Below are positions 1 to 64,000 of a DNA stretch of 64,000 nt, piece by piece. A program made the translations under genes and the position numbers. Below the pieces are notes generated by a model, which was not told where the DNA came from, did no database searches, and saw nothing but the letters and a program-made list of their open reading frames with translations. The stretch spans positions 1 to 64,000 of the forward strand of contig JANXOP010000447.1 of the NCBI GenBank assembly GCA_025357755.1, written 5' to 3'. The DNA is from Kofleriaceae bacterium (GTDB taxonomy: Bacteria; Myxococcota_A; Polyangia; Haliangiales; Haliangiaceae). The number at the start of each line of letters is the position of its first letter. The first letter of the stretch is position 1.

Positions 1-1385
1 CGGCGACTTGGTCGGAACGCCCGCGTCCATGAGCGCGAGCGAGCCGCCACACACCGAAGCCATCGAGGACGAACCGTTCGACTCGAGGATGTCCGAGACG
101 ACGCGAATCGTGTACGGGAAGTCCTCGTACACCGGCACGATCGCTTCGACCGAACGCTCGGCGAGGAAGCCGTGACCGACCTCGCGACGCGACTGGCCGC
201 GCAGCATCTTCACTTCACCCGTGGAGAACGGGGGGAAGTTGTAGTCCATGTAGAACGTGCGCTTCGAATCGCCGAGCAGGTTCTCGAGCTTCTTCTCGTC
301 GTACTTGGTACCGAGCGTCACGGCGACGAGCGCCTGGGTCTCGCCACGGGTGAACAGCGCCGAGCCGTGAGCGCGCGGGAGCACGCCGGTCTCGACGGAG
401 ATCGCGCGAATCTCGTCCGGTGCACGACCGTCGATGCGCTTGCGCGTCGACAGCGTGTGACCACGGGCCCACTTCTTGTGGAGCTTGCCGAACGCGGCCT
501 CGTACGTCTTGCCATCCGGCACCGACGTCGAGAGCTTGCCCTCGGTCTGGAGCGCCGTGAGCGTGGCGGTCTTGAGCTCGCCGGTCGCGGTGTAGCGCTT
601 CTTCTTGTCCTTGATCTGGAGCGCGGCGCCGAGCTTCTCCCACGCGAGCTCCTTCACGCGCTCGTGGAGCGACGCGTCGGTGACCGGCGGGGTGAACGGG
701 CGCTTCTCTTTGCCATTGGCGGCGCGGAGACGCTCCTGCATCTCGATCAGCGGCTGCACGGCCTGATGACCGAAGAGGAGCGCGTCGATGACGACGTCTT
801 CCTGCAGCTCCTTCATCTCGCCTTCGACCATCATGATCGCGTCCTTCGACGCGGCGACGATGATGTTCATCTCGGACTTCTCTTGCTCGGCGAACGTGGG
901 GTTCGCGACGAACACGCCGTCGATGCGGCCGACGCGAACGCCGGCGAGCGGGCCCGCCCATACGAGATCGGAGATGTGCACGGCGGCAGAGGCGCCGGTC
1001 ATCGCGAGCACGTCGGTCGGGTTCTCTTTATCGAACGAGATCACGCTTGCGATGATCTGCGTGTCGATGAACCAGCCCTTCGGGAACAGCGGGCGGATCG
1101 GGCGATCCATCAAGCGACAGATCAAGATCTCGGCGTTGGTGGTGCGGCCTTCGCGACGGAAGAAGCTTCCCGGGATGCGACCGGTCGAATAGAACTTCTC
1201 CTGGTACTCGCAGGTCAGCGGCATGAAGTCGATGTCGCGCGGCTGCTGCGAGCCTGCGGCGGTGACGAGCACCATGCTGTCGCCGCAGCGAATGACGACG
1301 GAGCCCGAAGCCTGCTTGGCCCACTTGCCGGTCTCGATAGAAATTTCTTTTCCGCCGACGATGGCGGATTCACGAACGAAAGGCA
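1..1385 (-). CDS. pnp: Polyribonucleotide nucleotidyltransferase (PNPase), 3' end outside window
   Basis: PNPase degrades RNA 3' to 5' by phosphorolysis and is a core part of the bacterial degradosome. About 461 residues are present. They begin [20 protein letters not shown] and cover the first RNase PH domain (with [21 protein letters not shown]), the all-helical linker and the start of the second RNase PH domain ([28 protein letters not shown]). The second-domain catalytic site, KH and S1 domains lie beyond the left edge. The ATG is preceded by AGAGGA about nine bases upstream. It is last in the rimP-nusA-infB-rpsO cluster, the usual rpsO-pnp order with one extra gene between them. Its leader holds three inverted repeats, and pnp leaders are known autoregulation targets in enterobacteria. 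The family assignment is very secure. Confidence 0.97.
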
Positions 1386-1456
1386 TTAGACGTGTCCTCT
1401 TGGAAGTCACGTCGCCGGTCCGTTGATGACCAGCCTGCCTGAACCCTCGGCCCAAT

Positions 1457-1478
1457 TCCTTCACCCGATGGTGAAGGA
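1457..1478 (-). promoter_or_regulatory. Perfect 9-bp hairpin in the pnp leader
   Basis: TCCTTCACC and GGTGAAGGA are separated by a 4-base loop and lie about 72 bases upstream of the pnp start. There is no U-run after the stem on the minus strand, so it is not an intrinsic terminator. By analogy with E. coli, where an RNase III-cut leader hairpin mediates PNPase autoregulation, it may be a processing site. That role is inferred. Confidence 0.45.
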
Positions 1479-1504
1479 CCTCGACGGAACGATCAAACCT
1501 GCTC

Positions 1505-1518
1505 GATCTCTAGAGATC
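1505..1518. repeat. 14-bp perfect palindrome in the pnp leader
   Basis: GATCTCTAGAGATC is self-complementary over all 14 bases. It sits between the DUF4241 gene and pnp, about 120 bases upstream of the pnp start. It could be an operator for a dimeric regulator or part of the folded leader RNA. Nothing in the sequence decides between these. Confidence 0.35.
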
Positions 1519-1534
1519 CTGCGACGCTACGTTA

Positions 1535-1570
1535 CGGTTTCTCCCGCGCGTTATTGCACAGGAAAAACCG
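1535..1570. repeat. Inverted repeat downstream of the DUF4241 gene
   Basis: CGGTTTCTCC and GGAAAAACCG form a 10-bp stem with one mismatch around a 16-base loop. It starts 19 bases past the stop codon of the DUF4241 gene on the minus strand and precedes the other two pnp-leader repeats. It may be a partial terminator or mRNA-end stabiliser. There is no clear T-run. Confidence 0.3.
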
Positions 1571-1588
1571 AAAGCCAAGCGGCAGAAA

Positions 1589-2251
1589 TCAGGCGACCAA
1601 CGCGAAATCAGTGACCAATTGGAGAGGTCGGTCGAGGGCGTCGAGCCCCCAGTACGAGTCGTATTGGCCATCCCCCCACCCCGGCATCGCCATCACGCAA
1701 TTCTCGCGACGACCTGCCACCGGGCGGTGGTCGGCCCAGGTGTCATCGAGCTGATCGATAATCTCGGGGCTCTCACGCTTGATCAAACTGCCGGTCGCCG
1801 CGTCCATGAAGCAGCTGACGCCGCGATAGCCCTTGCCATCGGCTCGCTCCCAGCGAACGGGCGTGCCCTCCGCGAACACGACGCGCATGCCGGCGACCCA
1901 GGTGTCGCTCGAGCTCGAGGGCACCGCATCAGGCGAGGCGATCGCGACATCGACCGGGTACTCGCCCGCGGGTACGCGGCGCTCGAGTGGCTCCGCATCC
2001 GGAACCGCGAGCGGATCGCAACAGACGATCTTGCCCGTCGGCACGTAGAGCGTCGCGACGCGGCGAACCGCGACGACGAGCTCCTCACCCGACTGGGTCT
2101 TCTTGCGAAGTCCGGCTCGAAACAGCGCCTCGAGGTCCGGCTGCGCGAGCAGGGCCTGGCGTTGCTCGGCGTGGCTTCGCCGGAGCTGGCGAGATCGCCA
2201 GACCAGGATGACGATCGCAATGGCTACGCCCCCGACGATCGCGACTAACAT
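1589..2251 (-). CDS. Membrane-anchored DUF4241-like protein
   Basis: A 220-residue protein with one N-terminal membrane segment (residues 2-17, VAIVGGVAIAIVILVW), then a basic stretch and a soluble domain. That domain carries EYPVDVAIA near its middle and a C-terminal GWGDGQYDSYWGLDALDRP, which is the layout of DUF4241. The family has no established biochemical role. The gene lies 21 bases after rpsO and before pnp on the same strand, an unusual insertion into the normally adjacent rpsO-pnp pair. It is probably cotranscribed with them. The ATG start puts the hydrophobic segment at the extreme N-terminus, as expected for a signal anchor. The domain call rests on motif resemblance only. Confidence 0.7.
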   Translation of the reverse strand: MLVAIVGGVAIAIVILVWRSRQLRRSHAEQRQALLAQPDLEALFRAGLRKKTQSGEELVVAVRRVATLYVPTGKIVCCDPLAVPDAEPLERRVPAGEYPVDVAIASPDAVPSSSSDTWVAGMRVVFAEGTPVRWERADGKGYRGVSCFMDAATGSLIKRESPEIIDQLDDTWADHRPVAGRRENCVMAMPGWGDGQYDSYWGLDALDRPLQLVTDFALVA

Positions 2252-2272
2252 AAACGCGCGCGCCCGGCCGCC

Positions 2273-2542
2273 TTAACGGCGAAGGCCCAAGATCTCGATC
2301 AGCTTCTTGTAGCGATCGAGGTCGATGCGCTTCAAGTAGTCGAGGAGGCCACGGCGCTGGCCGACCATCTTGAGGAGACCACGACGGCTGTGGTGATCCT
2401 TGTTGTTGTTCTTCAGGTGCTCGGTGAGGTGGGTGACGCGCTCGGTGATGAGCGCGACCTGCACCTCGGGCGAACCAGTGTCGCCTTCGTGCTGCTGGAA
2501 CTTCTTGATGGTCTCTTGCTTGCGGACGGTCGAAACGGGCAT
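2273..2542 (-). CDS. rpsO: 30S ribosomal protein S15
   Basis: An 89-residue S15, the standard length, with the family hallmarks [35 protein letters not shown] and a C-terminal [10 protein letters not shown] followed by [14 protein letters not shown]15 binds the central domain of 16S rRNA and nucleates platform assembly. AAGG lies six bases before the ATG. A weak promoter-like TTGACC is visible about 90 bases upstream of the start, just past the truB stop codon, so rpsO may also have its own promoter as in E. coli. That promoter is a guess. Confidence 0.98.
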
Positions 2543-2634
2543 TTGCTACCTTGGTCGCCGACGGTCGCGCCCCCTCCGGGATGGTGGGACGTGCTCCGTG
2601 GTCGCGCGCACTTTGCTGATTTGCCGGCCCGAGG

Positions 2635-3531
2635 TCAAGGCGTATCGAGCGGTAAGCGGCCACCAAACACGCGGTCGTAGAGGATCTTGCCGCCCTCGGC
2701 GTGGCTGATCGCCACGAGCTTGTTGGCCTCGTCAAGCAGCTGGAATTGCGCAGGTTCTGCGGGGACGCCGACCAGCTGATCGATCTTCAGTTGGAGCCCC
2801 GATCGGATGAACGGGACGAGGTCCGGAGGTGCGGCGACGACGGGGAGCTTGAGCACGGCCTCGATCGACAGGAGCTTGGGGCGGCTGTGGAAAAAATCGA
2901 CCGAATCGAGGGCGACCGCTTGGTCGATCGAGAACAACCCGCTCAGGGTCCGGCGGAGCTCCGAGAGATAGGCGCCACAGCCGAGGTCGCGGCCGAGGTC
3001 GTCGGCGAGGCTGCGCACGTACGTGCCCTTGCTGCACGCGATGTCCAGCGTGACGCGCGTGCCCTCGTACGCGACGAGCTCGAGCTTGTCGATCCGCACG
3101 TGCCGTGGCTCGCGCTCGATCTCGATGCCCTGGCGCGCTTGCTTGTAGAGCCGGACCCCATCGCGCTTGAGCGCCGAGTACATCGGCGGCACTTGCTCCT
3201 GCTCGCCACGCCGGCCCGCGAGTGCGGCCTCGATCATCTCGCGCGTGATATGGCTCGCATCGCGCTCCGCGGTCGTGACGCCGGTACGATCGAGCGTGTC
3301 GGTCTCGCGCCCGAGCACGAGCTCCGCGCGATACGCCTTGTCGTCGGCGAGCAGGTACTGCGCGATCTTGGTGCCCTCGCCGACGCAGATCGCGAGCACG
3401 CCCGTCGCGAAGGGATCGAGCGTGCCGCCGTGGCCGCAGCGCTTCGCACGCAGCCGCTTCTTGACATGCTTGACCGCAAACGCGGAGCTCATCCCCGGCG
3501 GCTTATCGACGACGAGGATCCCGTTCAACAT
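2635..3531 (-). CDS. truB: tRNA pseudouridine(55) synthase TruB
   Basis: A 298-residue TruB that makes pseudouridine 55 in the tRNA T-loop. The N-terminus is MLNGILVVDKPPGMSS, and the catalytic motif GHGGTLDPFATGVL has its aspartate at residue 39. Later family motifs include TDTLDRTG, QVPPMYSALKRDG and CSKGTYVRSLADDLG. A C-terminal PUA-like extension follows. The ATG comes directly after the TGA of the upstream cytochrome gene (TGAATG, no gap), so translation is probably coupled. The position between rbfA/nrnA and rpsO is the conserved one. Confidence 0.96.
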   Translation of the reverse strand: MLNGILVVDKPPGMSSAFAVKHVKKRLRAKRCGHGGTLDPFATGVLAICVGEGTKIAQYLLADDKAYRAELVLGRETDTLDRTGVTTAERDASHITREMIEAALAGRRGEQEQVPPMYSALKRDGVRLYKQARQGIEIEREPRHVRIDKLELVAYEGTRVTLDIACSKGTYVRSLADDLGRDLGCGAYLSELRRTLSGLFSIDQAVALDSVDFFHSRPKLLSIEAVLKLPVVAAPPDLVPFIRSGLQLKIDQLVGVPAEPAQFQLLDEANKLVAISHAEGGKILYDRVFGGRLPLDTP

Positions 3532-4668
3532 TCAGAACGGCGCATCGATCCACGCGTTCAGCGTGGACACGCCGAGCGGATCGATCATCTCGGAGCCGAG
3601 CTGGGGCATGTGAGCACCGGTGTTCACCGGCGCGTTGAAGTGAAACATCAGGTCGGAGTTCTCGTGGTCACCACTCTTGATGATGCACTCGGCTGCGACG
3701 TTCGCCGCGTCCACGCAGAGCTTGGTCACCTGGCCGCTGGGCTGGTTCGCGTAGTGGTTGACGGCGGTCAAGTACGGCGGCGACATCGCGATGTTGCCGA
3801 CGGTGGCGACCGTCATGCGGAGCTCCATCGGCACGTTGTTGTGCACCGACGAGCTCGGGTTGTGGCAGTGGCTGCAGTTCGCGAACACGTAGCCGAGGCC
3901 CGCCTTCTGCGCACTCGTGCCCTGGATTGGAAAGTACGGCGCGCCCGACGTGGTCGGCGGCGTGGGGTTCGTGGTCAGCGTGTTCGCGGCGACGAGCGAC
4001 GCGAGCGTGGTGTCCCCCGGGTTGACCGCGGCGTGATCGAGCTGGATCGCGCCGAACCCGAGCACGCGGGTCGGGACGAAGTTCTCGTGGCAGCCCTTGC
4101 AGTCGAACTTCGACGGGATGTCGTGCTGCGTGCCGTTCGCGTTCATCACGCCGGTGGGCACCGCGGTGGTATCGGTCTGCGTGCTGTTCCATGCGTACGA
4201 CACGTAGAACCAGCTCTGCGCGGTCGTGCCGGCGCCAATCCGCATCTCGAGCCGGGTCTCGACCCGCACCGGCGTATTGTCGGCGTCGCTGTTGCGCGAG
4301 AACTCTTTCCAGAACTTCGTGCCGACCGGAAAATCCCAGTGGTCCATGTCGGTCGTATCGATCGTGGTGCCCGGCGGGAGCCAGTACCAGCGCCGCTTCG
4401 ACGCGGTGTCCGCCCACAGCGCGAACTGGGGCGTGTACTCGTGGACGTCTGGACTGATCGCCGTGCATGCGCGGTCGACACACAGGCCGGTGTCGAACAG
4501 CGTCGCAGGGCTGTTCGGATCGACGGCGTCGATCGGCGCGATCGGCGCATCTTCGAAGACCTTCGTGTCGACCGTTGCCGTCGCATCGGTCGGCGAGCTC
4601 TTGCCATCGCCGCAGCCGAACACGAGAAGCGAAGAAGCGGCGAGTGCCGCAGGAATGACGATTCGCAT
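3532..4668 (-). CDS. Lipoprotein with two CXXCH haem motifs (SO2930-like diheme cytochrome)
   Basis: A 378-residue secreted lipoprotein. The signal peptide ends in a lipobox (LVFGC, Cys19), followed by an Asp/Thr-rich linker. A domain rich in Trp and Tyr (YTPQFALWADTASKRRWYWL, FPVGTKFWKEFS) precedes two c-type haem sites, CKGCH and CSHCH. This order resembles the SO2930 family of diheme c-type cytochromes, which lack a fixed physiological role. An outer-membrane or periplasmic redox function is likely. It is encoded inside the ribosome-biogenesis operon, 13 bases after nrnA and abutting truB. That is functionally unexpected and suggests coordination with growth, or simply insertion. Confidence 0.8.
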   Translation of the reverse strand: MRIVIPAALAASSLLVFGCGDGKSSPTDATATVDTKVFEDAPIAPIDAVDPNSPATLFDTGLCVDRACTAISPDVHEYTPQFALWADTASKRRWYWLPPGTTIDTTDMDHWDFPVGTKFWKEFSRNSDADNTPVRVETRLEMRIGAGTTAQSWFYVSYAWNSTQTDTTAVPTGVMNANGTQHDIPSKFDCKGCHENFVPTRVLGFGAIQLDHAAVNPGDTTLASLVAANTLTTNPTPPTTSGAPYFPIQGTSAQKAGLGYVFANCSHCHNPSSSVHNNVPMELRMTVATVGNIAMSPPYLTAVNHYANQPSGQVTKLCVDAANVAAECIIKSGDHENSDLMFHFNAPVNTGAHMPQLGSEMIDPLGVSTLNAWIDAPF

Positions 4669-4681
4669 CGATCCCAGGGTA

Positions 4682-5662
4682 TCAGCGTTTGTTGAACGCT
4701 TGATCGAGCGCTGCGACGACCTTCAACTTTGTCGTCGGCACGTCGCCGAGGATGTGACATCCACCTGCACCCGGATGGCCGCCGCCGCCGAGGGTCATGC
4801 AAACTCTCCCTACGTCTAAACGTTCACTGCGTGATCGCATCGACACGCGAACGCCGCCGCCCTTGGCCGCGGTGAGCAACACGCCGACAGCGACGCCATC
4901 GACGTTGCGGCCCCAGTTGACCATGCCCTCGATGTCCTCCCACGACGCGCGCGCACCCTCGACCATCTCGGTCGTGACGCTGAGCACGCCGGCGCGACCC
5001 GCGCAGTGGAGCTCGAGCGACGACAACACCGAGCCGAGCAGGCGCAGCTTGCCCGGGCTGGGGCGCTCTTCGAGGCTCGCGGCGATCGTCGCCGGCACGA
5101 CCCCGGCGCGGACCAGCTCCGAGGCGACATGCAGTGCCTCGGCGTTGGTGTTCGCGTGGCGAAACCCTCCGGTGTCGCTGATCAGCGACACGTAGAGCGG
5201 GACCGCGCACTCCGGCGTGATCGGCCAGCCGAGGTGCACGGCGATGCGATGCACGAGCACACCGACCGCCGAGGCCGCCGGGTCCCACACGGCGATGTCG
5301 CCGAACGGGCGCCCGCTCGCGTGGTGATCGAGCGTGATCAACGTGCCGCACACTTCGGGTGGCGGCAACGCACCACCGAGCAGCGAGATGTCCGCGCAAT
5401 CGACGACGATCGTGCAATCGAACCGCGCATCGAACGCCATCGTGTGGACGGTCGTCGAGGCGAGCGGCAACCAGCGATATCGCCGCGCGATCGGATCGAG
5501 CGAGTAGATCACCGCTTCGATCCCACGCGCGCGGAGCAGCGACGCGAGACCACACATCGAACCCGTACCATCGCCATCGGGACGGCGATGGCTCGTCAGG
5601 AGCACGCGCTTGGCATCGCGCAGGCGCTCGCAGCTTTGCTCGAACGCTTCGGCGAGGGTCAC
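4682..5662 (-). CDS. nrnA: DHH-family oligoribonuclease / pAp phosphatase NrnA
   Basis: A 326-residue DHH-DHHA1 phosphoesterase. NrnA hydrolyses nanoRNAs and 3'-phosphoadenosine 5'-phosphate. Metal-binding motifs are SHRRPDGDGTGS (residues 24-35), VVDCAD (87-91) and LDHHAS (111-116). The C-terminal DHHA1 domain has the substrate-binding GGGGHPGAGG. The start is GTG, overlapping the rbfA stop codon (GTGA). The gene is often beside rbfA and truB in bacteria, and its product completes the RNA turnover started by PNPase at the other end of this operon. Confidence 0.93.
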   Translation of the reverse strand: MTLAEAFEQSCERLRDAKRVLLTSHRRPDGDGTGSMCGLASLLRARGIEAVIYSLDPIARRYRWLPLASTTVHTMAFDARFDCTIVVDCADISLLGGALPPPEVCGTLITLDHHASGRPFGDIAVWDPAASAVGVLVHRIAVHLGWPITPECAVPLYVSLISDTGGFRHANTNAEALHVASELVRAGVVPATIAASLEERPSPGKLRLLGSVLSSLELHCAGRAGVLSVTTEMVEGARASWEDIEGMVNWGRNVDGVAVGVLLTAAKGGGVRVSMRSRSERLDVGRVCMTLGGGGHPGAGGCHILGDVPTTKLKVVAALDQAFNKR

Positions 5663-6198
5663 GCTTGGTCCTCGGGCGGTGGTGGCGGAAGCAGCGGTGC
5701 GTCGGCGGCCGCAGGCGAGCCTGGCTCGATCGCCGCCGGCTCGACCGAGGAGTCATCGGACCGCGACGGGGTCGGCGTCGGCTCGGCCTGGCCGGTGATC
5801 CGCCCGACTGCCTTGGCCCTCATCTCGTCGTCGCGGAGGATCTCTGCGAGCTTGTCGCGCATGTCGACGGACTTATCGAGGATGAACCGGAGCTCGGGCG
5901 CGTGCTGCATGCCGACGGTACGACCGATCGGCCCGCGCAAGAAGCCCGCGGCCTTGTGGAGCCCGGTCATCACCCCATCGATCACGCGATCGCTGCCGAT
6001 CACGGAGACGTAGACATTCGCGACCGCCATGTCGACGTTCATCTCGACCCGCGACACGGTGAACACGTCCGCGGCGTGAACCCGCGGATCTCGAACGTCA
6101 GATTTGATCGCGTCGGTCAGGGCCTCGCGCAGTGCGGTCGCGACGCGCTCTTTGCGCGGATTTGGTTTCGCGATCTTTCCCGGGGGTGGCTTCGCCAT
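5659..6198 (-). CDS. rbfA: 30S ribosome-binding factor RbfA with C-terminal tail
   Basis: RbfA is a KH-like factor needed for 16S rRNA processing and cold adaptation. The core (residues 1-125) contains ERVATALREALTDAI, DPRVHAADVFTVSRV, AVANVYVSV and a closing HAPELRFILDKSVD. A tail of about 50 residues rich in Pro, Ala, Ser and acidic residues follows and is probably disordered. The start chosen is MAKPPPG, whose ATG overlaps the upstream stop as TAATG. A start eight codons earlier is possible but would overlap more. The length of 179 exceeds the usual 120-135 because of the tail. Confidence 0.94.
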   Translation of the reverse strand: MAKPPPGKIAKPNPRKERVATALREALTDAIKSDVRDPRVHAADVFTVSRVEMNVDMAVANVYVSVIGSDRVIDGVMTGLHKAAGFLRGPIGRTVGMQHAPELRFILDKSVDMRDKLAEILRDDEMRAKAVGRITGQAEPTPTPSRSDDSSVEPAAIEPGSPAAADAPLLPPPPPEDQA

Positions 6199-6596
6199 TA
6201 CTTCTGTGCCTCTTCGCGCCACTCGTCGGGAATCCAGTCACCCGCGGCCTGCGCCTTGTCGCCTGCGCCGGTGCGGTCATCGACCATCACGAACGGCTCT
6301 GCCACTGCTTCGAACCGCTGGACATCCTTTGCGATCGCCACGATCTGCGCGCCGCCCGCCGCGAGCGCGACGTTCGCGACCGCATCGAGCAGCTCTTGCG
6401 CCTTGTGACGCTCCGCGGACACCACCGCGCAACCGAGCTCGGCGCGCTGCCAGATATCGTGCTCGCCGACCTCGTTCAGCGTGACGCTCAAGCGCTCGCG
6501 CACGCGATCCTTGATGCGTCGCAGGACCATCCGCTTGTCCTTGAGCGAATGGCTCTCGCCGATCACGAGGCTGATCTTGGCGATCCCTACGAACAC
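6198..6596 (-). CDS. ylxP: DUF503 family protein (YlxP-like)
   Basis: A 132-residue protein with the DUF503 signature: an N-terminal strand GIAKISLVIGESHSLKDKR, then RIKDRVRERLSVTLNEVGEHD and RAELGCAVVSAE. The family commonly sits next to rbfA and infB. In Bacillus the homologue YlxP is a ribosome-associated protein thought to act in ribosome biogenesis. The start is taken as GTG at 6596, 14 bases after the stop of the preceding gene; no better start exists close to the conserved strand. The C-terminal 30 residues run past the family core. The stop overlaps the rbfA ATG. Confidence 0.85.
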   Translation of the reverse strand: MFVGIAKISLVIGESHSLKDKRMVLRRIKDRVRERLSVTLNEVGEHDIWQRAELGCAVVSAERHKAQELLDAVANVALAAGGAQIVAIAKDVQRFEAVAEPFVMVDDRTGAGDKAQAAGDWIPDEWREEAQK

Positions 6597-6610
6597 GCCT
6601 TCACCGTACC

Positions 6611-7387
6611 CTACGTACGGCCGTGGACGAGCGTGCGCAGGCCCTCGCGGAACAAGACCTCGATCTTGTTCGCATCGACGACGCGCATCACCACTCCCGC
6701 GCCGAGCGTCGGGTGGGTGAACAGCTCTTCCTCGACGAACGACTTCTTGACCGTGTAGGCCTGCAGCGTGGCGCTCTCGGCATCGCCGACGAGCTTGTTC
6801 CACTTGCGCGCCTGCGAGTTCTTCACCCGCTCCTCGGGCGAGACGCGCCAGCCCCACCCACCGAGCAAGTGCTCGGCGTGGTCGCTGGTCTTCCACTCGG
6901 CATCGGCCCAGATCTTGGTGAGCGGCTCGATCAAGTAGCTATCGGGATGCACGGTCGCATCGTCGAGCTTCTTGCAAAGCTCGAGCGTGCCGCGCAGCGA
7001 GTCGATGTACTCCTTCGGCTTGCCGGCGACGAGGTCGTCGAGACGCACCATGATCGAAGGCTTCAAGCGCCGTGCGAAGGCACCGAACTCGGTGAGCATC
7101 TTGCGATGCACTTCACCACCGAGCGTCGCGAGAGCGGGGGTGCGGCGCTTGAGCCGAGCCATCGCGGTCGTCGCGTCGGCGATGAGATACGGCGGCTGCA
7201 CGTGGAAGTGCTTGTCCGGATCCTTCGCGTAGCGAACACCGCTGAGCGGCTCGGTCCGGACGTCCTGGGGCTCGTACATGGCGAGCCAGTAGATCGGGAT
7301 GTAGTGCTTGGCTTCGACCTGGTGCGCACGCGCGCTCAGGATCCGATCGATGTGCTCGAAGCTGTCGAGGTACGCGTAGTTTCCCAT
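6611..7387 (-). CDS. Unknown 258-residue protein encoded between infB and the DUF503 gene
   Basis: I do not recognise the family. The protein starts [20 protein letters not shown] and has no signal peptide or membrane segment, so it should be cytoplasmic. Tryptophan-rich patches (YIPIYWLAMYE, GGWGWRV) and lysine-rich helices occupy the middle. The last 45 residues (HPTLGAGVVMRVVDANKIEV, then LFREGLRTLVHG) resemble the small SH3-like module found at the C-termini of UvrD/PcrA-type helicases, where it binds protein or nucleic acid. The ATG overlaps the infB stop as TAATG. Such coupling to IF2 and the location argue for a role in translation or RNA metabolism, which is inference. Confidence 0.8.
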   Translation of the reverse strand: MGNYAYLDSFEHIDRILSARAHQVEAKHYIPIYWLAMYEPQDVRTEPLSGVRYAKDPDKHFHVQPPYLIADATTAMARLKRRTPALATLGGEVHRKMLTEFGAFARRLKPSIMVRLDDLVAGKPKEYIDSLRGTLELCKKLDDATVHPDSYLIEPLTKIWADAEWKTSDHAEHLLGGWGWRVSPEERVKNSQARKWNKLVGDAESATLQAYTVKKSFVEEELFTHPTLGAGVVMRVVDANKIEVLFREGLRTLVHGRT

Positions 7388-10300
7388 TAGAGCTTCGCGG
7401 CTTCCTCGACGACCTCGTAGGCCTCGATAATGTCGCCCGTCTTGATGTCGTTGTAGCCAGCGATCATCACGCCGCACTCGAAGGTCGTGCCGACCTCGCT
7501 GACGTCGTCCTTGAAGCGACGCAGCGACCCGATCTTGCCTTCGTAGATCTGCACGGCATCGCGGATGAGCCGCAGGTGCGCTTTGCGAGTGATCTTGCCG
7601 TCGGTGACCATACAGCCCGCGACCGTACCGATCTTGGGGATCGCGAACGTGTCGCGGACCGACAGCTTGCCCATCGGAATCTCGCGCTTGATAGGCGCGA
7701 GCAGACCCGCCATCGCACCCTTCACGTCGTCGAGGGCGTCGTAGATGATGTCGTAGAGCCGGATCTCGACCTCTTCCTGCTCGGCGAGCTTGGCGCTCTT
7801 ACCGGCCGGACGGACGTGGAAGCCGACGATGATCGCGTTACCTGCCTTGGCGAGGTTGACGTCGCTCTCGGTGATACCGCCGACACCAGCGCCGATCACG
7901 CTGACCTTGACCTTGGGAGTCGTCAGCTTGATGAGCGCGGACTTCAACGCTTCGGTCGAGCCCTGAACATCGGCCTTGAGGACGATCTTCAGCTCCTTCT
8001 GGTCGAGGCCCTCGGAGATTCGCTCCATCAGGGTCTCGAGCGAGACGCGTCCGGTCGACGCGAGCTCGCGCTTACGGAACGTCTGGCGACGGTGCTCGAC
8101 GACCTGCTTGGCGACCTTGTCGTCCTCGGCCGCGTTCATCTGATCGCCGGCATCGGGCACGCCATCGAGGCCCAGCACTTCGACAGGGGTCGAGGGGCCG
8201 GCTTCGGTGATCGAGTTACCGAGATCGTCGAGCATCGCGCGGACCTTGCCGAACGTGCGACCTGCGACGACGACATCGCCGACCCGCAGGGTGCCTTCCT
8301 GGACCAGCACCGTGGCCATCGGGCCGCGGTTACGATCGAGGCGAGCTTCGATGACGAGACCCGAGGCCGACTTGGCCGGATCCGCGGTGAGCTCCATGAC
8401 TTCGGCCGTCACGGCGATCGCCTCGAGCAGCTTGTCGATGTTCTCGCCCTTGATCGCCGAGACGTTGACGAAGATCGTATCGCCGCCCCAGTCTTCCGCG
8501 ATCAACTGTTGATCGGCGAGCTGTTGCTTGACGCGCTCGGGAGCCGCGTCCGGCATGTCGATCTTGTTGACCGCGACGATGATCTTCACCTTCGCGTCTT
8601 TGGCGTGGTTGAGCGCCTCGAGCGTCTGCGGCTTGACGCCGTCATTCGCGGCGACGACGAGCACGACGATGTCGGTCGCCTGTGCGCCGCGAGCGCGCAT
8701 CTCGGTGAACGCTTCGTGGCCCGGCGTATCGAGGAACACGATGTCGCCGTGACCCGGCGCCTTCACCTTGTACGCAGCGACGTGCTGCGTGATGCCACCA
8801 GCCTCGCCTGCCGCGACCTTGGTCTTGCGGATGGCGTCGAGCAGCGTGGTCTTGCCATGGTCGACGTGACCCATGATCGTGACCACCGGCGCGCGGGCGA
8901 CCCGCGGACCTGCTTCTTCGGTCTTGGTCGTGAACGCTTCGTCGACCTTGAAGGCGACGTTCTGGACTTCGTACCCGAACTCGCTCGCGAGCAGCTGCGC
9001 GGTATCGAAATCGATCGACGCGTTGATGTTCACGCCGGTCATGCCCATGCCCCAGAGCTTCTTGAGCACCTCGGGAGCCTTCACGCCCATGCTGCGCGCG
9101 AGCTCGCTGATCGCGATCGTATCTTCGATACGGACGACGCGCTTGTGCTCGGCCGGCGTGGTGATCGTGGTCTGCTTGCCCTTCTTACCGAGGGGCAGCT
9201 TGTTCTTCATGTCGAACCGGCCGCCACCATGGCCGCCGCCGGGACGACCACCGCGCTGCTGTTGCTGCGCGAAGCGACCACGGATCGGATTGACGGGCTG
9301 CGGTCCGGGCGCCGGACGACCCGAGAGGGGCGTGCGCTCGGTGATCTTGATCCGCGGCGGCAGCGCGATGACGCTACCGACCGCCGGACGCGACGGATCG
9401 CGAGCCGGTTGCGCGGCCGCGCCGGTGTCTTCCTGCGCGTGAGCCGCGAGGTTCTGACCGCTCTGCGAGAGGCCCGAACCATTCGAGTTCGTACGCGGCT
9501 GCGTCATGTCGATGTCGATCACGCGCGGCTTGTCGACGGTACGAGCACGGGCCCGCTGGAGCTCCATCTCGAAGCGGCTACGCGCATCCGCAGGCTGCTC
9601 GTTCGGGAGCGGCGTCGGACCCGACGCTTGCTGATGCGGCGGATTGGTACCGGACTGCGGGCGGACCGGCGTCACGCGCGGCGGGAGCGGCGTCGACGGA
9701 GGCGGCTGCACATCGACGATGCGCTGACCACCGTGGGTCGAGTTCTCCGCGCTGTGGCGATTGACCACTTGCGGTCCCGCCACGATCACGCGCGAGCGTT
9801 GCGGCGGCGTCACCACCACCGGAGCTGGCGTGGTCGACGGACTGGCGCCCGCTGGAGATCCGGCGCCCACGGTAGGCGCGTGGGGCGCCGGCGTGACAGT
9901 CGATGGTGGCATTGCGGGCTTGGCTTGAGCGGTCGTCGGGGACGCCGCGGAAGGCTTGGTTTCCAAAGGTTGGGGAGCCGCGACGACAGTCGGCGGCTTC
10001 GGTGCCGCGTCGACGACGGGCTTGGACGGTGCAGCAACGTCGACGGGCTTCGCAGCCTCGACTGGCTTTGCGGCGACCGATGCTGGAGCAGCAGCCCCCG
10101 TCGCGCCCGAGGCCACCGGGGTGGGCTTCGGAGCGACCTCGATCGGCTTGGCGACGGGCGCGGCCTCGACGGGCTTGGCGACGACGGGCGCCTTGTTCAG
10201 CTCGGGCGCTGACGCGGGCGGCTTGGCGACGGGCGCCTCGACCGGCTTCGCGACGACCTCGACTGGCCGCGGCGCCTCTGCAGCACGAACGACCGGCTTG

Positions 10301-10653
10301 GCTACGGCTACGGCTGCCGGTGTGACCTCTGCAGCGGGCTCGACGCGGCGACGAATCACCGGAGCGGGCGCGGATGTGGTGGGCGCGGCAGTACGAGCCG
10401 GCGGAGCCGATTCGTCCTCGGCTTTTTCAGCCGGGCCCTTGCGACGAAGCACGGTGCCCGTCGGAAGTTTTTGCGCGACTGTCGGTGCGGCACCACCGGT
10501 CTTCTCTTTTTCGAGTGACCGCTTGATGCGAGCCACATCGTCCGCGTCGAGCGAGGACATATGGTTGTTCACCTCGAGACCGAGCGCACGGATCTTGGCG
10601 ATGAGATCCTTGTTCGGAATCCCCACCTCTTTGGCAATCTCGTAAACGCGCAT
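7387..10653 (-). CDS. infB: Translation initiation factor IF-2 with long Ala/Pro/Val linker
   Basis: IF-2 is the GTPase that places initiator tRNA on the 30S subunit. The protein begins [20 protein letters not shown] (IF2 N-terminal domain). A low-complexity linker of roughly 400 residues built of AKPVE/PVAKP-type repeats follows, then a second IF2_N motif ([20 protein letters not shown]). The GTPase domain has G1 GHVDHGKTT near residue 595, then DTPGHEAF and NKIDMPD, and IF2 domains II-IV close the protein. I chose the start at 10653 because GGAGA lies five bases before it. ATG 10668 overlaps the ylxR stop (ATGA) and would add five residues. At 1,088 residues it exceeds E. coli IF2 (890), because of the linker. 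Confidence 0.97.
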
Positions 10654-10664
10654 CTTCTCTCCGG

Positions 10665-10996
10665 TCATCCTTCGCCTGGCCGCGGGGCCTGGGCCACAGT
10701 TCTTACAGCTTCCGCGGTCGGCTGGCCAGCCAACTTTTGCTCGTGATTGTCGTCGGTTGATGACAGCTGCGTGGCAAGTCCGCGAAGCTGCATCGGGGAG
10801 ATCCCACGACGGAACGATCGAGCCATGCCGCCACGTGCGGCCCCGTCCAAACAGGCAGGTCGCGCGTGAACGTACGCACCCCTGCCCGACCCCTTGCCAA
10901 CCACGAGCTGATCGCCGCGTAACGTCACGCGTGCGAGGGCCGATTGCGGTTCGACCGCGCGGCAGCCCGTACAGGTTCGCAGGGGGATATGACCCA

Positions 10997-10997
<1 letters not shown>
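10665..10997 (-). CDS. ylxR: YlxR (DUF448) family protein
   Basis: A 110-residue protein with the YlxR signature [10 protein letters not shown] at residues 4-13, the basic [16 protein letters not shown] loop and the SFRRGI motif. YlxR is a small RNA-binding protein almost always encoded between nusA and infB. In Bacillus it has been implicated in gene regulation, and in Clostridioides its homologue (RnpM) binds RNase P RNA. The GTG start overlaps the nusA TAG (TAGTG), and the TGA overlaps the first possible infB ATG. The C-terminal 30 residues are polar and not conserved in the family. Confidence 0.92.
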
Positions 10998-12577
<1,580 letters not shown>

Positions 12578-12586
12578 GTCGTCCCT

Positions 12587-13273
12587 CTAGGTCTGCTTGT
12601 GCTTGGGCTTCGCCGAAGGGCGGTGCCCGGGCTTGACGGGTTTCTTTGAGGAGGAGCCGGCAGTGGCGGCGCCGGACGAGCCGGCAGTGACGCCGTCGGA
12701 GGAACCGGCTGAGGCCGACACGCCCGACTTGCCACGCATCACAGCGTCCCAGTCCGGCACGAGCTTGGCGCTATCGATGTCGTCGATGACGAGCTCGAAT
12801 TGCGTGCCATCGCAGTCGATCATGACCTTGTCTTGGTCCGGCGAGACGCCGAGCAGCCTGCCCTTGAAGTTCTTGCGCTCGACGTCGTCGCCGTTCGGGC
12901 TCTTGACCTGGATAGGTACGCCGAGCGTGATCTTGGCTTCGGCACCGAGGTAGTGCGCGAAGTGCCCCGGCGTGCGGAGCGGACGGTCGATGCCCGGCGA
13001 GCTGAGCTCGAGCGAGTACGCCTGCTTGATCGGGTCTTCGACATCGAGCACGGCCGACAGCTCGCGCGACATGTTCTCGCACTCGCTCAGCGAGACGCGC
13101 TCCGCCGGAACTTCGTGGATATCGATCTGCGCGACGGGCACGTCGATTTGCACGCGCAACGTCCAGCCACCCTGCTCGAGCAGAAAGCGCACGTCGACCA
13201 GCTCGAGCTTCGCGGCGTTGACCACGGGCTCGATGATCTGGATCAGACGGGCTTGGAGAGGATTGCGGGACAT
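12587..13273 (-). CDS. rimP: Ribosome maturation factor RimP with low-complexity tail
   Basis: RimP helps mature the 30S subunit. The core (residues 1-165) holds LIQIIEPVVNAAKLELVDV, GGWTLRVQIDVP, the conserved SLSECENMSRELSAVLD and the family motif YSLELSSPGIDRPL. A tail of about 60 residues rich in Ser, Gly, Ala and later Lys/Pro follows and is not part of the family fold; its coding DNA has imperfect repeats. The start MSRNPLQ is preceded by no clear Shine-Dalgarno site. Instead an intrinsic terminator ends 10 bases before the ATG. First gene of the cluster, divergent from the nitrilase gene. Confidence 0.94.
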   Translation of the reverse strand: MSRNPLQARLIQIIEPVVNAAKLELVDVRFLLEQGGWTLRVQIDVPVAQIDIHEVPAERVSLSECENMSRELSAVLDVEDPIKQAYSLELSSPGIDRPLRTPGHFAHYLGAEAKITLGVPIQVKSPNGDDVERKNFKGRLLGVSPDQDKVMIDCDGTQFELVIDDIDSAKLVPDWDAVMRGKSGVSASAGSSDGVTAGSSGAATAGSSSKKPVKPGHRPSAKPKHKQT

Positions 13274-13283
13274 ATTTGGGGAT

Positions 13284-13309
13284 AAAAAAAGGTGGCCGGG
13301 TGGCCACCT
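13284..13309 (-). terminator. Intrinsic terminator in the rimP leader (candidate attenuator)
   Basis: Read on the minus strand, AGGTGGCC, loop ACCC and GGCCACCT form a perfect 8-bp GC-rich stem followed at once by a run of seven T. Transcription towards rimP would stop about ten bases before its ATG. The upstream neighbour is transcribed the other way, so no minus-strand gene needs ending here. This points to premature termination controlling the rimP-nusA-infB operon. Pseudomonads have a described rimP leader motif with a terminator in an equivalent place. Homology is not claimed. Confidence 0.8.
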
Positions 13310-13451
13310 CAACCGCGGAGCGATTTCAGCTGCGCGATGGGTACCATTCGCTTGATCCGAGAGCAAGTGGTTTATGCCAGCGGTCCTCGACGTCGGGCTC
13401 CCGATCGGGTGCGTGGTTCCGTCATAGTTTCGGCGTGGTACGAATCGACGC

Positions 13452-14282
13452 ATGGCATGGCAGCTAAAGGTCGGCGCGGTCCAGATGCGCTCGATCGGAG
13501 ATCTGGCAGCGAACCTCGAGACCTGCCGAGCCCTGGTCGGCCAAGCTGCCGCCGCCGGTGCCCGGCTGGTCGTACTTCCTGAATGTTTCTCGTTTCTTGG
13601 CCGCGGTGAAGGCGACAAGATGCAGGCGGCCGAGGTGCTCGATGGCCACGGCCGGGTGCTGACCGCGTTGGCCGAGCTGTGCAGGAAACACGGCGTCTGG
13701 ATCATCGGCGGCGGGACGCCCGAGACGGTCCCCGGCGATCCGAAGCGTGCCTACAACACCGCGGTGGTTGTCGATCCCGTGGGTGCGCTCGTCCGGACGT
13801 ATCGCAAGGTTCATCTGTTCGACGTCGACATCCCGGGCGGCGCGACGCTCCGCGAGAGCGACGGCACCGTCGCGGGTACGGGCCTCGAGGTCGTCGATAT
13901 CGACGGCGTCACGGTCGGACTCTCGATCTGTTACGACCTCCGCTTCCCCGAGCTCTATCGCAAGCTGGTCGATCAGGGCGCCCAGGTCGTGGTGATTCCA
14001 GCGGCCTTCACCGCACACACCGGCAACGCGCACTGGCACGTACTGATGAGGGCGCGCGCGATCGAGAACCAGGTCTGGATCGTCGCGCCCGCGCAGTGGG
14101 GCAAGCACAACGAGAAGCGCGAGAGCTACGGCCACTCGTTGATCGTCGATCCGTGGGGCACGGTCGTCGCTGAACGCGCCGAAGGTGATGGGGTGCTCGT
14201 GCACACCCTCGATGGTGACGCGGTCGCGAAGCGGCGAACGCAGATGCCGGTTCGTCGCCACGCCGTGCTGTGGAAGGGCTAG
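13452..14282 (+). CDS. Carbon-nitrogen hydrolase, Nit1/omega-amidase type
   Basis: A 276-residue nitrilase-superfamily amidase with the full catalytic triad: Glu44 in VVLPEC, Lys119 in TYRKVHLFD and Cys160 in LSICYDLRFPELYR. The RFPELYR sequence after the cysteine and the GHSLIVDPWG motif are typical of the Nit1/omega-amidase branch. That branch includes enzymes that hydrolyse deaminated glutathione or 2-oxoglutaramate, so metabolite repair is the likely role. It is divergent from rimP. A CATAGT hexamer lies 23 bases before the ATG and no strong Shine-Dalgarno site is visible. Confidence 0.88.
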   Translation: MAWQLKVGAVQMRSIGDLAANLETCRALVGQAAAAGARLVVLPECFSFLGRGEGDKMQAAEVLDGHGRVLTALAELCRKHGVWIIGGGTPETVPGDPKRAYNTAVVVDPVGALVRTYRKVHLFDVDIPGGATLRESDGTVAGTGLEVVDIDGVTVGLSICYDLRFPELYRKLVDQGAQVVVIPAAFTAHTGNAHWHVLMRARAIENQVWIVAPAQWGKHNEKRESYGHSLIVDPWGTVVAERAEGDGVLVHTLDGDAVAKRRTQMPVRRHAVLWKG

Positions 14283-14432
14283 GGCTCGGCTCGGCGTATT
14301 CCTGATGAATCCGAGCAGCACGGTCGAGCGGAGTCCGATGCCGATGACCTCGATCGGATCCGGCCGCGCGCGTTGCCGGTTTCACCAACGCGACCCTTGA
14401 ACCAAGATCCATTCGGACCTGAGCCTTCACGC

Positions 14433-14438
14433 TACTAT
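14433..14438 (+). promoter_or_regulatory. -10-like TACTAT exactly 6 bases before a start codon
   Basis: TACTAT ends at 14438. A transcript starting seven bases later would begin on the A of the lipoprotein ATG at 14445, giving a leaderless mRNA. No TTGACA-like -35 is visible at normal spacing. It is one of eleven such placements in this window. Confidence 0.45.
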
Positions 14439-14444
14439 CGTGGG

Positions 14445-14765
14445 ATGCGCAGCCTTTTTCTCGCGATGATCTTCGTTGCCGCTTGCGGCAAGACCGACAC
14501 CTCCGGCGCGCACTGCGTCCTCGGCAATGCGTGCGAGGACTACGGGCCCGCGGCGACCGATCTGCCGGCGCACGAAAAAGAGTGCAAGGCGCTCACCGGC
14601 ACGTACGCGGTCGGCCGCTGCCCGATGGGCAACCTCGTCGGTGAATGCGTGACCGACAAGAACCTCCACCGCTCCTATTACTCGGGGGGCGCGAACGCGT
14701 TCACGAAAGAGAACGGCGCTGCGAGCTGCGAGCACGAGTTCCACGGCGTGTGGACCTCGCACTGA
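14445..14765 (+). CDS. Small cysteine-containing lipoprotein of unknown function
   Basis: A 106-residue protein with a short signal peptide and lipobox (MRSLFLAMIFVAAC), so it is predicted to be lipid-anchored. The mature part has paired cysteines (HCVLGNACED, KECKAL, GRCPMGNLVGEC, ASCEHEFHG) that could form three disulfides, and no recognised domain. The start is placed at 14445 because it gives a clean signal peptide and follows the TACTAT hexamer. A longer reading frame upstream lacks a signal. The 162 bases between the nitrilase stop and this gene contain no other gene. Confidence 0.7.
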   Translation: MRSLFLAMIFVAACGKTDTSGAHCVLGNACEDYGPAATDLPAHEKECKALTGTYAVGRCPMGNLVGECVTDKNLHRSYYSGGANAFTKENGAASCEHEFHGVWTSH

Positions 14766-14786
14766 GCCGCTAACGCAGTACCCGTT

Positions 14787-14803
14787 TGAATCGATCCGAT
14801 TCA
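14787..14803. repeat. Short inverted repeat between convergent genes
   Basis: TGAATCG and CGATTCA flank a 3-base spacer in the gap between the lipoprotein stop (14765) and the convergent membrane-protein gene (stop at 14911). No T-run follows on either strand, so a terminator role is weak. Confidence 0.3.
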
Positions 14804-14828
14804 GGCGCCGAGCTTGCGAGGCGACCTA

Positions 14829-14854
14829 GACGAAATAGACCGACGAAATAGACC
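14829..14854. repeat. Perfect 13-bp tandem duplication
   Basis: GACGAAATAGACC occurs twice in direct succession in the 145-base gap between two convergent genes. The unit is AT-richer than its surroundings. Copy number could vary between strains. No function is evident. Confidence 0.6.
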
Positions 14855-14910
14855 AGGGCGTGCACCTCGCTGACGGATCCCGCTGCGGTTCAGCCGACGT
14901 GGGACCCGCG

Positions 14911-15486
14911 TTAGCGCGGACCGGAAGCTGGTGGCGGTAACGCGGTCGGCGCGACCATACGACGTTGCATCTGGACGGGCGCGCCCGAACCGACAGCGCC
15001 CGAACCGACAGCGCCAGCGCCCGAACCGACAGCGCCCGAACCGTTAACGCCGTTCGAACCCGAAGCTTGTTGCGCGGCGAGGTTCTTGAGCTTCGCGCGT
15101 TCGATCGCGAGGCGGACCTCATCGTCCGACATGCCTGGCGTGAGGTGCTCGTATGGATCGGGCTTGACGGCGCCACTGCCCTTCGCGCTGCCCGAGCCAC
15201 TGCCGAAGCCCATCACGAACGTCGACACCGACTTCGAGCACGGCTTGATCAGCACGATCAACGCGACCAGGAGACCCGCGGTCGTCAGGATGCGAAACAC
15301 TTCCGTGGTCGAGAGCCGGAGGCCCCGGCCGTACGGAAGCTTCGGAACCGCCTCCTCGGTTGGAACTGGCGGAACCGCCGGACCGGCCGGAACCGCCGGA
15401 ACCGCCGGAATCGCCGGAGTCGGTGCGGGCGGCGGGTCCCGGAGGTCCGTCGGGTCCGCCGGGTCCTTCGGATCAGCTTCGGCCAC
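14911..15486 (-). CDS. Single-pass membrane protein with Pro/Ala N-terminus and Gly-Ser-Ala repeats
   Basis: A 191-residue protein. Residues 1-55 are acidic then Pro/Ala/Val-rich (repeats of PAVPAVPAG type). A single membrane segment follows at about 65-83 (ILTTAGLLVALIVLIK). After it come GSGSGSAKGS, a small charged helix (DDEVRLAIERAKLKNLAAQQ) and a second repetitive region of GSGAV units. The N-terminus is probably cytoplasmic. No domain is recognised. It starts 18 bases after recJ on the same strand and is probably cotranscribed. The repetitive flanks are encoded by short tandem DNA repeats, so length may vary. Confidence 0.65.
   Translation of the reverse strand: MAEADPKDPADPTDLRDPPPAPTPAIPAVPAVPAGPAVPPVPTEEAVPKLPYGRGLRLSTTEVFRILTTAGLLVALIVLIKPCSKSVSTFVMGFGSGSGSAKGSGAVKPDPYEHLTPGMSDDEVRLAIERAKLKNLAAQQASGSNGVNGSGAVGSGAGAVGSGAVGSGAPVQMQRRMVAPTALPPPASGPR
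14981..15046. repeat. 15-bp minisatellite inside a coding region
   Basis: GCGCCCGAACCGACA occurs at 14981, 14996 and 15017, with a near copy at 15032; a 6-base partial unit separates the second and third. On the minus strand the unit is five codons and encodes Val-Gly-Ser-Gly-Ala, so copy-number change keeps the frame. Confidence 0.75.
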
Positions 15487-15504
15487 GGCGGAGTCTTAAT
15501 ACGA

Positions 15505-17232
15505 CTACGGCAGGATCGCCAGGTCCGAGACCTCGAGCTCGGCGTTACGCCGGCCCTGCCAGGTCGAGACCTTCGGGACAAATGCAAGGTCGATCCGTTG
15601 GCCGAGCTCGACGGGACGGTCGCCGAGGTTGAAGCCGATCGCATCGCGGGTAGTCCGCTCGTGATCTTCGAGCGTGAGCTTCAGGTGCTTGTCGCCACCG
15701 ACGCGCCGGATCGAGGTGACCCGGACATCGCGGGTGACGAGCACCGGCGACGGATTGTTCTGACCGAACGGACCCAGGCCGGTGAGCTCTTCGGCGAGGC
15801 GCTCGTCGATCTCGGTGAGCCGAACCTCGGCATCGACATCGACGTGCGTCGAGATCGGTCCGGAGCCCTCGGCGAGCTTGCCGCACGCGATGTTCAAGGC
15901 CTCCGAGAGCGCATCGATCGAGCGCGCATCGACCGTGAATCCCGCAGCCATCGCGTGCCCACCGAACCGCTTGAGGCCCGAATCGCCGCCTTTGTTCGCG
16001 GCGTGAAGGGCGTCGTACAGGTTGACGCCGACGCGCGTGCGCGCCGAACCCCGGCCGATGCCCGCGACCGGATCGAGGCCGATCACGAACGCAGGACGCT
16101 GGTACTTGTCGACGAGCTTCGCGGCGACGATACCGACCACGCCGCTCGGCCAGTTCTCGCCCGCGATCACGATCGCGTGACCGATCTCTTTGTGCTCGAG
16201 CCGCGCCATCACCTCTTCGACGACTCGATCCTGGATCGAGCGGCGCTCGGTGTTCGCTTCCTCGAGCGCCGCCGCCCGCGCGACCGCGGTCGCGTGATCC
16301 GCGAGCAACAACGCCAGCGAGGGTTCCGCGGCCCCGAGCCGGCCGGGCGCGTTGAGCCGCGGCGCGAGCTTCCACGCGATCGTCCGAGCATCGACATCGC
16401 GATCCGGATCGACACCCGCCGACGCGAGGAGCGCGGCGATGCCGGGACGCACGCGGCTCTGCAGCCGCTTCATGCCGAGGGAGGTGAGGATCCGATTCTC
16501 CGCGTTGAGCGGGACCATGTCCGCGACCGTGCCGAGCGCGACGAGATCGAGCAGATCACGAACATCGGGCTCGGGCCGCTGGCGATACCAGCCGCGATCG
16601 CGCAGCTCGGTGCGCACCGACGCGGCGACGTAGAACGCCAGCCCGACCGACGCCATGCCCCGGAACGGGAACGTGGAATCGGTGCGGAACGGGTTCACCA
16701 GCGAGTGCGACGGATGAACGGTACCAGCCGCCGGCACCGTGTGATGATCGACGACGATCACCTCGACGCCGAGCGCCGCGCCAGCGTAGATCGCATCGAG
16801 ATCGCTGGTGCCACAATCTCCGGTGATCACGAGCTTGCATTCGCGTGCCGCGAAGTCGGCGGCCGCCTCCGCGGTGAACCCGTAGCCCGCCTCGCGCCGC
16901 GCCACCGCACACTCGACGTGTGCGCCCGAGGCCCGCAAGAACGAGGTGATCAACGCGGCGGTGGTGACACCATCGACGTCGTAGTCGCCGAACACGCCGA
17001 TCCGCTCGCCACGCTGGACGGCATCCGCGATCCGACCGACGGCGCCTGCCATCCCGGCGAGCCCGAGCGGCGGCCGCAGGGCCGCGAGGCGCGGATCGAT
17101 GAAGCCCTGCGCTTCGGACGGCTCGGTGACACCGCGCGCGACGAGGCAACGCGCGGTCGCCGGACGAACTCGAAGGCTCGACGAGATCCGGCTGACGAGC
17201 CGGTCATCGAGAGTGCGCAAACGAACATCCAC
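15505..17232 (-). CDS. recJ: Single-stranded-DNA-specific exonuclease RecJ
   Basis: A 575-residue RecJ, close to the E. coli length. RecJ degrades ssDNA 5' to 3' in RecF-pathway recombination and mismatch repair. DHH-domain motifs are FGDYDVDGVTT (81-91), VITGDCGTSD and VVDHHTVP. DHHA1-domain and OB-fold regions follow (NWPSGVVGIVAAKL, GGHAMAAGFTV near residue 425, ending in LAFVPKVSTWQGRRNAEL). The GTG start is supported by TAGGGT six bases upstream. It is divergent from a lipoprotein gene. Confidence 0.96.
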   Translation of the reverse strand: MDVRLRTLDDRLVSRISSSLRVRPATARCLVARGVTEPSEAQGFIDPRLAALRPPLGLAGMAGAVGRIADAVQRGERIGVFGDYDVDGVTTAALITSFLRASGAHVECAVARREAGYGFTAEAAADFAARECKLVITGDCGTSDLDAIYAGAALGVEVIVVDHHTVPAAGTVHPSHSLVNPFRTDSTFPFRGMASVGLAFYVAASVRTELRDRGWYRQRPEPDVRDLLDLVALGTVADMVPLNAENRILTSLGMKRLQSRVRPGIAALLASAGVDPDRDVDARTIAWKLAPRLNAPGRLGAAEPSLALLLADHATAVARAAALEEANTERRSIQDRVVEEVMARLEHKEIGHAIVIAGENWPSGVVGIVAAKLVDKYQRPAFVIGLDPVAGIGRGSARTRVGVNLYDALHAANKGGDSGLKRFGGHAMAAGFTVDARSIDALSEALNIACGKLAEGSGPISTHVDVDAEVRLTEIDERLAEELTGLGPFGQNNPSPVLVTRDVRVTSIRRVGGDKHLKLTLEDHERTTRDAIGFNLGDRPVELGQRIDLAFVPKVSTWQGRRNAELEVSDLAILP

Positions 17233-17238
17233 GCGCGC

Positions 17239-17244
17239 ACCCTA
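17239..17244 (-). promoter_or_regulatory. -10-like TAGGGT six bases before the recJ start
   Basis: On the minus strand TAGGGT is separated by exactly six bases (GCGCGC) from the recJ GTG. This fits a leaderless recJ transcript. Confidence 0.4.
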
Positions 17245-17314
17245 GTGCGCCGCTCTGACACCGAACCTCGTAAGATCCCGGGAGAACTGGCGATCCCGGG
17301 ATCTCGAAACGCAG

Positions 17315-17320
17315 TAACGT
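17315..17320 (+). promoter_or_regulatory. -10-like TAACGT five bases before a start codon
   Basis: TAACGT lies five bases before the ATG of the lipoprotein gene at 17326 and faces the recJ promoter 70 bases away. A leaderless or nearly leaderless transcript would result. Confidence 0.35.
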
Positions 17321-17325
17321 CGGCC

Positions 17326-18276
17326 ATGATCCGCGCTCGCACCGCCCTGTTCTTCGCATGTTTGTCGTCGGTGATCGCGTGCGATCGCGGCGTGAAGATG
17401 GAACACCACGAGCTACCGGGGTTCGCGATCGATCTTCCGAGCGGGACCGAAATCCCGGGCTACACCAACCTCGAGTACGCGAACGGCTCGATCGGGATCC
17501 AAGACGCCGAGCACGGCCGCATCGTGATGATGCAATGGAGCGTCGGGACCAAGCTCGGCGGAACGGAGCTCGACGCGATGCTCAGCGGCTTCCGGGCGAT
17601 CGTGAAGACGTCTGGATCGGCGGCGCGCATCGTCGATCCTTGGGGCCCGGGCCCCGGCAGCGGCATCGAGACGATGAAGATCGACGCCGAACCCTTTCCG
17701 TTCTATCTGAACCAGGTCGAGTGCGCCGGACGCGACGTCGTGATCGTCAGCGGCGCGGCGCACGACGCGGACACGTTGCGTCACGCGATCGTCACGAGCC
17801 TGCGGTGCAAACCCGATCCGGTCGCCGAGAAGAAGCTCGGCGAGGTCGCTGTCGAGATCCAGATCGAGCTGCCCGGATGGCACGTGCTGAGTAAGGACGA
17901 AGGCCAGCTGATGCTCCAGAACGACACGGGCTCGATCGCGATGATCGAGCCGATGGGCGTGATGGATCACAAGGACTTCATGACCGCGGTCGGACCGATG
18001 CTGCAGCAGGCGTTCAAGGGCACCGTCATCGTCGGCGCGGTCGAGGGTGACCTCGTGCCGCTCAGCGGGACGCTCGAAGGCACGACGGTGATCGGCGTCT
18101 CGCGAATGATCAAGTGCGGCAAGAAGTCGACGCTGGTGATCCAGCTCTCGCCCTCGCGCACGCTCGCAGACCAACTCCGGCCCGTCATCGAAGCGGCGAA
18201 GTGCCTGGCGCCGGGCCAGGCGCCTCCGACCTGGCCAGCCCAGCCGACCGAGCCGGCCGCGCCAGCAACCGAGTAG
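17326..18276 (+). CDS. Lipoprotein with two similar halves, unknown function
   Basis: A 316-residue lipoprotein (signal and lipobox up to SSVIAC, about residue 19). The mature part looks like a tandem duplication. One half contains HELPGFAIDLPSG and ends with CAGRDVVIVSGAAHDADTLR and SLRCKPDP. The other contains IELPGWHVLSKDEG and ends with CGKKSTLVIQLSPSRTLADQ and EAAKCLAP. Each half thus has a leading ELPG(F/W) strand and a closing pair of cysteines. A Pro/Ala tail follows. No family is recognised. The stop TAG abuts the convergent secF stop with no bases between. A much longer open frame upstream is antisense to recJ and is not used. Confidence 0.75.
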   Translation: MIRARTALFFACLSSVIACDRGVKMEHHELPGFAIDLPSGTEIPGYTNLEYANGSIGIQDAEHGRIVMMQWSVGTKLGGTELDAMLSGFRAIVKTSGSAARIVDPWGPGPGSGIETMKIDAEPFPFYLNQVECAGRDVVIVSGAAHDADTLRHAIVTSLRCKPDPVAEKKLGEVAVEIQIELPGWHVLSKDEGQLMLQNDTGSIAMIEPMGVMDHKDFMTAVGPMLQQAFKGTVIVGAVEGDLVPLSGTLEGTTVIGVSRMIKCGKKSTLVIQLSPSRTLADQLRPVIEAAKCLAPGQAPPTWPAQPTEPAAPATE

Positions 18277-19581
18277 CTACGCTTCGGTCGCGGACTCGTC
18301 GACGACCTGGACGGGCGCCGGCAGGTTTCGCTTCTTCGGCGGACCCGAGTAGTACTTCTTCGAGATGTACATGAAGATCGGCGCGGCGAGGAAGATCGAC
18401 GAGTAGGTCCCGACGATCACGCCGACGTTCATCGCGAACGCGAAGTTCTTCACCTCGCCTGTCCCGAAGATGTTCATGATCAGCGTGGTCGCGAACACCG
18501 TCGACGACGTGAGGATCGTCCGCACGAGCATCTCGTTGATCGAGATGTCGATGATGCGCTCGATCTTCTTGTCCTTGAGCTTCGCCTGGTTCTCGCGGAT
18601 GCGGTCGAACACGATCACGGTGTCGTTGACCGAGTAACCCATGACCGTGAGGAGGCCTGCCACCGAGACGAGCGAGACCTCGGTCCAGGTGACGGCGAAC
18701 ACGCCGATCACCATGATCGCATCGTGGATCGTCGCGAACGCCGCACCCGGCGCGTACCGGATGTCGAACCGGAACGCGAGGTACAGCATGATCAAGAAGA
18801 TCGCGTAGATGATCGCCTTCGCCGCGTCGTCGCGGAGCTTGTCGCCGGCCTTCGCGCCGACGCCGTAGCTCTGCTGGACCGAGGCTTCGATGTTCGGTAC
18901 CGAGGCTTCGAGCATCTTCTCGAACTGACGATCGAGGCCCCACATCGCGAAGGTCTCGTTGAACTCCTGCGTCCCTTCGTCGGGGCGCGTGTTCTGCTGC
19001 TCTTCGGACGCGAGCCACGGCTTCATCTCGAAGCCCGAGGCCGCGAACACCGGTGCAGCCTCTTCAGCTCGGATCGCCTTCTTGGCGCGGACATGCAGCG
19101 TGTCGCCGGTCCACGAGGCCTTCGTGATCTCGCGATCCTTGAACTTCTCGAGGAACGCGTCGTGCGCCTTCGTCTCCTGGGCCGGCAAGAGCGCCGAGAA
19201 CCGAGGCGAACGAATCATCATGCCTTCGATGTGCTTGCCGGCATCGTCGTCCCACGAGATGTCGGAGACCTCACCTTCTTCGCCGGCCTTCTTGAGCGAC
19301 TCGCGGACCATCGCCGGATCGACCTTCGTATACGCGTGCGAGGCCTTGTCCTTGAACGCGAAGATGATCTCGGTGCCGCCTTTGAAATCGATCGTCCAGT
19401 TCATGTACTCGCCGCGCACCGACTTGTTGATGAACAACGAGCCGATGGCTGCGGCCATCAAGAGGACGGAGATGATCAACCAGGCCCTGAACTTCGCGAC
19501 GAACGCGAAGTTGTTGCCGGGCGGCAGCAGGTATCGAAACTTGTGCTTGTGAGTGGCCGCTACGGGCTCTTTTTCGCTCAT
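18277..19581 (-). CDS. secF: Protein translocase subunit SecF with enlarged periplasmic domain
   Basis: SecF with SecD drives protein export from the periplasmic side using the proton gradient. The first membrane segment is near residue 35 (AWLIISVLLMAAAIG), followed by the SecF motif IDFKGGTEIIFAF. The C-terminal five-helix block includes RFDIRYAPGAAFATIHD and GYSVNDTVIVFDRIREN. The 434 residues exceed the E. coli protein (323). The surplus lies in the periplasmic head between membrane segments 1 and 2, with EAAPVFAASGFEMKPW and a charged stretch. It lies 10 bases after secD, and ends back-to-back with a convergent gene. Confidence 0.95.
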   Translation of the reverse strand: MSEKEPVAATHKHKFRYLLPPGNNFAFVAKFRAWLIISVLLMAAAIGSLFINKSVRGEYMNWTIDFKGGTEIIFAFKDKASHAYTKVDPAMVRESLKKAGEEGEVSDISWDDDAGKHIEGMMIRSPRFSALLPAQETKAHDAFLEKFKDREITKASWTGDTLHVRAKKAIRAEEAAPVFAASGFEMKPWLASEEQQNTRPDEGTQEFNETFAMWGLDRQFEKMLEASVPNIEASVQQSYGVGAKAGDKLRDDAAKAIIYAIFLIMLYLAFRFDIRYAPGAAFATIHDAIMVIGVFAVTWTEVSLVSVAGLLTVMGYSVNDTVIVFDRIRENQAKLKDKKIERIIDISINEMLVRTILTSSTVFATTLIMNIFGTGEVKNFAFAMNVGVIVGTYSSIFLAAPIFMYISKKYYSGPPKKRNLPAPVQVVDESATEA

Positions 19582-19591
19582 GGTCGGCGCC

Positions 19592-21658
19592 TCAGATCGA
19601 AATCGTCACGAGGTGACCCTTCTTCCTGGCAACGTTCCAGTCGAAGAGAATCCGGGTGACCCAGATGTTGGTGGTGAGGGTGGTGAACACGCCGACGAGG
19701 AGCATGACGGCGAAGCCCTTGATCGGGCCCGAGCCGTATTGCAGGAGCACCCAGCCCGCGGCTGCGGTGGTGAGCTGGCCGTCGAGGATCGCGGTGAACG
19801 CGCGTGAGAAGCCGAGATCGATGGCGCCACGCACGGACTTCCCGAGGTTGAGCTCGTCTCGTATGCGCTCGTAGATCAGGATGTTGCCGTCGACCTCCAT
19901 GCCGATCGACAGCACGATGGCCGCGATCCCCGGCAGGGTCAGCGTCGCGCCGAAGATCGCCATGACGGCGAGCGTGAGCACGATGTGGAACACGACCGCG
20001 AACACCGCGATCCAACCCGACCAGCGATAGACGCCGACCATGATGAGGATGACGAGGACGATGCCGATCGCGAACGAGAACTTGGTCTTGTCGATCGCAT
20101 CGCGACCGAGCGTCGGGCCGACGTCGGAGTGGGTTGCCTCGACGAGGGGCGCCGGCAGCGAGCCGGTCTTCAACACGGCGACGAGGTCGTCGCGCTCTTT
20201 CTCCATCGTGCGGGCATCGCTGCCACCCATCGTGATCTGCGCGCGGCCACCACGGATCGCGCCGTTGATGGTCGGGGCTGATTTGACCTTGTCGTCGAGG
20301 ATCGTCGCGAACTTCATGCCGACGATCTGCGAGGTTACGTCGCCGAAAATCCGGCCACCGAAGCGGTTGAACTCGAGCGAAACTACCGGACGGTTCGTGG
20401 TCTGGTCGTAGGTGCCGCTCGCGTTCTCGATCCCGGAGCCGGTGAGGCGGACCGCCTTCTCTAGGTAGTACGTGCGCCACGAGGTCCGCGTGTCGGTGTC
20501 GTCCGGCTGCTTGTCGATCTCGCCAAACGCGAGCTGGTGATCGCCATCGAGCTTGAAGCTCGGATCGGTCGCGACCAGGCCGCCGTAGTTCGGATCCCAA
20601 AACTCCGTCGACGCTGGCTTCGTGGTGTCACGACCCGGCTCGCCGAAGATGTAGCGGGTGATGATCTCGCGACCGCTGACGCGAACGGTGACTCGGTCGC
20701 CGTGGATCTTGGTGTCGCTGGTGAGCTTGGAGTTCCGCTTGGCCCACGCGAGCGGCACGTCGACATCGCGATCAGGCGCCTTGAGAAACTTGTCGTAGTG
20801 GGGACCGCCGCCTTCTTCAGGCTTCCACGAATCTTGAAGCGCGCGGATCTGGAGCCGGATCGCTTCGGGATCGGTCGGATCGTCGGTCTTCGGCTGAGAG
20901 CCGACCTTACGATAGAGGTTCAGCATGTACGCCGAGCCGGTGTGCGTGCCGTCCTTGGTGCAGCCCGTCGGCGGCGGGTTGAAGCAATCGTCGACGACCT
21001 TCATCTCGAGCTTCGCGGTCCGCGCGATCAGCTCCTGGGTCTCGATGATCGCCTGCGACTTCGGATCGCCGGGGAGCTCGACGATGATGTCATCACCCTT
21101 CTCGACCACGCTCGGCTCCGCGACGCCCTTCTCGTTGATGCGATCGCGGATCGTGGCGACCGCATTCGTGAGCGCGCTCTTCTTGATGCCGTCGGCGTAG
21201 GCCTGCGAGACAAAGAAGCACAGCGAATTCTTGCCTTCGTCGGCAGAGCACTCACGCCAGTCGATGACCTTCGCGTAGTCGCTGCTGATCTTGCCCTTGA
21301 GCTCCGCCATCTTGGTCGGGTCGTCGAGCTTGACGGTGACCGCACCGGTCGGAATGCCGGCGCTCGCGTTGGGGAGCGCGACCGAGCCCTTGATCTTGTC
21401 ATCGACCATGCGCGCATCGAGATCACGCTTGATCTCGGACGCCTTGTCCTCGACGGCGCGATCGAGCGCGATGTTGTAGACGATGTGCTTACCGCCCTGG
21501 AGGTCGAGCCCCAGGCTGATCTGGTTGCCGAACAACTTGTTCAGCGGCCAGACCGTCGGCAGCTTGTCTCGCGACACGAAGCTCGGAGCGAGCGTCGCTA
21601 CGCAAAACAACAATATGGCGAACAGCGCGAGCGTGCGCCACTTCAGACTGCGATCCAT
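19592..21658 (-). CDS. secD: Protein translocase subunit SecD
   Basis: A 688-residue SecD. The first membrane segment (residues 9-26) is followed by the signature SLGLDLQGGKHIVYNI. The large periplasmic P1 domain has insertions with cysteines (DWRECSADEGKNSLCF, DDCFNPPPTGC). The C-terminal membrane block has GLPAPLVEATHSDVGPTLG-like sequence, VLSIGMEVDGNILIYERIRD and the transport-domain end TILFDWNVARKKG-like region. It is longer than E. coli SecD (615). Operon order yajC-secD-secF is the standard one, with 32 bases to yajC. Confidence 0.96.
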   Translation of the reverse strand: MDRSLKWRTLALFAILLFCVATLAPSFVSRDKLPTVWPLNKLFGNQISLGLDLQGGKHIVYNIALDRAVEDKASEIKRDLDARMVDDKIKGSVALPNASAGIPTGAVTVKLDDPTKMAELKGKISSDYAKVIDWRECSADEGKNSLCFFVSQAYADGIKKSALTNAVATIRDRINEKGVAEPSVVEKGDDIIVELPGDPKSQAIIETQELIARTAKLEMKVVDDCFNPPPTGCTKDGTHTGSAYMLNLYRKVGSQPKTDDPTDPEAIRLQIRALQDSWKPEEGGGPHYDKFLKAPDRDVDVPLAWAKRNSKLTSDTKIHGDRVTVRVSGREIITRYIFGEPGRDTTKPASTEFWDPNYGGLVATDPSFKLDGDHQLAFGEIDKQPDDTDTRTSWRTYYLEKAVRLTGSGIENASGTYDQTTNRPVVSLEFNRFGGRIFGDVTSQIVGMKFATILDDKVKSAPTINGAIRGGRAQITMGGSDARTMEKERDDLVAVLKTGSLPAPLVEATHSDVGPTLGRDAIDKTKFSFAIGIVLVILIMVGVYRWSGWIAVFAVVFHIVLTLAVMAIFGATLTLPGIAAIVLSIGMEVDGNILIYERIRDELNLGKSVRGAIDLGFSRAFTAILDGQLTTAAAGWVLLQYGSGPIKGFAVMLLVGVFTTLTTNIWVTRILFDWNVARKKGHLVTISI

Positions 21659-21690
21659 GAGTCCACCCTGTAGCTACGAAGAAAGAAGAA

Positions 21691-21996
21691 TCAAGCCGCG
21701 CTCTTGCCGCTTTGGGCAGCGCCTTCGGGGACTTTGCCTTCCCACTTGCCTTCGACGTAGGCACGGGGAACGCGGACGCGGACCTTTTCCTGGAGCTCGA
21801 GGACGAGCACGCCGTCATCCGACACGCCGGTGATCTTGCCGATCATGCCGCCGCGCGTGATCACTTCATCACCCTTGCCGAGCTTCGCGAGCATCGCTTG
21901 GGTTTCTTTCTGCTTCTTCACCTGCGGCCGGATCAGGATGAAATAGAAGATGCCGAACATCACGAGCATCATCACAATTGGAGACATGGCGTTCAT
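21691..21996 (-). CDS. yajC: Preprotein translocase subunit YajC
   Basis: A 101-residue YajC, a small single-span subunit that associates with SecDF. The membrane segment is at residues 6-22 (IVMMLVMFGIFYFILI), followed by the hallmark RPQVKKQKETQAMLAKLGKG and the SH3-like DEVITRGGMIGKITGV. The C-terminus is a short Gly/Ala/Ser tail. Two starts are possible, the first ATG or one three codons on (MSPIV); neither changes the topology. It lies 62 bases downstream of tgt in the queA-tgt-yajC-secDF operon. Confidence 0.95.
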   Translation of the reverse strand: MNAMSPIVMMLVMFGIFYFILIRPQVKKQKETQAMLAKLGKGDEVITRGGMIGKITGVSDDGVLVLELQEKVRVRVPRAYVEGKWEGKVPEGAAQSGKSAA

Positions 21997-22058
21997 GGTC
22001 GGTTACCTCGGAAAACCGAGGGTTTGTACCCCCGGCCCCCCCGTAGGTCAAGGCGAAC

Positions 22059-24174
<2,116 letters not shown>

Positions 24175-24181
24175 CGCGGGC

Positions 24182-24187
24182 AAACTA
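24182..24187 (-). promoter_or_regulatory. Extended -10-like TGCTAGTTT before queA
   Basis: On the minus strand TAGTTT is preceded by TGC, so the extended -10 pattern TGNTANNNT is complete. It lies seven bases before the preferred queA TTG start, which supports that start. Confidence 0.4.
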
Positions 24188-24235
24188 GCACGCCGCAATC
24201 GCGTGCACGACGCGGTGTCTGCCGTCCGTGCGCTG

Positions 24236-24241
24236 TATTGT
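24236..24241 (+). promoter_or_regulatory. -10-like TATTGT seven bases before a start codon
   Basis: TATTGT precedes the ATG at 24249 by seven bases. The divergent queA promoter is only about 50 bases away. Confidence 0.4.
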
Positions 24242-24248
24242 TCTCCGC

Positions 24249-26750
24249 ATGCGAGCGGTTCCCTGGATCGGCGTCATTTTGCTCACCGCCAGCGCGAGTG
24301 CGGCACCGCTCGCGCACCTCGAGCAAGATGTCGATGGCGACGGCAAGGTCGACAAGGTCTCGGTCGAGCCGAGCGGCGACCTGGTGATCGAGGGCGCGGT
24401 GCGCAGCGTGCTCGCATTGCGCCCGCAGCCGGTCACCGCGGAGCTCGTCGCGGCGACCGTACGCGGGACGCCGATGCTCGCGGCGCACTACACCGCCGCA
24501 GGCTACGACGAGACCTCGGTCTACGAAGTTCGCAGCGGCGTCTGGATCCAGGTCCTGCGTGAATCGACCGGCCCGGTCCCGCCGGATGGCGACTACAGCG
24601 TCGCGATCGCGCCCGCGCCGAACGGGATCTATCGCTACCAGCAACGCGCCGGGTTCCATCGGTGCGACGGCAAGCCGGCATATCTGTTCGCCGAGGGCTG
24701 GACCGGCAAGAAGTTCCAGCGGCTCTCCAAGCTCCCGATCGATGTCGCGGACACCGCTCCCGTCCTCGTGGCAAAGCCGGATGGCCAAGCCGCGGTCGCC
24801 CCCCTGCTCTATCAAGCGCGCGAAGCCTCTTACGAGATCGGTGCGGAGAATGCGAGCGCCCTCCCCCTTCCGACCGAGCTCGAGGACGGCAACCCCGCGA
24901 CCGCGTGGCGCGAGGAGCTCACGACGATCGGCGAAGGCCAGTTCTTCACATTCGAGCCGCGCTCGACGAACGCGAAGGCGCACGAGTTGCGGTTCGTCGC
25001 AGCGGCGAAAAAAGGCACCGAGCACACCGAGCGCCCCAGGCGCGTCGCGGTGGTCGGAGCGAAGGCAGCGTTTCACGTCGAGCTCGCCGACATCGATGGC
25101 GCACAGACCGTCGAGCTCCCGCAACCGATCGAGGGTTGCGTGAGCGTGGTGATCGAGAGCGCGTATGGCGACGAGCACGGCGCGCTCGCGATCGGCGAGC
25201 TCGCGGTCTATGGCGACGGCGAACGCGGTGGCGGTGGAGAAGCGGCGCTCGCCAAGGTGATCGCCGACGGCGGTGACATCAAGACCGCGATCCAGGCGCT
25301 CGACCGGCGCGGCGCCTCGGCGGCAGCGGCGCTCGATGCCGAGCTCCAGAAGGCGACCTCGGCGGGCGCGCGTACGCGGCTGATCCACGCGCTCGGGGGG
25401 ATCCACGATCCGAGCGTCGGCCCGGTACTCGAGCGCGCCCTCGCGCAGAATCGCGTCGAGGATCCGGAAGTCGACACCACACTCGGGGCGATGGGCGAAC
25501 AAGGCTTCGCGCGAGAGCTCCACGATCTCATCGCGAAGAAAGAAATCTCGGTCGCCCATCGCGCAGCCGGTGCGCGCGCGTTGGGTCGGGCGCTCGCGCA
25601 AAATGCGACGGCGGATCCGGCGCTCTTGATCGATCTCGCGGGCGAAGGATCCGCCGACCAGCGCAAGGCCGTCATCGAAGCACTCGCCCGTGCACCCTCC
25701 GCGGCCCTGCTCCCTGCGGCGTCCGCCGCCACGACGCCGGAAGCCGCGGGAGACCTCTATCGTGCCGCGACGCGACGCGTTCGCACCGTGCCTGGCGAGG
25801 CAACAGCCGTCGTTGCCACCTATCTCGCGACGCTCGTCACCGCGACCGACTACGAGCGTCGCTACCGCTTGATCGACGGGCTCGCCGCACTCGGTGACAA
25901 GACCGCGCTCGATCGAGTTAGCGCGCTGCTCCACTCGCTACCCCCCGGCGGCGCACGCTTCGCGCTCGATCAGGTCGGCGCGAACGCGATCGCGAAGGCG
26001 CCGCGTGCCGAGGCGCTCGAGCTGCTCTTGTTCTTCGTGCAGGAAGCCGATCCGGGCGTGCGCTACGCCGCGCTCACCGCCCTCGGCGCGACCGAAAGTG
26101 GACCGCCCGGCCCGTGGCACGCCGCGGTTCATGCCGATGGGATCGATCGGGTGCTCCAGACGGCGCTCGTGAGCGACACCTGGCCCGAGGTCCGTGCGCG
26201 CGCCGCTCAGATGCTCGGTGCGCGTTGCTCGCGCCCCGGCCCCGCCACGTCCCTAAGCGATTCCGTGCATCGCGATCCCGAGCTCGCCGTGCGTTTCGAC
26301 GCTCTCTCGGCGCTCGCCGAATGCAAAGCGGCGGGAGCTGGCGATCTACTCGCGAAGACCTGGGATAATCCCAAGCAGCCGATCGAGCTGCGCCAGCACG
26401 CGATCGATCTCGCAGCGGAGCTTCGCGACGCGGCCCTCGCGACCAAGCTCGTCGCGAAGTTCCAGCAGTGGCAAGGTGCCTCGCTCGAATCGACCGATGC
26501 ACTCGCGCTCACCCAGAACGCGGCGTACGCGATCGGACGATCGAGCCCACCGGGCGCTGGTGACGCGCTGCTGGGCGCCCTTGACGATGGGGCATTTCCC
26601 GAGATCGTCGCCGCGGCGGCGACCGGCCTCGGGTTGATGGGGCCCGCTTGTCCCGCCGCGGCGAAGGCAAAGCTGCGCAACCTCGCGCGTTCCGAGGAAC
26701 AGCAGGTCTCGATCGCCGCCGCGCACGCCGCGGCGATCTGCGGCAAGTAA
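24249..26750 (+). CDS. Secreted protein with NADase-type glycan-binding-like domain and HEAT repeats
   Basis: An 833-residue exported protein with a signal peptide (residues 1-19, ending SASAA). Next come an Asp-rich EQDVDGDGKVDKV stretch that resembles a calcium loop and a beta-rich region. A domain at about 190-330 (SALPLPTELEDGNPATAW, then AIGELAVYGD) matches the layout of NADase-type or discoidin-like glycan-binding modules. The remaining 480 residues are alpha-helical HEAT-like repeats with many ALG, ALA and DPEL motifs. It is probably a periplasmic or surface scaffold. No catalytic motif was found. The start at 24249 gives a better signal peptide than the codon seven residues upstream. 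Confidence 0.75.
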   Translation: MRAVPWIGVILLTASASAAPLAHLEQDVDGDGKVDKVSVEPSGDLVIEGAVRSVLALRPQPVTAELVAATVRGTPMLAAHYTAAGYDETSVYEVRSGVWIQVLRESTGPVPPDGDYSVAIAPAPNGIYRYQQRAGFHRCDGKPAYLFAEGWTGKKFQRLSKLPIDVADTAPVLVAKPDGQAAVAPLLYQAREASYEIGAENASALPLPTELEDGNPATAWREELTTIGEGQFFTFEPRSTNAKAHELRFVAAAKKGTEHTERPRRVAVVGAKAAFHVELADIDGAQTVELPQPIEGCVSVVIESAYGDEHGALAIGELAVYGDGERGGGGEAALAKVIADGGDIKTAIQALDRRGASAAAALDAELQKATSAGARTRLIHALGGIHDPSVGPVLERALAQNRVEDPEVDTTLGAMGEQGFARELHDLIAKKEISVAHRAAGARALGRALAQNATADPALLIDLAGEGSADQRKAVIEALARAPSAALLPAASAATTPEAAGDLYRAATRRVRTVPGEATAVVATYLATLVTATDYERRYRLIDGLAALGDKTALDRVSALLHSLPPGGARFALDQVGANAIAKAPRAEALELLLFFVQEADPGVRYAALTALGATESGPPGPWHAAVHADGIDRVLQTALVSDTWPEVRARAAQMLGARCSRPGPATSLSDSVHRDPELAVRFDALSALAECKAAGAGDLLAKTWDNPKQPIELRQHAIDLAAELRDAALATKLVAKFQQWQGASLESTDALALTQNAAYAIGRSSPPGAGDALLGALDDGAFPEIVAAAATGLGLMGPACPAAAKAKLRNLARSEEQQVSIAAAHAAAICGK

Positions 26751-26835
26751 GGACGATCCGATCGCGCAGCGTGCTCCCCGCGCACGCACATGAAGGGCTC
26801 ATGAGAGTGGTGTGGTCCGTGCAACTCGCTGCGGC

Positions 26836-27228
26836 ATGCTTACTTCGCCTCGCCTCTTCCTCTCGTCCCTTATCTTTGCCGGCATCGCGGTCAGCGGTGC
26901 GTGCGGCACCAGTGCGACCGACATCGGTGATGTCGAAGCGGGCACGCACAGCTATCACGTCGCACGCGAAGGAGCCGAGCCGGCGGCCGGCGTGTCGACG
27001 CAGCTCGTCTTCAAGCCGAACGATGGCGTGAAGGCCGACTCGATCTATGGGTGGGTCGGCCTCGCCGACGTCGCGATGTCGGGCAAGGTCCTGGCGGTCT
27101 ACGATCCGAACGATGGCGACTTCGATGACGACGTCACCTGTCCGTCGCCGCTGCCGGCGGGCGCACTGATCTATTTCGACGTGACGCTCGCGGGTGTAAC
27201 GAACACCGCATCGATCGCCATCAAGTAG
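26836..27228 (+). CDS. Small secreted lipoprotein, unknown
   Basis: A 130-residue protein with a signal peptide and lipobox (LIFAGIAVSGAC). The mature region has FKPNDGVKADSIYGWVGLAD and DPNDGDFDDDVTC. These are compatible with a compact beta-sandwich with acidic loops, perhaps calcium-binding. The single later Cys is in VTCPSP. No family is recognised. It sits 85 bases after the HEAT-repeat gene on the same strand and may be cotranscribed; no promoter-like hexamer is seen before it. It converges with the giant TPR gene, 41 bases away. Confidence 0.65.
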   Translation: MLTSPRLFLSSLIFAGIAVSGACGTSATDIGDVEAGTHSYHVAREGAEPAAGVSTQLVFKPNDGVKADSIYGWVGLADVAMSGKVLAVYDPNDGDFDDDVTCPSPLPAGALIYFDVTLAGVTNTASIAIK

Positions 27229-27269
27229 CCTGAGAGCCCGTCTCTTCCGTACAGGCGAGCGTCTCGCGA

Positions 27270-30200
27270 CTACGAGAGCGCGGCGAGCGCGTCTTTGAGC
27301 TTCTGATTCTGGGGCTCGATCTCGAGCCCACGCTGGAACATCGACTTGGCCTTCGGTGCCTGGCCGAGCTCGATGTGAATCCGGCCGAGTGACCAGTAGA
27401 CCTCGCCCTTCGTCACACCTGCATCGACATCGATGTTCTGCAGCACGAGCGATTGGTAGATCTTGCGCGCCTTCTCCCAGTCCTTGGCCTCGAAGTAGAG
27501 CCGACCGAGGCCCGTCATGGTCGAGACATCGGTCGGGTTCACGCGGAGCGCTTCTTCGTAGGCCACCGTCGCACCGGGGCGATCGTTGCGGGCTTCGAGG
27601 ATGCTGCCCTGGCGCTGCCGGAACTTCGCGACATCCTTCATGCGACGCGCGGTCTTCGCTTCCGTCGCGAGCCGATCGTAGATCGGCGCAGCTTCGTCGA
27701 GCCGGCCCGCGGTGAAGTACATGTCGGCGAGCGGTCCCAGGACGCGGATGTCGTCGGGCGCAACATTCGCGGCACGCGCGAGAGCGGCGAGCGCTGCGTC
27801 TGTGTGGCCCGCCTTGCGCTCGAGGTCCGCGATCTCGACGAGGAGCTCGACGCTCGCCGCGCCCGGTGTCGCCTCGAGGCGACGCTGCAACATCTCGGCG
27901 AGCAGGCTGCTGTCACGGCGTTCGCGCGCGAGCCTCTCGAGCGCATCGATGGAAGGCGCGTGCGTCGGATCGTGGCGCAGCGCTTGTTGGAAGTGCTGGA
28001 TCGCCGTGTCCTCGTCGGAGTCGCCGACGCGCGCGACCTCGCCGAGCCGGAAGAACAGGTCCGCGGCATCGCGACCCTTCGGATCGAGCGCCAGCGCTTG
28101 CTCGAGCGTCGCCTTGCACTTCGTCCAATCGCCGGAGCGCTCGTAGATCTTCGAGAGTCGCGTGAGTGCGGCGACCGAACCCGGCTCGCGCGCGAGGATC
28201 TTCTCGAGGATCTCGCCGGCCGCATCGGGAGAATCGAGCTTGCTCTCCCAGACATCGGCGGCGCGAGCGAGGGCTTGGATCTCGGCGCGGGTATCGCCGA
28301 GGCTGCCGTAGAGCTCGCCGCGACGCTCGAGCAACTCGACGAGATCGTGATGGCGGCCGGCGGTATCGAGCAAGCGCTCGAGCTCGTCGTACGCGCGCTG
28401 GCTGGTGTTATCGATCTCGAGCGCGGAGTACCAGGCCGTGATCGCGTCGTCGACCGACTGGCGCCGGCCCTCGGCAAGCTGCGCCATCTCGGCGTAGATC
28501 GCGATCTTGTCGCCATTCGACTTCGCGAGATCGAGGCGGCGCGTCTGGATGTCGCCGACCGCGATCCAGTCATTGTTCTTCGCGAGGGCTTGCTCGAGCT
28601 GGCCCAAGCTGGTGACGTCCTCGGGATCGAGGTCGACCACGGCCTGCCATGCCGAGATCGCGCGCGGCGTCTCCGCTTCGAGACGCGCGATCTCGACCAG
28701 TAGGTTCTTCTCGTCGGTCGACTCCGGTGCGAGGCGCGAGGCGCGGGTCAGCGTGTCGACGAGCGCGGACCGGTCGTCCGGCGTGTGACCGTTGCGATAG
28801 ATCCGCGCGAGCTGATCGAGCGCATCGCGATCGTTGTCGTCGTCGCCGATGATCTCTTTCCAGGCGTGGATCGCAGCGCCGCGATCACCCGCACGTTCGG
28901 AGATCTGCGCGACCTCGGCGTACGCGGCGCGGCGCTCGCTCGGCTCGGGCGCGACCTTGCCGCGCTGGCGCAGCGCCTCGCCGAGCGCGACGGTGTCGCC
29001 GCGCAAGCGCAGGATCTCGATCAAGGGATCGAGCGCGGCGAGCTCTCCGGGCTCGAGCGCGAGTGCCGCGCGATACGTGCCGATCGCTTCTTCGGCCTGG
29101 CCCAGCTTGTCGCGCTGGACTCGACCGAGGAACACCAGCAAGGCGACCTGCACGTCGGGCGACCGGTGCGGTGCATCCGACGCCGTGACGATCGAGCCGA
29201 GCTTATGCGCGGTCTCGGTCCATTGACCGAGGCGCTCCGCGAGCCGCTCGACCTCGCTCAGTGCTTGGTCGGACGCCGGATCGACTTCGAGCCAGCGCAG
29301 CGCTGCATCGAGCGCGCGCGCGAGGTTGTTCAGGCGGTGCTCGAAGAGCTCGACCAGCCGCTGGAGGATCGCCGCGCGATCGAGCTGGTCGCTCGTGGTC
29401 GCGAGCTTGGCCTCGAGGACATTCGAGAGCCGCTGCGCATCACCATCTTGCTCGAACAGCGGCTCGAGGATCTCGACGATGTCGCGGCGCAGATCGCCCG
29501 CGGTCTCCAGCATCCGCTCGAGTGCGGCGCGCGCCTGCGGGTGCTCCGGCACGAGCCCGAGCACGTCGCGATACGCCGCGACCGCCTCGCGCGGAGACGC
29601 GAGCGTGGTCTCCTGCAGATCGCCCATGCGGAACAGATACTCGGCGGTCTGTGGCTCGCTCTCGGCCGCGTCGGCCTGGCGACGCAGCACCGACGCGAGC
29701 TCGGCTGACTTGTTGCTGCGATAGAGCACGCGTTCGAGCGCGGAGAGCGCCGCGCGCGGCTCCGGGCCCTTCGTGCCGCGATCGAACGCGCGCGCCGCGC
29801 GATCGAGATCGTTCAAGCGATCTTCAGCGATCGAGCCGAGCCGCATCGCGTACGCCTGATCGACATCGGGCGGCAGCGGCTTGTCTTGATCGTCGAGTCG
29901 CTCGTCGAGCAGCTTCGCGAAATCGCGCCACAGATTCTGAGTCTCGGCGAGCCGCATCAGAGGCTGCAGGCGGTCCGCATCCTCCGGATCGTCGGCGAGC
30001 GCCCGGCCCCACACCACGAAGGCCTGGGCGGGTTGGTTCGCGAGCGTCTCGCGGGTCTCGGCGAGCGCCTGCCAATCAGCGCGGCGCGCATCGGGATCGC
30101 GACCGGTGACCGCGAGGCGACGCTCGTAGACGCGGACCAGGCCCGAGGCTTCGTTCGCCGCGCGGTAGACGCGCTCGAGGATCGGGGTGGCCGCTTCGAC

Positions 30201-33200
30201 GTGATCGTCCTGTTGCATCAGCGCTTCGAGCGCTGCGCGGGCACCTTCATGGGCCGGCAACACCTGGAGCACGGCGCCGAACCGTGGAATCGCTGCATCG
30301 GGATCGGTGAGCTCGATCTCGACCAGCTTCGCCGCGCGGAATGCGAGGTCCGCGCGGTCCTTCGTGTTCGCAGCGAGCAGCGCGCGCTTGTCGACGATAT
30401 CGAGCAGCTCGGGCCACAGCTTCTGCTTCGCGTAGATCCGATCGAGATCGCCGAGCGCACCCTGATCGCCAGCATCGTCGTCGAGGATCGCGGTCAGATG
30501 TCCGATCGCTTGATAGACGTCGTCGAGCTGGCCTTCGTAGACCGCCGCCGCGGAGTGGCGCAGCGCCAGGCGCGCAGCCTGATCGGTGGACAGCTCGATC
30601 TTGCGTTCGATCGTCTGCGCGAGCTCGCGCGCGGCCTCCTTGTCGCTCGGATCGCCCGCGCGATACAGCCGCTCGAGCGCATCGAGCGCCGCGCCATCCG
30701 AATCGTCGACGCCGAGCACGTTCTTGTAGGCGATGATTGCCTTCGGCTTGTCGGCCAGCACCTCTTCGTAGAGCGCCGCGACGCGGTGGAGCAGCACGAG
30801 CCGCACGCCGGCATCTTCAGTGAGCTCGGCACGGCGTTCGACCACCGTCACGAGCTCGAGGACGCGACCTTCGAGCGCGAGCAAGCGATCGAGCGACGAC
30901 AGCGCGATGAGGTCATCGGGGCGAGCTTGATCGACCTTGTGCCACGCATCGATCGCGCGCTTGCGATCGCGGCGCTGGCCTTCATGGATCTCGGCCGCGC
31001 GGGTCCACAGGCCCGCCGCGAGCTCACCATTCGGCGCCGACGCCGCACCATCCTCGACCGTACGCGCAGCCTCGTCCCAGGCGTTGAGCTTGCCGGCGAG
31101 CGAGAGCAACTTCGTGAGCGCGGCATCGTCCGAGACATCGATCCGCCACGCGCGTGCGAGTGCCGCCAGCGCCAGATCGATCGCACCGCCGCGATCTTCA
31201 TGGAGCTCCGCGATCTCGTGCAGCGTCTGGACCTGTTCGAACGGATCCATCACGTATTCGAGCTTCGCATCGAGCACGACGACCAGCTTCTGCCACCAAT
31301 CCTGCGCGCGATAGACCGGCTCGAGGAGCTCGATCACGCGAGCGCGATGATCGTCGTGAATGACGAGCCGCTCGAGCGCCTGGACCCCGCGCTCCCACAG
31401 CCTCTCGCCGTGGAGCACCTCCTGATACTGGTCGATCGCGGCCGGGAGATCCTGGAGCTGGTTCTCGTAGATATCGGCGAGCCGGAGGCGGAGCTCGGCC
31501 GTCTCGGTGTGATCGTCGGTGCGACCGAGCCGCGCTTCGATCAGATCGACGAGCTCGTGCCACTGCGCGCGCAGGCGGAACAGCCGCTCGAGCTCGCCGA
31601 CCGCATCGCGATACGCGCGTTCCGCGGTCGGGGTCTCGCCGCTATCGGTCGCGAGGACCACCTCGCGCCACGCTTCGACGGCGCGCGCGGTGTCCTGTAG
31701 CCCGTCCTCGAGCAAACGCGAGCGCTTCACGAGCGCCTCGATGCGGAGCTCTTCGTCGCCCCGCGTGATCACGTCGTCGTAGACCGAGACCAGATCCGCC
31801 CAGCGCTGCGTGCGACCGAGGAGATCCTCGAGGCGCTTCACGAGCTCGCGCGCATTCGGCACCGCATCGTCGGCCTCGATCGCGAGCGCACGGCGATAGG
31901 CCGCGAACGCGTGATCGGTATCGTTCAGGCGACGGTCGTAGATCGTGGCGACCACGATCGCGACGTCGCGGATGTCTTCGGTCTCGCCGCCGTCATCGAG
32001 GTAGCCCTGATAGCTCTCGGCGACGAACGCCCAGTTCTCGGTGATAGACGCGAGCCGGTTGAGCTGATCGCGGACCGCGGGATCGGACGGAGCCTCGCGA
32101 AACACCTTCGCGAACCAGCGCGTGGCGTTCTCGAAATCTTCGAGCTGCTCTTCGAAGAGCCGCGCGACGAACCGGGTGAGCCGCAACCGATCTTTCGGAT
32201 CCGCGGCAGATTCGAGCTTCGCTTCGTAGACTCGAACGAGGTCGTGCCAGCGCTGCTGTGCCACGAACACGGGCTCGAGCACCTCGGCCGCTTGCGCGCG
32301 TGCTTCAGGATCGTTGAGCAGCCGCTCGAGCGCCGCGAGCGCCGCGGGCTGCCTGCTATTGCCGCCGAGCGCGGCCGCGTAGTTCTCGATCGCGGCCTCG
32401 ATGTCGTGGATGTGCTTCTCGTGCAGCTCGCCGAGCTGGACGCGGAGCGCGACCGCCTCTTCATTCGACGTGACGAACCCGAGCCGGCGCTCGTAGAGCT
32501 CGACCACGTCGTGCCAGCGGTTCTGCTGGCTGTAGAGCGCCTCGAGCGCGTAGATCGCATCGGCGCGCTCGGGCGCGATCTCGAGGACCTGCTCCCAGAC
32601 CCGGATCGCGTCGTCGGTGCGCTTCAGGGTCGTGTAGATGCCGGCGGCCTCGACGAGGCCATGAACCTGATCGTCCGGCGTCGCGCCGAGCTCGGGCGAG
32701 GCCTGGCGGAGCAGCACGTCGACGAGGTGTTCCTCGTCGTTGGTCTCGCGATAGATGCTCTCGAGGGCGGCGAGCGCACGCCGATCATCCGGTTGGACGT
32801 CGAGCACCTTCTGGTAGTACTCGCGCGACATCCCGAGGTCGCGGCGCACCGCGCGCGCGAGGTCAGCGATATCGAGGTAGAGGCGACGCTGGATCTCGGC
32901 GTCGAGGACCTCCGGCGCGACGGCGCGATAAACATCGATCAGCTCGGCTTCGCGGCCGAGCTCACCGGCGAGGCGCTCGGTCTCGCTGACGGAGCGGGCG
33001 AGCTCGGGCTCGGTCGCCGCATGGCGAAGGGCCTGGAGCTGCGCTTCGAACGCGCCGGCTTTATCGCCGAGCCGGTGCTCGCGCAGCATCACCACCTCGT
33101 TGAGGGCCTTGAGCTTGGTCGCGGGATCGTCGGTCCATTCGGACTGGCGCATCGAGAGCGCGGCGAGCCGGTCGTCCTGGGCGGTCGCCGAATAGACGGG

Positions 33201-36200
33201 GCGCAGGATGTCGGCGGCAGATGCGCGAAGATCCGGATCCTGGAGCGCGGCTTCGACCGCAGCGAGGGCCTCGGGGTGCTGCGCATCAGCGTGCAGCACG
33301 TTCTCCCAGCGATCGAGGGCTTCGACCGGGCGCTGGAGCGGGCCACCCAGGAGTTTCGCGACCTCGATCTGCAGCGGCAGCGTCGAGTCCCCGCCGCGTC
33401 CGTGCGGATTGTTCGCGAGCTGACGCTCGTAGATGTCGAGCAGCTCGGCGTGGCGGTTCCCGGCGCGATACAGCCGCGCGAGCTCGCCGAGAGCGCGCGC
33501 GTTGTCACCATCCTCGTCGAGGACTTCCAGCCATGCGGCGGTCGCTTCATCGGTCTCGTGCAGCTTCTGTTCGTGGATCTCGGCGATCCGACCGAGCAGC
33601 GGCACGCTCTCGGCCGGCATCGCATCGATCACGCGGCGCAAGATCTCGATCAGGTCGCGCCAGCGCTCGGCGGCGGTGTAGAGCCGCTCGAGGGCATGCA
33701 AGGCGCCCTCGTCGCTCGGATGGTCCTGGAGGACCTCGCGCCACGTCGCGATCGCGGCATCGCGCGAATCGAGCTGATCTTCTTCGAGCACCGCGACCCG
33801 CGCGAGCAACCCGCGCCGCTCCGCTGCATCTTCGGCCCAGTGCGCTTGCTTGCGCTGGACATCGCGCAGCTCTTGCCACGCCTTGCCCTCTGCGTACAAA
33901 CGCGCGAGCGCGGCACCGGCGCGACGCTGGGTCGCGGGCGACGCGGCATCGCCTTCGAGCAACCTTCGATACGCGACGATCGCACGCGGCGCATCGCCAA
34001 GCTCGGCGTCGTAGTAGGTCGCGAGCTCGCCGAGCAGCGCACCGCGCGTCGATAGATCGGACTCGGGCGTCGCGTTGACCGCGGCTTCGAGCGCGGCGGT
34101 TGCCTCGGGCCAGCGCTGCAACCACTGCGCGAGTCGCGGTAGCTCGATCCGCGCCCGCTCGTCGGTGGGATCGAGCTTTAGCACTTCGAGCCAGGCTTCG
34201 AAGGCGTGGCCCGGGGTACCGAGCTCGGACTCCTCGAGTTGCGCGATCCGCGCGAGCAGCTCGATCGCTTCGGTCCCTTCGACGAGGCCGCGCTGGACCC
34301 GCAACAAGCTCGCGAGGTCCGCCCACTGCTTTGCGCCCTCGTACAGCGGCTCGAGCACGCGGCTGATCCGCATCCGGTGCGAGCTCGCCTTCGGATCCGT
34401 CAGCAGATCCTCGAGCAACTCGCGGCCCTGCGCGTGATCGCGATCCCGCGCGATCACATCTTCGAGCAGATCGATCGAGCGGCTCGGATCAGCAAGCTCG
34501 TGCGAGAACAGCTCGGCTCGGCGGTACGCGAGCGTGTTCGAATTCGCGGCGTCGTACTCGGTGCGGCGGGCGAGCAGCTCCTCGAGCTCGGTCCACTTGT
34601 CGGATCCGGTGTAGAGCCGATCGAGGGCGGTGAACGCTTCGCTATTTGCGGGCGCCAGTTCGAGAGCGCGGCGATACGCAGAGATCGCGCGCGTCGCGTC
34701 GCCGAGCATCTGCTCCTCGAGCACCGCGAGCTGGAGCAACGCGGCGAGCCGCGCGCGCTCGTCGATGGTGACCTCGGCGCGGCGCTCGAGTAGCGCGCGC
34801 AGATCGAGCCAGCGCTGGTCGGCGCGGTACACGGCCGACAGGGCGTCGAACGCGTCGGTCGCATCGGCCTCGACCTCGAGGACCGCGAGCCAACCGCGCT
34901 CGGCGGTCGGGCGATCCGCGAGCCGTTCGCCGGCGAGCACGGCCAGCTCGGTCGCGACCGCTCGGATCTCGGCCGGTGCGGCGTGGGTCTGCTTGAGCGT
35001 GGCGAGTGCGGCGGTGAGGTGCTTGGCCCATTCGCCATCGCGGCCGAGCTGGCCGGCGAGGTTTCCCAGGGCGCGACGGATATCGGTGTCCTGCGGTTGC
35101 GCGGTGACCACGCGCAGACCCGCAGTCCAGGCCGCGCCCGGATCGCCGAGCTCGACGTGATAGATGCGCACCAGCGCTCGATCGAGATCAGCCTTCTCGG
35201 TCGCGCCGGTCTCGTCCGACGCCCGCAAGACCTCGAGCGCCGCAGCTTGCTGCGCGGCGAGCTTGCCCGCCTCGAGGTGCGGCAACACCTCGCGGACAGC
35301 GGCGATGCGCTCCTTCGAATCGAGCTTCGCGGCCGTCTCGGGCACCAGCACGAGCCTCGCGATCGCAGCGATCGGTTGCGATCGCACGACTCCGCCCTGG
35401 GCCGGGATCGCGAGCGCTTCGCGGTAGTACGCGAGGGCCTTGGCAGGTTGCTCGAGGCTGTGCTCGTGCAGCGAACCGAGCCGCATCACGAGCTCTGCAC
35501 GCGCGCTCGGATCCTTCTCGTTGCCGAGCTCTTGCGCGAGCACCTCGGCGAGCGATGGATAATCGCCGCGCGCATCCTGGACCTTCGCGAGGGCGCGCAG
35601 CACCTTGGGGTGACCCGGCGCGGCTTGCAGCGCTTCTTGGTACGTCGCCGCGGCGCCGTCGAGATCCTGGAGCTTCTGTTCCTGGATCTGCGCAGCTTCG
35701 AGGAGGAGGTTCGCCTTCGCGGGCGCCTCGGTCTCGCGATTCGCGCGCCTCCGGAACGAAGCGAGGAGCTCGCTCCAGTCGGCAACCTGGGTCGCGAGAT
35801 CCTCGAGGTTCGCCTCGGCGTCGCGATCCTCGGGCGCGGCCTGGAGCACCTTGCGGTGATACCCACGCGCCATCTCCGGATCGCCGAGGCGCTTGGCCGC
35901 GATCTTCGCGAGCTCGCGGAAGGTGCTCAGCCGCTGCGGCTCGGGCAAGGTCCCGCCGGCGATCGCGCGCTCGAAGGCTCCGACGACCTCCTTCCACTGC
36001 TCGCGCTCGCTCGCGAGCCGCATCACGTCGTCGTAGAGCTTGGGGTTCGCGGGCTCGAGCTCGTAGGCGCGCACGGCCCACGTAAACGCGAGCGTCTTCG
36101 ACGCGAGTTTCTGCTCGCACAACGCACGGATCTGTTCGATCTTGCCGAGCTTTGCCCGGGTCTCGGTCGCCGCGCCGAGCTCGATCTCGTACATCGAGAG

Positions 36201-38669
36201 CAGGCGCGTCCACTTCTCTTGCTTCTCGTAGATCGGGGCGAGTGCGGCGGCCGCGGCGACGTGCTGCGAGTCGACGGCGAGCACGCGCTCCCACACTTGT
36301 CGCGCCTTCTCGAGCGCCGGTGCGTGGCCAGGATTCTTGTCAGCGCGCTCTTGCGCGAGCTGCGCGGAACGCTCGACGAGCGGCAGCCGCTGGGCCTTCG
36401 CATCGATGCGGTCCGCGATCGCGAGCAGCGCATCGACCAGCTCTTCTTGCTGACCGAGCCGCGCGTAGAGCTGCTCGAGCCCGACGAAATCGCCAGCCAG
36501 TGCATAGAGCTCGCGCAAGGTGCGCAGCGCCTTGGTGTGGTTTGGCTCGAGCTCGAGGATCTCCTTCCACGCGACCGCGGCCTGCTGGGGGGCTGCCAGG
36601 CGCTCGGTGTAGATCTGGCCGAGCTTCTCGAGCAGCGTGACCGCCTCCTTCGCGGCGGACGGCGCGGCCGGGGTCTTCGCACGGGCGAGCGCGACCTGGC
36701 GGTGCAGGATCTCGACGTAGGCGAGGTGGCGTTTCTCCCGATCATAGAGCGCGGCGAGGGCCGCGAGCGTCTCGGTCACGTCCGAGGTGCCGGCCTCGGC
36801 GAGCACGCGGTTGTGGACTTCGATCGCGAGCTTGCTATCGCCGAGGCGTTCCGCGGCGAGCCGCGCCATCTCGCTCTGCTTGACGCGGCGATCTGGGGGC
36901 GCAAGCGTCGAGGCTTCCTTGCCGAGCAGATCGATCAGCTGCCGCCACTGGCGACGCTTCGTATAGATCTCTTTGAGGCGATTGATAGCGTCCGTATCGG
37001 TCGGGGTGAGCTCGGCGATCCGCTCGAGCGGCTTGATCGCGTTCGCGAAGTTACCGAACCGTTCTGACCACAGGTCCGCGACCTCGCGGAGCAGCTTCAC
37101 GCGCTCGCCATCGGGCACGTTCGCGCTCTCGCTCTTCTTCGTGAGCACCGCGATCAGATCGTTCCAGCGGCCGAGCGTGCGGAACTTCCCGGCGAGCTCG
37201 TCGCCAGCGCGCTGGTTATCCGGATCGAGCTTGAGGATCGCGTTGTAGGTGTTGATCACCATCACGTCGAGCTTGAGGCGATCGCGATAGATCTCGGCGA
37301 CCTCGAACAAGCGTGCGGCCTTACCCGCGATATCGACTTCGGACAGACGATCGACCTCGTCCTTCATCAGATCGAGGAGTGCGTTCCACTTCTCGGTCCG
37401 GCGATACAGGCGCTGCAGCGACGAGCGCGCCTGGACCGAGGTCGGATCCTGGCGCAGGTGCTGCTTCCAGGCTTCGATCGCCTTCTCGGGATTATTCTGT
37501 TGCTCGGCGAGCTCGGCGATCTCGATCGAGATCGATTTCTCGCCGGAGTCGCTCCGCGGTCGACGCTGGTCGCCGGGCTTGTCAGCCGACTTGAGCATCG
37601 TCATCAGCTTGCCGGTCTCGCCCTTCGCCGTGTAGTAGGCGCGATAGAAATCGAGCGCGGCCGGGTGCCCCGGATCGAGCTTCCTGATCCGCCGGAAGTA
37701 CTCCTCGGCTTGATCGAGATCGTCGAGGTGCTTCCACAGCACCATGCCGATCTGGAGCAGCATGCCGAGGTCGTCGCCATCGCGGCGCGCCCTGAGGGCG
37801 GCCTGGTACGCGGCAACGACGCCGGGCCAGTCACCGGCGGCTTGCGCCGTATCGGTGACAAAGCGCAGCGCGCGGGGGTGCGTGGGATCGAGGGCGAGCA
37901 CGCGCTTGAGCGCCCGTTCACCGCGCGCCGCATTGCCGAGGTTGGTGCGTGCAACTTCGGACAGCGCGATCAGCGCCGCCACCTTCTCTTCGTTCGTTCC
38001 GGCCTTCTCGGCGCGCTCGTCGAGGAGCTCCGCGAGATCCTGCCAGCGACCACGCCGGCGGAGCATGCGCGCGAGGTGGAATGCGGCCTTGGCATTCTTC
38101 GGATCGATCTCGAGCGCCTTGCGCAGGTACTGCTCGGCCTCGGGAGTCTCGGGCGAGAACCGGACGTAGGCCTCGGCGGCCGAGACGTAGAGCCCGGTCG
38201 CGAGGCTGCGATCCGTCGATGCGGTCGCTTCTTGGACGTACTTCGCCGTGAACTTTTGCCAGTTCTCCTCGGCGACGTTGAGCTCCTCGAGCGCTTCGAT
38301 CGCCATCGCGTCGTTCTTGCGAAGCTCGAGCACGGAAGCAAACGCGGCGTGCGCGGCAGGCACGTCGAGCAGCTCGCCATCGAGGATCATCCCCTTCTCG
38401 AGCAAGAGGTCGGCTTGCCGCGATCTGTCGTCGCCGTTCATCGCCGCGATCTCGGCGTCGATCAGTGAGACCACGGCATCGGGCCGACCGCGACTCGCGA
38501 GCAGCTTGCGAGTGGCGGCGAACCGGCTCGCGCGAACTGCTGCGGGAGCTTGTTGAGCGGCGGCAGCGAGTGCCTCTAACGCTTGCGCGTCATCGGGATC
38601 GTGCTCGAGAACAGCGAGTGATGAGGCGAGGTCGGCCATGGCGCGAGGAGCGCCGATGGTATCGATCAC
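27270..38669 (-). CDS. Giant tetratricopeptide-repeat protein (3,799 residues)
   Basis: One uninterrupted frame of 11.4 kb, a protein of roughly 420 kDa. It has no signal peptide, membrane segment or enzyme motif, so it should be a cytoplasmic scaffold. Nearly all of it is built from TPR-type helix pairs in a recurrent module of about 110 residues. Typical pieces are AIDAYRRALELDP-like, ALxALERLY, W-DL(V/I)-VLERR and ERAxLLxRIAxLYE. Examples are YREVLQAAPGH-type pieces near the middle and MFQRGLEIEPQNQKLKDALA at the C-terminus. The GTG start at 38669 follows AGGA and a TAGGAC hexamer; an ATG ten codons on is an alternative. TPR solenoids bind other proteins. No partner is evident. Confidence 0.9.
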   Translation of the reverse strand: MIDTIGAPRAMADLASSLAVLEHDPDDAQALEALAAAAQQAPAAVRASRFAATRKLLASRGRPDAVVSLIDAEIAAMNGDDRSRQADLLLEKGMILDGELLDVPAAHAAFASVLELRKNDAMAIEALEELNVAEENWQKFTAKYVQEATASTDRSLATGLYVSAAEAYVRFSPETPEAEQYLRKALEIDPKNAKAAFHLARMLRRRGRWQDLAELLDERAEKAGTNEEKVAALIALSEVARTNLGNAARGERALKRVLALDPTHPRALRFVTDTAQAAGDWPGVVAAYQAALRARRDGDDLGMLLQIGMVLWKHLDDLDQAEEYFRRIRKLDPGHPAALDFYRAYYTAKGETGKLMTMLKSADKPGDQRRPRSDSGEKSISIEIAELAEQQNNPEKAIEAWKQHLRQDPTSVQARSSLQRLYRRTEKWNALLDLMKDEVDRLSEVDIAGKAARLFEVAEIYRDRLKLDVMVINTYNAILKLDPDNQRAGDELAGKFRTLGRWNDLIAVLTKKSESANVPDGERVKLLREVADLWSERFGNFANAIKPLERIAELTPTDTDAINRLKEIYTKRRQWRQLIDLLGKEASTLAPPDRRVKQSEMARLAAERLGDSKLAIEVHNRVLAEAGTSDVTETLAALAALYDREKRHLAYVEILHRQVALARAKTPAAPSAAKEAVTLLEKLGQIYTERLAAPQQAAVAWKEILELEPNHTKALRTLRELYALAGDFVGLEQLYARLGQQEELVDALLAIADRIDAKAQRLPLVERSAQLAQERADKNPGHAPALEKARQVWERVLAVDSQHVAAAAALAPIYEKQEKWTRLLSMYEIELGAATETRAKLGKIEQIRALCEQKLASKTLAFTWAVRAYELEPANPKLYDDVMRLASEREQWKEVVGAFERAIAGGTLPEPQRLSTFRELAKIAAKRLGDPEMARGYHRKVLQAAPEDRDAEANLEDLATQVADWSELLASFRRRANRETEAPAKANLLLEAAQIQEQKLQDLDGAAATYQEALQAAPGHPKVLRALAKVQDARGDYPSLAEVLAQELGNEKDPSARAELVMRLGSLHEHSLEQPAKALAYYREALAIPAQGGVVRSQPIAAIARLVLVPETAAKLDSKERIAAVREVLPHLEAGKLAAQQAAALEVLRASDETGATEKADLDRALVRIYHVELGDPGAAWTAGLRVVTAQPQDTDIRRALGNLAGQLGRDGEWAKHLTAALATLKQTHAAPAEIRAVATELAVLAGERLADRPTAERGWLAVLEVEADATDAFDALSAVYRADQRWLDLRALLERRAEVTIDERARLAALLQLAVLEEQMLGDATRAISAYRRALELAPANSEAFTALDRLYTGSDKWTELEELLARRTEYDAANSNTLAYRRAELFSHELADPSRSIDLLEDVIARDRDHAQGRELLEDLLTDPKASSHRMRISRVLEPLYEGAKQWADLASLLRVQRGLVEGTEAIELLARIAQLEESELGTPGHAFEAWLEVLKLDPTDERARIELPRLAQWLQRWPEATAALEAAVNATPESDLSTRGALLGELATYYDAELGDAPRAIVAYRRLLEGDAASPATQRRAGAALARLYAEGKAWQELRDVQRKQAHWAEDAAERRGLLARVAVLEEDQLDSRDAAIATWREVLQDHPSDEGALHALERLYTAAERWRDLIEILRRVIDAMPAESVPLLGRIAEIHEQKLHETDEATAAWLEVLDEDGDNARALGELARLYRAGNRHAELLDIYERQLANNPHGRGGDSTLPLQIEVAKLLGGPLQRPVEALDRWENVLHADAQHPEALAAVEAALQDPDLRASAADILRPVYSATAQDDRLAALSMRQSEWTDDPATKLKALNEVVMLREHRLGDKAGAFEAQLQALRHAATEPELARSVSETERLAGELGREAELIDVYRAVAPEVLDAEIQRRLYLDIADLARAVRRDLGMSREYYQKVLDVQPDDRRALAALESIYRETNDEEHLVDVLLRQASPELGATPDDQVHGLVEAAGIYTTLKRTDDAIRVWEQVLEIAPERADAIYALEALYSQQNRWHDVVELYERRLGFVTSNEEAVALRVQLGELHEKHIHDIEAAIENYAAALGGNSRQPAALAALERLLNDPEARAQAAEVLEPVFVAQQRWHDLVRVYEAKLESAADPKDRLRLTRFVARLFEEQLEDFENATRWFAKVFREAPSDPAVRDQLNRLASITENWAFVAESYQGYLDDGGETEDIRDVAIVVATIYDRRLNDTDHAFAAYRRALAIEADDAVPNARELVKRLEDLLGRTQRWADLVSVYDDVITRGDEELRIEALVKRSRLLEDGLQDTARAVEAWREVVLATDSGETPTAERAYRDAVGELERLFRLRAQWHELVDLIEARLGRTDDHTETAELRLRLADIYENQLQDLPAAIDQYQEVLHGERLWERGVQALERLVIHDDHRARVIELLEPVYRAQDWWQKLVVVLDAKLEYVMDPFEQVQTLHEIAELHEDRGGAIDLALAALARAWRIDVSDDAALTKLLSLAGKLNAWDEAARTVEDGAASAPNGELAAGLWTRAAEIHEGQRRDRKRAIDAWHKVDQARPDDLIALSSLDRLLALEGRVLELVTVVERRAELTEDAGVRLVLLHRVAALYEEVLADKPKAIIAYKNVLGVDDSDGAALDALERLYRAGDPSDKEAARELAQTIERKIELSTDQAARLALRHSAAAVYEGQLDDVYQAIGHLTAILDDDAGDQGALGDLDRIYAKQKLWPELLDIVDKRALLAANTKDRADLAFRAAKLVEIELTDPDAAIPRFGAVLQVLPAHEGARAALEALMQQDDHVEAATPILERVYRAANEASGLVRVYERRLAVTGRDPDARRADWQALAETRETLANQPAQAFVVWGRALADDPEDADRLQPLMRLAETQNLWRDFAKLLDERLDDQDKPLPPDVDQAYAMRLGSIAEDRLNDLDRAARAFDRGTKGPEPRAALSALERVLYRSNKSAELASVLRRQADAAESEPQTAEYLFRMGDLQETTLASPREAVAAYRDVLGLVPEHPQARAALERMLETAGDLRRDIVEILEPLFEQDGDAQRLSNVLEAKLATTSDQLDRAAILQRLVELFEHRLNNLARALDAALRWLEVDPASDQALSEVERLAERLGQWTETAHKLGSIVTASDAPHRSPDVQVALLVFLGRVQRDKLGQAEEAIGTYRAALALEPGELAALDPLIEILRLRGDTVALGEALRQRGKVAPEPSERRAAYAEVAQISERAGDRGAAIHAWKEIIGDDDNDRDALDQLARIYRNGHTPDDRSALVDTLTRASRLAPESTDEKNLLVEIARLEAETPRAISAWQAVVDLDPEDVTSLGQLEQALAKNNDWIAVGDIQTRRLDLAKSNGDKIAIYAEMAQLAEGRRQSVDDAITAWYSALEIDNTSQRAYDELERLLDTAGRHHDLVELLERRGELYGSLGDTRAEIQALARAADVWESKLDSPDAAGEILEKILAREPGSVAALTRLSKIYERSGDWTKCKATLEQALALDPKGRDAADLFFRLGEVARVGDSDEDTAIQHFQQALRHDPTHAPSIDALERLARERRDSSLLAEMLQRRLEATPGAASVELLVEIADLERKAGHTDAALAALARAANVAPDDIRVLGPLADMYFTAGRLDEAAPIYDRLATEAKTARRMKDVAKFRQRQGSILEARNDRPGATVAYEEALRVNPTDVSTMTGLGRLYFEAKDWEKARKIYQSLVLQNIDVDAGVTKGEVYWSLGRIHIELGQAPKAKSMFQRGLEIEPQNQKLKDALAALS

Positions 38670-38675
38670 GTTCGG

Positions 38676-38681
38676 GTCCTA
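38676..38681 (-). promoter_or_regulatory. -10-like TAGGAC six bases before the giant TPR gene
   Basis: On the minus strand TAGGAC is exactly six bases from the GTG at 38669. It also contains an AGGA that could act as a Shine-Dalgarno site, so the two readings compete. Confidence 0.35.
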
Positions 38682-38751
38682 CAACCGATCGCGCTTGTCC
38701 ATTCGGCGAGTTACAGCGGCCCTGGAGATCGATCCGGAGTGCGGGCGGGTG

Positions 38752-38757
38752 TATATC
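38752..38757 (+). promoter_or_regulatory. -10-like TATATC seven bases before an ABC exporter gene
   Basis: TATATC is the most AT-rich spot in the 95-base divergent gap and lies seven bases before the GTG at 38765. Confidence 0.4.
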
Positions 38758-38764
38758 TTTCGGC

Positions 38765-40681
38765 GTGAGTAGTCAGGGCCGAAGCTCTCTCGGCTATCTG
38801 CGGCCGTATCGCGCGATCATTGCAGGTGGCGTCCTGTGTCTGGTCGCCACGAACGCCGCTTACATCGGCGTCGCGGTGTTCTTGAAAGACGCCGTCCAGG
38901 CCATCAAGGACGCTCGCGGAATCGCGGACATCGCCGAGGTCATGCGCTGGCTGTCGCTCCCTGCGAGTCCCGCTGCCGCACTCGAAGACTGGCGTCGCGT
39001 CCACACCGCGCACGCGACCGATGCCGCCATCCACGCGGTCGAGCTGCTCGTCCTGTTCGCGGTCGTCACGGCGATCACCCGGATCTTCTCACGCGTCTGG
39101 ATCTTCAATGCGGCGCGCGCCGCGGAGTACGATCTGCGCAGCGATCTTTTCGGCCACGCGCTGTCGCTCTCACCCGGCTACTACCGAGATCATCCGACCG
39201 GCGATGTGATGTCGCGGCTCACGAACGATGTCCAGGTCGTGCGCGCGATGTGGGGGGCCGGCCTCGTCCATCTGTCCAACGCGGTCACCTCGTTCGCGAC
39301 GGTGCTGCCATTCATGTTGTTGCTCGACTGGAAGGTCGCGCTCATCGCGATCATCCCTTATCCCTTGATCTTCTTCATCGGCCAGATGCTGTCGCGCCGG
39401 ATCTACACGTCGATGCGCGCGGTCCAGGGCGAGCTCGGCGGGCTGTCCGCGCGGATCCAGGAAGACCTCGGCGCGATCCAGGTGATCAAGACCTACGGGC
39501 TCGAGGGGCTACGTCGCGAAGGCTTCATCGCGTCGAGCAAGCGACTGCTCGACAAGAACATGGTCGCGGCGATCGTCCGGATCCAGCTCACGCCCACGCT
39601 CAATGCGCTCGCGTCTTCCGCGGTCGCGATCTTGATCGTGATGGGCGGACGCGCGGTCATCCACACCGATCTAGATGTCGGCGAGTACACCGCGTTCGCC
39701 GCGCTGCTCGCCCGCCTGGTCTGGCCCACGCTCACGCTCGGGTTCATGCTCGCGCTCGTCCAGCGCGGCCGTGCCTCGTGGAGCCGCCTCGTCGCGCTCC
39801 AGGACGAGGTCCCCGCGATCCAGGATGGGCACGGCGAGCCGCTCGCGGCCACGCCCGAGCCCGCTCATGTGGTGGTCAAGGACCTCACGATCACGATCGG
39901 CGAGCGCACGCTGCTCGATCACGTCTCGTTCGAGCTCGCGCCGAGCACGGTCACCGCGATCGTTGGCCGCACCGGTTCGGGTAAGAGCACGCTCGTCGAG
40001 GCGCTCTGCCGGCTCATCCCCGTGCCGACCGGCTCGATCGCGATCGATGGTCGCGACATCACCGACGTGCCGCTCGATTCACTGCGCGCGCAGATCGGGT
40101 ACGCCCCGCAGGAGGCGTTCCTGTTCTCGACGACGATCGCGGACAACGTCGCCATGGGGTATGGCGCCGGCACCGCGATACCGGCCGCGCGCCGGGCCGA
40201 GCTCGAGCGCGTGGGCGCCGCCGAGTCCGCGCCGGATCTTTCCGATGCGCCGCGCGTCACCGCGGCGGCGGATGCCGCGGGGCTCACGCGCGACCTCGCC
40301 GTGATGCCGGATCGGCTCGCGACGATCGTCGGCGAGCGCGGCATCACGCTCTCCGGTGGTCAGCGCCAGCGGGTCGCGCTCGCGCGCGCACTTTCGGCCG
40401 AGCCTCGCTTGCTCGTGCTCGATGACTCGCTCGCCTCGGTCGATGCCGAGACCGAGCGCGTGATCCTCGCGAATCTCCGGCGCGTGATGAAGGGACGCAC
40501 CGCGGTCCTCATCAGCCATCGCATCGCCGCGATCAAGGATGCCGATCAGATCCTCGTCCTCGATCAGGGCAAGATCGTCGCGAAGGGTACGCACGCTCAG
40601 CTGATCGGCCAGGCGGGGGTGTATCGCGATCTCTATCGCACGCAGCTCGATACCGAGTTCGAGATCCGGGACGTGGGCTGA
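38765..40681 (+). CDS. ABC exporter half-transporter A (fused membrane and ATPase domains)
   Basis: A 638-residue type IV ABC exporter subunit. The membrane domain (about 1-330) has six predicted helices and the coupling motif PTGDVMSRLTNDV. The ATPase domain has Walker A GRTGSGKST, Q-loop YAPQEAFLF, signature LSGGQRQRVALARAL and Walker B LLVLDDSLASVD. Asp replaces the usual catalytic Glu after Walker B, as in the A subunits of MdlAB-like heterodimers. A stretch of about 40 residues between Q-loop and signature is longer than usual. The start GTG at 38765 is the first good one. The TGA overlaps the next ATG (TGATG). Confidence 0.9.
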   Translation: MSSQGRSSLGYLRPYRAIIAGGVLCLVATNAAYIGVAVFLKDAVQAIKDARGIADIAEVMRWLSLPASPAAALEDWRRVHTAHATDAAIHAVELLVLFAVVTAITRIFSRVWIFNAARAAEYDLRSDLFGHALSLSPGYYRDHPTGDVMSRLTNDVQVVRAMWGAGLVHLSNAVTSFATVLPFMLLLDWKVALIAIIPYPLIFFIGQMLSRRIYTSMRAVQGELGGLSARIQEDLGAIQVIKTYGLEGLRREGFIASSKRLLDKNMVAAIVRIQLTPTLNALASSAVAILIVMGGRAVIHTDLDVGEYTAFAALLARLVWPTLTLGFMLALVQRGRASWSRLVALQDEVPAIQDGHGEPLAATPEPAHVVVKDLTITIGERTLLDHVSFELAPSTVTAIVGRTGSGKSTLVEALCRLIPVPTGSIAIDGRDITDVPLDSLRAQIGYAPQEAFLFSTTIADNVAMGYGAGTAIPAARRAELERVGAAESAPDLSDAPRVTAAADAAGLTRDLAVMPDRLATIVGERGITLSGGQRQRVALARALSAEPRLLVLDDSLASVDAETERVILANLRRVMKGRTAVLISHRIAAIKDADQILVLDQGKIVAKGTHAQLIGQAGVYRDLYRTQLDTEFEIRDVG

Positions 40682-42513
40682 TGGCGGTCGCGCGTAAGGC
40701 CGGCATCGAAGCCGAGGCCGTCCTTGGCAAGGCCTATGACCTCCGGCTGATCAAGCGGATCGCGAAGTACGTCCGCCCGCACCGCGCGATGCTCGCGGCG
40801 TGGGTGGTGTTCATGCTGCTCGGCATCGCGTTCGAGCTGGCCCAGCCGCTGCTGTTCGTCTACGTGCTCCAGCACCACATCCTCGACGACAAGATCGCGA
40901 TGCTGCCGTGGGATGCGCTCGCGTACATGGGCCTCGTCCTCGGGCAAGGCGTCTCGGGGTTCTGCGACCAGTGGTTCTTGCAGCTCGCCGGTCAGCGCAC
41001 GATGCATGACCTGCGCATCTCGATCTTCGATCACGTGCTCGCGCAGCGCGCGGCGTTCTTCGATCGGATCCCGGTCGGCCGGCTGATGACGCGCATGACG
41101 AACGACATCGAGAGCCTCAACGAGATGTTCGCGCAGGGCGCGATCACGTTGATCGCGGATGTCGTCAAGGCGATCGGGATCGTGGTCATCATGATCTCGA
41201 TCGACGTCCGGCTCTCGCTGCTCACGTACACGACGCTGCCGCTCGTGTTCATCCTGGTCGAGGTCGCGCGCCGTGCGATGCGTAAATCGTTCCGCCAGAT
41301 CCGCGTGCGGCTCGCTGCGATGAATGCGTTCGCGCAGGAACACTTGTTCGGCATCCGCGTGATCCACCTCCTCGGGCGCGGCAAGATCGCGCGCCGCGAG
41401 TACGACGAAGTCAATGCCGGCCATCGAGATGCGTACCTCCTCCAGATCCAGGCAGATGCCGCGATGTACGCGCTCGTCGAAGCGATCGGCTACATCGCGA
41501 CCGGCCTGGTCATCTGGTGGGCCGCCGGACACCGCATCGAAGACGCCGCCACGATCGCGGTGGTCGTGGTGTTCATCGAGTACATCAACAAGTTCTTCAT
41601 CCCGATCCGCGACCTGTCCGCGAAGTACGCCGTCATGCAAGGCGCGATGGCCGCGAGCGAGCGGATCTTCCAGCTCCTCGATACCGAGGAGTACGACGGC
41701 GCCGTCGCACTCGTCCTCGGGACGACGCTGAAGGATCACGATGCGCCCGGGGAGCCCTCGAAGGTCGCCGCGGACTCACCGTCGATCGAGATGCGCAACG
41801 TCCAGTTCAGCTACGGCGCCGAGCCGGTGCTGCGCGGGATCGATCTCAGCGTGCCGCGCGGTGCGACCGTCGCGGTCGTCGGGGCGACGGGCTCCGGCAA
41901 GTCGACCGTCATCAAGTTGCTCACGCGCCTCTACGAACGGGACCGCGGTTCGATCAAGCTCGACGGCGAAGATATTCGCGACCTCGAGCTGGCCGATCTG
42001 CGTCGCCGGATCACCGTGGTCTCGCAGGACGTCACGCTGTTCGCCGGTACTCTGCGCGACAACATCACGCTCGGCAAGGTCCACAGCCAGGCCGAGCTCG
42101 ACGCTGCGGTCAAGCGCGTCGGCCTCGATCGCGCGCTCGCGCGGCGTGCCGGTTCGGTCGATTCCGCGCTCGGCGAGAAGGTCGCCGAACGCGGCGCGAA
42201 CTTCTCCGCGGGAGAACGTCAGCTCGTCGCGTTCGCGCGTGCGCTGCTACGCGATCCCGAGGTCCTCGTCCTCGACGAGGCGACCGCGCACGTCGATCCC
42301 GAAGCCGAGGTGCTGATCGAGAAGGGCGTGCACGAGCTGATGAAGGGCCGCACGACCCTCGTGATCGCGCACCGGCTCTCGACGATCCGCAACGCGGATC
42401 TGATCGTGGTGATGGACAAAGGCTTGATCGTCGAGCAAGGGACGCACGACGAGCTGGTCGCCAAGGGCGGGTTGTACGCGGCGCTCGAAAAAACGTTCCG
42501 CCGCCAGGACTGA
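40681..42513 (+). CDS. ABC exporter half-transporter B
   Basis: A 610-residue partner of the preceding gene. Six membrane helices (with VGRLMTRMTNDIESLNE) are followed by an ATPase domain with Walker A GATGSGKST, Q-loop VSQDVTLFAG, Walker B VLVLDEATAHVD (catalytic Glu present) and H-loop VIAHRLST. The signature is degenerate, FSAGERQLVAFARAL instead of LSGGQ. Together the pair has one consensus and one degenerate ATP site, the pattern of asymmetric heterodimeric exporters. An insert between the membrane and ATPase domains (TTLKDHDAPGEPSKVAADSP) is specific to this copy. Substrate unknown; lipid or drug export are common for the family. Confidence 0.9.
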   Translation: MAVARKAGIEAEAVLGKAYDLRLIKRIAKYVRPHRAMLAAWVVFMLLGIAFELAQPLLFVYVLQHHILDDKIAMLPWDALAYMGLVLGQGVSGFCDQWFLQLAGQRTMHDLRISIFDHVLAQRAAFFDRIPVGRLMTRMTNDIESLNEMFAQGAITLIADVVKAIGIVVIMISIDVRLSLLTYTTLPLVFILVEVARRAMRKSFRQIRVRLAAMNAFAQEHLFGIRVIHLLGRGKIARREYDEVNAGHRDAYLLQIQADAAMYALVEAIGYIATGLVIWWAAGHRIEDAATIAVVVVFIEYINKFFIPIRDLSAKYAVMQGAMAASERIFQLLDTEEYDGAVALVLGTTLKDHDAPGEPSKVAADSPSIEMRNVQFSYGAEPVLRGIDLSVPRGATVAVVGATGSGKSTVIKLLTRLYERDRGSIKLDGEDIRDLELADLRRRITVVSQDVTLFAGTLRDNITLGKVHSQAELDAAVKRVGLDRALARRAGSVDSALGEKVAERGANFSAGERQLVAFARALLRDPEVLVLDEATAHVDPEAEVLIEKGVHELMKGRTTLVIAHRLSTIRNADLIVVMDKGLIVEQGTHDELVAKGGLYAALEKTFRRQD

Positions 42514-42611
42514 CGCGCGGGTTCGAGCCGAGCTGCCGGCAGGGACGAAATTGCGCCGGCCGCTGGTCGTCGCCTACACTTTCGTCGACGTCTGCTGGGT
42601 CGCGATCGCGA

Positions 42612-42959
42612 TTAACCGTGGAGGTCAGCGGGTGACTTCGCCGGCTTGTCGCTCCGGTCGCTCACAGCTTCGGTATTCTTGTCCGTGGGCTTGTCGAGCT
42701 TCGGCTTGTCGGCCGGCGATGGCTGCTCGCGGTGCGGCGGCTCGGAAGGTTTCGCAACGACGGTCGGCTTCTCGGGCTCGGGCGTGGGCGTTGGCGCGAC
42801 CGGAACGTCCGCCTTGGGGCCACCTGGAGTCACGCAACCCTCGTGGCTCGCGTGCCTGGCGTGGCTGGCTTCGTTGACTACATCCACATCGCCGGTCTTG
42901 GGATTTGGGTGCGGCTGCGCGCAGGCCAGCACGAGACCGACGACCAGGGATGCCGACAT
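42612..42959 (-). CDS. Small Pro/Lys-rich lipoprotein
   Basis: A 115-residue protein with signal peptide and lipobox at the very N-terminus (MSASLVVGLVLAC). The mature part is low-complexity, with HARHASHEGC, PTPTPEPEKP and repeated DKP or KSP motifs, so it is likely an unstructured tether in the cell envelope. AAGGG lies seven bases before the ATG. An open frame on the opposite strand over the same bases lacks any such signal, so the minus strand is preferred. It converges with the ABC exporter genes across 98 bases that hold no other gene. Confidence 0.6.
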   Translation of the reverse strand: MSASLVVGLVLACAQPHPNPKTGDVDVVNEASHARHASHEGCVTPGGPKADVPVAPTPTPEPEKPTVVAKPSEPPHREQPSPADKPKLDKPTDKNTEAVSDRSDKPAKSPADLHG

Positions 42960-43024
42960 CCACGCACCCTTACCGCGGGGTGAGGTCAGACCGCAACTAC
43001 GCAGCGCCTGGCTCGAAGTTCTTG

Positions 43025-43030
43025 TATGAT
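43025..43030 (+). promoter_or_regulatory. -10-like TATGAT near the hybrid kinase start
   Basis: TATGAT is five of six matches to the -10 consensus. It ends nine bases before ATG 43040 and three before ATG 43034. The second ATG would then carry a leader of two or three bases. Confidence 0.4.
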
Positions 43031-43033
43031 TTT

Positions 43034-45421
<2,388 letters not shown>

Positions 45422-45465
45422 CGCAGTGCTCGCCGCAATCGCTCCGATTCGCGCGACCTCCGCGC

Positions 45466-46809
45466 TTAGCGTACGACGATCGCGGCGACGACACCGCTGA
45501 GGATCGCCAACAAGGCGAGCAGGATCCACAGCACGCCCGGCTTGAGGCTACGGTCGACCGCGAGCTTCGAGGTCCCACTCGTCGGTCGCGTGAGGTAATC
45601 GGGCCGGACGAGATCGGTCGGCGTCAGCACGGGCTCGTCGTGCTCGTCACGCTCGTCACGCTCGGGCGGCGAGGTCACCGGTACGGTCAGCTCGTCGTCG
45701 ACCTGCTCGGGGATCGCGGTCGCCGGTGACCGCAGCGTCAGGTCCTTCCTCGCGATGACCGGGGTCAGATCCTCGCGCGCCGCGGCCTCGGCTGCGATCT
45801 TCGCGACGAGTGGCGGAGTGGTCCGGACCTGCTTACTCGAGCGCGCGAGCCTCCGGCTGGGCTTGGTCGCGAGGAGCTCCGCGAGCTCCGCCATCGAACC
45901 CACGATCGAGGAATCGCCGAGTGCGATGCCCGACGCGCGCGCGAGCGCTTCGATCTCGTGCGCCATCTCGCCCGCGGACTGGAAGCGCTTGGCAGGATCG
46001 ACATCGAGCGCCTGCTCGACGATCGCAGCGAGCGCCTGCGGATAGCTCGCCACGTGCTCGGTCGGCGGCGTGTACTCCCCCTTGACGATCTGCTCGAGCG
46101 TGTTGAGCTCCGAGCTCCCCACGAACGCGCGCTTCAACGTGGTGAGCTCGTAGAGGATGATGCCGAGCGCGAAGATATCGGTGCGATGGTCGACCGCGCC
46201 GCGCAGCACCTGCTCGGGCGACAGGTAGCCGAACTTGCCCTTCAGCGTGCCGGCGACGGTCTTGGTCACGCGGTTCGCACACTTCGCGATGCCGAAATCG
46301 ATCAGCTTGACGCCGCCCTGGTAGCCGATCATCACGTTCGACAGCGAGACGTCGCGATGGACGATCTGCAGCGGCATCCCATCCGACGCGCAGAGCTTGT
46401 GCGCGTAGTCGAGCGCCGACGCGACCGCGTAGACCACGCTGAGCGCGAACCCGAGCGGAATCGCGGGCAGCTCGCCGTCGCTCGATCGCCGAAACACGGC
46501 CTCGGCAGTCTCGCCGTGGATGTAGTCCATGACGATGTAATAGCGACCGTCTTCGTCCTGGCCGACCTCGTAGACCGGCGTGATGTACTGATGGTGAAGC
46601 GCACCGACGAGGCGCGCCTCGTCGAGGAACATGGTGACGAACTGATCTTCGTCGTCGGCGACGTCGAGCGTCTTGACCACGACCTGGCGCTCGAACCCAC
46701 CCAGACCGGTGTGCTTCGCTAGATACACCTGCCCCATCCCGCCCGATGCGAGATGTCCGAGCACTTCGTACTTACCAATGCGTGCGACGCCGAGCATTCC
46801 ACCCACCAC
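45466..46809 (-). CDS. Membrane-anchored Ser/Thr protein kinase (PknB/Pkn type)
   Basis: A 447-residue kinase. The glycine loop is GHLASGGMGQVYLA (18-31), the ATP lysine Lys46 in VVVKTL, the catalytic loop HRDVSLSN (151-158) and DFG at 171-173. HRDVS with Ser rather than Lys two positions after Asp is typical of myxobacterial Pkn kinases. After about residue 280 comes a linker with a Glu/Asp/Arg-rich repeat (RDERDEHDEPV), then one C-terminal membrane segment (WILLALLAILSGVVAAIVV) that leaves almost nothing outside. So it is a tail-anchored kinase without a sensor domain. Start candidates are GTG 46809 or ATG 46797. Confidence 0.9.
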   Translation of the reverse strand: MVGGMLGVARIGKYEVLGHLASGGMGQVYLAKHTGLGGFERQVVVKTLDVADDEDQFVTMFLDEARLVGALHHQYITPVYEVGQDEDGRYYIVMDYIHGETAEAVFRRSSDGELPAIPLGFALSVVYAVASALDYAHKLCASDGMPLQIVHRDVSLSNVMIGYQGGVKLIDFGIAKCANRVTKTVAGTLKGKFGYLSPEQVLRGAVDHRTDIFALGIILYELTTLKRAFVGSSELNTLEQIVKGEYTPPTEHVASYPQALAAIVEQALDVDPAKRFQSAGEMAHEIEALARASGIALGDSSIVGSMAELAELLATKPSRRLARSSKQVRTTPPLVAKIAAEAAAREDLTPVIARKDLTLRSPATAIPEQVDDELTVPVTSPPERDERDEHDEPVLTPTDLVRPDYLTRPTSGTSKLAVDRSLKPGVLWILLALLAILSGVVAAIVVR

Positions 46810-46918
46810 ACCCGTGAAGGCGCGCTCACCTTACACATGACCCTCTCTCGAGCGACAACGAAATCGCGAGCAAGATCGCGGTGGTCGGACCGCCAGCGAT
46901 GAATTGTAACGGAGCTTG

Positions 46919-47419
46919 TTAGCTGGCGAGACGCAGATACTGACGCAGCTCGGGGCGCACGTTGTGAGCCTCGTCGGGATCGACGATCAGGCCGCGGCAA
47001 CTCTCGGCACCGCACGCGCAAACCTCGGCGACATCGGCGACGAAGCCGTAGTCGTACGTGATCTCTTCACCACTCTTGATGTCGCGAAGTGCGACCCACC
47101 ACGCGCGCAGGGTCTTGGTCTCGTTGTCCCACTTCGATTGCACTTCGGTGTTCGGATCACACGAGTGATTGAACCAGCGCGTCTGGTCGACGAGGTCCCA
47201 GAAGATGTTCTCGCCAAGTCCGGAATCCTCACCCGGCAGGATCAGCGCGTACGTGTCATCGAAGTCGTCGTCTTGTTGGTAGAGCACGCCGTCGCCGAAG
47301 CAGACGGTCTCACCCTTCAAGAACTCGCGCGTGGTGCGCCCACCGTAGCCGTGGATCTTGGACGCGATGACTTGGACACCGTCGAGCAGTGGCATGGAGG
47401 CGCGAGTTTGCATGTCCAC
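46919..47419 (-). CDS. SET-domain protein-lysine methyltransferase
   Basis: A 166-residue compact SET protein. SET enzymes move a methyl group from S-adenosylmethionine to lysines. It has the S-adenosylmethionine/knot motif RWFNHSCDPNTEV (81-93), the catalytic tyrosine motif EEITYDYGF (118-126) and a short post-SET zinc motif CACGAESCRG (134-143). The N-terminal SET strand is VIASKIHGYGGRTTREFLKG. Bacterial examples modify ribosomal or DNA-binding proteins; the target here is unknown. It starts nine bases after the protease gene on the same strand. A later start (MPLLDG) would remove eight residues. No Shine-Dalgarno site is visible for either. Confidence 0.88.
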   Translation of the reverse strand: MDMQTRASMPLLDGVQVIASKIHGYGGRTTREFLKGETVCFGDGVLYQQDDDFDDTYALILPGEDSGLGENIFWDLVDQTRWFNHSCDPNTEVQSKWDNETKTLRAWWVALRDIKSGEEITYDYGFVADVAEVCACGAESCRGLIVDPDEAHNVRPELRQYLRLAS

Positions 47420-47428
47420 GCGCAGAGA

Positions 47429-48544
47429 TCAATGGGCTTTACGCCGTCGCGCGATGAACCCGAGTGCGGCGACCACGAGCCAGCTCCCACCACCCTCCGC
47501 GACCGAGCAGCCACCGCCTGTCGTGCACGCCTGCCGAGCCGCGACAGGAAGGCAGGAAAAGCCCGAGGGACACGATCCGTCGCTGCCGCACGGGACCGTG
47601 CAAGCCGCCGCATCGAGGTCGCAAAGCCCCGATCGGCATTCGTCATTCGTCGCGCACCGGGCACCCGCGATGCCAGGCGGATCGCCCTCATAGCCACACG
47701 TCGCCGCCGTACATGTCGAGAAGGGTGCCTCGCAATCGGCCGTGGTCGCGCACGCCGCTGCGCAGTAGTGGCCGCGCGCGTCGCCGACACAGAGCCGACT
47801 CTCGCAATCGGTCGCGACCGCGCAGGTGGCACCGGCGAGGCCGCCGACCGGGCAATCGAGATCGACCTCGGTGCACGCCGTGGCGCACGTGCCCTCGAAG
47901 CCACACGGATCGCAGGTGCCACAGGTGCTGCTCCACGCGGCGATGACCTCGGCGAGCTGCGGCTCCGAATCGGGACGCACGAGGTACGACGCGGCGGTGC
48001 ACGTGGCGTCGCCCGCCGTGATGAGACCGACGAGCGCTCCGTTGCCATCGATCGCGGCGCCCCCGGAATCGCCGGTGCACGTGGTCGAGCCCGCCTCTCC
48101 CGCGCGCGCGGTCCGAGCAGTCACGGTGGTGATCCAGGTCGTGACGGCGTGACGCTCGCCGCGCGTACCACCGGCAACCATCGCGCCGAAGCCCACGAGC
48201 GTCACCGTCCCCTCGACCGGCGCGGCGATCGGTAGCGGCGTGATGCCGGCGTCGCGATCGAGCAGCAGCGCCGCGAGGTCGTGTTCGACATCGCCGACGT
48301 AATAGCGATCGACCCACGTGCGAACCACGTTCGCGGTTTCACCGCCGAGCTCGACGGTCCCGAGGCCCGGCGCGATGCAGTGCGCCGCCGTCACGACGAC
48401 GCGCGGTGCGACGACGACGCCCGAGCACTGACCACCGCCGATGGCGATCGAGACGACCGCCGGGTCGCCCGCATCGACGCTGCCGCCGACGATCGGCGCG
48501 AGCGCAGAGACGTCGAGTGCCCATGCGAGCAGCGCGCAAATCAC
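47429..48544 (-). CDS. Secreted trypsin-like serine protease with cysteine-rich region and MYXO-CTERM-like tail
   Basis: A 371-residue exported protease. A short signal peptide leads into the activation-like site PIVGGS. The S1 triad is His55 (VTAAHC), Asp89 (EHDLAALLL) and Ser160 (GDSGGAA). After about residue 205 comes a cysteine-rich stalk of repeats of the DCESRLC, DECRSGLC and TTADCEAPF kind, about twenty cysteines. It ends with a MYXO-CTERM-like sorting signal: GGCS, the hydrophobic span WLVVAALGFI and the basic ARRRKAH. This implies surface anchoring or processing by the myxobacterial CTERM route. The GTG start is only 38 bases from the divergent asd start. Confidence 0.88.
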   Translation of the reverse strand: MICALLAWALDVSALAPIVGGSVDAGDPAVVSIAIGGGQCSGVVVAPRVVVTAAHCIAPGLGTVELGGETANVVRTWVDRYYVGDVEHDLAALLLDRDAGITPLPIAAPVEGTVTLVGFGAMVAGGTRGERHAVTTWITTVTARTARAGEAGSTTCTGDSGGAAIDGNGALVGLITAGDATCTAASYLVRPDSEPQLAEVIAAWSSTCGTCDPCGFEGTCATACTEVDLDCPVGGLAGATCAVATDCESRLCVGDARGHYCAAACATTADCEAPFSTCTAATCGYEGDPPGIAGARCATNDECRSGLCDLDAAACTVPCGSDGSCPSGFSCLPVAARQACTTGGGCSVAEGGGSWLVVAALGFIARRRKAH

Positions 48545-48550
48545 GAGCGA

Positions 48551-48556
48551 ATAGTG
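48551..48556 (-). promoter_or_regulatory. -10-like CACTAT six bases before the protease start
   Basis: On the minus strand CACTAT is exactly six bases before the GTG at 48544. The gap to asd is too short for a conventional leader, so a leaderless transcript is plausible. Confidence 0.35.
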
Positions 48557-48582
48557 GCAGATTTGTTATGGTTCGCGGCGAT

Positions 48583-49665
48583 ATGAAGAAGCTCAGCGTC
48601 GGTGTGCTGGGTGCGACCGGAATGGTCGGCCAGCGGTTCGTTGCATTGCTCGCGGATCATCCGTGGTTCGAGGTCACGACCGTGGCGGCGAGTCCGTCGT
48701 CGGCGGGCAAGACCTACGCCGAGGCCGTCGCTGGCCGCTGGGCGATGACCACGCCGGTCCCCACCGCGACGGCCAAGCTCGTCGTGGGCAACGCGTCCGA
48801 GGTCGCGGCGATCGCGAGCAAGGTCGACTTCGTGTTTTGCGCGGTCGACATGGCGAAGGATGAGACCGCCAAGCTCGAAGAAGCCTATGCGCGCGCGGAG
48901 ACGCCGCTCGTGTCGAACAACTCCGCGCATCGCTGGACGCCCGACGTACCGATGATGGTGCCGGAGATCAACGCGCATCACACCGGCGTGATCGAAGCGC
49001 AACGGAGGCGGCTCGGCACGAAGCGTGGCTTCATCGCGGTCAAGCCGAACTGTTCGATCCAGAGCTACGTGCCTGCGATCCATCCGCTGCTCGCCTTCGG
49101 CCCCGCGAAGCTCGTGGTGTGCACGTATCAAGCGATCAGCGGCGCCGGCAAGACCTTCGAGACCTGGCCGGAGATGATCGACAACGTCATTCCCTTCATC
49201 AAAGGCGAAGAAGAGAAGTCCGAGCAAGAGCCCCTCAAGGTGTGGGGCACGATCGAAGATGGCAAGATCGTCGCGGCCAAGGCACCGTTGATCACCGCGC
49301 AATGCATCCGCGTGCCGGTCAGCGATGGCCACATGGCGGCGGTGTTCGTGTCCTTCGAGAAGAAGCCGTCGCGCGAGCAGATCCTCGCGGCGTGGAAAGA
49401 ATTCGAGGGCAAGCCGCAACAGCTGAACCTGCCGAGCGCTCCCAAGCCTTTTCTGAACTATTTTGCTGAGGACAACCGACCCCAGACAAAGCTCGACCGG
49501 GATGCCGGCGCGGGCCAGGCGATCTCCCTTGGCCGGCTGCGCCCGGATGCCATGTTCGACTGGCGTTTCGTCGCGCTGTCTCACAACACGGTGCGTGGAG
49601 CCGCCGGTGGTGCCGTACTCACCGCTGAATTGTTACAGGCGGAAGGATTTCTGACCGCTAAGTAG
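48583..49665 (+). CDS. asd: Aspartate-semialdehyde dehydrogenase (archaeal/fungal-type subgroup)
   Basis: A 360-residue enzyme that reduces aspartyl phosphate to the semialdehyde on the way to lysine, diaminopimelate, threonine and methionine. The NADP-binding motif is VGVLGATGMVGQRF (6-19), the active-site Cys157 lies in KPNCSIQ, and QAISGAG and DNVIPFIKGEEEK follow. That last motif marks the subgroup common in archaea and fungi rather than the E. coli-type enzyme. ATG 48583 gives the canonical N-terminus; ATG 48568 would add five residues. It is divergent from the protease gene. Confidence 0.94.
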   Translation: MKKLSVGVLGATGMVGQRFVALLADHPWFEVTTVAASPSSAGKTYAEAVAGRWAMTTPVPTATAKLVVGNASEVAAIASKVDFVFCAVDMAKDETAKLEEAYARAETPLVSNNSAHRWTPDVPMMVPEINAHHTGVIEAQRRRLGTKRGFIAVKPNCSIQSYVPAIHPLLAFGPAKLVVCTYQAISGAGKTFETWPEMIDNVIPFIKGEEEKSEQEPLKVWGTIEDGKIVAAKAPLITAQCIRVPVSDGHMAAVFVSFEKKPSREQILAAWKEFEGKPQQLNLPSAPKPFLNYFAEDNRPQTKLDRDAGAGQAISLGRLRPDAMFDWRFVALSHNTVRGAAGGAVLTAELLQAEGFLTAK

Positions 49666-49681
49666 CTGCCTGCTTGCACAG

Positions 49682-49720
49682 GTTGCGCGTGCTGATGCGC
49701 GAGGCTCCAGCGCAACAGTT
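49682..49720 (+). terminator. Possible imperfect terminator after asd
   Basis: GTTGCGC pairs with GCGCAAC across a 21-base loop that itself can fold, followed by AGTTCTTT. The T content is modest and the loop large, so it is a weak intrinsic terminator at best. The rest of the 169-base asd-recQ gap shows no gene. Confidence 0.35.
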
Positions 49721-49834
49721 CTTTACACACACCTCGCAGTGCGAAGTGTGCGTCTCGGCTCACCAATCCCTGCAGTTGGCTTGGGCTGGATTGCCCTTGC
49801 CAGCCTTGCTCGTTCGCCTGCAAAGTATTGGTTG

Positions 49835-51949
<2,115 letters not shown>

Positions 51950-51965
51950 CCAGGCGCAGTTGCGC

Positions 51966-51971
51966 TATGCT
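51966..51971 (+). promoter_or_regulatory. -10-like TATGCT nine bases before a start codon
   Basis: TATGCT lies between the recQ stop and the GTG at 51981. Spacing allows a leader of two or three bases. It suggests the small membrane gene is not only read through from recQ. Confidence 0.3.
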
Positions 51972-51980
51972 CGCTCGGGC

Positions 51981-52391
51981 GTGGCGCAGAGACTGATCGT
52001 TTGGTGGGCCTGGGCAGTCGCTACCTTCTTGGTAGTCGTCGGCGCCATTGGCATGTTCACCGACGACATCGGCCCCCTGCCGACGAACCGGATCCACGCG
52101 GTCGGCCTCAACCTCGGCGTGGGCCTCCTCGGCTTTGGCTTCGCGCGGTTCGGCGCGGAGGCGCTGTTCACGCTCGTGTCGGGGCTCGGGATGGTCGGCC
52201 TCGCGATCCTCGGCTTTCTGCCGCTGACCTCGAACTTGCTCTACACGCGCCTCCACATGAACCGGGTCGAATCGTGGTTCGAGCTGATCGCCGGCCTGCT
52301 CTCGCTCGCGCTCTACCTCGCAGCGCGCGCTAGTGCGAGCGCTGGCGACGAAGCTCGTACAGCGCCAGCGCAGCCGCCACAGACACATTGA
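51981..52391 (+). CDS. Small four-helix membrane protein (DUF4383-like)
   Basis: A 136-residue membrane protein with four predicted helices (VATFLVVVGAIGMF, LNLGVGLLGFGFARF, LFTLVSGLGMVGLAILGF and LIAGLLSLALYLAA). The NRIHAVGLNLGVGLLG motif resembles DUF4383, which has no known role. A Thr/Ala/Pro tail follows. The start is set at GTG 51981; a TTG seven codons earlier is possible. Its last 62 bases overlap the end of convergent rlmB, so part of the C-terminal tail is encoded antisense to the last RlmB residues. Confidence 0.65.
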   Translation: MAQRLIVWWAWAVATFLVVVGAIGMFTDDIGPLPTNRIHAVGLNLGVGLLGFGFARFGAEALFTLVSGLGMVGLAILGFLPLTSNLLYTRLHMNRVESWFELIAGLLSLALYLAARASASAGDEARTAPAQPPQTH

Positions 52392-53523
52392 AGCTGCCGA
52401 CGCCGGCGCGCTGCATCGGAATCACCGCGTGAAAGTCGCAGTTCTTTGCGACCAGCGGACGCACGCCATCACCTTCGCCACCGAGCACGAGCACGAGCGG
52501 CATCTTGCCGTCGATCTTCGCGATCGGTTGCGCCTGCTCCGTCGCGTGAACCGCGACGCGCCACACGTTCATCTCGCGGAGCTCCTCGAGCGCCCGCACG
52601 AGGTTGCCGACCTGCGCGATCGGCAAGAGCTCGCTCGCCCCCGCCGAGGTCTTCGATACGAGCGAGGTCACTTGCGCCGCGCGGTGCTCGGGGATGATCA
52701 CGCCGTGAGCGCCGAGCAAGTAGGCCGAGCGCAAGATCGCGCCGAAGTTGCGCGGATCCTCGACGCCGTCGAGCATCACGAGCAACGCGGGCTCGTCGCC
52801 AGTGACGAGCTTGTCGAGCGGCGTGTAGTGGAACGCGCCGAGCCACGCGACGACACCTTGGTGGCGACCATCGTCACTCGCGCGATCGAGGATCGTGCGC
52901 TCGCGCTCTTCGACCCTGATCCCGGCGGCGCGCGCGGTCGTCACGATCTGTGCGACCGGATCGTGCTCGGACTTCTCGGCGCGCATCCGGTCGACCCAGA
53001 TCGAGCGAATCGCCAGCGGGTTCTTCGCGAGCACTTCGCGCACCGGGTTCGCACCGTAGATCGCGCGCTCGCCATCGCCCTTGATCGGCTCGCTGCGCGG
53101 CGCATCGCGAAAGCGATCCTCGCGCGGCGCGCTGGGGCCCGCGTCGCGCGGCTTGAAGCCACCACCGGCGCTGGGGCCCGCATCGCGCGGCTTGAAGCCA
53201 CCACCGCCCTCGCGCGGCTTGAAGCCACCTCCCTCGCGCGGCTTGTACGTACCGGCGCTCGCACCACGGCCGCCTTCGCGCGGTTGGCCACGGACGCCTT
53301 CACGCGGTTGGCCACGGCCGCCTTCGCGCGGTTGGTATCCGCCCGGGCTCGCGCCACGTCCGCCTTCACGCGGTTGGTATCCGCCCGGGCTCGCTCCGCG
53401 TCCGCCCTCGCGCGGCTGGTAGCCACCGGGACCGGCGCCGCGACCGCCCGTCGATTTGTAGCCCCCGCCGCCGCCACCGCGCGGTGGCCGACCGCCGCCT
53501 GCGCCGCGATTCGCGCCGCTCAC
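52330..53523 (-). CDS. rlmB: 23S rRNA 2'-O-ribose methyltransferase RlmB with repetitive Arg/Gly tail
   Basis: A 397-residue SpoU-family methyltransferase; the family enzyme methylates guanosine 2251 of 23S rRNA. The core (from about residue 158) has the substrate-binding domain YGANPVREVLAK and the knotted domain motifs LVMLDGVEDPRNFGAILRSA, LVLGGEGDGV and GVGSFNVSVAAALALYEL. The first 150 residues are an unusual Arg/Gly/Pro-rich repeat region (GGYQPREGGRGASP three times, QPREG(V/G)RG twice, then FKPREGG and FKPRDAGPSA). It is like RGG-box RNA-binding tails. The GTG start overlaps the pyrF TGA (GTGA). Confidence 0.92.
   Translation of the reverse strand: MSGANRGAGGGRPPRGGGGGGYKSTGGRGAGPGGYQPREGGRGASPGGYQPREGGRGASPGGYQPREGGRGQPREGVRGQPREGGRGASAGTYKPREGGGFKPREGGGGFKPRDAGPSAGGGFKPRDAGPSAPREDRFRDAPRSEPIKGDGERAIYGANPVREVLAKNPLAIRSIWVDRMRAEKSEHDPVAQIVTTARAAGIRVEERERTILDRASDDGRHQGVVAWLGAFHYTPLDKLVTGDEPALLVMLDGVEDPRNFGAILRSAYLLGAHGVIIPEHRAAQVTSLVSKTSAGASELLPIAQVGNLVRALEELREMNVWRVAVHATEQAQPIAKIDGKMPLVLVLGGEGDGVRPLVAKNCDFHAVIPMQRAGVGSFNVSVAAALALYELRRQRSH
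53135..53433. repeat. In-frame tandem repeats encoding the RlmB Arg/Gly tail
   Basis: Direct repeats of mixed unit length, built around CGCGCGGTTGGTATCC-type and CGCGCGGCTTGAAGCC-type blocks. They encode the PREGGRG and FKPRDAG motifs on the minus strand. Some copies are identical at DNA level, so recent duplication and length variation are likely. Confidence 0.7.
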
Positions 53524-54218
53524 GAGAGCTCCTCCACGATCGCGCGGGCCGTGGCCGCCGGGTTGGTCGCGTCGCGCAAGGGGCGCCCGATCACGACGAG
53601 GTCTGCGCCTGCCGCCCTCGCCTGCCGGGGCGTCATCACGCGCTTCTGATCACCGGCCGCGCTGCCCTCCGGTCGCACGCCCGGTGTCACGATCAAGAAC
53701 CCGGCAGGCAGCACCGCACGTAGCATCGCAACCTCGTGCGCTGAAGCAACGATGCCGTCGCACCCCGCGGCGACCGCGAGGAGAGCACGCTTCTTCACGA
53801 GCTCGGCGACCGGTCCGATCGCGCCGATCTGCGCGAGGTCGTTGTCGTCGAGCGAGGTCAGCACCGTCACCGCGAGCACCTTGGTGTCGCCCGCTTCGCG
53901 TGCCGCCTTGACCGCCGCCGCGAGCATCGCGTGCCCGCCGCTGGCGTGGACCGTCAGCAGGCCGGCGCCGAGGCCCGCGACCTTCGCGGTCGAGCGCGCG
54001 ACGGTCTCGGGGATGTCGTGGAGCTTGAGATCGAGCATCACGTGAAGGCCGCGCGAGGTCAGCTCGCGCACGATCGACGGCCCCTCCGCACAGAACAGCT
54101 CGAGGCCACACTTGACCCAGCTCGGCACGCCTTCGAGCTTGCCGACGAACGCTTCCGCATCCGCACGGCTCGGCGTATCGAGCGCCACGATCAATCGATT
54201 TCCGACGGAGAACGCCAT
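53520..54218 (-). CDS. pyrF: Orotidine 5'-phosphate decarboxylase
   Basis: A 232-residue PyrF, the last step of UMP synthesis. Family motifs: RLIVALDTPSRADAEAFV (substrate Asp near residue 14), VKCGLELF, the catalytic MLDLKLHDIPETVARS with its Asp-x-Lys-x-x-Asp array, and VTPGVRPEGSAAGDQKRVMTP near the phosphate site. The length is typical for the bacterial group I enzyme. The stop overlaps the rlmB start. A 7-bp inverted repeat lies directly before the ATG. Confidence 0.96.
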   Translation of the reverse strand: MAFSVGNRLIVALDTPSRADAEAFVGKLEGVPSWVKCGLELFCAEGPSIVRELTSRGLHVMLDLKLHDIPETVARSTAKVAGLGAGLLTVHASGGHAMLAAAVKAAREAGDTKVLAVTVLTSLDDNDLAQIGAIGPVAELVKKRALLAVAAGCDGIVASAHEVAMLRAVLPAGFLIVTPGVRPEGSAAGDQKRVMTPRQARAAGADLVVIGRPLRDATNPAATARAIVEELS

Positions 54219-54219
54219 G

Positions 54220-54238
54220 GGCCGTGTGTATCACGGCC
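54220..54238 (-). repeat. Inverted repeat directly upstream of pyrF
   Basis: GGCCGTG and CACGGCC flank a 5-base loop and end one base before the pyrF ATG, in the 26-base gap after the LpoA-like gene. A hairpin here would hide the start region. It may reduce read-through or translation. There is no T-run. Confidence 0.4.
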
Positions 54239-54244
54239 GTCGCG

Positions 54245-56104
54245 TCACTTAGCGGTGCGAATCGCGAACACGCTGCCGGTCTCCTCGACGACGGTGTAGA
54301 CCACACCCGCATCGCTACGATGGTGATCGCTGTCGAACCTGACCGTACCCGTCACACCGGCGAGCTGTCCCTTCGCGATCGCCGTCGCGAGTGCACCGCG
54401 ATCGTTGCTGCCACCCGAGACCACGAGCTGCGCCGCATCGTACGCATAGGCTTCACCCGCGCCCGGCACGTGACCGTACGCCGCGACGAACTTGTCGATG
54501 AACGGCTTCGTGATGGGATCGGCATCGTCGGGATAGAACCCCGGCGCGAGCAGCGCACCTTCGGCGTGGCGCCCGGCGCTGGTGAGAAAATCATTCGTGA
54601 GGTCTTCGGCGGTCGACAGCAGCATCACCGGCCGCCCTCCGAGCACCTTCTTCGGGAACGGCATCGCTTTGGGCACGTTGCCCGCGGCCGCGATCGCGGG
54701 CGCGGAGAGTGCGAGCTTGTCCGCGGTATCGGGAACGAACACGGCCTGCCAGCCCTCGGTGCCGAGCTCCTTGGCCTTGCCGGCGAACGACTTGGAGTCC
54801 TTCGGATACGTCACGGTCTTGGCGATCGTACCGCCGCCCTTCTGAACCGCGTCGACGAACGCGGCGGTCACGGCCTTGCCGTAGCCGCTATCCGGCGCGA
54901 ACACCGCGAACGTGTGGATGCCCTTCGCGAGCGCGCGGTTCGCGAGGATCCGTGCGCGCTGCTCGGCAGAGTGGCGGATGTGAAAGATGAAGCGGCCCTT
55001 GAGGCGCTGGTCCGCGGCGGTCGCGAGCGAGATCAAGGGCAGCCCGAGGCTCTCGGCGCGCGCACCGGCCGCGTCGACGATGCCACCTTCGATCGGCCCG
55101 ACGATCGCTATCACGTGATCGTTCGCGAGCGTGTCGACCGCTTGTTCGCCCTGGGTCTTGTCGCCCGCAGGGCGGACCTCGATCGCGGCGATGCCCGCGC
55201 CATTCGGCGCGCCTGCGGCGAGGCCGAGCCCGGCGACCGCGGCATCGGCGATGCGATTCTGCGTGCCGAGCGGGACGACCGCGCCGATCAACCCGCGGTT
55301 GCTCGTCGCGGGTGCGCCACCGACCGCGGCTGCGGTGATCGTGCGTGAGAGGCCGAGCGTGGCGCGAACCTCGGCGACTTCGTTGCGCAGCTTCGCGGCT
55401 CCAGACGTATCTCCCGCTTGATCCGCGCGGACCACGAGCTGGCTGCCGACCAACGCCCAGGCCGGACCGTCGTGACCGATATGATCCCACACCGCGCGGA
55501 GCTGATCTTGCGGCGCGGAGGCACAGACCTCTTCGATGCGCGCGACCATCACGGCCTTCTCGGTCGGTGATGCGAGCTTCCACAGCCGATCGAAGATCGG
55601 TAGCGCTGCGAGCGGCTTGTCGCCGGCAGCGGTCGCGTATGCGAGGGCACCGAGGTACTCACCGCGCTCGTCATCATTCTCGATTGCCACCTCGGCTTCG
55701 CTCAGCAGCCTGCGGGCGCCCGCGGCATCACCCTCGTAGTTCTTGACGATGCCGAGGAACAATTGCGCCTTGGCGTGCGTTCCGGAGTCGGTCGCACCGG
55801 CGAGCGCGCGCGTGAGCTGTGCGTCGGCATCGCGGAACTTGTGCGCCTTGATCTGAGCGTAGCCAGCGTAGACCTCGGCGAGCGGCACGATCGGATCGTG
55901 CGGAAAGTCCTCGATCAGGCGCTTGAACTCGTCGGCCGAGACACGCGAATCCTCGAGGAATTTCGCCTTGGCCTCGTTGAACCGCTGCTTCGCGGCCGGA
56001 TCGGAGTTCGAGGGAATCGCCGGTCCGATGACCTCGCGCTTGCCATGGCATCCCGCGGCAGATGCAACCGCAGCAACGACCAGGGCGGACAGAACGGTTC
56101 TCAC
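54245..56104 (-). CDS. LpoA-like lipoprotein with TPR region and periplasmic binding-protein fold
   Basis: A 619-residue lipoprotein (lipobox VASAAGC, Cys about 19). Residues 40-230 are TPR-like helices (AKFLEDSRVSADEFKRLIED, PIVPLAEVYAGYAQIKAHKF). From about 260 it has a type I periplasmic binding-protein fold (GLIGAVVPLGTQNRIAD, VIAIVGPIEGGIVDAAGARA, TFAVFAPDSGYGKAVTAAF, GTEGWQAVFVPDTADK). This order is that of LpoA, the outer-membrane activator of class A penicillin-binding proteins. It also matches amino-acid receptor-type binding proteins. The neighbouring pyrF and rlmB give no hint. GTG start with TAGTGT six bases upstream. Confidence 0.8.
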   Translation of the reverse strand: MRTVLSALVVAAVASAAGCHGKREVIGPAIPSNSDPAAKQRFNEAKAKFLEDSRVSADEFKRLIEDFPHDPIVPLAEVYAGYAQIKAHKFRDADAQLTRALAGATDSGTHAKAQLFLGIVKNYEGDAAGARRLLSEAEVAIENDDERGEYLGALAYATAAGDKPLAALPIFDRLWKLASPTEKAVMVARIEEVCASAPQDQLRAVWDHIGHDGPAWALVGSQLVVRADQAGDTSGAAKLRNEVAEVRATLGLSRTITAAAVGGAPATSNRGLIGAVVPLGTQNRIADAAVAGLGLAAGAPNGAGIAAIEVRPAGDKTQGEQAVDTLANDHVIAIVGPIEGGIVDAAGARAESLGLPLISLATAADQRLKGRFIFHIRHSAEQRARILANRALAKGIHTFAVFAPDSGYGKAVTAAFVDAVQKGGGTIAKTVTYPKDSKSFAGKAKELGTEGWQAVFVPDTADKLALSAPAIAAAGNVPKAMPFPKKVLGGRPVMLLSTAEDLTNDFLTSAGRHAEGALLAPGFYPDDADPITKPFIDKFVAAYGHVPGAGEAYAYDAAQLVVSGGSNDRGALATAIAKGQLAGVTGTVRFDSDHHRSDAGVVYTVVEETGSVFAIRTAK

Positions 56105-56110
56105 GCCTCA

Positions 56111-56139
56111 ACACTAACGGTGCCACCCATCAGGGGCAA
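56111..56139 (-). promoter_or_regulatory. Promoter: TTGCCC-17-TAGTGT six bases before a start codon
   Basis: On the minus strand TTGCCC (56134-56139) and TAGTGT (56111-56116) are 17 bases apart. TAGTGT is exactly six bases before the GTG of the LpoA-like gene. This is the one hexamer in the set with a decent -35 match at standard spacing. Confidence 0.5.
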
Positions 56140-56169
56140 CCCGCAGGCTCTCGGGACTCGATCTGAGGT

Positions 56170-57189
56170 ATGTCTCCGGCGATGGCACGCCAGAACAAGC
56201 TCGAAGCTGACCTCGAAAAGGGCTTCGCCGCCCTCGAAGACGGGAATATTGAAGACGCGATCGCCGCTTCCGAGCGGCTCCAGAAGCTCGACGCCAAGAG
56301 CCCGCACGTGATGGCGCTGATGGCGGCCGTGGCCGATGCCCAGGGCGAAGCGGAGACCGCGCTCGCGATCTATCGCAGCATCACCGAGGTCACGCCCGAT
56401 GATCCGGTCTCGCGGATCTGCGCCGCGCGCATCGAGCTCCGCGATCTGGGCGACGCCGAGGCGGCACTCGAGACGGTCGAGGCCGCGTTCGAGTTCATCG
56501 ATGAAGAGCGCGACCTCGTCGAGGCGATCCTGGTGCGCACCGAAGCGCTGATCGCGACCGATGATCTACCGGCCGCGCGCACGTCGCTCGCGGAGCTCGC
56601 CTCGTCGGTCATCGACGAACCGATCCTCGCCCTCGATCTCGCCGAGCTCGCACTCGCCGCCGAGGATACGAGCGCCTCGCTCAAGTGGATCGAGATCGCA
56701 AAAGCCGACGAAGAGCTCGAGGCCGATGCCATGCACCTGCTCGGCCGCGTCCACGAGCTCCGTGACGAGCGCCCCGAGATGATCGCGGCGTGGAAGCGGA
56801 CGCGCGAGCTCGACAGCAAGCTGCCACCGCCCGAGGTCTCGATCAGCGATGCCGAGGTCGATCGGATCGCGACCGCCGCCCTCGCGATGATGCCCGCCGA
56901 GGTCAGCGAGAAGCTCCAGAACGTGCCGATCCTAATCGACAGCGAGCCGAGCGCCGAGCAGCTCGCGGATGGCATCGACCCGCGCATCCTCGGTCTCTTC
57001 GACGGCTCGGTCGCCGCCGATGACCTCGCGCCGGTCGTCACGAAGATCCATCTGTTCAAGCACAACCTCGAGCGCGCCTCTGGCGATCTCGACGAGCTCG
57101 AAGAGCAGATCACGATCACCGTGCTGCACGAGACCGCGCACTACTTCGGGCTCGACGAGGAAGACCTCGAAGCCCTCGGCCTCGACTGA
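56170..57189 (+). CDS. TPR protein fused to a zincin-like metallopeptidase domain
   Basis: A 339-residue cytoplasmic protein. Residues 10-220 are TPR-like repeats (FAALEDGNIEDAIAASERLQ, AETALAIYRSITEVTPDDP, EAALETVEAAFEFIDEE). The last 120 residues match the small zincin-like metallopeptidase family PF06262: MMPAEVSEKLQNVPILID, ILGLFDG, KIHLFKHNLE and ITVLHETAHYFGLDEEDL. The HEXXH zinc motif is His320, Glu321, His324, with an acidic residue downstream as third ligand candidate. The family is usually a stand-alone domain of about 120 residues, so the TPR fusion may supply substrate binding. A GAGG lies two bases before ATG 56170; ATG 56182 is an alternative. Confidence 0.85.
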   Translation: MSPAMARQNKLEADLEKGFAALEDGNIEDAIAASERLQKLDAKSPHVMALMAAVADAQGEAETALAIYRSITEVTPDDPVSRICAARIELRDLGDAEAALETVEAAFEFIDEERDLVEAILVRTEALIATDDLPAARTSLAELASSVIDEPILALDLAELALAAEDTSASLKWIEIAKADEELEADAMHLLGRVHELRDERPEMIAAWKRTRELDSKLPPPEVSISDAEVDRIATAALAMMPAEVSEKLQNVPILIDSEPSAEQLADGIDPRILGLFDGSVAADDLAPVVTKIHLFKHNLERASGDLDELEEQITITVLHETAHYFGLDEEDLEALGLD

Positions 57190-57193
57190 AACC

Positions 57194-57508
57194 TCAGTTG
57201 GGGAAGCAGAGCGTATCGCCGACCGCCGTGCCGGCGACGCAGATCGCGATGTAGCAGCACGATGTCGCGCACTCGTGGTTCTTCGAGCAGAACCCGCCTT
57301 CGGGCACGAGCGCCGCGTCTTGCGGCACGAACGCGTCGAGGAGGTGCGCATCGTGTGGCTGGGACGATGCATCCCCGAGCCCGGCATCCTTCACCGCGAC
57401 GCTGCCGTCGTGAGGCCGGGCCGGTGCATCTTGTTGTACTTGCTGATTCGGGCTGGTGCCGATCGCACAACCGGCAAGCACGAATACCCAACACCCATGT
57501 CTCAGCAT
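57194..57508 (-). CDS. Small cysteine-rich lipoprotein
   Basis: A 104-residue protein with signal and lipobox (WVFVLAGC). An Asp/Gln/Pro/His-rich linker (PARPHDGSVAVKDAG, SSQPHDAHLLDAF) leads to a compact C-terminal cysteine cluster, FCSKNHECATSCCYIAICV and TLCFPN. This looks like the disulfide-rich stalk modules seen in myxobacterial surface proteins. GAGGG lies six bases before the ATG, so this gene uses a normal leader. It converges with the zincin gene four bases away and precedes dnaE on the same strand by 52 bases. Confidence 0.7.
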   Translation of the reverse strand: MLRHGCWVFVLAGCAIGTSPNQQVQQDAPARPHDGSVAVKDAGLGDASSQPHDAHLLDAFVPQDAALVPEGGFCSKNHECATSCCYIAICVAGTAVGDTLCFPN

Positions 57509-57560
57509 GAAGAACCCTCGCTGCGCATCTTAGGCGCCGCGATCCGGGTTGCAACGAAAT

Positions 57561-60500
57561 TCACGCCAAGGTCGTGACGCGCTCGCCGAACAACCGGTCC
57601 AGGCGCGTCAAAAGATCGTCCGTTGGCGCCACGGCCCAGGCATCCGGCAAGGCGATTACGGCCTCGGCGCGGCGGGCGATCTTGAGCCGGACGACCGGCT
57701 GATGTGCACCTCGTTGCGCATTCGCCAGGATCGTCTTCAATTCGTCGATCATGTCGTGCGTGAGTAGATCCGCATCGAGCGAGATATCGACACGCGAGGT
57801 CTTCGCGGTGCGGACCTCGCTCAGCGGATCGGCTGACTCGAGCAGCATCTTCCACTCGGGCGCATCCGAGGTGCCTTCGTTCTTGACCGCGCCCTTGCAC
57901 AGGATCGGCTCGTCGCTGACCAGCACGTGGCGGACCTTCTCGAAGGTCTTCGGGAACGCGATGACCTCGAGCGAGCCCTCCGAATCCTCGAGCTGGAAGC
58001 GGGCCATCTTGTCGCCCTTCTTCGTGATCATCTCGCGGTACTGGCTGACGATGCCGCCGATCGAGTGATCGCCGACGTTCTTGAGCCCGGCGAGGAACTC
58101 GCTGGTCGTTGCCGAGGCGTAGCGCGCGAGGTCGCCGCGATAGCGATCGAGCGGGTGGCCCGACATGTAGAAGCCGAGCGACTCCTTCTCGAACGCGAGC
58201 AGTTGCTTCTGCGACCACGCCTCGAGCTCGGGATAGATCTCGCCTTGGGTCGCCGGCGACACCGTCGTGGTGCCGCCGACCTTCGGGGGATCCATCAGGC
58301 CGAACAGCGAGGTCTGACCGCTCCGACGATCGCGTTGCTCCGAGGCACCGCGCTCCATCGCGGCATCGAGCGCGGCGAGCTGTTGCGCGCGATGGTGCGT
58401 CGTTCCATCCGGCAGGGCGAAGCCGTCGAAGGCACCGCTCTTGACGAGCTGCTCGAGCACGCGACGGTTGCACTTCTGGGTGTCGACGCGGCGGCATAGC
58501 TCGTAGATCGACGTGAACTTGCCGTCGGTCGTGCGCGCTTCGATGATCGCCTCGACCGCGTTCGTGCCGACGCCCTTCACCGCGCCCATGCCGAACCGGA
58601 TGACCTTTGGTTTGTCGGCGCCATCCGTGCCGGTAATAGCGGGCGTCACGGTGAAGTCGAGGTTCGACTCGTTGACATCCGGGCGCTCGACCACGAGCCC
58701 CATCGCGCGTGCTTCGGCGATGAACTTGACGACGTTGTCGATGTTGTCGGCGTCGCACGACATCAGACCCGCCATGAACTCGTGCGGGTAGTGAGCCTTG
58801 AGAAAGCCGGTCTGATACGTGATCCATCCGTACGCCGCGGAGTGCGAACGGTTGAAGCCGTAGCCCGCGAACTTTTCGACGAGATCGAAGATCTCCTCGG
58901 CGCGCTTCACGTCGACCTTCAGGGCCTTCGCGCCCTCGAGGAACTTGCCCTTCTCCTTGGCCATCTCCTCGGCCTTCTTCTTGCCCATGGCGCGGCGAAG
59001 CAGATCGGCGCCACCGAGCGAGTAGCCCGCGAGCACCTGCGCGATCTGCATGACCTGCTCTTGGTAGACGATGACGCCGTAGGTGTCCTTCAGCACCTCG
59101 CTCAGCGACTCGTGCATGTACTCGATCTTCTTGCGGCCGTGCTTGCGGTCGATGAAGTCATCGACCATGCCGCCTTCGAGCGGCCCCGGGCGATAGAGCG
59201 CGACCGCGGCAACGATATCTTCGAGGCAGTCCGGCTTGAGCTTCTTGAGGATCTCGCGGAAGCCGCTCGATTCGAGCTGGAACACGCCGGTGGTGTCACC
59301 GCGCGAGATCATCTTGAAGACGTCGGCGTCGTCCTTGTGGATGAGGTCGATGTCGAGCTCTTCTCCAGGACGCTTCTGGAGGTTCACCAGCTTCACCGCG
59401 GTGTGGATCACCGTGAGCGTCTTGAGGCCCAAGAAGTCGAACTTGACGAGGCCGGCCTTCTCGACCTCCTTCATCGCGAACTGCGTGACGATCTCGTCGT
59501 TCTGACCGCGGAAGCACGGCACGTACTCCCACAGCGGGCCGCCTGCGATCACGACCCCGGCGGCGTGCATGCCGGCATTGCGGTTGAGGCCCTCGAGCGA
59601 CGCGGCGAGATCGAGGAGCTCGCGGTGCATCGGGCTGGTGTCGTAGAGCGCCTTGAGCTCGGCGGTCTGCTCGATCGCTTCGCGCACCGGCGGGGTCTTG
59701 CCGGCGACCGGCTCGGGCACCATCTTCGCGAGCTTGTCGGCCTCGGCGAACGGAATCTCCATCGCGCGCGCGATGTCGCGGATCACGCCGCGTGCCTTCA
59801 ACTGGTGGAACGTCGCGATCTGACCGACGCGGTCGCGACCGTACTTCTCCTGGACGTAGTTGATGACCTCGCCGCGGCGATTCATGCAGAAGTCGACGTC
59901 GAAGTCCGGCATCGACACGCGCTCGGGGTTGAGGAACCGCTCGAACAGCAGCTTGAACTCGATCGGATCGATATCGGTGATCCGCATCGCCCACGCGACG
60001 GCCGAGCCGGCACCGGATCCACGACCGGGACCGACCGGGATGCCGTGCTCCTTGGCCCAGTTGATGAAGTCCCAGACGATGAGGAAGTACCCCGAGAACC
60101 CCATCGACACGATCACGCCCATCTCGCGCTTCACACGCTCGCGATAGATGTCGGCGTCGAACTTGATACCGCGCGCGGTCAGCTCCGTGAACCGCCGCTC
60201 GAGCCCCTTCCAGATGATGTTCGACAGGTACGTATCGAGGGACTCGCCCTCGGGCACCTTGTACTGCGGCATGTGCGTCTGATCGAGCTTGAGCTTGACG
60301 TTGCACCGCGCCGCGATCAGGCCCGCATTCTCGACCGCCTGGCCGACGTCCTTGAACGCGTCGTTCATCTCGGACTCGGACTTCATGTAGTAGCTGTCGA
60401 CGACGTGCTTGAGCCGCTTCTCGTCCTTGAGGCTCTTGCCGGTCTGGATCGCCATCAGCACGTCGTGCGCGGCGGCATCACTCCGGTTGACGTAGTGGCA

Positions 60501-61109
60501 GTCGTTCGTCGCGACGAGCGGAATATCGAGCTTCTTCGACATCCGGACGAGCTCGCCGTTGAGCGTCTCTTGCTCCGGCGTCGGGGTGGGCATCAGCTCG
60601 AGATAGAAATCGCCGGGCGCGAACATCGCGGCGTATTCCTTGGCCGCTTCTTCGGCCGCGGCGACACCGTTCTTCTCGAGCGTCTGGGCGATCTCACCGC
60701 CGAGACATGCCGACATACCGATCAGCCCGTCGGAGTGCTCGCGCAAGAGCTGCTTGTCGATGCGAGGGTTGTAGTAGAAGCCCTCGAGGTAGCCCATCGA
60801 GTTCAGGTACGACAGGTTCTTGTAACCGACGTCGTTCTGCGCGAGCAGGATGAGGTGGTAGTTGCGACGGTTCGTGCGATCGTGACGATCGGTCGAGGCG
60901 ACGTACGTCTCGCAGCCAAAGATCAGCTTCTTGCCGGCGGCCTTGGCTTCCGTGTAGAGATCGATCGCACCGAACATGTTGCCGTGGTCGGTGACTGCGA
61001 CCGTGTCCATGCCGAGCTCGTGGGTCTTCTTGAACAGATCCTTGACGCGGATCGCCCCGTCGAGGAGCGAGTACTGCGTGTGCAGATGAAGATGCGTGAA
61101 CCCACCCAT
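57561..61109 (-). CDS. dnaE: DNA polymerase III alpha subunit
   Basis: A 1,182-residue DnaE, the replicative polymerase catalytic subunit. The N-terminal PHP domain begins FTHLHLHTQYSLLDG and keeps AVTDHGNMFG and FGCETYVAS, so its metal site may be intact. Polymerase motifs include GPGRGSGAGSAVAWAM and the catalytic aspartates in MPDFDVDFC, then YGFNRSHSAAYGWITYQTGF in the fingers. An OB fold and tail domain follow (SIGGIVSQYREMITKKGDKM). The ATG at 61109 has GGAGG seven bases upstream. The open frame continues further upstream, but that part has no DnaE sequence and overlaps a divergent gene. Confidence 0.97.
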   Translation of the reverse strand: MGGFTHLHLHTQYSLLDGAIRVKDLFKKTHELGMDTVAVTDHGNMFGAIDLYTEAKAAGKKLIFGCETYVASTDRHDRTNRRNYHLILLAQNDVGYKNLSYLNSMGYLEGFYYNPRIDKQLLREHSDGLIGMSACLGGEIAQTLEKNGVAAAEEAAKEYAAMFAPGDFYLELMPTPTPEQETLNGELVRMSKKLDIPLVATNDCHYVNRSDAAAHDVLMAIQTGKSLKDEKRLKHVVDSYYMKSESEMNDAFKDVGQAVENAGLIAARCNVKLKLDQTHMPQYKVPEGESLDTYLSNIIWKGLERRFTELTARGIKFDADIYRERVKREMGVIVSMGFSGYFLIVWDFINWAKEHGIPVGPGRGSGAGSAVAWAMRITDIDPIEFKLLFERFLNPERVSMPDFDVDFCMNRRGEVINYVQEKYGRDRVGQIATFHQLKARGVIRDIARAMEIPFAEADKLAKMVPEPVAGKTPPVREAIEQTAELKALYDTSPMHRELLDLAASLEGLNRNAGMHAAGVVIAGGPLWEYVPCFRGQNDEIVTQFAMKEVEKAGLVKFDFLGLKTLTVIHTAVKLVNLQKRPGEELDIDLIHKDDADVFKMISRGDTTGVFQLESSGFREILKKLKPDCLEDIVAAVALYRPGPLEGGMVDDFIDRKHGRKKIEYMHESLSEVLKDTYGVIVYQEQVMQIAQVLAGYSLGGADLLRRAMGKKKAEEMAKEKGKFLEGAKALKVDVKRAEEIFDLVEKFAGYGFNRSHSAAYGWITYQTGFLKAHYPHEFMAGLMSCDADNIDNVVKFIAEARAMGLVVERPDVNESNLDFTVTPAITGTDGADKPKVIRFGMGAVKGVGTNAVEAIIEARTTDGKFTSIYELCRRVDTQKCNRRVLEQLVKSGAFDGFALPDGTTHHRAQQLAALDAAMERGASEQRDRRSGQTSLFGLMDPPKVGGTTTVSPATQGEIYPELEAWSQKQLLAFEKESLGFYMSGHPLDRYRGDLARYASATTSEFLAGLKNVGDHSIGGIVSQYREMITKKGDKMARFQLEDSEGSLEVIAFPKTFEKVRHVLVSDEPILCKGAVKNEGTSDAPEWKMLLESADPLSEVRTAKTSRVDISLDADLLTHDMIDELKTILANAQRGAHQPVVRLKIARRAEAVIALPDAWAVAPTDDLLTRLDRLFGERVTTLA

Positions 61110-61133
61110 GATATGACCTCCACGATCTAGCGC

Positions 61134-61538
61134 ATGGCTCCGACACTCCCGAGCACCTTCGGCACGAAATGTTGGATCCTCGCGATGTTCGGCGTGTGCG
61201 CCGTGTGGGCCTGTCACAGCGACCCGCCGCCGGTTGCTCCAGGCGAGCCGATCCCCGCGGCCGCCGAGATCCAGGTCGATACGATGGACCACGAGTGTGA
61301 CGCGCTGGTCGTCGCGATCAACGTCTACGGCGAGTGCCCGTACAACGACGATGACGACAAGGCATGGGCCAAGAGCCTCGCCCAGGTCGCGCAGGAGTCG
61401 TTCGACGCCGGCCACAAGGGAAATCCCGACGCGCCGTCACAACACGTGATCGCCCTCGCCTGCCATCGCGCGGCAACATCCGTGAAGCACGCGACCGAGC
61501 GTTGCTCCAACGGTCCGAAGCCGAAGCGCGACTACTAG
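61134..61538 (+). CDS. Small lipoprotein divergent from dnaE
   Basis: A 134-residue protein with a signal peptide and lipobox (MFGVCAVWAC, Cys27). The mature part has four further cysteines in HECDALV, GECPYN, LACHRAA and ERCSNG and an acidic run (NDDDDKAW). No family is recognised. The ATG lies 24 bases from the divergent dnaE ATG, so the promoters must overlap or lie in the opposite gene. Its TAG abuts the stop of the convergent glycosyltransferase gene with no bases between. Confidence 0.65.
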   Translation: MAPTLPSTFGTKCWILAMFGVCAVWACHSDPPPVAPGEPIPAAAEIQVDTMDHECDALVVAINVYGECPYNDDDDKAWAKSLAQVAQESFDAGHKGNPDAPSQHVIALACHRAATSVKHATERCSNGPKPKRDY

Positions 61539-62609
61539 CTACGCCGCGACGGTCTGGTTGGCCGGCTCGGCTGAACGCATCGGCGCGAGCTGAGCGGTGA
61601 CATTTGCCGGTCGCGGATCGAGCTCGGGGCGATGAGCCGGCGCGACGAACACGCGCTTCACCGACCAGCTCACGAGCAGGTACGTCCACAGCGGGAAGAA
61701 CGCGAGGTAGAAGCCACCGGTCGCGAGCACCCGCTGCGACAGCGTGCGGTGCTTGAGGCTATCGGAGCAGATCCACTGCGTCACGTGATAGATGCACATG
61801 TACATGTACGCCGGGTAGAGCAGGACGAAGCGCCTCGGAAAGTAGTGCCCGACGATGTTGTGCAGGAACGTGAACACGCGCTTGGCGTAGAACGGTCCCG
61901 ACATCGTCCGCTTGCCCATGCCACCCGGCACGTCGAGGCGCCGGATCATCTTCACGTCGGGATCGAAGAGCATGTACTCGTCGGCAGCCTTGCCGGCGTT
62001 GATCCGATACGCGAGCGACGGCTCGTCTTCGATCGGCGTGCACTCGTCCCACAGTCCGAACCGCTCGAGCGTGCGCCGCGGAATCGCCGCGTTGCCGCCC
62101 ATCAGGCTCTGGACCTTCTTGCGTTGATCGGTGCGCGCGAACACGCGCTGCCACATCAGCGAGTTGAAGCTAAGCACATCGCGCCGTGCGCGCTCGAGGT
62201 TGACGTACGGAGCCGCGTTCGGCTCGAAGAACTGACCGGTCACGCCGAGGCACTTGGGATCCGCGAAGTTCGCCTCGTGGAGGCGCAACCAATCGGTGCC
62301 GACCGGCAGGTCGTCGTCGTCGATGAACACGAACAAGTCGCCGCGCCCGTGACGCACGCCGGTGTTGCGCGCCGCGGGGCCACCGAGGGGCGGGAACTGG
62401 AGCACGCGCAGGCGTGGATCGCGCGCGAGGGCATCGAGCTGGACGACATCTTCGGGCGCGCGCTGCGTCGATTGCTCGACGACGACGACCTCGAAGCTAT
62501 CGTGTGCTTGCGCGAGCAACAGGCCGAGCAACTCGATCAGCGCTGGCAGCCGGTTGTACGAGCGAACCACCACAGACACCCGAGGCGCCGATTGGTGGAG
62601 AAAACTCAT
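61539..62609 (-). CDS. Family 2 (GT-A) glycosyltransferase with C-terminal membrane segment
   Basis: A 356-residue GT2. N-terminal strand VSVVVRSYNRLPALIELLGL, then GGPAARNTGVRHGRGDLFVF and the metal-binding acidic cluster IDDDDLPVG (96-104). An acceptor-side region has GLWDECTPIEDEPSLAYRI, where ED supplies the likely catalytic base. After about residue 255 come membrane-like segments (YPAYMYMCIYHVTQWI, FYLAFFPLWTYLLVSW), so the enzyme is attached to the inner membrane. Polysaccharide or glycolipid synthesis is likely; the sugar is unknown. It is alone, without other sugar genes nearby. Confidence 0.85.
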   Translation of the reverse strand: MSFLHQSAPRVSVVVRSYNRLPALIELLGLLLAQAHDSFEVVVVEQSTQRAPEDVVQLDALARDPRLRVLQFPPLGGPAARNTGVRHGRGDLFVFIDDDDLPVGTDWLRLHEANFADPKCLGVTGQFFEPNAAPYVNLERARRDVLSFNSLMWQRVFARTDQRKKVQSLMGGNAAIPRRTLERFGLWDECTPIEDEPSLAYRINAGKAADEYMLFDPDVKMIRRLDVPGGMGKRTMSGPFYAKRVFTFLHNIVGHYFPRRFVLLYPAYMYMCIYHVTQWICSDSLKHRTLSQRVLATGGFYLAFFPLWTYLLVSWSVKRVFVAPAHRPELDPRPANVTAQLAPMRSAEPANQTVAA

Positions 62610-62757
62610 AGACGTTCACTACCACGAGGGCCGGATCCTTCGCATCTGTTCGGATCTCCACGGGTGTTGAGAATCTGACAGGTCCTCCGATCACCGCGTT
62701 CCTGGCCGAAATTTCCGGGCGTGACGGCATCTTGAAGAAGGGTGTACGACACGCCAC

Positions 62758-64000
62758 ATGTGGCCGCTCGCTGCTCGCTTGCCGAACCCACCCCCCGTCG
62801 TGGTCGGTCGCGAGGGTGACATCGAGCGGCTCGTCGAGGCGATCGGCAACGGCCGCCTGGCGGTCGTGTACGGCCCGGCCGGGCTTGGCGCGACCGCGCT
62901 CGTCCTCCACGCGGTGCATCGCGTGCTCGGTGGCGAGGTCAGCCGCTGCGGCTATCTCGAGCTCGGCGACGAGGATCCGGCGACCGCCGTGATCCGGCAG
63001 CTCGCACCGGGCCCGCCTCCAGACGTCAACGACGTCAACGACGTCAACGACGAACGCGCCCTCGCGCTCGCCGAGCGGCACCACCTGTGGGTCGTGCTCG
63101 ACGGCGCGACCGACGGTCACTGGCGGCTTGCCACGTTGGCCGCGCGGTTTGCCCGGACCAGTCGGTGGATCGTCATCAGCACCAAGCTACCGAGTGACGC
63201 GATCCTGGAATACGCGCAGCCGATCGCACGGCTCCCCGACACCGCGCTCGAAGCGCTCGCGAACCGCTGGCATCCCGCGCTCGATCCCGACGAGCGCTCG
63301 TTCGCCGTGACGGCCTCGCGCGGCTCGCCTCGAAGATTGCGCCGGATGCTCGCCGAACGCATGCAGAGCAAGGGCTACGTGTTCGCCGCGAGCGACGATG
63401 ATCTCGTTTGTGAGCGCGTGCTCGGGGTCTGTGCGGCGACCGAATATGCGATGCCGATCGCGATGGTCACCGAGCTGACCTCGGCGTCCCTCCTCCAGCT
63501 CGAGGACCTCGACGACCGCGGCCTCGTGAAGCTGCATGGTGGCCTCGTCTCGAGCGGAGATGTCCGCACGGCGCGCGAGCTCGAACCTGCGCGCGCACGG
63601 ATGCTCGCCGAGCGCCTCGGGCGCGAACGCGAGCCTCTCGCCGTGGCAGAGGCGATCCGGCTCGCGCTCGTGGCACGTGCGCCCGAGCTCGCGCTGGAGG
63701 TCCTCGATCGCGACGGCTACCGCCTCGTCGCCTCGGGCTTCGCCGCGCGGCTCGCGCACACGCTCGCCGCCTCGCGCGATCCTGCGCTCGCACGCTGGCG
63801 GTTGCGCGCCGCCGTCGAGATCGGAGATGGCGCGGTCCTCCCCGAGCTCGTCGCCGATTCGCTGCGCACCACCAATCCCGGCGATCGCCTGCTGTGGGCC
63901 GAGGCCCAGATGCGCGCGAATAATATCGAGGGTGCGCTCGCGATCGCCGCGACGATCGACGATCCCGCGGCGCGGCTACTCGTCGCTCGCGGATACGGCA
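62758..64000 (+). CDS. STAND/AAA-type P-loop regulator with degenerate Walker A, 3' end outside window
   Basis: The first 414 residues of a larger protein. It opens with PPPVVVGREGDIERL, the usual lead-in to an NB-ARC/AAA nucleotide-binding domain. The P-loop follows as VVYGPAGLGATALVLHAV (37-54). The invariant lysine of GxxGxGK(S/T) is replaced by Ala45, so ATP hydrolysis is doubtful. A Walker B-like strand LWVVLDGA (110-117) is present. DVNDVNDVND (89-98) is a three-copy tandem repeat. From about 210 a winged-helix-like stretch and then Ala-rich helical repeats follow. Such proteins act as signalling hubs or transcription regulators. The C-terminus, and thus the output, is not visible. Confidence 0.75.
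   Translation, partial: MWPLAARLPNPPPVVVGREGDIERLVEAIGNGRLAVVYGPAGLGATALVLHAVHRVLGGEVSRCGYLELGDEDPATAVIRQLAPGPPPDVNDVNDVNDERALALAERHHLWVVLDGATDGHWRLATLAARFARTSRWIVISTKLPSDAILEYAQPIARLPDTALEALANRWHPALDPDERSFAVTASRGSPRRLRRMLAERMQSKGYVFAASDDDLVCERVLGVCAATEYAMPIAMVTELTSASLLQLEDLDDRGLVKLHGGLVSSGDVRTARELEPARARMLAERLGREREPLAVAEAIRLALVARAPELALEVLDRDGYRLVASGFAARLAHTLAASRDPALARWRLRAAVEIGDGAVLPELVADSLRTTNPGDRLLWAEAQMRANNIEGALAIAATIDDPAARLLVARGYG
63022..63051 (+). repeat. 9-bp tandem repeat in the P-loop regulator gene
   Basis: GACGTCAAC occurs three times in succession and begins a fourth. It encodes Asp-Val-Asn units in a loop between Walker A and Walker B. In-frame copy change would alter loop length only. 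Confidence 0.8.

Follow-up and report, generated by a model that had tools for sequence, protein, structure and literature searches.

This locus raises the question of what the TANNNT hexamers lying a few bases ahead of many of its start codons represent. The DNA analysed here, a 64,000-nucleotide stretch of a Kofleriaceae genome (the window), carries such hexamers on both strands, and the initial annotation had interpreted eleven sites as -10 boxes of leaderless transcripts on operon-leading genes. A similar layout is known elsewhere. In Deinococcus-Thermus, TANNNT is located about 6–7 bp upstream of ORFs with T1, A2, and T6 nearly invariant, is kept in homologous genes and coexists with a Shine-Dalgarno-type motif; in D. 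radiodurans it precedes nearly a third of the genes, backed by transcript levels and promoter tests (PMC12340547). For Actinobacteria and other bacteria, Zheng et al. 2011 put the first T of TANNNT about 12 bp upstream, with weak middle positions in high-GC genomes (PMC3160421). We thus analysed the sequence, position, conservation, and gene context of the hexamers in this genome.

Hexamers ahead of start codons in the window

The sites are as follows, the spacing being the number of bases between hexamer and start codon.

6603..6608, minus strand: TACGGT, spacing 6 to GTG 6596, within a 14-base same-strand gap; missed by the initial annotation
14433..14438, plus strand: -10-like TACTAT, spacing 6 to ATG 14445
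17239..17244, minus strand: -10-like TAGGGT, spacing 6 to recJ GTG 17232; present in 13/13 usable orthologs, with spacing 6 in 12 and 7 in the other
17315..17320, plus strand: TAACGT, spacing 5, thus outside the peak, to ATG 17326 of a lipoprotein-like gene
24182..24187, minus strand: extended -10-like TGC-TAGTTT, spacing 7 to queA TTG 24174; TGCTAGNNT kept in orthologs, spacing varies
24236..24241, plus strand: -10-like TATTGT, spacing 7 to ATG 24249 of a HEAT-repeat protein; TANNNT at 6–8 in 11/15 usable orthologs
38676..38681, minus strand: TAGGAC, not TANNNT, spacing 6 to GTG 38669 of a giant TPR protein; ortholog starts uncertain
38752..38757, plus strand: TATATC, not TANNNT, spacing 7 to GTG 38765 of an ABC transporter; not consistently kept in orthologs
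43025..43030, plus strand: TATGAT, spacing 3 to ATG 43034 or 9 to ATG 43040 of a histidine kinase; candidate for a short leader only
48551..48556, minus strand: CACTAT, not TANNNT, spacing 6 to GTG 48544 of a trypsin-like protein with MYXO-CTERM
51966..51971, plus strand: TATGCT, spacing 9 to GTG 51981 of a weak gene (DUF4383, at E 2.9e-4 short of its cut-off)
56111..56116, minus strand: -10-like TAGTGT, spacing 6 to GTG 56104 of a periplasmic-binding / LppC-like protein; TANNNT at 6–7 in 10/14 usable orthologs by automatic count

All eleven hexamers originally quoted are present in the sequence, and eight of them match TANNNT, whereas those at 38669, 38765, and 48544 do not. The spacings held in part: five of the eleven have TANNNT at 6–7 (14445, recJ 17232, queA 24174, 24249, and 56104), while the other three matches lie at 5 (17326), 9 (51981), and 3 or 9 (43034/43040). 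With our own gene calls, TANNNT occurs at spacing 6 or 7 in 5/39 genes of the window; summed shuffle means predict about 0.4 such genes, and the estimate from adjacent offsets is about 0.14. The gene caller chose 24183 as the queA start and orthologs support 24174; taking the latter raises the window count to six hits. The caller also placed an opposite-strand gene at 17413–18174, against the plus-strand gene at 17326. We preferred the latter because its frame encodes an N-terminus resembling that of a lipoprotein; Pfam and NCBIfam gave no match for either frame, nor was a match to either found in the recJ loci of relatives.

Position of TANNNT across the genome

Since the window had suggested the idea, a fair test requires the rest of the genome. 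We thus sampled 0.95 Mb of the same genome outside the window (675 genes, about 11% of the genome), calling start codons without the use of upstream signals. This caller reproduced 36/58 annotated starts in Deinococcus and 29/40 in E. coli. TANNNT ends 6 or 7 bases ahead of the start in 79/675 genes, against an expectation of about 6.5. The peak is sharp, with 48 genes at spacing 6 and 31 at spacing 7, compared with about 3.3 per offset. It appeared in a first sample (53/390 genes, 3.5 expected) and again in a second one fetched later (27/289, about 3.1 expected). Furthermore, a test tolerant of start errors gave 106/673 genes against 19.3 expected. The excess amounts to about 11%–18% of genes, according to the spacings counted. 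The sixth position of the hexamer is also selective: after TA it is T in 79/133 cases at the peak place, versus 99/465 farther upstream. The genome-wide enrichment at -7 to -12 that the initial annotation had anticipated is strongly present in this sample.

The motif depends on the distance to the same-strand neighbour. It is almost absent from genes overlapping or nearly abutting their neighbour (spacing below 9 bases, 5/169), most frequent at 9–24 bases (25/59), and found in 8/68 genes at 25–59 bases and 12/131 at 60 bases or more; among divergent genes it precedes 29/239. Restriction to operon-leading genes, as initially proposed, is thus contradicted by the tight gaps, and the companion idea that operon-internal genes use other signals applies below 9 bases but fails at 9–24. 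Among the tight-gap hexamers, 20/26 lie after the stop codon of the neighbour, and 6/26 overlap that stop codon or the coding end. Shine-Dalgarno 4-mers precede 2/79 TANNNT genes, a count kept low in part by the hexamer, which takes up most of the bases scanned for such sites, versus 55/162 abutting or overlapping genes without TANNNT. No 16S gene from which to read the anti-Shine-Dalgarno was found in this assembly, and the same search also missed 16S in 5/14 control genomes.

Promoter-like features and alternative explanations

Orthologs of five genes were compared (108 loci given, 74 usable). TANNNT is located at spacing 6–8 in 46/74 usable orthologs, with none at spacings 0–5 and 9 and four in all at 14–39. 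Conservation is strongest in recJ and weakest in queA (8/24) and an S9 peptidase (4/8). Orthologs retain T1, A2, and T6 of the hexamer rather than AT-richness. For queA and a TPR/HEAT gene, the spacing in orthologs drifts to 8–13, and some transcripts would therefore have short leaders. Regarding the surrounding promoter, an extended -10 element (TGnTANNNT) is present at part of the sites: TG stands one base ahead of the hexamer in 20/83 hits, versus a mean of 3.8 per other position. There is no general -35 box at spacers of 15–20, where TTGAC occurs in 0/83 and TTG in 3/83 hits (controls 2–4). In the LppC-like orthologs, TTTGC[AG] was seen by eye 18 bp ahead of the -10 hexamer in 8/14 usable cases.

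These features have to be weighed against other explanations. A real -10 box might precede a start annotated too far upstream, the true start lying deeper in the gene and following a conventional leader that contains a ribosome site. The start calls are indeed imperfect, as the control genomes indicate, and the ortholog families of the ABC transporter (38765) and the giant TPR gene (38669) have no agreed start. However, recJ orthologs of 70%–74% protein identity align from residue 2–3 and share the GTG that immediately follows the hexamer, and the peak tracks the start codons to one or two bases, a precision not expected of a promoter independent of the start; we thus consider misplaced starts improbable. 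Slightly less probable still is that the motif serves translation or reflects base composition, namely unpaired AT-rich bases ahead of the start. Such a reading would account for its location exactly where ribosome sites are and for the general lack of an accompanying -35 box, but the sequence is that of a -10 hexamer with extended TGn, orthologs keep its three fixed positions, and it is nearly missing from overlapping and abutting genes, which have to be translated but can do without a promoter of their own.

The remaining explanation invokes chance, selection by eye, or the TAA and TAG of upstream stop codons. About half of the initially listed sites depart from the pattern in their sequence or their spacing, and the few tight-gap hexamers overlapping a stop codon or coding end would fit it. 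As a general explanation it is refuted, and its probability is negligible, given the more than tenfold difference between observed and expected counts outside the window, the majority of tight-gap hexamers located beyond the stop codon, and the ortholog conservation. In-frame stop codons were ruled out as the source of TA, as 37/79 hexamers begin with TAC or TAT and a hexamer at spacing 7 is not in frame with the gene.

Hence, with a probability of roughly 0.88, the hexamers most likely reflect widespread leaderless or near-leaderless transcription from -10 boxes of housekeeping sigma-70-type promoters in this Kofleriaceae genome; the positional peak, together with the motif and spacing kept in orthologs, supports this interpretation of the initial annotation. 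Given the distance at which a sigma-70 -10 box acts, a hexamer 6 or 7 bases ahead of the start codon in many genes means that their mRNA probably begins at the start codon. In the putative model, -10 elements would be placed such that RNA synthesis begins on the start codon or a few bases before it. The messages would have no leader or almost none, and translation would have to begin at a 5'-terminal ATG or GTG that no Shine-Dalgarno site precedes. Promoter recognition seems to rest on the -10 box, often extended, and not on a -35 box. The same promoter would also be packed into the 9–24 base gaps between many same-strand genes, and genes overlapping a neighbour would be served by read-through transcription, plus Shine-Dalgarno-like sites in about a third of cases.

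Known systems and distribution among relatives

The leaderless layout with TANNNT is a mechanism already known in Deinococcus and actinobacteria, here probably in another lineage, the Myxococcota. Compared with Deinococcus-Thermus (PMC12340547), the present genome is alike in motif, spacing, conservation, and the coexistence with a Shine-Dalgarno-type motif, and differs in that the layout covers about 11%–18% of genes, is predicted from sequence and belongs to Myxococcota. The placement and the weak middle positions of high-GC genomes are common to this genome and the leaderless genes of Zheng et al. 2011, whereas the dependence on same-strand spacing seen here was not met in the accessible part of that article (PMC3160421). 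Its Table 2 gives predicted leaderless genes in 8/33 delta-Proteobacteria, 15.8% of genes on average (PMC3160421). In Mycobacterium tuberculosis, the leaderless transcriptome likewise combines TANNNT with leaderless transcripts, which were reportedly mapped experimentally, whereas here they are predicted from DNA (PMC3898074). A fit of short spacers between co-directional genes to the Shine-Dalgarno motif has been described (PMC2784483); short spacers hold an initiation signal in both cases, a ribosome site there and probably a promoter -10 box here. Titles and abstract openings yielded nothing on leaderless transcription in Myxococcota, Myxococcus xanthus, myxobacteria, or Deltaproteobacteria; the wider literature was covered in part, so such a report may exist.

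A promoter inside 9–24 base same-strand gaps would imply that those neighbours may be separately transcribed. Tight-gap TANNNT was counted in other samples as 3/19 in G025, 0/4 in G016, 0/2 in Deinococcus, 0/6 in Rhodococcus, and 0/6 in E. coli; therefore the tight-gap excess is established for this genus (G000) only. The odds are about even that, in this genus, such a gap holds a complete leaderless promoter more often than an operon joint. As part of that reading, and equally balanced, TANNNT-N6/7-start may be packed behind, or even built from, the stop codon of the neighbour, a trait that would be confined to one Myxococcota lineage. If so, such pairs would be exceptions to the usual assumption of a common transcript for close neighbours, many transcription units of a single gene would go unnoticed in the gene order, and distance-based operon prediction would mislead for gaps of 9–24 bases.

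Within this Myxococcota family three genomes were sampled, this one and two others, and each has the TANNNT peak. Of four samples from elsewhere in the phylum, three lacked an excess and one had a weak excess; the trait is apparently not common to the other Myxococcota sampled. With 22 genes in G030 and 14 in G032, the samples at order level are too small to place its origin. As for the controls, the same peak was found at annotated Deinococcus deserti starts (13/62) and was absent from E. coli (0/62 starts), and a Rhodococcus plasmid, intended as a positive control, was weak (2/74 at called starts; 4/73 versus 0.7 in the tolerant test). The range of a promoter layout associated chiefly with Deinococcus-Thermus and Actinobacteria would thereby grow to include a family of uncultured Myxococcota, and lineages with and without abundant leaderless messages could be compared within one phylum. 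In practice, start codons in these genomes could be corrected by means of TANNNT-N6. The MYXO-CTERM signal (TIGR03901), a marker of myxobacteria, has 19 matches in this genome and occurs in 34/35 order members, 88/112 phylum members, and 0/14 control genomes.

TANNNT hexamers ahead of start codons

Genes were called from codon statistics only, so the choice of start is independent of the upstream sequence. On known records, this caller reproduced the annotated starts of 29/40 E. coli and 36/58 Deinococcus deserti genes, counted among the genes found. In a first sample outside the window, 53 of 390 genes carried a TANNNT whose last base lay six or seven bases upstream of the start codon, against an expectation of 3.5 from neighbouring offsets or 4.0 (sd 1.8) from dinucleotide shuffles. 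A second outside sample yielded 27 of 289 genes against about 3.1 expected. After retraining, the pooled samples gave 79/675 genes, spacing 6 accounting for 48 and spacing 7 for 31, versus about 3.3 expected per offset. The peak that the initial annotation had proposed from 11 sites of the window is borne out beyond it. Allowing any in-frame start within 60 bases raised the count to 106/673, compared with 19.3 at control spacings. The excess over expectation corresponds to 10.7% of genes at spacings 6–7, 14.6% at 5–9 and 17.6% at 5–13.

Further analysis revealed that the hexamer behaves as one unit: given a TA at spacing 6–7, the sixth base is T in 79/133 cases, versus 99/465 farther upstream. 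A TG, separated from the hexamer by one base, precedes it in 20 of 83 hits, against a mean of 3.8 at other positions, and a –35-like TTG at a spacer of 15–20 was found in 3 of the 83, not above controls. Judged from sequence, the pattern is built like an extended –10 promoter. The main sigma factor appears ordinary by eye.

The same layout is seen in the –10 motif adjoining ORFs in Deinococcus-Thermus, as described in PMC12340547. Zheng et al. 2011 (PMC3160421) predicted leaderless genes in 8/33 delta-Proteobacteria, averaging 15.8% of genes. For bacteria as a whole, PMC9581028 cites GeneMarkS-2 predictions of leaderless transcription in 21.6% of species. Given these precedents, the leaderless layout itself is already known, and the probable promoters in tight gaps are the less expected part of the finding.

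Probable promoters in tight intergenic gaps

Grouping the genes outside the window by context revealed where the hexamers concentrate.

Genes with TANNNT at spacing 6 or 7, by gene context (outside the window)
Divergent: 29/239
Same strand, at least 60 bases from the neighbour: 12/131
Same strand, gap 25–59: 8/68
Same strand, gap 9–24: 25/59
Same strand, spacing <9: 5/169
Contig edges: 0/9

The 9–24 class is richer in TANNNT than both the divergent genes (p 6e-7) and the class below 9 (p 1e-12). As this effect was first spotted in sample one, the second sample provides a separate look; there it is weaker yet holds, with 8/27 against 14/156 for the divergent and at least 60 classes together (p 0.006) and against 1/69 below 9 (p 1e-4). 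The initial annotation had assigned overlaps or Shine-Dalgarno sites to operon-internal genes, which stands for overlaps but fails for tight gaps. When the window is counted as well, there are 26 tight-gap hexamers: 6 run into the stop codon or coding end of the neighbouring gene, 6 start immediately behind its stop and 14 later. Among genes without TANNNT, Shine-Dalgarno-like 4-mers precede 55/162 of those less than 9 bases from the neighbour and 58/414 of the rest; they occur in 2/79 TANNNT genes, a low count partly forced by the overlap of the two stretches.

Conservation and extent

For five genes, 108 ortholog loci were collected with automatic start choice, of which 74 were usable and 34 were unaligned or without a start. 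TANNNT occurs at spacing 6 in 27, at 7 in 12 and at 8 in 7 of the 74, never at 0–5 or 9, in six at 10–13 and in four at 14–39.

Usable orthologs with TANNNT at spacing 6–8
recJ (17232, minus strand): 13/13
LppC-like (56104, minus strand): 10/14
HEAT protein (24249, plus strand): 11/15
queA (24174, minus strand): 8/24
S9 peptidase: 4/8

Some misses reflect a wrong start choice, as in the LppC-like ortholog L256, where TATCGT lies six bases ahead of GTG (by eye); others, mainly queA of more distant genera, have no TANNNT there. The S9 peptidase gene sits in a tight gap, behind a gene that, by eye, presumably ends like a sigma factor. At its ortholog L282, the neighbour's TAG is directly followed by TAGCTT, six bases and ATG; in other relatives the gaps are longer and the box is still close to the start. 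Another tight-gap gene, for a TPR/HEAT protein, was inspected by eye in 11 short slices from relatives. In 10 of them TANNNT stands 6–12 bases before a likely start (6 and 9 in three slices each, 8 in two, 10 and 12 in one each); the 11th has no clear start. Across relatives, therefore, the box persists although the length of the gap varies, and where the spacing exceeds 8 the transcripts would have leaders a few bases long.

Two further elements were noted by eye. Upstream of recJ (window 17250–17275; L217–L228, L230), TGTCA is common to all 14 sequences including our own, about 10–11 bases ahead of the –10 box, too close for a –35 element and perhaps an operator. Upstream of the LppC-like gene (L256–L263, L267), a –35-like TTTGC[AG] lies exactly 18 bp ahead of the –10 in 8/14 usable orthologs; L256 has TTTGGA at this place, and the spacing is lost in L254 and L255.

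The assembly to which the window belongs comprises 8.61 Mb in 450 contigs (completeness 89.9%, G+C about 66%). Its 19 MYXO-CTERM matches (0 in 14 control genomes), together with the spread of this tail through 34/35 genomes of the order and 88/112 of the phylum, place it in Myxococcota. The 16S rRNA was not found in the assembly by a search that also missed it in 5/14 control genomes and may itself be at fault. Within the family, the peak recurs in G025 (72% G+C; 28/253 vs 2.6 expected) and G016 (33/153 vs 12.0), the latter filed there at 49% G+C against 66–73% in the other two sampled. Among four 100-kb samples from elsewhere in the phylum, three showed no excess (G134, 0/52 vs 0.1; G041, 1/70 vs 4.1; G063, 1/58 vs 2.8) and G084 a weak one (5/71 vs 1.4); at the level of the order, samples of 22 and 14 genes proved too small to use. 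As controls, E. coli showed no excess (5/62 vs 6.0), a D. deserti plasmid gave 10/77 vs 2.0 (13/62 at annotated starts), and a Rhodococcus plasmid gave 4/73 vs 0.7, a smaller excess than anticipated for an actinobacterium.

Sites within the window

The hand-picked list of the initial annotation proved about half sound. All quoted hexamers are present, 8/11 fit TANNNT and 5/11 fit at spacing 6–7; TAGGAC, TATATC and CACTAT do not match the motif. Several gene models were also noted.

17326–18276, plus strand: lipoprotein-like gene, no family match
17413–18174, minus strand: ORF called by script, probably a shadow of the gene at 17326–18276
47429–48544: trypsin-like protein, its gene model backed by a MYXO-CTERM tail
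57561–61415, minus strand: well-scoring gene, containing most of the initial annotation's gene at 61134 (plus strand), which is doubtful
27270–42513: TPR protein of 3799 residues and, in divergent orientation to it, two paired ABC exporters

In several congeners (e.g., L234, L237, L240, L243) the transporter likewise has a similar TPR N-terminus close by.
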